NCBI GenBank assembly: GCA_021300535.1
Contig: JAJTED010000032.1
Coordinates: 1-32,180, forward strand
Source of the DNA: Planctomycetaceae bacterium
Lineage (GTDB): Bacteria; Planctomycetota; Planctomycetia; Pirellulales; UBA1268
Length of the DNA stretch: 32,180 bases
Reading direction: 5' to 3'
Shown one piece after another: positions 1 through 32,180 of this stretch. A program made the translations under genes and the position numbers. Under the pieces are notes generated by a model that was not told the DNA's origin, did not search any database, and saw nothing but the letters and a program-made list of their open reading frames with translations. Position 1 is the first letter of the stretch, and the number at the start of each line of letters is the position of its first letter.

Positions 1-247
1 CGGTGGCGGTGAAGCCCAGGGGCGTCACCGGCTTGTCGATCCGCCTGATGGGCGCGAGCGGCGGCCGGCCGGTGGCCGACGATCCCGCGGTCGGGGATTC
101 GGGCTCGTGGATGGTGACCGTCTTGACGACGGCCGCCGGGATCGTGATCGGCTGCTTGCACTTGGGACAGGGGCCCGTGCGGCCGGCGAACTGGTCGCTG
201 ACGGTGAACCGAGCCTTGCAGCCGGAGCAGATGACGGGGATCGGCAT
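1..247 (-). CDS. Zinc-ribbon protein, N-terminal part (runs off the window)
   Basis: The minus strand is open from an ATG at 247 down to base 1 with no stop, so the C-terminus lies outside the window. The first 30 residues form a treble-clef or zinc-ribbon-like motif with Cys7, Cys10, Cys27 and Cys30, and the text between them (KARFTVSDQFAGRTGPCPKC) is of the kind common at the start of planctomycete hypothetical proteins. The following 50 residues are Pro/Thr/Arg-rich and probably a linker. It is divergent from the gene at 429, whose product carries a related ribbon, so the two probably share the 181-bp gap as promoter region. The function is unknown; ribbons of this type usually act as structural or binding modules. 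Confidence 0.72.
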   Translation of the reverse strand, partial: MPIPVICSGCKARFTVSDQFAGRTGPCPKCKQPITIPAAVVKTVTIHEPESPTAGSSATGRPPLAPIRRIDKPVTPLGFTAT

Positions 248-428
248 CGGGGGACCGGGGAAGGGGATAGGCCCGGGCGGGGCCGTCGGCTCGGCGGACG
301 CCCGCCATCGCCGGGCAGTGTCAGACGGCCGCCCCGGCCCGTCAAGCCGGCCTCCACGAGGTAGACTGCGGGAAGCCAGGAGCCCGGCGCCGTGCCGGTC
401 CCGGGGCTGGCGTCACGGAGCCGCGCGC

Positions 429-1160
429 GTGTCCGAAGAGAAGACGAGGATCATTCCCCGGAAGCGGGCAGAGACAGAGATCTCCGCGCCCCGGCGGGTT
501 GGCGACAAGATCGTGTTCTTCTGCCCGAACGGCGACAAGATCGTCGTGCCGGCCAAGCTGGCCGGCAAACGCGGCCTGTGCACCAAGTGCAAGGTGGCGG
601 TCGTCATCCCGGCCGTGGGCAAGCGGGAGTCAGGCGAGACGGAACCGGTGCTGGAAGTTCCCGACCTCCAGGTGGAGCCGGTGGCGGAGCCAGAGCCCGC
701 GGCAGACGAGCCGCCGGCCGCGCCGGAACCCGAGGCCGCGGCCGAGGCGGCCCCGGTTCCTCCGCCTCCTCCCGCGCCGGCGGCGGAATGGAACTTCGGC
801 GGCGATGCGGAGGCCTCACATGCGGGGCTCGACATCGGCCCGCCGGGGGCCGCGGAAGCGGCCTGGACCATGCCGCCCCTCCCCGACGCCAGCGGTGCTC
901 CGGAGCACCCCGCGGCCCGGCTCGTCGCGCGGCTGTGGGTGGAACGCGACCACCATGGTGGCGTCGTCGAACTGCACCTCGCCGGCGGCAGCGTGATCCT
1001 GCCGGAGTGGTATGAGCCGAACTGGTCGCGAGGCACGCACGGCCTGTTCGCGAGCCAAGCCGTCGACGGCAGTGTCACCTTGACCGCCGTCGCCTGGGAC
1101 ACGATCGAGAAGATTGTCGTGCGTCAGGTGCAGGGGCTGCCCGACGGCATGTTCGAGTGA
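429..1160 (+). CDS. Zinc-ribbon-like hypothetical protein with Pro/Ala/Glu-rich linker
   Basis: About 243 residues from a GTG at 429 with GGAG eight bases upstream; the frame is open further 5' but that part overlaps the divergent gene and looks non-coding. Residues 30-60 resemble the ribbon of the neighbouring protein, with Cys32, Cys51 and Cys54, but the expected second Cys is Gly35, so metal binding may be weakened or lost. Residues 70-125 are a low-complexity acidic Pro/Ala/Glu linker. The C-terminal 80 residues form a compact segment ending near a conserved-looking 'GLPDGMFE'. No catalytic motif is visible. The gene converges with the ACT-domain gene (9-bp gap). I do not recognise a specific function. 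Confidence 0.7.
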   Translation: MSEEKTRIIPRKRAETEISAPRRVGDKIVFFCPNGDKIVVPAKLAGKRGLCTKCKVAVVIPAVGKRESGETEPVLEVPDLQVEPVAEPEPAADEPPAAPEPEAAAEAAPVPPPPPAPAAEWNFGGDAEASHAGLDIGPPGAAEAAWTMPPLPDASGAPEHPAARLVARLWVERDHHGGVVELHLAGGSVILPEWYEPNWSRGTHGLFASQAVDGSVTLTAVAWDTIEKIVVRQVQGLPDGMFE

Positions 1161-1169
1161 CGGGCTGCG

Positions 1170-1667
1170 TCACTCGTCGCCGTCGAGATCGCCCTCGGTG
1201 ATCATGGTGAAACCCTTCGCACCCAGGGTTTCCAGGCCCATTTCCGTATTGTCGACCATCAGCGCCACGGCCGGCCGGCCCCGGGGTCGGGCCAGGATCG
1301 GGTAGGCCTGGATGATGTTCACCTCGGCCTGGAGCAGCGCGGTGCAGATCCGCAACAGGGGCTGCGGATCCTCCGGCAGTTCGACGCCGATCAGGTCGCT
1401 CTCGATGAGCGCCAGCCCGGCCCGCTCGAGGATTTCCCGCCCCTGTTCGGGGTGGCTCAGCAGGAAACGCGCGAACGCGCATTCGCCCGAGTCGTTGATC
1501 GACAGGGCGACGATGCGGACCCGTGATCCGTCGAATCGCCGCACGACCTCGAGCAACTGGCCGACACGGTTCTCGAGGAACACCGTGAACTGTCGGAGCG
1601 TGGGCCAGCCGCGGCCGCGGACGGTCGCAAAGCCGATGCCGCCGTCACCTGCTTCGCCTAGGCTCAA
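1170..1667 (-). CDS. ACT-domain protein, probable amino-acid-responsive regulator
   Basis: About 165 residues if translation starts at a TTG at 1667, which has GGAGA six bases upstream; an ATG at 1748 in the same frame would add 27 residues without visible conservation. The body contains two ACT-like stretches: 'TVFLENRVGQLLEVVRRF' near residue 25, and a second half with 'ADVNIIQAYP'-like text (here AEVNIIQAYP). ACT domains bind small ligands, usually amino acids, and regulate enzymes or stand alone. No catalytic domain is attached, so this is a stand-alone ACT protein. Ligand and partner are unknown. The start codon is the least certain part of the call. Confidence 0.75.
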   Translation of the reverse strand: MSLGEAGDGGIGFATVRGRGWPTLRQFTVFLENRVGQLLEVVRRFDGSRVRIVALSINDSGECAFARFLLSHPEQGREILERAGLALIESDLIGVELPEDPQPLLRICTALLQAEVNIIQAYPILARPRGRPAVALMVDNTEMGLETLGAKGFTMITEGDLDGDE

Positions 1668-1800
1668 GGGAGGTCTCCAGAGATCGGGGCGGGAGGGTGG
1701 GGACGCCGCGATGGAGAGAGGATAGATTCCAGCGACACGCCCGGTCAACGAACCCGCGTCGCGCGGCCGCGACGCCAGCCACGCCCCCGGAGGACCCCTG

Positions 1801-2184
1801 ATGCCCGCCGTCCATGAGCTGGAGATCCGCGTCCGCTACCAGGAGACCGACGGGCAGCGGCGGGTGCACCATGCGAACTACCTGACCTACTTCGAGATGG
1901 GCCGCACCGAAATGCTGCGGGCCCATGGCCGAACGTACCGTGAGTTCGAGGATGCGGGGCTGTTCATGGTGGTGGCGGACGTGTCGTGCAAGTATCTCGC
2001 GCCGGCGGAGTACGACGACCTGCTGCTGCTCCGCACCCGGGTGGAGAAGGCGGGGGCCGCTCACATCCGTCACGCCTACGAGTTGATCCGCGGCGCGACG
2101 ATCATCGCGACCGGCACCACCACCGTGGTCTGCGTCGATCGGGAGGGCCGGATCCGCCGCCTGCCCGACTGGATGCTGGCGTAG
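1801..2184 (+). CDS. Acyl-CoA thioesterase, YbgC/4HBT hotdog family
   Basis: 127 residues, the usual length for a single hotdog-fold thioesterase. The N-terminal motif 'RYQETDGQRRVHHANYLTYFE' region carries the family's catalytic Asp (in ETD) followed by HHANY and a helix with FEMGRTE, which matches the YbgC/4-hydroxybenzoyl-CoA thioesterase pattern. The later segment RTRVEKAGAAHIRHAYEL is the second beta sheet. It probably hydrolyses short or medium acyl-CoA esters in the cytoplasm; the substrate cannot be read from sequence. The ATG at 1801 is preceded by GGAGG at about 1790. It diverges from the ACT gene and converges with the FHA gene (10-bp gap). Confidence 0.85.
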   Translation: MPAVHELEIRVRYQETDGQRRVHHANYLTYFEMGRTEMLRAHGRTYREFEDAGLFMVVADVSCKYLAPAEYDDLLLLRTRVEKAGAAHIRHAYELIRGATIIATGTTTVVCVDREGRIRRLPDWMLA

Positions 2185-2194
2185 CGGCCGATGG

Positions 2195-2956
2195 TCAACC
2201 GCAGGGCATGAACACGAACCGCTGCTCGCCACAGAGGAACTGTGCGGCCGCCGCCATGCGCACCGGCGCCTCGATTCGCACCCAGAGGCCGTTCATGCCG
2301 GCGTTGTCGATCGTCCAGCCGCGGTGCGTACGGCGGATGTCCGCGTGGATCGGACTCACGAACGGGTCGTCGAGGCTGATCCCGCAGCCACAGCCACCGC
2401 GGCCGATTAACGTGCCGGGGGCATGACACTCGTGCCGCGTGCCCGACCGATCAGGCCGGTCCTCTATCAGCCATGCCTCGGTGAGGTCGACAGCCTGAAA
2501 CCGCAGCCGCGTGCGGCCGACCTGCAGCACGGTGCCGTCACGCAGGCGGGCAGTGGTCACCCGCACGAACGTGCCCCCGGCGCTGCCGAGGTCGGACAAC
2601 CGCCAGCCCGCCTCGCCGAGCCGCTCGATGGCGGCGTGGCGGGGCGACATCGAGATGTCATGGGGCACGACCACGTCCCCTTCGCTGCGACCGATGACGA
2701 ACCGTTCCTGGCGGATGCGGAGCAGTTCGCCCTCCTCGCTGTCGTCGTCCACGACGCGGAGCAGCGCCATCGGCCGGCGGACCGTGGGCCGGAACGGGAC
2801 CGCGTCGGCCGCCGGCGGATCCACGGCGGCCACATGTCGTGGGTGGTCCGCGGGTGGCAGTGTTGCTCCGACCCGTTGGGCCCACTCATCGAGCGGAGGG
2901 AGGCGCATAACCCTCGCGCCACCGATCGGATCGGCGTCGTGCTCCAGCGTGCTCAT
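2195..2956 (-). CDS. Double FHA-domain protein
   Basis: 253 residues from the ATG at 2956; the frame continues upstream but the extra 89 residues look non-coding. Two forkhead-associated domains are visible. The first (about residues 66-155) has the signature GR at 89-90 and SPRH at 104-107, the positions that contact phosphothreonine. The second (about 160-250) has GR at 185-186, SPIH at 201-204 and the Asn of 'GMNGLWV' at about 222. A short disordered N-terminus precedes them. FHA domains read pThr marks made by Ser/Thr kinases, so this is probably an adaptor; a kinase is encoded at 13289-14494, but no direct link is shown. It diverges from the small gene at 3189. Confidence 0.85.
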   Translation of the reverse strand: MSTLEHDADPIGGARVMRLPPLDEWAQRVGATLPPADHPRHVAAVDPPAADAVPFRPTVRRPMALLRVVDDDSEEGELLRIRQERFVIGRSEGDVVVPHDISMSPRHAAIERLGEAGWRLSDLGSAGGTFVRVTTARLRDGTVLQVGRTRLRFQAVDLTEAWLIEDRPDRSGTRHECHAPGTLIGRGGCGCGISLDDPFVSPIHADIRRTHRGWTIDNAGMNGLWVRIEAPVRMAAAAQFLCGEQRFVFMPCG

Positions 2957-3188
2957 GGCAGTTTCGTGCCTCGTGCCCCTGGGAGAAGTGTACGTGGGGC
3001 GGAGGCAATCCCCAAGCGAAGTGTCCAGCGGCGGGGCGACGCCACGGAGCGGCACGATTTGCCGCGGCCCGGTCCGCAGCGACACTACAGCCGGGCCGCA
3101 GGCAGTGCGGGTTCGATCGGTCCAGGGACGGCACGAGTTTTTCGCCCGTCGGCCAGGCCGGCGGGCAGCCCACCCTGGAGAATCGCCG

Positions 3189-3440
3189 ATGACGCTCGCC
3201 GCGGAACGGGAACTCGCCCACATGGGCGAGACTGCCGGATGCTCGGACCACGATCACGATCTCGTCCACGAACTGAGCCGCCGGCTCGACGCGCTCTGGC
3301 GGTACGACCAGTACATCGCCAATGCCGAGTGGCGGGATGACCTGCGTCAGTTTTGGTGCGACGCCAAGGCGATGGAGCAGCAGGCCATCCAGCGGCTCAA
3401 GGAACTGATCACGCAGGAAGTTCGCAACGGCTGCTTTTAG
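3189..3440 (+). CDS. Small conserved hypothetical protein, helical, His-rich N-terminus
   Basis: 83 residues from the ATG at 3189, with GGAG about eight bases upstream (3177-3180). The N-terminal third contains 'CSDHDHDLVHEL', a Cys/His/Asp cluster that could bind metal, followed by amphipathic helix text (RRLDALWRYDQYIANAE) and a C-terminal helix ending in CF. The composition suggests a small helical-bundle protein. I do not recognise a function. The stop at 3438-3440 lies 13 nt before a family B palindromic element that may form its transcript end. Confidence 0.7.
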   Translation: MTLAAERELAHMGETAGCSDHDHDLVHELSRRLDALWRYDQYIANAEWRDDLRQFWCDAKAMEQQAIQRLKELITQEVRNGCF

Positions 3441-3453
3441 CCGCTGACTTCAC

Positions 3454-3525
3454 GGCTGTCGGGCCATCCATGGCCCCGACAGCCTTGGGCCGTCGCGGCG
3501 AACGCCAAGGGTTCGCCGGACGGCC
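3454..3525 (+). repeat. Family B two-hairpin element, copy B1
   Basis: Hairpin 1 (3454-3484) pairs GGCTGTCGGG with CCCGACAGCC around a CCATCCATGG core. It is followed by TTG and hairpin 2 (3488-3525), in which GGCCGTC pairs with GACGGCC and, inside, GGCGAAC (3497-3503) pairs with GTTCGCC (3511-3517) around the loop GCCAAGG. It begins 13 nt after the stop of the upstream gene and has the same sense. A further small hairpin follows at 3529-3550. Confidence 0.8.
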
Positions 3526-3617
3526 TGGCGGTCGCACCTCCGGGCGACCGTGGCCGAAGCGGGGCTGCGGCACGCGGCGCGGCCTTTGGCCGCTGCGTGC
3601 GGTTGGGCGCCTCGGCT

Positions 3618-3693
3618 GCCCGCCTGGAGGGCGGGCTTTCGGGAGCCGGCGGCGGCCGGCCAAGCAACGCGAGGCAGGATGCCGAGGCGTTGC
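3618..3693 (-). repeat. Family C three-hairpin element, copy C1
   Basis: On the minus strand it reads hairpin 1 (3664-3693, outer arms GCAACGC/GCGTTGC), hairpin 2 (3645-3660, GCCGGC/GCCGGC) and hairpin 3 (3618-3636, GCCCGCC/GGCGGGC). A near-identical direct copy is at 3990-4065. Flanking GC-rich hairpins around 3571-3602 and 3705-3735 resemble each other and those near 26890. Confidence 0.75.
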
Positions 3694-3788
3694 GTGCACA
3701 CGGCACGCGGCGCGGCCTTTGGCCGCTGCGGGCCGGGAGCCGTCGATCCGCCGCTTTGGTGGTGAGGCACACCGGGGCCTGCGCTCAA

Positions 3789-3950
3789 CCAAAAAGCCCG
3801 CGGCGGAAGCCGGGGGACTCCGGGTGGCATGCCTTTCCGGTTGCCATGCGGTGCGGGTGCGAACCGGCGCAGGGTGTGCGGTCGTGCGGCATGGAGGACG
3901 GGGTGTTTTTCATGCGCGGTGTCCCCGGGTTTCCACCCGGGGCTTTTTGG
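3789..3950 (+). repeat. Family A REPIN-like element, copy A1
   Basis: About 162 bp bounded by a left hairpin (stem CGGC/GCCGGGGG type, GGAA loop) and a right hairpin (CCCCGGGT / ACCCGGGG, TTCC loop on this strand) in inverted orientation. The outside ends are AAAAAGCC and GGCTTTTT. The inner part carries the family text 'GGCATG' and 'GTTTTTCATG'. The left stem carries CCCGCGG instead of CCCCCGG, giving one mismatch. Confidence 0.8.
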
Positions 3951-3989
3951 GCAACGGTTGCGGCGCCTTTTTTGCGGTACATTTTGGCT

Positions 3990-4065
3990 GCCCGCCTGGA
4001 GGGCGGGCTTTCCCGAGCCGGCGGCGGCCGGCCAAGCAACGCGAGGCAGGATGCCGAGGCGTTGC
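3990..4065 (-). repeat. Family C three-hairpin element, copy C1' (direct repeat of C1)
   Basis: Same three hairpins as C1, almost base for base, in the same orientation. On the minus strand it starts about 18 nt after the stop of the amidohydrolase-like gene that ends at 4084, so it lies in the sense of that gene and could form its 3' end. The stretch 3951-3989 between A1 and this copy shows nothing else I can name. Confidence 0.75.
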
Positions 4066-4083
4066 GTGCACACGGAGCCGGCG

Positions 4084-5319
4084 TCACCGCGGCTCGTCGG
4101 CGACGATGCGGCCGTCGATCACCACGGCGGTGCAGTGCGCCGTGTACTCGAAGGGATCGCCGTCGAATACGGCGACGTCCGCATCGCGGCCCGGCTGGAG
4201 CGAGCCGACCCGGTCGGCGATGCCGAGAATCCGGGCCGCGTCGATCGTGATCGTGGCCAAGGCCTCCTCCGTCGAGAGGCCGTTGGCGGCGGCGACCGCC
4301 GCCTCGAAGAGAGCCACGCGGGTCTTGGGAACGTAGCCCTCGTAGCCGCTCTGCAGGGCCACCGGGATGCCGGTCGCCCGCAGTTTGGCCGCCGTCTCGA
4401 AGCTGATGTTCTCCGTCTCCCCCATGCCGGCCCGGCGCATCGTGGGGTGGAGGATCACCGGCACGCCGGCGGCCTTGATGCGGTCGGTCGCCAGATAGGC
4501 CTCGGCCGCGGAGTCGAGCACGATGCGGATTCCGAACTCGGCCGCGACCCGCAGGGCCGCGTCGATGTCGGTCGCCCGGTTCACGGTCACCAGGAGCGGC
4601 AGCTTGCCGGCGAGCACGTCGGCGAACACCTCGCGACGCAGGTCGCGGTCGGGCCGCTTCTCGGCGTCGGCGAGCCCGCGCTTGCGGGCATACTCCCGGG
4701 CCTTCACCAGTTCGCCGCGGAGCATCGCCACCGCCTTGCTGCGGGTGCCCGGAGACTTCTTGTCGTCGCTCGGCCGCGCCTCGTCGCCGAGCGTCACCGC
4801 GACCATGGCCACGGGCTTCAGCGTCGCCTCCTCGACCGTCGCGCCGACGGTCTTCACCACCATCGTCTGGCCGGAGACGAGCGCCCCGGGGGCGTGGCCG
4901 GTGTGGATGGTCGTGATCCCGAAGCCGCGGATCCACTCCACGAGCCGCTCGCGGGGATTGTACGAGTCGAGCGCCCGCAGTTCCGGCTGCACCGGCTCGC
5001 CGGTGTCGAGCTGGTCCTGGTCCTGCGGCTGGTTGAGGAAGCCGGCGAGCCCGACCGCCGTGTGGGCGTCGATCAGGCCCGGAGTGACCACCGCGCCGCG
5101 GAGCACACGCATGCCCGGCGGGATCACCACCTCCGCCGCCGGTCCGACCTGCTTCACCTTGCCGTTCTCGAGCAGCACGACGCCGTCGCGGATCGCCGGG
5201 CCTGCCATCGTGTGGACGATGTCACCGCGGATGGCCAGCGGCGCCGCCGGCTCCGCGGCGGCGATGCCGGCGGGCAGGGCGAACCCGAGCAGCAGGAGAT
5301 GAAGCGGGATGCGGCTCAT
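4084..5319 (-). CDS. Amidohydrolase-like protein, metal ligands lost (probable pseudoenzyme)
   Basis: 411 residues with a signal peptide (residues 1-22, hydrophobic LLLLGFALPAGIAAA), so it is exported. The fold pattern is that of the imidazolonepropionase-like amidohydrolases: an N-terminal beta sandwich, 'GLIDAH' after strand 1, and a C-terminal 'GSLQPGRDADVAVFDGDP'. Compared with its neighbour, the metal-binding residues are gone. HxH is H86-T-A, the VHHHAH segment is VTVNRA, VLHHASEA is VLDSAAEA, and FHTDDP is LQSGYE. It therefore probably cannot hydrolyse a ring amide by the usual route and may be a structural or regulatory partner. Its ATG overlaps the TGA of the upstream gene (ATGA at 5316-5319), which indicates translational coupling. 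Confidence 0.85.
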   Translation of the reverse strand: MSRIPLHLLLLGFALPAGIAAAEPAAPLAIRGDIVHTMAGPAIRDGVVLLENGKVKQVGPAAEVVIPPGMRVLRGAVVTPGLIDAHTAVGLAGFLNQPQDQDQLDTGEPVQPELRALDSYNPRERLVEWIRGFGITTIHTGHAPGALVSGQTMVVKTVGATVEEATLKPVAMVAVTLGDEARPSDDKKSPGTRSKAVAMLRGELVKAREYARKRGLADAEKRPDRDLRREVFADVLAGKLPLLVTVNRATDIDAALRVAAEFGIRIVLDSAAEAYLATDRIKAAGVPVILHPTMRRAGMGETENISFETAAKLRATGIPVALQSGYEGYVPKTRVALFEAAVAAANGLSTEEALATITIDAARILGIADRVGSLQPGRDADVAVFDGDPFEYTAHCTAVVIDGRIVADEPR

Positions 5320-6629
5320 CGTCCCTCCGCGAGGCGGTTGTCGGTGCAGCAGGCGTGGGCCCGCTGGTCGCGGCTGGCGCCGTACCCGCCGACGGCGAAG
5401 AGGCGGTCTTCGGGATCGTCGCGATCGAAGACCTTGCGGCCCTCAACCCAGGTCTGCAGCACCTTCGTGCGAACGGACAATGGATCGCCCGAGAGCACGA
5501 CGAGGTCGGCGTCCTTGCCCGGCTGGAGCGTGCCGATCCGCCCTTCGAGCCCGAGCATCCTGGCGCCCGCGAGCGTCAGGGCCTCGAGAGCCTTGCCCCG
5601 CGACATGCCGGCCCGCACGCCGAGGGCTGCCGTGCGGAGGAAGAGCCGCGAGTCGGTGACGGGATCGTCGGTGTGGAACGCGCAGGGCACGCCCGCCTTT
5701 TCGAGCACGGCGCCGGTCGCCAGCGACATGTCCATGGCCTCGATCTTGCCGCCGGGCGCGTCGACCACGATCACGGAACAGGCGGCCCCCGCCTGCGCGA
5801 GAGCGTCGGCCACCTTCCAGGCCTCGCTGGCGTGGTGCAGCACCACCTTGAAGCCGAACTCATCCCGCAGCCGGAGCACCGTCAGCAGGTCGTCGGCCCG
5901 ATGGGCATGATGGTGGACGATCACTCGCCCGTCGAGCACGTCCACGAGGCCCTCCATCTCCAGGTCGCGGTCGGGCAGTTTCGCCGGGTCGCCCTGGGCG
6001 TCGGCCACCTTGCGGCGGTAGTCCTGGGCCTTGAGAAACTTCTGCCGCACCAGGGCCGCCGACTTCGACCGTGTGCCAGGAAAGGGAGGGTCTTTCTGCG
6101 AGTTCGTGCCGTTGGCCATCTTCATGCCACCGAGCGGCCGGCCCGCATCATCGCGGATCAGCACATCGTCGATCGTGGTCGCCTTGCGGAGTTTGACGTA
6201 CACGGTCTGGCCGCTCAGGAGGTGGCCCGAGCCGGGCATGATGTTGAGCGTGGTCAGGCCGCCGGCCGCTGCCTTGCGGAACCCCGTGTCGCGGACGTTG
6301 ATCGAGTCGAGGATCCGCACGTCAGGCTGGATCGGCCCGCTGGCGTCGCCGCCCCAGCCGCCGCCCACGTGGCTGTGGGTATCGATGAGCCCGGGCATGA
6401 TCACCCGGCCGGCGCACTCGACCCGCTCCGCGCCGGCCGGCACGGGCGTCGATGCGCTCGGGCCGATGGCCACGATCTTTCCGCCGGCGACGACGACCGT
6501 GCCCGCCGGGATGGGCGGGGCGGCGATCGGCAGCACCTCGGCCCCCACGAAGGCGACGGCTTTCTCCTGGCCGCGGACGGCGGTCGGCACGAGCAGGCAG
6601 GCGACGGTGGCGAGACAGGCGAAACGCAT
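5316..6629 (-). CDS. Exported metal-dependent amidohydrolase
   Basis: 437 residues from the ATG at 6629, which has GGAGG about nine bases upstream; the open frame further upstream runs through a tRNA gene and is not coding. Residues 1-20 are a signal peptide (cleavage near VRG-Q). The metal site of the amidohydrolase superfamily is intact: H85-S-H87, a His cluster at 239-243, H265/H266, and H319 with D321 in FHTDD. 'GRIGTLQPGKDADLVVL' near 365-380 is the family's C-terminal signature. It probably hydrolyses a cyclic amide or dipeptide-like substrate in the periplasm; the substrate is unknown. It forms a coupled pair with the degenerate homologue downstream. Confidence 0.88.
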   Translation of the reverse strand: MRFACLATVACLLVPTAVRGQEKAVAFVGAEVLPIAAPPIPAGTVVVAGGKIVAIGPSASTPVPAGAERVECAGRVIMPGLIDTHSHVGGGWGGDASGPIQPDVRILDSINVRDTGFRKAAAGGLTTLNIMPGSGHLLSGQTVYVKLRKATTIDDVLIRDDAGRPLGGMKMANGTNSQKDPPFPGTRSKSAALVRQKFLKAQDYRRKVADAQGDPAKLPDRDLEMEGLVDVLDGRVIVHHHAHRADDLLTVLRLRDEFGFKVVLHHASEAWKVADALAQAGAACSVIVVDAPGGKIEAMDMSLATGAVLEKAGVPCAFHTDDPVTDSRLFLRTAALGVRAGMSRGKALEALTLAGARMLGLEGRIGTLQPGKDADLVVLSGDPLSVRTKVLQTWVEGRKVFDRDDPEDRLFAVGGYGASRDQRAHACCTDNRLAEGR

Positions 6630-6644
6630 GGTGGATTCCTCCAG

Positions 6645-6718
6645 TGGGCGACGAGGGACTCGAACCCCCAACCCCCTCGGTGTAAACGAGGTGCTCTGAC
6701 CAATTGAGCTAGTCGCCC
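6645..6718 (-). tRNA. tRNA-Val (anticodon TAC)
   Basis: Reading the minus strand from 6718, the acceptor arm GGGCGAC pairs with GTCGCCC, the D stem is GCTC/GAGC, the anticodon stem is CCTCG/CGAGG around loop TTTACAC (anticodon TAC, decoding GUA/GUG valine codons), and the T arm has the TTCGAGT loop. The discriminator is A at 6645. CCA is not encoded. Its 3' end lies only 15 nt before the start codon of the amidohydrolase gene on the same strand. Confidence 0.95.
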
Positions 6719-6727
6719 TGTGTATAC

Positions 6728-6821
6728 GTCGAAAAAGCCATCCATGGCCTTTTTCGACTTGATCGGTCGATGGCGAAGCCAAAGGTTCGCCATGACCGAC
6801 GTGCGTCGCATCGTGCGACGC
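6728..6821 (+). repeat. Family B two-hairpin element, copy B2, plus small hairpin
   Basis: Hairpin 1 (6728-6758) pairs GTCGAAAAA with TTTTTCGAC around CCATCCATGG. Hairpin 2 (6763-6799) pairs TCGGTC with GACCGA and TGGCGAA with TTCGCCA around loop GCCAAAGG. A third hairpin (6803-6821, GCGTCGC/GCGACGC, loop ATCGT) follows. It lies nine bases from the tRNA-Val 5' end, antisense to the tRNA, and is the only B copy not placed after a stop codon. A fragment of the hairpin 1 core recurs at about 6838-6850. Confidence 0.8.
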
Positions 6822-6875
6822 GAGTGTACCGAACGTCAGCCATCCATGTCTTTTTTCAGGGTGCCGACCAAGCCC

Positions 6876-7035
6876 ACAAGAAGCCCCCGGCGGAAGCCGG
6901 GGGACTCCGGGTCGCATGACTTCCCGTTCGCCATCCGATGCGGGGTTGAGCCAGGCGAGGACGTGCCATGTGCGGCATGGACGCCGGGGCGGTTTTCGTG
7001 CCCGGTGTCCCCGGGTTTCCACCCGGGGCTTCTTG
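6876..7035 (+). repeat. Family A REPIN-like element, copy A2
   Basis: Full-length copy (about 160 bp). The left hairpin has arms GCCCCCGGC/GCCGGGGG with GGAA loop followed by ACTCCGGGT. The right hairpin has CCCCGGGT/ACCCGGGG and ends GGCTTCTTG. The inner segment includes 'GTGCGGCATGGACG' and 'GTTTTCGTGCCC'. Confidence 0.85.
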
Positions 7036-7045
7036 TCCGCTGTCC

Positions 7046-7076
7046 ACAAGAAGCCCCCGGCGGAAGCCGGGGGACT
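7046..7076 (+). repeat. Family A left-hairpin fragment, A2b
   Basis: Isolated left hairpin of family A (ACAAGAAGCC, stem, GGAA loop, stem, ACT) directly after A2; the rest of the element is missing. From 7077 to 7198 I see only the probable promoter region of the next gene. Confidence 0.7.
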
Positions 7077-7167
7077 GGCGGTCTGTCGTCAAACCATTGC
7101 GGCTCGTCATGATGATCCCATGCAAGGTGCCCAGGGCCGCGGCGTGGACCGCGGGTGATCGCGATGG

Positions 7168-7193
7168 GCTACGATGCTGCCAGATTTCGGAGG
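7168..7193 (+). promoter_or_regulatory. Putative -10 and ribosome-binding segment shared with 11628-11651
   Basis: GCTACGAT at 7168-7175, then CAGATTTC and GGAGG just before the ATG at 7199. The same order GCTACGAT, CAGATTTCC, GGAG occurs before the DUF309 gene at 11669. TACGAT fits a -10 hexamer. No clear -35 was found in either case. Confidence 0.35.
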
Positions 7194-7198
7194 TGTGC

Positions 7199-8053
7199 AT
7201 GGCCCGTTCCATTCCCGCATGGTGCGTCGAGCCCCGTGGCTGGCCGCTGGCCGTGGCGGGCGGCCTGCTCGTCGCCAGCGGACTGGCCCACGCCGTGGTA
7301 TGGGCCGCGGTCGGCGGGCCGTGGGAGGGGTCCGTCACCTGGCGGAAGCCGATCCTCTTCGGGATCTCCGGCGGGCTGACCTGCCTGTCGCTGGGCTGGG
7401 TCTGGGCGGCCCTGCCGTGGCGGCGGGGCGACGGCCCGCTCGCCTGGGCCACGGCCGCGGCCCTCGTCGTCGAGGTGGCGCTGATCGACCTGCAGCAGTG
7501 GCGGGGCGTGGCCAGCCACTTCAACCGCGACACGCCGTTCGACTCCGCCGCGTACGACGTCATGACCTGGCTGATCCTCGGCGTCACGCTCGTGATCGGC
7601 GACCTGACGCTGCGGTCCCTGGTACAGCGTCCACGGCTGCCTGCCGACATGCGCCTCGCCGCCCGCGCCGGGCTTGGACTGCTCGCGATCTCGTGCCTGC
7701 TCGGCATCTGGGCGGGCGCCGCCGGCGAGACCCGCCGCGCCGCCGGGCTACCTCCCGAGACGCTCCATGCCGCCGGCGTGCTCAAGTTCCCGCACGGTGC
7801 CGCGCTGCACACGCTGCAGTGGCTGCCGCTGCTCGCCTGGGCGGCCCGACGGGCCGGTGTGGAAGAACACGTCCGGGTGCGGCTTGTCGCGGTCGCCGCC
7901 GCAGGAAATGCATTGTTCGGCTGCTACGCGCTCGCCCAGACCCTCCTCGGCCGCGGCCGGTTCGACATGACGCCGCTCACCGCGGCCATGCTCGCCGTGG
8001 CGGTCGCCATGATCGGGCTGCCTGCCGCGTGGATCGTCGTGCGGCATGGATGA
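7199..8053 (+). CDS. Integral membrane protein of unknown function
   Basis: 284 residues from the ATG at 7199, with GGAGG five bases upstream. About seven hydrophobic segments are visible (near residues 17-37, 53-72, 83-100, 120-140, 160-180, 200-225, 240-280), separated by short charged loops, including a conserved-looking 'GSVTWRKPILFGIS' and 'HFNRDTPFDS'. No enzyme motif is recognisable. The last codons (VVRHG) and the stop fall inside a remnant of a family A repeat (8039-8105), so the C-terminus appears to have been set by that repeat. It stands alone on the plus strand between the tRNA region and aspS. Confidence 0.8.
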   Translation: MARSIPAWCVEPRGWPLAVAGGLLVASGLAHAVVWAAVGGPWEGSVTWRKPILFGISGGLTCLSLGWVWAALPWRRGDGPLAWATAAALVVEVALIDLQQWRGVASHFNRDTPFDSAAYDVMTWLILGVTLVIGDLTLRSLVQRPRLPADMRLAARAGLGLLAISCLLGIWAGAAGETRRAAGLPPETLHAAGVLKFPHGAALHTLQWLPLLAWAARRAGVEEHVRVRLVAVAAAGNALFGCYALAQTLLGRGRFDMTPLTAAMLAVAVAMIGLPAAWIVVRHG

Positions 8054-8105
8054 CGAGGTGGTTTTCGTGCCCGGAGTCCCGGGGTTGCCACCCGGGGCTT
8101 CTTGG
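8039..8105 (+). repeat. Family A right-half remnant, A3
   Basis: Right half of a family A element: GTGCGGCATGGA, GTTTTCGTGCCCGGAGTC, then the right hairpin ending GGGGCTTCTTGGG. The left half is absent. It overlaps the last 15 bases of the membrane-protein gene. Confidence 0.75.
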
Positions 8106-8136
8106 GCCGCGCGGGAACGATCCAAAAAGCCACTGC

Positions 8137-9915
<1,779 letters not shown>

Positions 9916-9982
9916 GGGAGTTTGCCGGGGGGACGAGGGGAGAACGGGGGAGAACGCAGGTAGACGGGACGCCCGAGAGAGG

Positions 9983-10207
9983 CTATTCCCGCGACTGGAA
10001 GGCCGCCAGGAAGAGGAGCACGACGGCGAACAGCAGCGAGACGCCGATCGTGGGCACCGCTCCGTAGAAGAACAGCATGCGGGCCATCCGCAGCCGGGCG
10101 GCAGGATTCGTGCCCAGCGAGTCCCAGCCGAACACGCCGGTCAACGCCAGCGCGACGAACAGCAAGGCGAGACCGAGCGACGACCAGGCGAGGGCTTTGG
10201 GAAGCAT
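9983..10207 (-). CDS. Small two-TM membrane protein
   Basis: 74 residues with two hydrophobic helices (about 5-27 and 47-68) separated by 'GTNPAARLRMARM', a short positively charged loop. It begins 7 nt after the dcd stop and ends 67 nt before aspS, so it is probably cotranscribed with both. The function is unknown. The codon use and GC-rich third positions match the neighbours, which supports its being a real gene. Confidence 0.65.
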   Translation of the reverse strand: MLPKALAWSSLGLALLFVALALTGVFGWDSLGTNPAARLRMARMLFFYGAVPTIGVSLLFAVVLLFLAAFQSRE

Positions 10208-10214
10208 GCGGCAC

Positions 10215-10814
<600 letters not shown>

Positions 10815-10922
10815 GGGATGTTCCCGTGCGGTGGCGGAGGGCACGATCCGGGCTGCGACCGATGGGCGGGATTGTACGCCGCCCACCGCCGCCTTGCCCA
10901 TGGGGCGCGGCCAACGCCCGCG

Positions 10923-11639
10923 TCAGGCCGGCAACCGCTTCACGCCGACCTGCGGGCACAGGTCGGCGAGCATGCAGCCCGGGCACCGCGGCCGCCGCGC
11001 GGTGCAGACGCCGCGGCCGTGCTCGATGACCCGATGGCTGAAGGCGATCCATTCCGCGGGTGGCAGGACCGCCATCAGGTCGCGTTCCGCCTTCACGGCG
11101 TCGGTCTGCCGCGTGAGCCCGAGCCGGCGGGCGATGCGGCCGACGTGAGTGTCCACCACCACGCCCGTCGCCATGCCGAAGGCGGAGCCGAGCACGACAT
11201 TGGCCGTCTTGCGGCCTACGCCCGGCAGGCGGACGAGCTCCTCGAGCGTCCGTGGCACCGAGCCTCCGTGCCGCTCCACGAGGCCGCGGCAGCAGCCCAG
11301 GATGCTCTTGGCCTTGGCCCGGAAAAAGCCGGTGCTGCGGATCACCCGTTCCAGATCGGCCGGCCGGGCCGCGGCCAGGTCTGCCGGGGCCGGCCAGCGG
11401 CGGAACAGGTCGCCGGTCACGGCGTTGACCCGCTTGTCGGTGCACTGGGCCGAGAGGATCGTGGCCACGAGGAGCTGGAACGGACTCGCGAAATCGAGCG
11501 AGCACCGCGCCGCCGGGTAGTCTGCGGCCAGGCGGCCGGCGATCGCCGCGGCGCGGGCTGTGCGGGCCGCGGCCGACTCCCGGCCACGGGCCGCCGGGCG
11601 GGCCGGCTTCGCTTGGCGACGCGAGGTGCTACGATTCAT
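10923..11639 (-). CDS. nth: Endonuclease III (DNA glycosylase/AP lyase)
   Basis: 238 residues; the first 28 are a basic Arg/Ala-rich extension beyond the usual 211-residue enzyme. It removes oxidised pyrimidines from DNA and cleaves the abasic site. The helix-hairpin-helix LPGVGRKTANVVL contains the catalytic Lys144, and Asp163 lies in VVDTHVGR. The C-terminal [4Fe-4S] loop is complete: Cys212, Cys219, Cys222, Cys228 (spacing 6-2-5). It is divergent from the DUF309 gene with 29 bp between start codons, so their promoters overlap. Confidence 0.95.
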   Translation of the reverse strand: MNRSTSRRQAKPARPAARGRESAAARTARAAAIAGRLAADYPAARCSLDFASPFQLLVATILSAQCTDKRVNAVTGDLFRRWPAPADLAAARPADLERVIRSTGFFRAKAKSILGCCRGLVERHGGSVPRTLEELVRLPGVGRKTANVVLGSAFGMATGVVVDTHVGRIARRLGLTRQTDAVKAERDLMAVLPPAEWIAFSHRVIEHGRGVCTARRPRCPGCMLADLCPQVGVKRLPA

Positions 11640-11651
11640 CAGATTTCCGGA
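11628..11651 (+). promoter_or_regulatory. Putative -10 and ribosome-binding segment before the DUF309 gene
   Basis: GCTACGAT (11628-11635), CAGATTTCC and GGAG (11649-11652) repeat the order seen at 7168-7193. The segment overlaps the nth start codon on the other strand. This is a pattern match only. Confidence 0.35.
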
Positions 11652-11668
11652 GTGGCGAGAACTTATTC

Positions 11669-12085
11669 ATGGGCGGCGACGAAAGCACCACGGGCGCCGA
11701 CTACGATCCGCTCTACCTGCGCGGCATCGAGATGTTCAATGCCTGTGACTATTACGAGAGCCACGAAATCTGGGAGGAGCTGTGGACGGAATATCGGGGG
11801 CCTTCCCGACGGTTCTACCAGGCCCTCATCCAGGCCGCCGTCGCGCTCTATCATTTTGGCAACGGAAACATCCGTGGGGCCCGCAAGCTCCACGGCAGCG
11901 TGCACGGCTACCTGGAGCCCTATGCGCCGCGGCACCTCGGCCTCGACGTCACCGGCTTCCTGGCCGCCTTCGACGCCTGCCTTGCGGAGGTGGCGGGGAG
12001 CACCGAGGAGTTTCCGCAGATCGAACTGAATCCTGACCTGCTGCCCGAGATCCACCTCGATCCGCCGCCGAAGCCGGCCGCCTGA
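11669..12085 (+). CDS. DUF309 family protein
   Basis: 138 residues. The DUF309 signature 'YYESHEIWEELW' is at about residues 28-39, followed by 'FYQALIQAAVALYHFGNGN' and a helix with 'ARKLH'. These proteins are small helical bundles of unknown activity, and the HEIWEELW segment is the most conserved part. Residues 105-138 are Pro-rich and probably a tail. The ATG is at 11669, with GGAG about 16 bases upstream and no closer Shine-Dalgarno. Only 37 bp separate it from the Lon-domain gene, so the two may form one operon. Confidence 0.85.
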   Translation: MGGDESTTGADYDPLYLRGIEMFNACDYYESHEIWEELWTEYRGPSRRFYQALIQAAVALYHFGNGNIRGARKLHGSVHGYLEPYAPRHLGLDVTGFLAAFDACLAEVAGSTEEFPQIELNPDLLPEIHLDPPPKPAA

Positions 12086-12122
12086 CACTCCCCGCGGGAA
12101 GCCGCGTCCCGGTCCCGACCGC

Positions 12123-12815
12123 ATGTCCGACGAACCACTCGCCTTCTCGCCCGAGCAGTTTTGCGGACAGGCCCGCGTCTTCCCGCTGCCGAACCTGGTG
12201 ATGTTTCCGCACGTCATGCAGGCGCTCCACGTCTTCGAGCCGCGGTATCGGGCGCTGGTCGAGGAGGCCGTCGAGGGGGACCGCCTGCTGGCGCTGGGGG
12301 TGCTCGCCCCGGGCTGGGAGCAGGCCTACGAGGGCCGTCCGCCGCTGCGATCCACAGCCTGCCTGTGCCGCATCGCCACGCACCAGCGGACGAAGCAGGG
12401 CACCTACAACATGCTCGTCCTCGGCGTCCGCCGGCTGCGGCTCATCGACGAACTGCCGCCAAAGAAGCTGTTTCGCGTCTGCGAGGCGGAGATTCTTGAC
12501 GATCTTGAGCCTGACGAGGCGCCTGCCGGTGCGGCGGCCATCCTCCAGCGGGAGCTGCTCTCGGCCTTCAAGCGGGCGATGCCCAAGATCCCCAACGCCT
12601 ACGAGCAGCTCGACCAACTCCTCGGCAGCCAGATCACCCTCGGCATGCTGGCCGACATCGTCTCCTATACGATCGACCTCGACCTGGAGGTGAAGATGCG
12701 GCTCCTCGCCGAGTGCGACGTCTTCCGCCGCACGCAGCTCCTCCTGGAGGCGATCGCCAACCGCCCCGCGACCGTCACCACGAGAGCCTTCCCGCCCGAC
12801 TTCAGCCGGAACTGA
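12123..12815 (+). CDS. Lon N-terminal (LON/PUA-like) domain protein
   Basis: 230 residues, with no ATPase or protease domain. The LON substrate-binding domain spans nearly the whole protein: 'FPLPNLVMFPHVMQALHVFEPRYRALVEEA' near residues 20-48 is the typical start, followed by 'IATHQRTKQGTYNMLVLGVRRLRL'. The C-terminal half (130-220) is helical. Stand-alone LON domains are common in bacteria and are thought to bind peptides or act as adaptors; the substrate is unknown. The stop at 12813-12815 is six nt before a family B element in the same sense. Confidence 0.88.
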   Translation: MSDEPLAFSPEQFCGQARVFPLPNLVMFPHVMQALHVFEPRYRALVEEAVEGDRLLALGVLAPGWEQAYEGRPPLRSTACLCRIATHQRTKQGTYNMLVLGVRRLRLIDELPPKKLFRVCEAEILDDLEPDEAPAGAAAILQRELLSAFKRAMPKIPNAYEQLDQLLGSQITLGMLADIVSYTIDLDLEVKMRLLAECDVFRRTQLLLEAIANRPATVTTRAFPPDFSRN

Positions 12816-12821
12816 CTTCAC

Positions 12822-12918
12822 GCCTGCGGGGCCATGCATGCTTCACGCCTGCGGCACCAGCCCTGGCCCCCGCAGGCTTGGGCCGTCGCGGCGAACGCCG
12901 AGGGTTCGCCGGGCGGCC
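12822..12918 (+). repeat. Family B element, copy B3, with 14-nt tandem insertion in hairpin 1
   Basis: Hairpin 1 pairs GCCTGCGGGG (12822-12831) with CCCCGCAGGC (12868-12877), but its loop is enlarged by a second copy of CTTCACGCCTGCGG (12816-12829 and 12841-12854). Hairpin 2 (12881-12918) matches B1, with loop GCCGAGG. It starts six nt after the stop of the Lon-domain gene. Confidence 0.75.
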
Positions 12919-13010
12919 GCACCTCCGGGCGACCGTGGCCGCAGCGGGGCGGCGGCACGCGGTTGCCTTCGGCCGCTGCATGCGGTTTTGCCCGGGCCGC
13001 GCGTCTTTTC

Positions 13011-13174
13011 CCAAGAAGCCCCGGGTGGAAACCCGGGGACTCCGGGCATGAAAACCACCCCGCCGTCCATGCCGGATGACGACACGCAATTTCCCGGGTT
13101 CAAGCCCACATCGCATGACACCTGGGAAGTCATGCCACCCGGAGTCCCCCGGCTTCCGCCGGGGGCTTGTTGTG
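13011..13174 (-). repeat. Family A REPIN-like element, copy A4 (inverted)
   Basis: Full-length copy in minus orientation. About 50 bp next to its left end (13175-13225) also match, inverted, the flank of copy A8 (26588-26638), so the duplication extends past the element. From 13226 to 13288 I see nothing recognisable. Confidence 0.85.
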
Positions 13175-13288
13175 CCGTTCGCGCGTGTCAAGCTGAGAGC
13201 AAGACTGGGGAACGCGCAACATCAAAACTTCCGCCCGGGGCATTTTGTGTGGGAGGCTGATCGTCGTTGCCGGTCCCGGCGCCCGCGG

Positions 13289-14494
13289 CTACGGCCACCG
13301 GGCGGCCACTTCGCGGATCGCGGTGAAGTCGATCGTGCCCGCGTCGAGATTCCCCAGTTCGGGATGGCGAAACGCCACGCGGTGCCGTCCCGCCGCGAGA
13401 CCGGTGGCGGTGCAGGGCGTGGCGAGCGGCCGGCCGTCGGCGGCCACGAGCGGCACCCCGTCGACGAGCACGCCGGCCTCGAAGGGCTCGGTGATGAAGC
13501 TGACAGCGACCGTCTCCGAAGCGACGCCGCCGGCCGCGGCCGGCGGCGTCCGCGACACGCCGGCTTCCCGGCTCTGAAACACCGCCAGCACGCCCCCCGC
13601 CGCCGTGGCGACGAGTGCGGCGGCGGCCCAGACGCCTCGGCGCCGACGCGGCCGCGCAGCCGGCATTGCATCCAGCGCCGCCAGGAGTTCGCCGGCGTGG
13701 GCATGCCTGGCGTTGTGATCGCGGCTGGCGGCCCTGAGCGCCACGCGGTTGAGATGCGCGAGCACGGGGTTGGCCGCAATCTCGCGGGCCCGCTCGCCGA
13801 GCCGCGGAAACGCCTCCGCCGGCAACCCCGTGAGCATCTCGTAGATCACGAGGCCCGCGGCGTAGACGTCGGCCCGCAGGTCCATGCGGCCGTCGGGGGG
13901 CATGTAGCGGACGGTGCCCAGCCGCGAGAGGTGGGCCGCTGCGGGCACGAGGAGGCCGAAGTCAGCGAGCTTGAGCGTGCGGCCCACGAACAGACAGTTC
14001 GAGGGCTTCACGTCGCGGTGCACCATCCCCGCCGCGTGGAGGTGGGCGAGTCCGGCGGCGAGTTCCCGGGCGCACCGCAGGCACTCTTCGGCCGGCAGCG
14101 GCCCCTGCTCGAGCTTGAGCGCGAGCGTGGCCGGGCGGTAGGCGGGGTCGTTCGCCGCCGGCCGGCCCGACACGTCGTCGGCCGGATCCATCAGGGAGAA
14201 GAGCACCTCGTCGGTGCGGCCCACATGCTGGATGTCGAGCAGGTTGGGATGACGGGCGATCCGCTGGCTCTCCATCTGCGCCAGCGACACGATCTCCCGG
14301 CCCGCAGGGTCGGTCCTCTGTCCGCCGGGGTCGAGCGGAATGATCTTCACGGCCTTGAGGCCGCCAGTGGCTCGGTTGACGCCGAGCCACACCTCGCCGA
14401 ACCCGCCGCGGCCGATCCGCCGCACGAGATCGACATCGGGAACCGCCGGGGGTGGTGCTGCAGGGACCGCGGTCGTGGTGTCGGGGACGTTCAT
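13289..14494 (-). CDS. Transmembrane Ser/Thr protein kinase with C-terminal PEGA-like domain
   Basis: 401 residues from the ATG at 14494, which overlaps the TGA of the sigma-factor gene by four bases. The N-terminal Hanks-type kinase domain has the glycine loop GRGGFGEVW (28-36), Lys50 in AVKII, HRDVKPSN (159-166) and DFG (178-180), so it should be active. A basic stop-transfer (RPRRRR, 281-286) and one TM helix (about 287-306) lead to an external domain (329-390) resembling PEGA: 'VSFITEPFEAGVLVDGVPL'. It probably senses outside conditions and phosphorylates cytoplasmic Ser/Thr. Overlap with the sigma gene suggests it works with that factor, a pairing known in planctomycetes. Confidence 0.9.
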   Translation of the reverse strand: MNVPDTTTAVPAAPPPAVPDVDLVRRIGRGGFGEVWLGVNRATGGLKAVKIIPLDPGGQRTDPAGREIVSLAQMESQRIARHPNLLDIQHVGRTDEVLFSLMDPADDVSGRPAANDPAYRPATLALKLEQGPLPAEECLRCARELAAGLAHLHAAGMVHRDVKPSNCLFVGRTLKLADFGLLVPAAAHLSRLGTVRYMPPDGRMDLRADVYAAGLVIYEMLTGLPAEAFPRLGERAREIAANPVLAHLNRVALRAASRDHNARHAHAGELLAALDAMPAARPRRRRGVWAAAALVATAAGGVLAVFQSREAGVSRTPPAAAGGVASETVAVSFITEPFEAGVLVDGVPLVAADGRPLATPCTATGLAAGRHRVAFRHPELGNLDAGTIDFTAIREVAARWP

Positions 14495-15222
14495 CGGGCG
14501 GGGCCGTTCTTCGGACGGGAATCTGCCTCGGCGTCGCCCAGCTGCGCCGCCAGAAGCGTCTGCTCCACCTGCACGGTCACGGCCCGCTCGACTGCGGGCC
14601 GCGGGGCGTCTTTCGCGGCTTCCCGCAGCCGTACGGCGAGCCCTGCCGGCTCGAAGACGGCGCCGAGTTCCTTGAGCCGCGCGAGGATCCGCCGGCGGGC
14701 GAGGTAGACGGCATTGCGCGACAGGCCCGTGACCCGCGCCACGTCGGCCCCCGGCATCTCCTGAAGGACGGCAAGCTCGAACGCCTGGAACGTGGCCGGC
14801 GTCACTTCGTGCCGCACGACGTCGAGCAGCGAGGCGAGCGTGGCGAGGTCGAAGGCCCGGTCCCACTCGGCGTCGGGCCGGGCCGCGTCGTCGGGCAGCG
14901 CCGCGAGCGCGGCATCGTCGGCCAGCGGCTGCACGCGGTCGGCCGGCGCGCGGCGGCGGGCGGCCACGGCGTTGCGGACGACCGTGCCGAGCCAGTCGCG
15001 AAACCGGCCCCGCGTCGGATCGTAGCGGAAGGCCGCGCGGCCCTTGAAGACGGCAAGCATCGCCTCCTGCACGATCTCCTCGGCCGTGTGGTCGGAGCAG
15101 CCGCGGCGGCGGGCCGTCGTGAAGATCAGCCGCCAGTACCGCTCGTAAAACTCCTCCCACGCCAGCGGGTCGGAGGCCTCACGAAGCCGCTCCAGGAGTG
15201 TGACCTGCGTCTGCGTGTGCAT
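14491..15222 (-). CDS. ECF-type RNA polymerase sigma factor
   Basis: 243 residues. Region 2 (about 15-85) carries 'YWRLIFTTARRRGCSDHTAEEIVQEAMLAVFKG', typical of sigma-70 region 2, and 'GRFRDWLGTVVRNAV'. Region 4 (about 140-185) contains the helix-turn-helix 'GADVARVTGLSRNAVYLARRRILARLKE'. The C-terminal 55 residues extend beyond a normal ECF factor. It should direct RNA polymerase to a small regulon. The following kinase gene overlaps it by ATGA, and the PEGA gene at 15394 diverges from it, so either may be a target or partner. No anti-sigma factor is seen. Confidence 0.88.
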   Translation of the reverse strand: MHTQTQVTLLERLREASDPLAWEEFYERYWRLIFTTARRRGCSDHTAEEIVQEAMLAVFKGRAAFRYDPTRGRFRDWLGTVVRNAVAARRRAPADRVQPLADDAALAALPDDAARPDAEWDRAFDLATLASLLDVVRHEVTPATFQAFELAVLQEMPGADVARVTGLSRNAVYLARRRILARLKELGAVFEPAGLAVRLREAAKDAPRPAVERAVTVQVEQTLLAAQLGDAEADSRPKNGPAR

Positions 15223-15393
15223 GAGAAGATTGCCCCGCGGAGCCCGAGGCTCGCGAACCAGCCGACGGTCGGTCAGGATACACGGGAATCGACCCGCCAG
15301 CCGACGACCCGCGACAGATTTTCAGCTCGCCGCGCATACGGTGTGAAGAGGCCGTCGCGACCCGCGGCCTGGTCCCTCCCCGGAGCCCTTTCC

Positions 15394-16980
15394 ATGCGTC
15401 TGCCAACCCTCTCCATCGCGGTGCTGGCCGCGGTCTTCAGCGTCGCCACGGCCCCGCCTTCGGCCGCATTCGACCTGCCGGACAACGGGGAAAGTGCGCA
15501 GCCGCCGCAGGTGGAGACGTCGGCGGATGCCAAGACGCGGCTCTACGTGAAGACGCTCCCGCCGGGGGCCCAGGTCACGCTCGACGGCAAGCCGCTCGGC
15601 GCCAGCGACGGGCTCTTTCTCGTGCCGGCGGGCACGGCGAAGGTGACCGTGCAGTTCGACGGCGCCGAGCCGCAGGTGCGGCAGGTGGAGATCGCCGCGG
15701 GGCGGATCACGCGGGTGGAAATCGCGGCGGCGGCGCCGGCGGCCTCCGCGGCGGCCGCCACCGACACGTTCGAGCAGTTCAAGCCGCCACGCGTTGCGCC
15801 ACGGCTTACGTCGCCCCGGGAGCGAATCAACCCCAAGCCGCTGACTGCGATCGATGACATGCTGAAAAAGCCGCTGGGGAGGTCGGTCGATTTTCAGGAG
15901 ACATCCTTTCGGGATGCGATTGCCAAGCTCCGGGATCTGGCGGCCATCGACCTGCTCATGGATCTACGCGGCATAGAAGACGCGGGTATCGATTCCGATG
16001 CGGCGTTCACCGCGCGAGTGCCGGTCGGCGCCCCGCTGGCCGCCGTGCTCGACATGGTGGTTCGTGATATGGGGCTCGCGTGGATCGTTCGCGATGACCT
16101 GATCGAAATCACGACGCCGGACCGAGCCGACCAACGGCTGTTCGTGCATGTGCATGACGTGTCGGATCTCGCCGCGGCCCCCGGCGGCCTGGCGTTGCTC
16201 GGCGACACGATCAAGCGTGCCGTCCACCCGGAGACGTGGAAAGAAAACGGAGGGCCGGGCGTGATCGCGCCGGATGCGGCCTCCGGCACGGCGCTCGTCG
16301 TCTCCAACTCGTGGCGGGTGCAACGGCGGATTGCCGGGCTCCTGGACGTGCTGCGCCGTCTGAAGGCGACGCCGGTCGAGGCCCGCCGCCCGCTCGGTGC
16401 CGCCGGCTACTGGAGCGATCAGCCGGTAGTCGTTGCGGCGCGGGCCGCGCTCGACAAAGCAGTGGACGCAGTCTTCATGAAGACTCCGCTGCGGGACGTG
16501 ACGGCGGAGCTGTCAAAGCGCGCGGGCGTGCCGATCTCGATAGACTTCCGGGCGGTCGAGGAATCAGGAGTCGAGCTCGACGCGCCAGTCTCGCTCGCGA
16601 TCAAGGGCGGGCGACTCGCGGCCGTGCTCGATCGCATCCTGGAGCCGATGCAACTCGCGGTCGAGGTAGGGGACGAGGGGCTCGTCGTCACGAGGCCGGC
16701 AAGATCGCTCGACACTATGGCGGTCGCGGTCTATCCCGTCGGTCATCTCGGCGGCGGCGACCGCTCGGTCGGTTCGCTGGCCGAGTTGATGATGTCGCAG
16801 GTCGATCCGACCGCGTGGGAAACAGTCGGTGGCGAGGCGGCCGTCTTTCCGATCGACGGCGACGTGCCCTGTCTCGTCGTCCGCCAGTCCACCGCCGGCC
16901 ACCGTGCGGTGCACGAGTTTCTGACATCGCTCCCCCAGCCTCGGCAGCCCGGCGCCTTCGCCCCGACTCTCGAACCCTAG
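15394..16980 (+). CDS. Exported PEGA protein with duplicated secretin-N-like module
   Basis: 528 residues from the ATG at 15394, with GGAG about nine bases upstream and a signal peptide (residues 1-25, AVLAAVFSVATAPPSA). Residues 48-112 form a PEGA domain (VKTLPPGAQVTLDGKPLGA). Two similar modules follow. Module 1 (about 153-322) and module 2 (about 353-513) each start with a secretin/TonB short-N-like segment (FRDAIAKLRDLAAIDLLMD; LRDVTAELSKRAGVPISID) and end with a second domain containing 'ETW/TAW', a GG pair and 'LVV' then a helix. The duplication is visible by eye. It is likely an envelope protein. It diverges from the sigma/kinase unit. Confidence 0.8.
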   Translation: MRLPTLSIAVLAAVFSVATAPPSAAFDLPDNGESAQPPQVETSADAKTRLYVKTLPPGAQVTLDGKPLGASDGLFLVPAGTAKVTVQFDGAEPQVRQVEIAAGRITRVEIAAAAPAASAAAATDTFEQFKPPRVAPRLTSPRERINPKPLTAIDDMLKKPLGRSVDFQETSFRDAIAKLRDLAAIDLLMDLRGIEDAGIDSDAAFTARVPVGAPLAAVLDMVVRDMGLAWIVRDDLIEITTPDRADQRLFVHVHDVSDLAAAPGGLALLGDTIKRAVHPETWKENGGPGVIAPDAASGTALVVSNSWRVQRRIAGLLDVLRRLKATPVEARRPLGAAGYWSDQPVVVAARAALDKAVDAVFMKTPLRDVTAELSKRAGVPISIDFRAVEESGVELDAPVSLAIKGGRLAAVLDRILEPMQLAVEVGDEGLVVTRPARSLDTMAVAVYPVGHLGGGDRSVGSLAELMMSQVDPTAWETVGGEAAVFPIDGDVPCLVVRQSTAGHRAVHEFLTSLPQPRQPGAFAPTLEP

Positions 16981-16986
16981 CTGTCC

Positions 16987-17084
16987 GTGGACAAAGCCCT
17001 CCATGGCGTTTGTCCACTTGGCCGACCGGTGGAAACGCAGACCTCGGCGCAGCCGAGGCAACGCCGAGGGTTTCCACGGTCGGC
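16987..17084 (+). repeat. Family B element, copy B4, with nested hairpin
   Basis: Hairpin 1 (16987-17017) pairs GTGGACAAA with TTTGTCCAC around a CCTCCATGG core. Hairpin 2 (17021-17084) pairs GCCGACC/GGTCGGC and GTGGAAAC/GTTTCCAC, but its loop holds an extra hairpin (CCTCGGC/GCCGAGG) before the usual GCCGAGG. It starts six nt after the PEGA-gene stop. Confidence 0.8.
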
Positions 17085-17197
17085 ACTCCTCGCATCCTGC
17101 TCGGGCGGACTTGTTCCACAGTCTGCTAGCCAGCGGCGGCCAAGGCGGCGGCCACCCCACCCGCCCCCTGTTGATCGGTTTCCCGGGATCGGCCACG

Positions 17198-17226
17198 TTG
17201 ACAAGACGGATTTGTGGAAATACGGA
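17198..17226 (+). promoter_or_regulatory. Possible promoter before the antitoxin remnant
   Basis: A perfect -35 TTGACA (17198-17203) is followed by a 17-base spacer and TACGGA, a poor -10. It lies just upstream of the ATG at 17234. If real, it once drove the toxin-antitoxin remnant. Confidence 0.3.
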
Positions 17227-17233
17227 TTCCCAT

Positions 17234-17350
17234 ATGAAGACGACGATCGAATTGCCGGACGAACTTTTCATTGCTGCGAAGAAATAGGCGGCCGAACTCG
17301 GCGAACCGCCGCGGGCGGTCTTCGAGCGGTGCCTGCGGGCCGAACTCGGC
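17234..17350 (+). pseudogene. VapB-like antitoxin remnant with in-frame stop
   Basis: The first 17 codons (MKTTIELPDELFIAAKK) match the N-terminus of ribbon-helix-helix antitoxins. Codon 18 is TAG (17285-17287), after which the same frame continues as AAELGEPPRAVFERCLRAELG, which also fits the family. The frame then runs directly into family A copy A5 at about 17350. No toxin gene (VapC/PIN domain) is seen nearby. I read this as a dead toxin-antitoxin module cut by a stop and by repeat insertion. A short real peptide or a readthrough product cannot be excluded. Confidence 0.65.
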
Positions 17351-17513
17351 ACAAGAAGCCCCCGGCGGAAGCCGGGGGACACCGGGTCGCACGCCTTCCC
17401 GTTCGCCATGTGATGTGGGTTTGAACCGGGAAATTGCGTGCCGTCATCCGGCATGGACGGCGGGATGGTTTTCATTCCCGGAGTCCCCGGGTTTCCACCC
17501 GGGGCTTTTTGGG
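17350..17513 (+). repeat. Family A REPIN-like element, copy A5
   Basis: Full-length copy (164 bp) starting within or right after the antitoxin remnant. Left hairpin with GGAA loop, right hairpin ending GGGGCTTTTTGGG. It is followed immediately by A6. Confidence 0.88.
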
Positions 17514-17518
17514 TTCGG

Positions 17519-17681
17519 CACAAGAAGCCTCCGGCGGCAGCCGGGGGACTCCGGGTGACAGACCTTGCCGGGTGCCATGCGGTGCGGGTGTGAACCGGTG
17601 CGGCGCGCGTCGTCGTGCGGCATGGACGGCGGGATGGTTTTCATTCCCGGTGTCCCCGGGTTTCCACCCGGGGCTTTTTGG
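17519..17681 (+). repeat. Family A REPIN-like element, copy A6 (tandem with A5)
   Basis: Full-length copy (163 bp) five bases after A5 in the same orientation. The left loop stretch is GGCA instead of GGAA. A 15-bp start of another copy (CACAAGAAGCCTCCGG) lies at 17697-17712, and beyond it only the folE leader. Confidence 0.85.
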
Positions 17682-17797
17682 AAGGCTCGCCACCCACACA
17701 AGAAGCCTCCGGGGTGGTCTTGTCGAGCCACGGAGCGCTTTGGCCGCCGTTGCCGGCCACCCCGCGACAAACTCCCGCGGGCGATTACAGTGGCAGC

Positions 17798-18445
17798 ATG
17801 GCGAAGACACGTGACTTTGGCGGTGGCTGCGGCTCGGCCGCGGATGACGACGGGGCCGGCCCGCGGCCGGTCGCGACGGTCGACCATGCCCGCATCGAGC
17901 GGGCGGTCCGCGAGATCCTCGCGGCTGTCGGCGAGGATCCCGACCGCGAGGGCCTGCAGGAAACGCCGGCCCGCGTGGCGCGGATGTATGCCGAGATGTT
18001 CAGCGGCCTGCGGCAGGATCCGCGGGTCCACCTCGGCAAAGCGTTCACGGAAAAGTACGACGAGATCGTGCTCGTCCGTGACATCGCCTTCAACAGCGTC
18101 TGCGAGCACCACCTGCTGCCTTTCATGGGGCACGCCCACATCGGCTACCTGCCCAACGGCCGGGTGCTCGGATTGAGCAAGCTCGCCCGGCTGGTGGAGG
18201 TCGTGTCGCACCGCCCGCAGGTGCAGGAGCGGATGACCGAGCAGATCGCCGACCTGCTGGTAGACGACCTCGGCGCCAAGGGCGTGGCCGTGGTGGTGGA
18301 GGCGACGCACACATGCATGACGATTCGCGGCGTGCGCAAGCCCGGCAGCATGTGCGTGACGTCCGCGATGAAGGGCGTGTTCCGCTCCAACGTCTCCAGC
18401 CGGGCTGAGGTGCTGTCGCTGATCTTCGGGCACCGGTCCGGATAA
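17798..18445 (+). CDS. folE: GTP cyclohydrolase I
   Basis: 215 residues; the ATG at 17798 gives a short disordered N-terminus followed by the normal FolE core, and the frame upstream runs into the repeat. It converts GTP to dihydroneopterin triphosphate, the first step of folate and pterin synthesis. The zinc ligands are present: Cys102 and His105 in CEHHLLPF, and Cys173 in HTCMTIRG. Other signatures are '[18 protein letters not shown]' (47-64) and 'SKLARLVEV' (127-135). It is the first gene of a plus-strand run; the next ATG follows after three bases. Confidence 0.96.
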
Positions 18446-18448
18446 CGC

Positions 18449-19153
18449 ATGCGGCTCCTGCTCGACTTTCTCTGCCGCTTCGGCTGGGGCCTCGCTCTCG
18501 CGCTGGTGCTCACGCCCACCGCGCCGGTGCCGGGCGGATTCTTTCGCGTCAATCTGCTCGTGGTCATGGGGCTGGCGACGTTCGCGGCGCTGGTGGCGCG
18601 GACGGCGGCGTCGGGCTGGCCATGGGCCGTGCTCGCGACGGCTGCGGTGTTCGCCTGGATGGGGAGCGTGGCCTGGCTGGGCGAGAAGCGTCGGGCGGGC
18701 GGCGGTTTCTGCGCGGCCTGTGCGGCCCTCTTGGCTGTTGCCGTCGCTCTGGTCGCCGCCACGCCCCGGGCCGCGGCGGCGGGGCTCGTGTCCGGATGCG
18801 TGACGGGCTTCACCGTGCACGCCATGCTCCTCGGGCACTGGTATCTCAACGCGCCGGGCATGCGGGTCGACGTGCTGCGGCGGATGATCGACCTGGCGCT
18901 GGTGGCCTGGGGGCTGCAGACCGCGGTCGCCGTCACCACGTTGCTGCCCTGGGTGCCGCCGGCTGATGCCACGGCGACGGCGCTCTTGGCCCTCCGCTGG
19001 CTGGCGGGGCTCGTCGGCCTGCCGGTGCTGCTCGTGATGGCCCGCAAAACGCTCGACATTCCCAACACCCAGAGCGCCACGGGTATCCTGTACGTGGCTT
19101 GCCTGGCCGCCATCCTCGGTGAACTCACGGCCCAGCTGCTGGCCGCCGCCTGA
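18449..19153 (+). CDS. Multi-spanning membrane protein of unknown function
   Basis: 234 residues, starting three bases after the folE stop, so it is translated from the same message. Seven or eight hydrophobic segments are visible, with few charged residues between them. The conserved-looking loops are 'PVPGGFFRVNLLVV' near the N-terminus, 'MLLGHWYLNAPGMRVDVLRRMIDLAL' in the middle and 'DIPNTQSATGILYV' near the C-terminus. The His/Trp/Tyr cluster could sit in the membrane at a cofactor site, but I do not recognise the family. The tight spacing to folE may only reflect genome compaction. Confidence 0.82.
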   Translation: MRLLLDFLCRFGWGLALALVLTPTAPVPGGFFRVNLLVVMGLATFAALVARTAASGWPWAVLATAAVFAWMGSVAWLGEKRRAGGGFCAACAALLAVAVALVAATPRAAAAGLVSGCVTGFTVHAMLLGHWYLNAPGMRVDVLRRMIDLALVAWGLQTAVAVTTLLPWVPPADATATALLALRWLAGLVGLPVLLVMARKTLDIPNTQSATGILYVACLAAILGELTAQLLAAA

Positions 19154-19165
19154 CCTGACCCTCCC

Positions 19166-19696
19166 ATGCGCATCACCTACGCCTGCCCCGCCTGCGACGC
19201 CACCGTCATGCACGACGGCGCCGAGGCCGCCCGCACGCTCGAGTGCCCGCAGTGCAAGGCCGCGGTCGAGGTGCCCGCCGACGCCGTCGCCTGGGTCGCT
19301 GCGGATGGGAGCCGTGGCGGGCCGGGGGAGGGGCGGCTCCGCCTGCGCCGCTGCCTCGTCTGCCCGAGCACCGAGCTCTTTGCCCGCAAGGACTTCCCGC
19401 AGCGGCTCGGCGTGGGGATCGTCGTCGCGGGCTTCGCGGCGAGCTGCGTGACCTGGGCGTGGCGGCTCCTGGTGCCCACGTTCGCGATCCTGTTCGCGAC
19501 GGCGCTGCTCGACGTGATCCTCTACCTGCTCATGCCGGAGTGCCTGACATGCTACCGCTGCGCGGCCCGCTATGGGGGCGATGGCGTGGCCGACGACGTC
19601 GGCGGCTTCGACCTGGAGACGCATGAGAAACACCGCCAGCAACGGGCGCGGAGCCGCGAACTCGCGTCCGCCCGGCCGGCGGGCCGGCCGCAATGA
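19166..19696 (+). CDS. Zinc-ribbon membrane protein
   Basis: 176 residues beginning 12 bases after the previous stop. The N-terminal ribbon has two CxxC pairs (CPAC near residue 7, CPQC near 28). A second pair lies at 'RRCLVCPS'. Two TM helices (about 88-105 and 108-128) are followed by 'CLTCYRC' and a basic C-terminal tail. The arrangement (ribbon, membrane anchor, Cys pair) suggests a small metal-binding membrane protein. The function is unknown. It is probably cotranscribed with folE and the upstream membrane gene. Confidence 0.78.
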   Translation: MRITYACPACDATVMHDGAEAARTLECPQCKAAVEVPADAVAWVAADGSRGGPGEGRLRLRRCLVCPSTELFARKDFPQRLGVGIVVAGFAASCVTWAWRLLVPTFAILFATALLDVILYLLMPECLTCYRCAARYGGDGVADDVGGFDLETHEKHRQQRARSRELASARPAGRPQ

Positions 19697-19717
19697 CCCT
19701 GCCGCGAGCGTGAGCCG

Positions 19718-20599
19718 ATGGATCCGGAGCAGAAGCGGATCGAGGAGGACCTCCGCGGAATCGTCGCCGGCGATGTGCTCTGTGCGGACGCCGACCGGCG
19801 GCTCTACGCCACCGATGCGAGCCTGTTCGAGGTCCGGCCGCTGGTGGTCGTGCGGCCCCGGTCGGCGGAGGACGTCGCCGCCACGGTCGCCTGGGCGGCG
19901 CAGCGCGGCGTGCCCGTGCATCCGCGGGGGGGCGGCTCGAGCGTGTGTGGCGGGAGCCTCGGGCCCGGTGTCGTCATCGACTGCTCGCGGTCGATGCGGC
20001 GGATCCTGGCCACCGACGACGAGACGGTGCGGGTGCAGCCCGGCGTCGTGGCGGCGAGCCTGGAGGCGCATCTCGCGGGGCTGGGCCGGACCTTCGGGCC
20101 CGACCCGGCCAACGCGATGGCCACGACCATCGGCGGCATGATCGGCCGCAACTCTTCGGGCAGCCGCTTTCCCCGCCATGGCGCCGTGCGTGGCCGGATC
20201 CTCACCGCGGAGGTCGTGCTCGGGGATGGCACGATGATCAATCTCGAGCCCACGGCACCGCAGGCGGCCGGCGCACCTCATACCGGCCGGGCTGCCGCCC
20301 TGGCCGCCGGTGTCGCGGAGATCGTGGGCCGTGGGCGGGCGACGATCGCCCGCTTCCAGCCGGCCACGCGGCCGAGCCATGCCGGCTACCGGTGCGACGA
20401 TCTCGTGCGGCCCGACGGCATGGTCGATCTGCCGCGGATCCTGTGCGGTGCGGAGGGCACGCTCGGGATCGTCACCGAGGCCACCTTCTGCACCGTGCCG
20501 GCCGATGCCGCCACGGCCGTCGGCCTCGTGCTCTTCGACTCGCTGGAGAAGGCCGCGGAGGCGGCGGTGCGGCTGGCTGCTCGTCGAGTTCGCCGGTGA
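19718..20599 (+). pseudogene. FAD-linked oxidase / Fe-S oxidoreductase, 5' fragment
   Basis: 293 residues that form the FAD-binding half of a GlcD/D-lactate-dehydrogenase-like enzyme fused to an Fe-S half. 'VVVRPRSAEDVAATVAWA' and 'VHPRGGGSSVCGGS' (about 43-76) bind FAD, and 'NSSGSRFPRHGAVRG' follows. The frame ends with 13 off-frame residues after 'LEKAAEAAVRL' near 20577. The correct continuation (LLVEFAGDD) resumes in another frame, and by comparison with the usual family text about 30-40 residues seem to be missing at the joint. So this looks like a deletion with frameshift rather than a simple base slip. It could be true decay or an assembly error. Confidence 0.75.
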
Positions 20600-22622
20600 C
20601 GATCCGGCCCGGTGCGGCGGCCGGCTCGACGACGCGCTGAAGCTGATGCGGCAGGGGCGGCGGGGATGCCTCGATGTGCGGCGGGCCGAGGACGCGATCG
20701 ACGCCGCGTTCTTCTGGGAACTGTCACGAAACGTCGTCTCCACGCTCCACGGCGTGCGGGCCGCGGTCCGGCCCGTGCCGTTCGTGGAGGACATCGTGGT
20801 GCCGCCGCCAGCACTGCCCGACTTCGTGCGGCGGTTGCAGGAGGTGCTCAAGCGTCAGCAGGTGACGGCGATGGTGTTCGGCCATGCGGCCCATGGTCAG
20901 TTGCATGTCCGGCCCTACATCGATCCGCGTGAGCCCGCGGACCGGGAGCGGCTCGAGGCGCTGGCCGAGGCGCTGTATGCGGAGGCCGTCGCCGTGGGCG
21001 GCACGTTCGGCGGCGAGCAGGGGCTGGGCCTGTCGCGAACGGGCTTCTTCGTGCGGATGTTTCCCGAGTTGACCGCCCTGAACCTCGAACTCAAGCGGCT
21101 CTTCGATCCCGCGGGCACGCTCAATCCCGGTCGCGTGACCGGCGACGCGGCGGCCGGGTTGCCCTTTCGCGCGGCGGTGGGCCGAGCCGCGGCGCCGCCG
21201 GTCCCGGGCGTCGCGGCGGCCGCGGCCGGCCCATCGGCCATGCTGCCGGTGCTCACGTGGTCAGCCGACCGCCGGGCCGCGGAGGTCGATGCGTGCAACG
21301 GCTGCGGCACCTGCCGCACGACGGCGGCCGGCGGGCGGATGTGCCCGATGTATCGCGGCAATCCGGCCGAGGAGGCGGCCCCGCGGGCGAAGGCGAACCT
21401 GCTGGCCGCGGTGCTCGCGGGAGGCATGGATCCGCGGGCGCTGACGAACGACGCCGTCCGCGGTATCGCCGACACCTGCTTCAACTGCCACCAGTGCCGC
21501 AGCGAATGCTCGGCCGGTGTCGACATCCCGGCGCTGGTCATGGAGTTGAAGGGGGCCCACTTCGCCGCCAACAGCGCGCCGCTGCACCGCTGGCTGCTGT
21601 CGCGGGTCGATACGCTCTCCGCCTGGGGCGGCGGTATGCGGCCGCTGGCGAACTGGGCGCTGGCCAACCCCCAATCCCGCTGGCTCATCGAGAAGACCCT
21701 GGGCATCGCCCAGGGCCGCAAGCTTCCCGCCTTCAGTGGCAATCAGTTCATGCGCTGGGCGGCGCGGCGCGGGATCACGCGGCCCTCGCGCCGCAGCGGG
21801 CCGCGGGTGCTGTACTTCCTCGACACCTACGCCCGACGCCACGACCCGCTGCTCGCCCAGGCCTTCGTCACGGTGCTGGAGCGGAACGGCATCGGGGTGT
21901 TCGTCGATCCGCGGCAGGTGGCGGCCGGTATGCCGCTGGTCTCGGAGGGTGATCTCGACGGGGCGCGGCGGCTGGCGCGGACGAACATGCGGGTGCTCGC
22001 CGAGGCGGTGCGGCTCGGCTACCGGATCGTGTGCACGGAGCCGGCGGCGGTCACGTGCCTGCGGCACGACTATCCGCTGCTGGTCGACGACGACGACATG
22101 GAGCGGGTCACCGCGGCCACCTGCGACGCGACGACCTTCCTCTGGGAGTTGCACCGCGAGGGTGGGCTGCGGCTCGACTTCGAGCCACAGGCGGCGCGGG
22201 TGCTCTACCACGCTCCCTGCCACGCCCGGGCGGCCGCGGCGCCGACGCCGGCCGAGCACCTGCTGCGGCTGATCCCCGGGCTGGCGGTGCAGGCGGCCGA
22301 CCGGGGCTGCTCGGGGATGGCCGGCACCTTTGGCCTGGCCCGCGAGCACTACCGGGCCAGCCTCCGGGTGGGCCTGGGGCTGGTCGCGGCGATGCGGGAC
22401 GGCGGCGTGGACGCGGGCGCTACCGAGTGCAGCGCCTGCCGGATACAACTACGGCCTGCTGGAGGGCTCCGCCCCTCACGGGCTCGACGGGCTGCTGACC
22501 GCGACCAGTGGTCCGCTGACGACGACCTGACCGACCGCACCACCTGCCACGACCCGAGGCCTGCATGCAGCGACCCCACCACGAACCCGCTTTCGACGAC
22601 GAGCCGCGCCGCGGCCGCGTGA
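20577..22622 (+). pseudogene. FAD-linked oxidase / Fe-S oxidoreductase, 3' fragment
   Basis: Continues the oxidase in a different frame: the FAD-oxidase C-terminal domain (up to 'LFDPAGTLNPGRV'), then two 4Fe-4S motifs (CNGCGTC with CPMY; CFNCHQCRSEC) and a CCG-type Cys-rich domain (HAPCHARAA, DRGCSGMAGTFG, ECSACRIQ). After ECSACRIQ at about 22447 the frame runs into meaningless sequence, while the expected family ending (YNYGLLEGSAPHGL) appears in another frame and stops at 22530. A second short deletion probably removed the 'MEQGxxxPTxHP'-like stretch. The intact enzyme would oxidise a 2-hydroxy acid and pass electrons through Fe-S centres to the quinone pool. Confidence 0.75.
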
Positions 22623-22873
22623 GCCATGAAGACATGCTGCGGGTCGCGCTGTTCGCCGGCATGGCCGACGCGGCGGGCACGCGGCAGGCCGAGATTCGCT
22701 GGCGGGGCGGATCGGTCGCCGACCTGCGGGCGGCCCTGGAAGCTGCCTATCCGGCGATCGGCGGCCTGTTGGCCCGCAGTGCGGTGGCGATCGGCAATCG
22801 CTACGCGGCTGACGAGGCGGAGGTGCCGGCGACGGCCGATGTGGCGATCATTCCTCCAGTGAGCGGGGGCTGA
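22565..22873 (+). CDS. moaD: Molybdopterin synthase small subunit (MoaD, ThiS-like)
   Basis: 102 residues from the ATG at 22565 (GAGG five bases upstream). An internal ATG at 22634 would give 79 residues, closer to the usual 81, and the first 23 residues look disordered, so either start is possible. The ubiquitin-like fold is supported by 'LRVALFAGMADAAGT', 'VADLRAALEAAYP' and 'VAIIPPVSGG'. The C-terminal Gly-Gly is the site that is activated and carries sulfur as thiocarboxylate for molybdopterin synthesis. It begins shortly after the disrupted oxidase and is two bases ahead of moaE. Confidence 0.9.
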   Translation: MQRPHHEPAFDDEPRRGRVSHEDMLRVALFAGMADAAGTRQAEIRWRGGSVADLRAALEAAYPAIGGLLARSAVAIGNRYAADEAEVPATADVAIIPPVSGG

Positions 22874-22875
22874 CG

Positions 22876-23409
22876 ATGAGGCGAGACGAAGATCGACGCG
22901 ATGCGGGGAACGGAGCGGATGGCGACGGAGGTGCGCTGGTGCGCCGGCCCGTCGATCCGCAGCGGCTTCTGGCCGCGGTGGCCGACCACGAGGCCGGCGC
23001 GAATGTGCTCTTCGTGGGCACCGCCCGGGCGGTGACCAATGGCCGGCCGGCCGTGGCGCTCGAGTTCGAGGCCCACGAGCCGATGGCGGGGCCGGAACTC
23101 GAGCGGCTCTGCCGGGTGGCGGTCGAGAAGTTCGGGCTCGTGGCCTGCGCGGTCGAGCATCGCCTCGGCCGGGTGCCCGTGGGCGAGGCGAGCGTGGCGA
23201 TCGCCGCCAGCGCGCCGCATCGCCGCGAGGCCTTCGCCGCGGCCGAGTGGCTCATGGAGCGGATCAAGCGCGAGGTACCGATCTGGAAGTGCGAGGAGCG
23301 GCCCGATGGCCGCCGCGACTGGATCCATCCGGGCGGCGGCGCGCCGCAGCAGGAGGCCGCGGCCCGCGGCCCGCGAGCCGGAGGGCGGCCAAGGGGACGG
23401 CGGCGGTGA
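22876..23409 (+). CDS. moaE: Molybdopterin synthase large subunit
   Basis: 177 residues. After a polar N-terminal stretch of about 20 residues the MoaE core runs 'GANVLFVGTARAVTNGRPAVALEFEAHEPMA', 'HRLGRVPVGEASVAIAASAPHR' and 'VPIWKCEERPDGRRDWIHPG'. The active-site Lys is in IWKCE. It forms the heterotetramer with MoaD and transfers two sulfurs to precursor Z. A basic Arg/Gly-rich tail extends about 25 residues beyond the family core. The TGA at 23407-23409 overlaps the moaA GTG start, so the two are coupled. Confidence 0.93.
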   Translation: MRRDEDRRDAGNGADGDGGALVRRPVDPQRLLAAVADHEAGANVLFVGTARAVTNGRPAVALEFEAHEPMAGPELERLCRVAVEKFGLVACAVEHRLGRVPVGEASVAIAASAPHRREAFAAAEWLMERIKREVPIWKCEERPDGRRDWIHPGGGAPQQEAAARGPRAGGRPRGRRR

Positions 23410-24401
23410 GCCGGCCGGCCGTGCTCGTCGATGCCTTCGGCCGCCGGCACACCGATCTGCGGATCAGCGTCACTGACCGCTGCAATCTCCGCTGCACCTA
23501 CTGCATGCCGGCCGAGGCGATCTTCCGGCCCCGCGAGGAGTTGCTCGCCTACGAGGAAATCGCCCGCGTGGCCGCCGTGGCCGCCGGGCTCGGGGCGCAT
23601 ACGATCCGCCTCACCGGCGGCGAGCCCCTCCTGCGGCGCGATCTGGCGGCACTCGTGGCCCTGCTCGTCGCCGTGCCCGGGATCGACGAGGTGGCAGTGA
23701 CGACCAACGGACTGCTGCTCGCGGAGCAGGCCCACGACCTGGCCGCCGCGGGCCTGCGGCGGCTGAACGTCAGTCTCGACAGTCTGCGGGAGGACGTTTT
23801 CGAGCGGATCGCCCGCCGCCGTGGGCTCGACCGCGTGCTGGCGGGCTTGGCCGCCGCGCGGCGGGCCGGCTTCGCGGAGATCCGCATCAACGCCGTTTCG
23901 ATCCGCGGCCTGACGGAGGACGAGATCGTGCCGCTGGCCCGGTTCTGTCGCCGCGAGGGATTTCACCTCCGGTTCATCGAGTTCATGCCGTTGGATGCCG
24001 AGGACGCCTGGGACCGTTCGCGGGTGCTCTCCGGCGCCGACGTGCGGGCGATCCTGGAGCGCGAGATCGGGCCGCTGGTGGCGGAGACGGCCGGCGACCC
24101 GGGCCAGCCGGCGGTCGACTACCGCTGGGCCGACGGCGGTCGCGTGGGGTTCATAAATCCCGTGACGCGGCCGTTCTGCGACCGCTGCGACCGGCTGCGG
24201 CTCACGGCCGACGGGCAGTTTCGCAACTGCCTGTTCTCGACGACCGAGTGGGATGTGAAGCGGCTGCTCCGCGGCGACGGCACCGACGCCGAGATCGCGG
24301 CCCTGCTGCGGGAGTGCGTGGCCGCGAAGAAAGCCGCGCACGGCATCGACACGCCCGAGTTCGCCCGGCCGGCACGGGCGATGTACCAGATCGGGGGCTG
24401 A
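23406..24401 (+). CDS. moaA: GTP 3',8-cyclase (MoaA)
   Basis: 331 residues starting with GTG at 23406, overlapping the moaE stop. Radical-SAM enzyme that rearranges GTP into the first pterin intermediate of molybdenum cofactor. The N-terminal cluster is C26-xxx-C30-xx-C33 (DRCNLRCTYCMP), and the second 4Fe-4S site is C-xx-C-x13-C (FCDRCDRLRLTADGQFRNC). 'RLTGGEPLLRRDL' binds SAM, and the protein ends in Gly-Gly as active MoaA does. The length is normal. moaC is not in this window. Confidence 0.95.
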   Translation: MSRPAVLVDAFGRRHTDLRISVTDRCNLRCTYCMPAEAIFRPREELLAYEEIARVAAVAAGLGAHTIRLTGGEPLLRRDLAALVALLVAVPGIDEVAVTTNGLLLAEQAHDLAAAGLRRLNVSLDSLREDVFERIARRRGLDRVLAGLAAARRAGFAEIRINAVSIRGLTEDEIVPLARFCRREGFHLRFIEFMPLDAEDAWDRSRVLSGADVRAILEREIGPLVAETAGDPGQPAVDYRWADGGRVGFINPVTRPFCDRCDRLRLTADGQFRNCLFSTTEWDVKRLLRGDGTDAEIAALLRECVAAKKAAHGIDTPEFARPARAMYQIGG

Positions 24402-24402
24402 C

Positions 24403-25548
24403 GTGAAGGCCACACCCTCCCGCCGCTACCTCGACAACGCGGCCACGTCGTGGCCGAAGCCCGAACCCGTGTTGGCGGCCTGGAACCGGGCGGCCCGCGA
24501 GGTGGGCGCGGCGGCGGGGCGGGCGGCCTATCGTTCCGCGGTCGAGGCCGACGCGATCCGGCAGCGGGCCCGCGCGGCCGCGGCCCGGCTGCTCGGCGGC
24601 GTCGATCCCGCGCGGGTGGCCCTGCCGGCGGGCTGCACACTCGGGCTGAACCTGGCGATCCATGGTCTCGTGCGGCCCGGCGATCATGTGATCGCCACGG
24701 CGGCCGACCACAACGCCGTGCTCCGGCCGTTGCACGCCCTGGCCCGTCGGGGGATCGCCGAACTCACGATCCTCCGCTGCGACGGCCTGGGACGGGTCGA
24801 TCCCGCCGCGGTCGCCGCCGCCTGGCGGCCCGGCACGCGGCTTGTGGCGTGCCCGCACGCTTCGAACGTGACCGGGGCGATCCAGGACGTGGCCGCGATC
24901 GCAGCAGTCGCGCATGCTCGCGGCGGGATGCTCCTCGTGGACGCCGCGCAGACACTCGGGCAGATTCCGCTCGACGTGGCGGCGCTCGGGGCCGACGTCG
25001 TCGCCGCGCCGGCCCACAAATGGCTGCACGGCACCGCGGGCGTGGGCCTGCTCTGGGCGCGGGCGGGCATCGAGCCCGAACCGCTCGTGCAGGGCGGCAC
25101 CGGCTCCCGCAGCGAATCGCTCGACATGCCCGAGGCGTTTCTCGACCGCATGGAGCCGGGGACGCCCGACGTGCCGGCGCTGGCCGCCTGCGCCGCGGCG
25201 GCGGACTGGCTGGAGGCGCGGGGGCTCGCGGCCACCGGCGCCGACTGCCGGGAACTCGCCGCCGCGTGCGCCGCGCGGCTGCGGGTGATCGGCGGCGTGC
25301 AGGTGTTCGCTGCCACGGGTGCGCCGATTGTGAGTTTCACGGTCGAGGGTTATGCTCCCGCCGACGTCGCCGTGATCCTCGAGCAGGCCGCGAGCATCGA
25401 GGTGCGGTCGGGGTTTCATTGCGCCGCGTGCGTGCACGAGCATCTCGGCACGTCCGCCGGCGGCACGGTGCGGGCGAGTTTCGGGCCGAGCAACGATCGT
25501 GCAGACGTCGATGCGATCGTGCGGGTGGTGGAAACGATCCGGGGCTGA
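24403..25548 (+). CDS. Cysteine desulfurase / class V aminotransferase-like
   Basis: 381 residues from GTG at 24403, one base after the moaA stop. PLP enzyme of the NifS/SufS/CsdA type: 'RYLDNAATSWPKP' at the start, Asp180 in 'LLVDAAQT', PLP Lys206 in 'APAHKWLHG', and a candidate catalytic Cys340 in 'SGFHCAACVHEHLGT'. These enzymes take sulfur from cysteine. Because it directly follows moaD, moaE and moaA, the likely role is sulfur supply for MoaD thiocarboxylation, but iron-sulfur or thiolation duties cannot be excluded. Confidence 0.9.
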   Translation: MKATPSRRYLDNAATSWPKPEPVLAAWNRAAREVGAAAGRAAYRSAVEADAIRQRARAAAARLLGGVDPARVALPAGCTLGLNLAIHGLVRPGDHVIATAADHNAVLRPLHALARRGIAELTILRCDGLGRVDPAAVAAAWRPGTRLVACPHASNVTGAIQDVAAIAAVAHARGGMLLVDAAQTLGQIPLDVAALGADVVAAPAHKWLHGTAGVGLLWARAGIEPEPLVQGGTGSRSESLDMPEAFLDRMEPGTPDVPALAACAAAADWLEARGLAATGADCRELAAACAARLRVIGGVQVFAATGAPIVSFTVEGYAPADVAVILEQAASIEVRSGFHCAACVHEHLGTSAGGTVRASFGPSNDRADVDAIVRVVETIRG

Positions 25549-25560
25549 AGAGGTGCGAGC

Positions 25561-25986
25561 ATGGCGGGCATTCCCAAGGACGTGTGGTATGCGGACGGCC
25601 TGCGGTTTCAGTGCACGCAGTGTGGTGACTGCTGCTCGGGAGCCGAGGGCTATGTGTGGGTGAATCAGGCGGAGATCGACGCCATGGCCGCGCGGACGGG
25701 GATGACCGCGGCCGACTTCGAGGCGGCCTACGTGAAGCGGGTGGGCATGCGGCGGTCGCTGAAGGAGCGTCCCGGTGGCGACTGCGTGCTGCTGGACGAG
25801 AAGACGCGCACGTGCACGGCGTATGAGGAGCGGCCGCGGCAGTGCAAGACGTGGCCCTTCTGGGACTCGAACCTGCGGTCGCCGGAGGCCTGGGCGGAGG
25901 CTGCCGAGGCCTGTCCGGGCTGCAACAAGGGCCAGATCGTGCCGCTCGAGTCGATCGTCGAGCAGGCCAGCCGGATTCGGATCTGA
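25561..25986 (+). CDS. YkgJ-family Cys-cluster protein
   Basis: 141 residues. The N-terminal 'FQCTQCGDCCSG' (C18, C21, C24, C25) is the YkgJ/zinc- or iron-chelating signature, followed by 'GDCVLLDEKTRTCTAYEERPRQCKTWPF' with more Cys at about 74, 84 and 94, and 'CPGCNKG' near 120. It probably holds a metal or Fe-S centre; the role is unknown. The 12-bp gap after the desulfurase gene suggests one transcript. Its stop (25984-25986) is six nt ahead of family C copy C3 in the same sense. Confidence 0.88.
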   Translation: MAGIPKDVWYADGLRFQCTQCGDCCSGAEGYVWVNQAEIDAMAARTGMTAADFEAAYVKRVGMRRSLKERPGGDCVLLDEKTRTCTAYEERPRQCKTWPFWDSNLRSPEAWAEAAEACPGCNKGQIVPLESIVEQASRIRI

Positions 25987-25992
25987 CCACAC

Positions 25993-26066
25993 GCGAACCC
26001 GCGGCATCGTGCCGCGGTTCGCTTGGCGGGCCTTCGCCCGCTGGGGTCAACCCGGCCCTCCAGGCC
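25993..26066 (+). repeat. Family C three-hairpin element, copy C3
   Basis: Hairpin 1 (25993-26022) GCGAAC..CGCGGC with loop ATCGT; hairpin 2 (26026-26041) GCGGGC/GCCCGC; hairpin 3 (26054-26066) GGCC/GGCC with loop CTCCA. It starts six nt after the YkgJ-gene stop. A family A left-hairpin fragment follows at 26075-26104. Confidence 0.75.
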
Positions 26067-26074
26067 TGGCCGCT

Positions 26075-26104
26075 CACAAGAAGCCTCCGGCGGAAGCCGG
26101 GGAG
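26075..26104 (+). repeat. Family A left-hairpin fragment, A7
   Basis: CACAAGAAGCCTCCGGCGG, then AAGCCGGGGAG: only the left hairpin of family A is present. It sits between family C copies C3 and C4. Confidence 0.7.
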
Positions 26105-26114
26105 CATGGTGCAC

Positions 26115-26190
26115 GCGAACCTGCGGCATCGTGCCGCAGGTCGCTTGGCGGGCCTCCGCCCGCTGGCGAGAGGCCGCCCTTCCGGCGGCC
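26115..26190 (+). repeat. Family C three-hairpin element, copy C4
   Basis: Hairpin 1 (26115-26144) uses CTGCGGC/GCCGCAG where C3 has CCGCGGC/GCCGCGG, a compensatory change, with the same ATCGT loop. Hairpin 2 (26148-26163) GCGGGC/GCCCGC. Hairpin 3 (26172-26190) GGCCGCC/GGCGGCC, loop CTTCC. Confidence 0.78.
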
Positions 26191-26638
26191 GGACTATGCG
26201 TCGTTCACCGGTTCGCGACCCGGACCGGCGTGGTACCGCTCGGGGCTGCCCACACCCTCTCGCCGGACGTTCGCTTCGGGCATCCCTGCCCTCCGCTCAC
26301 TCGGAGGTGTCGGCGCTTCGCCCTCCGGGCTCCGCTTGCCACCTACGCCGTCTCGAGGGGATGGGCAGCCCCGCGCTGCGTCGACGAGTGCCCAGGAGGT
26401 CGATCCAACCACCCCCTGCACGCAGCGGCCGCGGGCCGCGCCGCGTGGCGAGGTTACGCAACGTCTCGGCTTCGTGCCTCGTCGGAGACGCGGGAGTGCC
26501 GGGGTGTCCTTGAAGCCCGAGGCGTGAGCCGAGGGAATGCGGATGGGCTTCCGGGGTGGCGATGCGTATTCCCTCAGCTTGCGCTTTTTGATGTTGCGCG
26601 TTCCCCAGTCTTGCTCTCAGCTTGACACGCGCGAACGG
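26191..26638 (+). other. Intergenic region with degenerate hairpins and a family C remnant
   Basis: No gene is supported here. A worn family C copy is at about 26419-26489: a GC-rich lead hairpin (CACGCAGCGGCC, inverted), then GTCTC/GAGAC arms around a CTCGGCTTCGTGCC-like stretch. 26588-26638 matches, inverted, the flank of copy A4 at 13175-13225. The remainder holds small palindromes such as CCTCCG/CGGAGG near 26290. Confidence 0.6.
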
Positions 26639-26801
26639 CACAAGAAGCCCCCGGCGGGAGCCGGGGGACTCCGGGTCGCATCTCGTCCCGTGTGCCATGC
26701 GATGTGGGTTTGAACCGGGAAAGTGCGTGCCGTCGTCTGGTATGGATGGCGGGGTGGTTTTCATGCCCGGAGTCCCCGGGTTTCCACCCGGGGCTTCTTG
26801 G
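26639..26801 (+). repeat. Family A REPIN-like element, copy A8
   Basis: Full-length copy (163 bp) in plus orientation. With about 50 bp of left flank it is an inverted near-copy of the A4 locus at 13011-13225, while the other five full copies do not share this flank. 26802-26887 holds nothing I can name. Confidence 0.85.
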
Positions 26802-26927
26802 ACGGGCGACGAGACCGATTCCCAATTCAAAGGATCTGCAAAACGACGTTCGCAAGCGGATTCCTGCAGCGGCGACGCGCTGCCTCGGCACGCAGCGGCC
26901 GCAGGCCGCGCCGCGTGGAGAGTTTAC

Positions 26928-27003
26928 GCAACGCCTTGGCCTCGTGCCTCGCGTTGCTTTGCCGGCCTCCGCCGGCTTTTGATGGCCCGCCCTCCAGGCG
27001 GGC
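26928..27003 (+). repeat. Family C three-hairpin element, copy C2
   Basis: Hairpin 1 (26928-26957) GCAACGC/GCGTTGC with a CTCGTGCC inner part; hairpin 2 (26961-26976) GCCGGC/GCCGGC; hairpin 3 (26985-27003) GCCCGCC/GGCGGGC. It is preceded by a GC-rich hairpin at 26889-26917. It is opposite in orientation to the C1 copies but otherwise matches them closely. Confidence 0.75.
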
Positions 27004-27023
27004 AACCAACGCGCTGCCTCGGC

Positions 27024-27099
27024 ACGCAGCGGCCGGGACGAACCTTGGCTTCGTCCGCGGCTGCGTAAGCCTGCCGGGGCCATGGATGGCCCGGCAGGC
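27024..27099 (-). repeat. Family B two-hairpin element, copy B5
   Basis: On the minus strand hairpin 1 (27099-27069) pairs GCCTGCCGGG with CCCGGCAGGC around CCATCCATGG. Hairpin 2 (27066-27024) pairs ACGCAGC/GCTGCGT and GGACGAA/TTCGTCC around the loop GCCAAGG, identical to B1. It starts five nt after the stop of the lipoprotein gene, in its sense. Confidence 0.82.
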
Positions 27100-27104
27100 G
27101 CGAA

Positions 27105-27323
27105 TCACAGTATGCCGCCGTGCGTCCGCCAGGGCGTCATGTGCGATGGCTGGTCGAGGAACCAGATTCGCTCCCACTCGTCGGTGATCGCGCGGAGATC
27201 CTCGGACGTGTAGATGAGCTGCTGGGCCCGGCGGACGGGATCACCGGAGTACATCGGGATCAGACAGCCGGTGCTCGTCGCCAGCATGGCGGCCGCGCAC
27301 ACCATCAAGATCGCCTTCCTCAT
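27105..27323 (-). CDS. Small putative lipoprotein
   Basis: 72 residues with an N-terminal signal (MRKAILMVCAAAMLATSTGC) in which the Cys at residue 20 follows a plausible lipobox (S-T-G-C), so the mature protein would be a short membrane-anchored peptide. The mature part has 'YSGDPVRRAQQLIYTSEDLRAITDEWERIWFLDQPSHMTPWRTHGGIL', split here only by the signal. Short Cys-anchored proteins of this style are common in planctomycetes; the function is unknown. GGAGG lies about five bases upstream of the ATG. Confidence 0.75.
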   Translation of the reverse strand: MRKAILMVCAAAMLATSTGCLIPMYSGDPVRRAQQLIYTSEDLRAITDEWERIWFLDQPSHMTPWRTHGGIL

Positions 27324-27444
27324 CGCATGGTCCTCCTGACCGTGCCGGTGCTCCCCGGGCCTTCCTGGCCGAGCGGGAGCAGGGATGTAACGGGTCGCGG
27401 GCGTGCGGAGAAGCCCGCTTGGCCAACCGCCCAGGCTGCCCGGC

Positions 27445-27831
27445 CTACCGGGGCGGCGGCAATTGACTGGCGGCGTCTTCCGGTCCCCGCGGCGTGGGGG
27501 GCTGTGGCCTGCGGGGCCGCTGCTCGAGCGACCGCACGCGGGCCTCCATTTCCTTGCCGGGCTTGAACGTGACGATCGTCTTGGCGAGCACCGGCACGGC
27601 CTGGCCGGTACGCGGGTTGCGGGCCATCCGGGCCTCCCGCCGCTTGATCTGAAAAATGCCGAAGTTCCGCAGTTCCACCCGGCCCTCCTCGACCAGGGCG
27701 TCGATCAGGGCGTCGAACGTCTGCTGGACGAGCTGCCGGGTGCGAAGCTGGGGAAGATCGATCCGCTCCGCGATCGTCTTGACCAAGTCCTTCTTGGTCT
27801 TGGACTTTGGTTTGTCGTTGGGCTGCGACAC
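27445..27831 (-). CDS. HU/IHF-family DNA-binding protein with Pro/Arg tail
   Basis: 128 residues if started at GTG 27831, with GGAG about ten bases upstream. An ATG at 27924 would add 31 unconserved residues and would lie inside the predicted promoter, so I prefer the GTG. The HU core (about residues 8-100) has 'KKDLVKTIAERIDLPQLRTRQLVQQTFDALIDAL', 'GRVELRNFGIFQIKRREARMARNPRTGQ' and 'TIVTFKPGKEME'. It bends DNA and compacts the nucleoid. A Pro/Arg-rich tail (QRPRRPQPPTPRGP) follows the core. It diverges from pyrD. Confidence 0.9.
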   Translation of the reverse strand: MSQPNDKPKSKTKKDLVKTIAERIDLPQLRTRQLVQQTFDALIDALVEEGRVELRNFGIFQIKRREARMARNPRTGQAVPVLAKTIVTFKPGKEMEARVRSLEQRPRRPQPPTPRGPEDAASQLPPPR

Positions 27832-27908
27832 GATCGCCGGGCTCCGGCCGCCACCGCCACGAATGATCCAGGATGGAGCAATGCATGGCAGGTGCTGAAT
27901 TCGTCCGA

Positions 27909-27937
27909 AGCCTAGGGTTGACAACCACTACTGTCAA
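27909..27937 (-). promoter_or_regulatory. Putative HU promoter with TTGACA inverted repeat
   Basis: TTGACA (27918-27923) and TGTCAA (27932-27937) form an inverted repeat with an 8-bp spacer. Read on the minus strand, TTGACA (27937-27932), 17 bases, then TAGGCT (27914-27909) resembles a -35/-10 pair. The position would place transcription start downstream of the upstream ATG, supporting the GTG start. Confidence 0.4.
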
Positions 27938-28042
27938 ATTTCAGGGCCCTGCGCCGGGGGCGCAAGAACACCGGCCCCTGTGGTATCGGCGGCACATTCG
28001 CCAAACTTGATACAACCGGTCGCTTTTCGGAGTTCCGTGCCC

Positions 28043-29053
28043 ATGCCCCAGTCCGACAGGACACCCCCTCTCGTCCAAGGCCCGCAGCCTGAAGTGGCGC
28101 TGGCGGTTTCGCTGGGCCGGCTCACGCTGCCCAATCCGATCCTCGTGGCCTCCGGGACCTTCGGTTACGGCCGGGAAATGACCGGATTCGTGGACCTCGC
28201 CCGCCTCGGCGGGATCGTGCCCAAGACGATCACGCCGCAGCCGCGGCAGGGCAACCCGCCCTGGCGGACCGTGGAGACGGCCGCCGGCCTGCTCAACTCG
28301 ATCGGCCTCGACAACGACGGTGTCGACGCCTTTCTCGCCAAGCAACTCCCCTGGCTCGTGGGCTGCGGCGCGCCGGTGATCGTGAGCATCGCCGGGGCCG
28401 ACGCGGCGGAGTTCGTCGCCCTGGCCGAGCGGCTCGACGCGGTGCCCGGCATCGCGGCCCTGGAGTTGAACATCTCCTGTCCAAACGTCAGCCACGGCGT
28501 CGATCTCGGCTCGGATCCGGCCGCGTGTCGCGGCGTCGTGGCGGGCGTGCGCGGGGCGACGGCGCTGCCGGTGATCGCAAAGCTGACGCCGAACGTGACC
28601 GACATCGTGGCCATCGCCCGGGCGGCCCGCGACGGCGGCGCCGACGCGGTCACGCTCATCAACACCTGCCAGGGCATGGCGGTCGATTGGCGGCGGCGGC
28701 GGCCGATGCTGGGCAACGTGATCGGCGGCCTGAGCGGGCCGGCGATCAAGCCGATCGCCCTGCGGTGCGTCCACCAGGTGCGTCGCGCCGTCGGGATCCC
28801 GATCATCGGCGTGGGCGGCATCATGACGATCGACGACTGCATGGAGTTTCTGGTCACCGGCGCCTCCGCCGTGCAGGTGGGCACCGCCAACTTCGCGGAG
28901 CCGGTCGTCTCCACGCGGCTCCTCGACGCGTTGCCGGCCGCGGTTCGCGAACTCGGCGCGACGCGTCTGGCCGACGTCGTGGGCACGCTCGCGGTGCCTG
29001 ACCGGTCCTCCTGTCCGCCCCCGGCCGTCGCCCCCGCAGGAAGCCACGCATGA
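28043..29053 (+). CDS. pyrD: Dihydroorotate dehydrogenase, class 1B-like
   Basis: 336 residues from the ATG at 28043 (GGAG ten bases upstream); an ATG at 27980 is less likely. It oxidises dihydroorotate to orotate in pyrimidine synthesis. The FMN-binding barrel shows '[14 protein letters not shown]', '[13 protein letters not shown]', '[12 protein letters not shown]' with the candidate active-site Cys146, and '[30 protein letters not shown]'. Class 1B enzymes use a PyrK partner, not seen here. The last 20 residues are Pro-rich. Its TGA overlaps the trpS ATG. Confidence 0.93.
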
Positions 29054-30108
29054 CGACGCCTCTGCAGCCAGCCGCCCCGCCCCGGACCAGCCGGGCCCTG
29101 TCCGGCATCCAGCCCACCGGCCGGTTTCACTGGGGCAACTACTTCGGGGCCATCCGCCAATACATCGACCTCCAGCCCGGGGGGGGCCATCAGGCGGCCG
29201 ACGAGGCCTATTACTTCATCGCCGACCTGCACGCGCTGACCACCGTTCGCGACCCGGCCCGGCTGCGGGCGCTGGTGCATGCGGCCGCGGTCGACCTCGT
29301 GGCCCTGGGGCTCGATCCCGAGCGGGCGGTGCTGTTCGTGCAGTCCGATGTGCCCGAGGTGACGGAACTCACCTGGCTGCTCATGACCGTCTGCCCGATG
29401 GGCCTGCTCGAGCGGTGCCACGCTTACAAGGACAAGAAGACCCGGGGGCTGCCGGCCGACGCGGGGCTGTTCACGTATCCCGTGCTCATGGCCGCCGACA
29501 TCCTTGCCTACGACGCCACCGTCGTGCCGGTGGGCGAGGATCAGGTGCAGCACATCGAGGTCTGCCGCGACCTCGCCGGCACCTTCAACCACCTCTATGG
29601 CGAGGTGTTTACCTTGCCCAGGCCGCGGCTCGTGGAGGGGGGGGCGAAGGTGCCCGGCACGGACGGCCAGAAGATGAGCAAGAGCTACGAGAACACGATC
29701 GAGGTCTTCGAGGATCTTGCCGCGCAGAAGAAGAAGATCATGCGGATCACGACCGACTCGCGGCCCATGGAGGAGCCGAAGGCGCCGGACGACGACCATC
29801 TCTACCAGCTCTACGCCCTGCTTGCCCCCGAGGCCGACCGGCTGCGGATGGCCGAACTCTATCGCCGCGGCGGCTTCGGCTACGGCGAGGTGAAGAAGGC
29901 GCTCGTCGAGGCGGCCGCGGCGTTTTTTGCGGACGCCCGGGCGCGGCGGGCGGAACTGGAGAGCGACCCGGCGCGGATCGAGGCGATCCTCGCGGCCGGG
30001 GCGGCGAAGGCCCGTGCGAAAGCCCGGGCGGTGCTCGACCGGGCCCGGCGGGCCTGCGGGCTGGATCGCTCGGCGCCGGCGGTGGCGAGCGGGAAGGGAA
30101 AGCCATGA
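29050..30108 (+). CDS. trpS: Tryptophanyl-tRNA synthetase
   Basis: 352 residues, a normal length. Class I signatures are present: HWGN at 27-30 (HIGH-like) and KMSKS at 208-212. '[17 protein letters not shown]' (160-176) and '[14 protein letters not shown]' are typical of bacterial TrpRS. It charges tRNA-Trp. The ATG overlaps the pyrD stop (29050-29053) and the TGA overlaps the acpS ATG (30105-30108), so pyrD, trpS and acpS are translated as a coupled unit. Confidence 0.95.
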
Positions 30109-30413
30109 AGGTTCTCGGCGTCGGCACCGACATCACGGAGTGCCTGCGGATCGCGCAGATGATCGAGCGGCACGGCGAGCTGTTCGTGGGTCGCGTCTAC
30201 ACGCCGCTCGAGATCGAGTACTGCCGCAGCCGGCGGATGGCCACGCAGCACTTCGCCGGCCGCTGGGCGGCGAAGGAGGCGGTGCTCAAGGCGCTGGGCA
30301 CGGGCTGGTGCATCCTCGTGAGCATCTCCCACTGCCGCTCCCACGCCACGGCCTACGCCGTGGCCCTCGACGAGGTGCCGAGCACGTTCATGGCCGACCC
30401 GCCCTGGCTGTGA
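30105..30413 (+). CDS. acpS: Holo-[acyl-carrier-protein] synthase, apparently internally deleted
   Basis: 102 residues, while AcpS is usually about 120-130. The N-terminal half is normal: '[20 protein letters not shown]' with Asp9, and '[16 protein letters not shown]' with Glu58, the Mg2+/CoA residues. Directly after GTGW (68) comes '[19 protein letters not shown]', the C-terminal strand. The roughly 30-35 residues normally between them are absent, with no frameshift. The enzyme would add 4'-phosphopantetheine to ACP; with this gap its activity is doubtful. A strong hairpin follows the stop. Confidence 0.85.
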
Positions 30414-30419
30414 TCGGAA

Positions 30420-30468
30420 AATTGGGGACGGGAGCCGATTTCCCGGGAATCAGCTCCCGTCCCCAATT
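30420..30468. terminator. Strong inverted repeat after acpS
   Basis: AATTGGGGACGGGAGC (30420-30435) is exactly complementary to 30453-30468, with a TTCCCGGGAA palindrome in the loop. The 16-bp perfect stem lies seven nt after the acpS stop and 36 nt before the next gene, so it may stop transcription or be a small palindromic repeat. There is no following T run. Confidence 0.6.
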
Positions 30469-30503
30469 CGTTTGACCACGCACTGCCCCCCGGACTCGCC
30501 CGC

Positions 30504-31286
30504 ATGGACGGCGCTCGCGACCTGCAGCCCCTCGAACCGCTGGCGGCTGGACTGGCCGGCCTCCTCGATCAGATCGAGGCCGTGCAGTGCTGGATCAAGG
30601 ATCGGCAGGGCTGCTATGCCTGGGTGAACCGCGGCTTCCTGCTGAACTACGCCCTGGAGCGGGCGGAGCAGGTCGTCGGACGCAGCGATTACGACCTCTC
30701 GCCGCATCACCTCGCCGATCAGTACCGGCTCGACGACGAGCGGGCGCTGGCAGGCAAGACGGTCGACGGCCGGATCGAGCTCGTGGGCCGCTTCGACCGC
30801 ACCGCCGTCTGGTCGCTGACTACGAAGAAGCCGCTGCGTGACGCCCGCGGCAGGATCGTCGGCACGCTGGGGATGACGCGGGTGGTCGATGCCGACGCCG
30901 TCCACGCGGGCGACGCCGACGCGGCCCTCGGCCTGGTGCTTGTCCACATGCGGAAGAACTTCTCCGCGCCGCTTGCGAACACCGAACTGGCGCGGATCGC
31001 TGGCCGCTCCGTGCGGGCCTGCGAACGGATGTTTCGCCGGCACATGCAGGCGACGCCGCAGCAGTTCCTGCGGCGGCTGCGTCTGCGGCTGGCCTGCCGC
31101 GAGCTGACCACCACCCGCCGCCCACTCGCCGCCATCAGCGCGGCCCACGGCTTCTGCGACCAGAGCCACTTCGTCCGCGAGTTCCGCCGTGAGTACGGCC
31201 TGTCGCCGGGCGAGTACCGCAAGCGGCAGGGCGGCGGGGCAGCCTCCGAGTTGCCGCCGAAACGCGGGGAGCCTCCGAAGCGCTGA
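30504..31286 (+). CDS. PAS-domain AraC-family transcriptional regulator
   Basis: 260 residues. Residues 20-128 form a PAS fold ('CWIKDRQGCYAWVNRGFLLNYAL', 'GRSDYDLSPHHLADQYRLDDERAL', 'PLRDARGRIVGTLGMTRVV'). The C-terminal AraC pair of helix-turn-helix motifs spans about 142-245: 'NTELARIAGRSVRACERMFRRHM' and 'ISAAHGFCDQSHFVREFRREYGLSPGEYRK'. It should bind DNA in response to a ligand or signal at the PAS domain. The 30-residue tail is polar. It converges with the dioxygenase gene (32-bp gap), which may be a target, though that is only a neighbour argument. Confidence 0.92.
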   Translation: MDGARDLQPLEPLAAGLAGLLDQIEAVQCWIKDRQGCYAWVNRGFLLNYALERAEQVVGRSDYDLSPHHLADQYRLDDERALAGKTVDGRIELVGRFDRTAVWSLTTKKPLRDARGRIVGTLGMTRVVDADAVHAGDADAALGLVLVHMRKNFSAPLANTELARIAGRSVRACERMFRRHMQATPQQFLRRLRLRLACRELTTTRRPLAAISAAHGFCDQSHFVREFRREYGLSPGEYRKRQGGGAASELPPKRGEPPKR

Positions 31287-31318
31287 CGGCCTGCCGGGCG
31301 AGACCGCTCCCACCATCG

Positions 31319-32053
31319 CTAGGCCGCCGGCCCCGGCCAGCCCGGCTGCCAGGTGTCTTCCATCCGCGGGTAGCGTTGCCGCAGGGCGATGTATTCCTCG
31401 ACCATACCCCTGATCCGAGGCTGCAGGCGGGCCTGGTAGGCAGGGTCGGAAATCGGCGCCAGCGGCAGCAGGTAGAAATGCCAGGTCGGCTTCCGCGCGG
31501 CGCTGTGGTACCCCATGTGCAGCGTCCGCCGCGGGGTCTCCATGCCGGCGTTGTAGCCACGATGGATGAGGTTGTTGTTGTAGAGCAGCGCGTGGCCGGC
31601 GGGAATCTTCACGGGGATCCCGCCCGGCATCGCCGCGTCGACGGGAGCGTAGTGCTTCGATCCGGCGAATGCCGCATCCTCCGCCGGGGTGTTGGGCCGC
31701 CGGTGGCTGCCGGGCACTACCCACAGGCTCTGCTCCTCGTAGAGCGGCAGGTTGATCTGCACGCTGTTGTGCGGCCAGGCCGGTGAAAACAGCTCGTCGC
31801 GGATCTCGTCCGGCGGAATCTGGATCACGTCGCGGTGCCAGCCGAGGTTGTAGGTGACGCCGGGGTTCGTCGCGAAGATCGACGCGTTGTTGATGATCGG
31901 GTGCGGCCCGAGCAGCTCTTCCACGATCTCGAGCACGGCCGGGATGTGGTAAGCGTGCAGGATCGACGTGGCCCGGGGGGTGCCGAGCATGTGGATGTAG
32001 TACTGCTTCGCGCGGGTTCCGAACGAGTCCAGCGGGTCGCCGAGGTGCTGCAT
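31319..32053 (-). CDS. Phytanoyl-CoA dioxygenase-like protein, probably N-terminally short
   Basis: 244 residues. The 2-oxoglutarate/Fe(II) site is present: H73-x-D75 in GWHRDV, the distal His164 in LIHRGYN, and Arg176 in RRTLHMGYH. PhyH proteins usually have about 30-60 further N-terminal residues, but the upstream sequence (32054-32180) is Pro/Arg-rich in that frame, lacks a start codon and shows no Shine-Dalgarno. The gene may be truncated or its true start lies outside. It probably hydroxylates a small-molecule substrate; which one is unknown. Confidence 0.82.
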   Translation of the reverse strand: MQHLGDPLDSFGTRAKQYYIHMLGTPRATSILHAYHIPAVLEIVEELLGPHPIINNASIFATNPGVTYNLGWHRDVIQIPPDEIRDELFSPAWPHNSVQINLPLYEEQSLWVVPGSHRRPNTPAEDAAFAGSKHYAPVDAAMPGGIPVKIPAGHALLYNNNLIHRGYNAGMETPRRTLHMGYHSAARKPTWHFYLLPLAPISDPAYQARLQPRIRGMVEEYIALRQRYPRMEDTWQPGWPGPAA

Positions 32054-32180
32054 CGACGAGCAGGCGACTGTTGACGGCGGTTGAAAACGGCGGCGCGGGG
32101 CGGTCGAAAATGGTGGCGCTGGGTGGTGTTGACCTCTCCTGATTCCGTGGGGGTGTCGCGGGTTGTTCGGTCGCCTCGTC
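32054..32180. other. Right window edge, no feature recognised
   Basis: GC-rich sequence with GGTTGTTCGG and GGTGTTGACC stretches. The minus-strand frame of the dioxygenase stays open to the edge but has no family-like residues. Nothing is called here. Confidence 0.5.

What the first reader, a model, noticed from the sequence alone, without database searches (positions are those of the whole stretch)
3454..27099. Dispersed two-hairpin element (family B) with fixed cores on covarying stems
Five copies (3454, 6728, 12822, 16987, and 27099 on minus) keep the same plan. Hairpin 1 closes a CCATCCATGG-like core, then a TTG-type linker (TTA in the minus copy), then hairpin 2 with a GCCAAGG or GCCGAGG loop. 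The stems differ completely yet stay paired: GGCTGTCGGG/CCCGACAGCC, GTCGAAAAA/TTTTTCGAC, GTGGACAAA/TTTGTCCAC, GCCTGCCGGG/CCCGGCAGGC. Hairpin 2 varies likewise (GGCGAAC/GTTCGCC, TGGCGAA/TTCGCCA, GGACGAA/TTCGTCC). Constant loops on fully covarying stems argue for selection on a folded RNA or DNA shape, not just copying. I know of no named family with this pattern.
Basis: partly seen in the sequence, partly recalled or inferred. Interest (0 to 1): 0.88.

Follow-up and report, generated by a model that had tools for sequence, protein, structure and literature searches.

The report
Stop-codon-hugging mobile two-hairpin repeat
A short two-hairpin DNA repeat has spread in one family of planctomycete bacteria; its loops and a one-base bulge stay nearly constant while its stems change in matched pairs, and it often sits exactly where a gene ends.

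Summary
The element is real and sharper than described. Hairpin 1 is a variable 9-bp stem, a bulged C and a nearly constant cap (GCC-AUCCAU-GGC or GCC-CUCCAU-GGC). Hairpin 2 is 7 bp, a bulged G, 8 bp and a GCC[A/G]AGG loop. On 43 copies the covariation score is 0.711, against 0.170 for shuffles and at most 0.108 for slid pairings. A covariance model recovers all five window copies and scores at least 144 matches in the 4.0-Mb genome. It matches all 22 genus genomes searched and none of 293 others sampled from the phylum (strict filters). Two window copies are atypical: 12822 lacks the CCATCCATGG core, and 16987 has CCCTCCATGG plus a loop insert. The missed clue is position. A stop triplet directly abuts the element in 45 of 109 copies examined in its own genome, 27 of them after 100 or more open codons. 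Two copies abut tRNA 3' ends. At orthologous genes it is patchy, with different paired stems at the same site. One subclass is a unit of about 119 bp, often bordered by CTAG. I read it as a MITE/REP-like mobile repeat under structural constraint. Its effect on mRNA is inferred and its motor unknown.

The parts
3454..3484 (+). Copy 1 hairpin 1: arm 3454-3462, cap GCCATCCATGGC 3463-3474, bulged C 3475, arm 3476-3484
   Evidence: sequence; R1 match 3448-3528, 95.4 bits; fold
3488..3525 (+). Copy 1 hairpin 2, loop GCCAAGG
   Evidence: alignment A2, pair counts
6728..6758 (+). Copy 2 hairpin 1 (GTCGAAAAA stem), bulged C 6749; lies upstream of tRNA-Val (6644-6718, minus)
   Evidence: 79.9 bits
6762..6800 (+). 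Copy 2 hairpin 2, loop GCCAAAGG
12812..12815 (+). CTGA (TGA is the stop of the LON-domain gene 12123-12815) directly abutting copy 3
12822..12877 (+). Copy 3 hairpin 1, core disturbed by a nested partial duplication of its own 5' flank (CTTCACGCCTGCGG)
   Evidence: sequence; R1 match 12816-12921, 69.5 bits
12881..12918 (+). Copy 3 hairpin 2, loop GCCGAGG
16977..16980 (+). Left flank CTAG; its TAG is the stop of ORF 14452-16980
16981..17125 (+). Copy 4, full A-rich-class unit, 145 bp (119-bp unit plus insert in the hairpin-2 loop)
16987..17017 (+). Copy 4 hairpin 1, cap GCCCTCCATGGC, bulge G 17008
   Evidence: R1 59.8 bits
17021..17084 (+). Copy 4 hairpin 2 with inserted nested hairpin before GCCGAGG
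17126..17129 (+). Right flank CTAG, candidate 4-bp target duplicate of 16977-16980
27069..27099 (-). Copy 5 hairpin 1 (GCCTGCCGG stem), bulged C 27078, linker TTA; a TGA triplet at 27107-27105 overlaps the first base of the element
   Evidence: 84.5 bits
27028..27065 (-). Copy 5 hairpin 2, loop GCCAAGG

Best explanation
It is a small, non-coding, dispersed mobile repeat (MITE/REP-like) of one planctomycete family. Its left 81 nt must fold into two hairpins with nearly constant loops and one-base bulges, while the stem letters are free as long as they pair. It is often found directly after the last base of a gene: a stop codon, most often preceded by C, or a tRNA 3' end. There the gene's own end is kept intact, and the A-rich subclass points to how: a unit of about 119 bp, often bordered by CTAG. 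Shown: the architecture, the covariation, the copy number, near-confinement to the family in the genomes searched, the abutment of stops, patchy presence at orthologous sites, and tandem growth. Inferred: mobility itself, and that a protein recognises caps and bulges, on single-stranded DNA during mobilisation or on RNA, which is why these are kept and stems are free. Also inferred: in the mRNA the element puts a stable hairpin 6-7 nt past the stop codon, which would shield the 3' end and could slow ribosomes at the stop, as recalled for E. coli REPs near stop codons. The enzyme that moves it is unknown.
For: Covariation: 0.711 vs 0.170 shuffled (0/500) and at most 0.108 slid. On 74 distinct hairpin-1 sequences chosen by cap only: 0.435 vs 0.151 shuffled and at most 0.170 slid. 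One-base offset: 83 of 114 copies pair with it, 4 without. Copies: at least 144 scored in G000; 22 of 22 genus genomes searched, G000 included; 0 of 293 other phylum genomes. Position: a stop triplet ends exactly before element base 1 in 16 of 48 exact-cap and 29 of 61 other G000 copies, against about 0.65 per offset elsewhere; with 100 or more open codons upstream, 13 and 14, against 0.19 and 0.43. C precedes that stop in 39 of 45 vs 64 of 163 background gene stops (Fisher 8e-9). The spacing recurs in two other genera, G025 and G029. tRNA-Ala 3' ends directly precede copies in L033 and L038. Mobility: of 18 intact same-genus LON-gene ends, G000, G002, G016 and G021 carry an element and 14 do not, by eye, with the protein C-terminus conserved. 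GAPDH: G000 and G029, plus hairpin variants in G016 and G021, of 29 intact ends read. Pyruvate carboxylase: 10 of 30 ends read carry the paired hairpin, stems GGCTGCACG, GGCTGCAAC, GGCTGCGAA, GCGTGCACG and GCCTGCGGT. A-rich unit: 18 copies of 117-145 bp, 12 with flanks matching at 3 or 4 of 4 letters.
Against: The flank duplication is not proven: only 4 of 18 A-rich units have CTAG on both sides, left-right matches beyond the shared CTAG preference give p about 0.06, and the terminal inverted repeat is weak (101 of 2000 shuffles reach it). The G+C-rich class shows no recognisable right end or duplication, and stops at the 48 exact-cap copies are TGA-rich like the background, so CTAG does not explain that class. 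In 64 of 109 copies no stop triplet abuts at offset 0, and in 18 of the 45 that do the frame is open for fewer than 100 codons. The same-strand bias is weak in the 61 further copies (35 to 21, p 0.08). No transposase is identified, and Y1 transposase is absent from some copy-rich genomes. No empty site was compared at nucleotide level, since relatives are too divergent. Nothing here shows transcription.
Confidence: 0.6

Rival explanations
1. Host-owned 3'-UTR RNA element (terminator, stabiliser or protein-binding site) kept at gene ends by selection, not a mobile repeat.
For: Same strand as the upstream gene in 34 of 40 G+C-rich copies (binomial 8e-6). Same spacing from stop codons in three genera. 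Same site occupied in 10 of 30 pyruvate carboxylase orthologs read, including one of another genus.
Against: Presence is patchy at LON and GAPDH. Many copies form tandem arrays. No T run follows hairpin 1. One copy lies between a gene with an Rpb6/omega domain and, by my reading, coaBC on the same strand about 90 nt downstream (L019). Downstream gene strand is random (21 of 41).
Confidence: 0.2
2. A true REP/BIME system moved by a RAYT (Y1 HUH) transposase.
For: Size, mainly extragenic position, imperfect palindromes with a conserved bulge, mosaic arrays. One Y1 match in G000 with an element about 0.3 kb upstream of its frame; a related hairpin directly upstream of the Y1 frame in L331 of G029.
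Against: G012 (43 exact cap copies), G015 (54, 75% complete) and G032 (28) have no Y1 match. No GTAG head; the A-rich class has TGTC one base before the stem, a variant reported for CGTC repeats, but its stems start with G-C and not A-T. Of the 17 Y1 neighbourhoods fetched, many have other inverted repeats.
Confidence: 0.15
3. Member of the CsrA-type AYGGAY RNA group (Rfam TwoAYGGAY) read on the opposite strand, where the cap loop is AUGGAU.
For: Pseudomonas loci with the same 14-mer score as TwoAYGGAY (L074, L090). CsrA is in 60 of 60 related genomes.
Against: No TwoAYGGAY match in the window at E up to 10 or in L298 and L382 at the gathering score. The mRNA strand of the upstream gene carries UCC, not GGA. 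Hairpin 2 has no GGA loop.
Confidence: 0.04
4. Stem matching is a mutational by-product (quasi-palindrome correction, arm copying) without selection.
For: Both arms change together, as template switching would give.
Against: It does not explain nearly constant loops and a constant one-base offset across genera, since correction would be expected to erase the bulge.
Confidence: 0.1

Closest known systems
CIR repeats of Caulobacter/Brucella ('CerM-associated intergenic repeats' as the review PMC2229807 spells it; one section read)
   Same: About 110 bp, abundant, intergenic; RNA proposed to fold as two long arms joined by a linker with a conserved motif exposed in a terminal loop.
   Different: CIR motif is the GANTC methylation site; different phylum; no stop-codon abutment or one-base bulges mentioned in the section read.
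REP/BIME elements and RAYTs (passages of PMC2817692 and PMC3733652)
   Same: Short imperfect palindromes, many copies, intergenic mosaics (stop proximity of E. coli REPs recalled).
   Different: REPs carry a GT(A/G)G or CGTC head; here loops are kept and stems vary, no clear head tag, and Y1 is missing from some copy-rich genomes.
Bacterial MITEs such as RUP or Correia/NEMIS (passages of PMC2229807)
   Same: Non-coding units under 200 bp, candidate short target duplication; CTAG fits the IS5 motif YTAR (passages of PMC10359306).
   Different: Terminal inverted repeat is weak; two internal hairpins; stems vary compensatorily.
TwoAYGGAY RNA (RF01731)
   Same: Cap loop reads AUGGAU on the reverse strand; two Pseudomonas loci with the same 14-mer are TwoAYGGAY by Rfam.
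   Different: Planctomycete element not recognised by the model; hairpin 2 is unrelated.

Membership tests
MITE (non-autonomous DNA transposon) | Small non-coding unit in many copies with defined ends | tested here: inconclusive
   met for the A-rich class: 18 copies of 117-145 bp with sharp ends; no right end found for the G+C-rich class
MITE (non-autonomous DNA transposon) | Target site duplication | tested here: inconclusive
   CTAG on each side in 7 of 18, on both in 4; left-right matching beyond that p about 0.06
MITE (non-autonomous DNA transposon) | Terminal inverted repeats shared with an autonomous transposon | tested here: inconclusive
   weak repeat, 101 of 2000 shuffles as good; the only longer pair of such ends in the own-genome loci scanned, about a tenth of the genome, is a 242-bp tandem pair (L414)
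REP/BIME moved by RAYT | GTAG or CGTC head next to the palindrome | tested here: inconclusive
   base counts before the stem show no GTAG; the A-rich class has TGTC one base before the stem, a variant named for CGTC repeats, but lacks their A-T first pairs
REP/BIME moved by RAYT | RAYT gene in genomes that carry the repeat | tested here: not met
   no Y1 match in G012, G015, G032, all copy-rich; draft genomes, so absence is not certain
TwoAYGGAY RNA | Match to the Rfam model | tested here: not met
   window up to E 10; L043, L051, L053, L298, L382 at gathering threshold
Intrinsic terminator | G+C-rich hairpin followed by a T run | tested here: not met
   hairpin 1 is followed by TTG in 50 of 83, no T run
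CIR repeats | GANTC motif exposed in a terminal loop | tested here: not met
   loops are AUCCAU-like and GCCRAGG
Integron attC | Recombination core sites and integrase-linked cassette array | not tested
   considered only because attC sites also follow stop codons (recalled)

The most novel reading that the evidence does not exclude
A new kind of mobile element that is built to land on gene ends: it targets the final bases of genes (stop codons and tRNA 3' ends), leaves or rebuilds them intact, and is recognised through two loop-and-bulge signatures on interchangeable stems, so that the same fold serves both its mobility and a tolerated or useful mRNA 3' end next to the terminating ribosome.
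Probability: 0.2. Interest if true: 0.85.

Novelty: new variant of a known kind. Interest (0 to 1): 0.62.

Why it matters
Dispersed bacterial repeats are usually recognised by conserved sequence. Here sequence is free in the stems and mainly shape, loops and bulges are kept, which lets one ask what is recognised and by what. Tight docking at stop codons and tRNA ends gives a testable route by which mobile DNA can spread in dense genomes without damage, and may place hairpins where they affect translation termination and mRNA decay. The covariance model makes the family searchable.

Tried and rejected
Rfam on the window at gathering and at E up to 10: the tRNA and chance hits. RAYT as the motor: absent from some copy-rich genomes; neighbourhoods. 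CsrA site: wrong strand for the upstream mRNA and no model match. Direct repeats around the element as long target duplications: 13 of 79 had an exact repeat of 12 nt or more downstream (control 1), but those looked at are tandem units, which in pyruvate carboxylase include the gene's own 3' coding end. Right end of the G+C-rich class through recurrence of its left 4-mer: nothing shared. PEGA protein orthologs: too divergent to compare 3' ends. Paper searches listed no description of this element; most subscription papers are not held.

Caveats on counts: the 43 rows of A2 are 44 less one duplicate, chosen for hairpin-1 pairing of 8 or more of 9 (the pyruvate carboxylase rows by site) and for the GCC[AG]A(A)GG loop, so helix 1 and the loop are biased there; helix 2 was not chosen for pairing. 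A1 (74 rows) was chosen for the exact cap, not for pairing, with class C left out by its own context. In one search, 114 of 133 copies were kept after removing class C and 83 of 114 pair at 7 or more of 9. Of the 109 copies, 48 are exact-cap copies with 7 or more pairs and 61 are R1 hits without the exact cap that I picked from the 144. My gene caller is a simple codon-usage script and misses genes; one class C row (L026) was filed as class A. One false row (L410) is not among the 18. Orthologous ends were judged by eye on up to about 150 nt; for GAPDH and pyruvate carboxylase only the 30 best loci, of 59 and 55 genomes with a match, were read. Copies are related by descent, so shuffle counts are not probabilities. 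The 144 is a lower bound (150 of 8347 candidates scored), counts are capped at 116 scored, and one search scored 15 candidates per genome with stricter filters.
Full report
Observation. The five places were read on their strands. Three copies carry the cap CCATCCATGG, 16987 carries CCCTCCATGG, and 12822 has a disturbed core made by a partial second copy of its own 5' flank. Hairpin 2 is a 7-bp lower stem, one bulged G on the 5' side, an 8-bp upper stem and the loop GCCAAGG or GCCGAGG; 6728 has one more A and 16987 has an insert in the loop. RNA folding gives z-scores of -4.84, -6.90, -4.08, -6.20 and -5.13.

More than chance. In the window the motif alone is unremarkable (6 matches against 2.66 expected). 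In the whole genome the 12-mer occurs 67 times against 0 for the reversed control. In one search, 8 of the 67 rows were filed as class C, a different long structured element that holds the same 12-mer on its other strand; one more row of that kind (L026) was misfiled. A covariance model (R1, 81 positions) gives at least 144 matches in the genome and ranks the five window copies first.

Covariation. An ungapped alignment of 74 distinct hairpin-1 sequences from G000, G025, G029 and same-genus genomes, chosen by the cap and not by pairing, has 80.9% of cells paired (slid at most 49.3%) and a covariation score of 0.435 (shuffles 0.151, slid at most 0.170). The two-hairpin alignment of 43 copies has 95.5% paired, 319 cells changed on both sides and a score of 0.711 against 0.170. 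In A1 the measures 'pairs with a change on both sides' (8, shuffles 8.6) and 'further pair types' (36, shuffles 32.5, reached by 33 of 500) do not exceed the shuffles clearly; in A2 the first does (23 against 19.0, 0 of 500) and the second does not (55 against 51.1, 52 of 500). Among 83 well-paired copies there are 40 different 9-nt arms, and the offset base is C in all 83. Of 114 copies, 83 pair with that one-base offset, 4 without and 0 with two bases. Hairpin 2 loops were found after 49 of 83, 33 of them with an 8-bp upper stem. The copies share descent, so the shuffle test overstates independence; the slid control keeps relatedness.

How constant the loops are. A1 and A2 were chosen by the exact cap, so its constancy there means nothing. 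Among 61 further R1 hits in G000 without the exact cap, 20 have GCCCTCCATGGC, 5 GCCTTCCATGGC, 5 GCCATCCCTGGC, the rest other forms; 54 keep TCC; 40 of 61 have the GCC[AG]A(A)GG loop. At LON orthologs the caps are CCCTCGTGG (G021), CCCTCCATGG (G016) and CCATCGTGG (G002). So the loop is nearly constant in G000 and drifts between genomes.

Range. The exact 12-mer is frequent in several other genera of the family (86 in G025, 43 in G029, 28 in G032) but rare in others (1 in G022, 2 in G023), and near background in the rest of the order.

Position. For copies with a callable upstream gene, 34 of 40 of the G+C-rich class lie on the gene's strand; the downstream gene has no preferred strand (21 of 41). 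In the 61 further copies the bias is weaker (35 same, 21 opposite, 5 without a called gene; binomial 0.08). Counting triplets directly, a stop codon ends exactly at the base before the element in 16 of 48 exact-cap copies and 29 of 61 others, while other offsets average 0.65 and 0.67; with 100 or more open codons upstream the numbers are 13 and 14 against 0.19 and 0.43. These stops are preceded by C in 39 of 45, against 64 of 163 gene stops called in the same loci (Fisher 8e-9), and in the 61 copies they are TAG in 19 of 29 against 37 of 163 (Fisher 1e-5); in the 48 they are TGA in 11 of 16, like the background. In some copies CTAG is present although the called gene ends elsewhere, so part of this motif belongs to the target or the element. 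Copies also begin 0-1 nt after tRNA-Ala 3' ends in L033 and L038. In G025 and G029 the distance from called stop to cap is again 16 or 17 in 7 of 16 and 10 of 18 same-strand cases.

Orthologous sites. Behind the LON-domain gene (window 12123-12815) the 18 intact same-genus proteins end alike (FPPDFSxN with small changes); elements follow the stop in G000, G002, G016 and G021 and in none of the other 14, by eye. Behind GAPDH, of 29 orthologs with an intact end, G000 and G029 carry the element and G016 and G021 carry related hairpins. Behind the pyruvate carboxylase gene, of 30 orthologs read, 10 carry the paired hairpin (G000, G001, G005, G006, G009, G014, G015, G016, G018, G025), G013 has a cap without a paired arm, G002 and G021 show disturbed remains, and the other 17 have none that I could see. 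The stems differ between genomes while cap, bulge and hairpin-2 loop stay, in the nine complete enough to align. Some genomes use the same stem at this gene and elsewhere: G018 has GGCTGCGAA at this gene and in L298, and G000 has the hairpin 2 of L005. That suggests replacement or re-insertion from within the genome as well as change in place; it is an impression from examples, not a count. Tandem units at this gene include a copy of the last coding bases.

Ends. In the A-rich class the unit is 119 bp in 10 of 18 copies (117-145 in all), starting CTG[TC]C and ending in a CCACAGTCTG-like sequence. CTAG stands on the left in 7 of 18 and on the right in 7 of 18, on both sides in 4; 12 of 18 pairs match at three or four letters. 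L452 with TTAG on both sides and L487, from another genome, with CTAA on both sides argue for duplication, but matching beyond the common CTAG preference reaches only p about 0.06. YTAR is the target duplication motif given for IS5 in PMC10359306 (passages read). If insertion duplicates CTAG, a gene ending in C-TAG keeps its stop; this would explain the docking of that class. It does not explain the G+C-rich class, which sits at CTGA as well as CTAG and at tRNA ends, and for which no right end was found.

Mechanism. I favour a MITE/REP-like mobile repeat whose fold is recognised through caps and bulges. For the effect on the host, E. coli REPs within 15 nt of stop codons are reported to stall ribosomes (recalled, Liang and Deutscher 2015, nothing of it seen here); our hairpin begins 6-7 nt past the stop. 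That step is inference. RAYT, CsrA and terminator readings were examined and are not supported as such.

Literature seen: passages of PMC3733652, PMC2864571, PMC12320835, PMC2229807 (passages, one section), PMC2817692, PMC10359306; other entries only as search listings. Rfam 15 holds no match for the element in the window.

Noticed in passing
L043, L053, L051, L049, L020, L026, L037, L040 (middle of each locus): A different dispersed element of about 145 nt with nested inverted repeats (outer arms like GGGGUUGCCCGUGCCCC), carrying GCCATGGATGGC with GGA or GCA just outside it; no Rfam match for L043, L051, L053.
   Followed up: partly
L074 (2028-2178), L090 (1492-1556 and 1938-2000): Pseudomonas loci with the same 14-mer hold TwoAYGGAY (RF01731) by Rfam; the 14-mer occurs two or three times within about 1 kb there, hinting that this RNA is a dispersed repeat.
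   Followed up: partly
L038, minus strand, core at about 2000: Another small element with inverted ends (AAGCCCGTTCGGCACGA / TCGTGCCGAACGGGATT) sits inside the hairpin cap with ATCCATGGC on both sides; L016, L044 and L047 show a similar left junction.
   Followed up: partly
window 12816-17797: LON-domain gene and, by my reading, folE are close neighbours in some relatives but here are separated by a kinase and a PEGA gene bordered by copies 3 and 4 of the element.
   Followed up: partly
window about 6880-6915, 7025-7057 and 13008-13045; L328 around 3579-4106: A second hairpin repeat (GCCCCCGGCTTCCGCCGGGGGC, often with a T run and in opposed pairs), which also borders the only Y1 match found in this genome.
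   Followed up: no
window about 3621-3720 and 26925-27010: Further hairpin modules (GCCCGCCTGGAGGGCGGGC and following) shared by copies 1 and 5, so these intergenic regions are mosaics of several repeat types.
   Followed up: no
L375-L400, gene end of pyruvate carboxylase: In several genomes with the element the last codons and stop form a hairpin themselves (CGTTACGCTGACGCGTAACG; in G000 CGCTACGCTGACGCGTAGCG, a matched change).
   Followed up: no
L019: A copy lies in the short gap between a gene with an Rpb6/omega domain and, by my reading, coaBC on the same strand, so the element is tolerated between likely co-transcribed genes.
   Followed up: no
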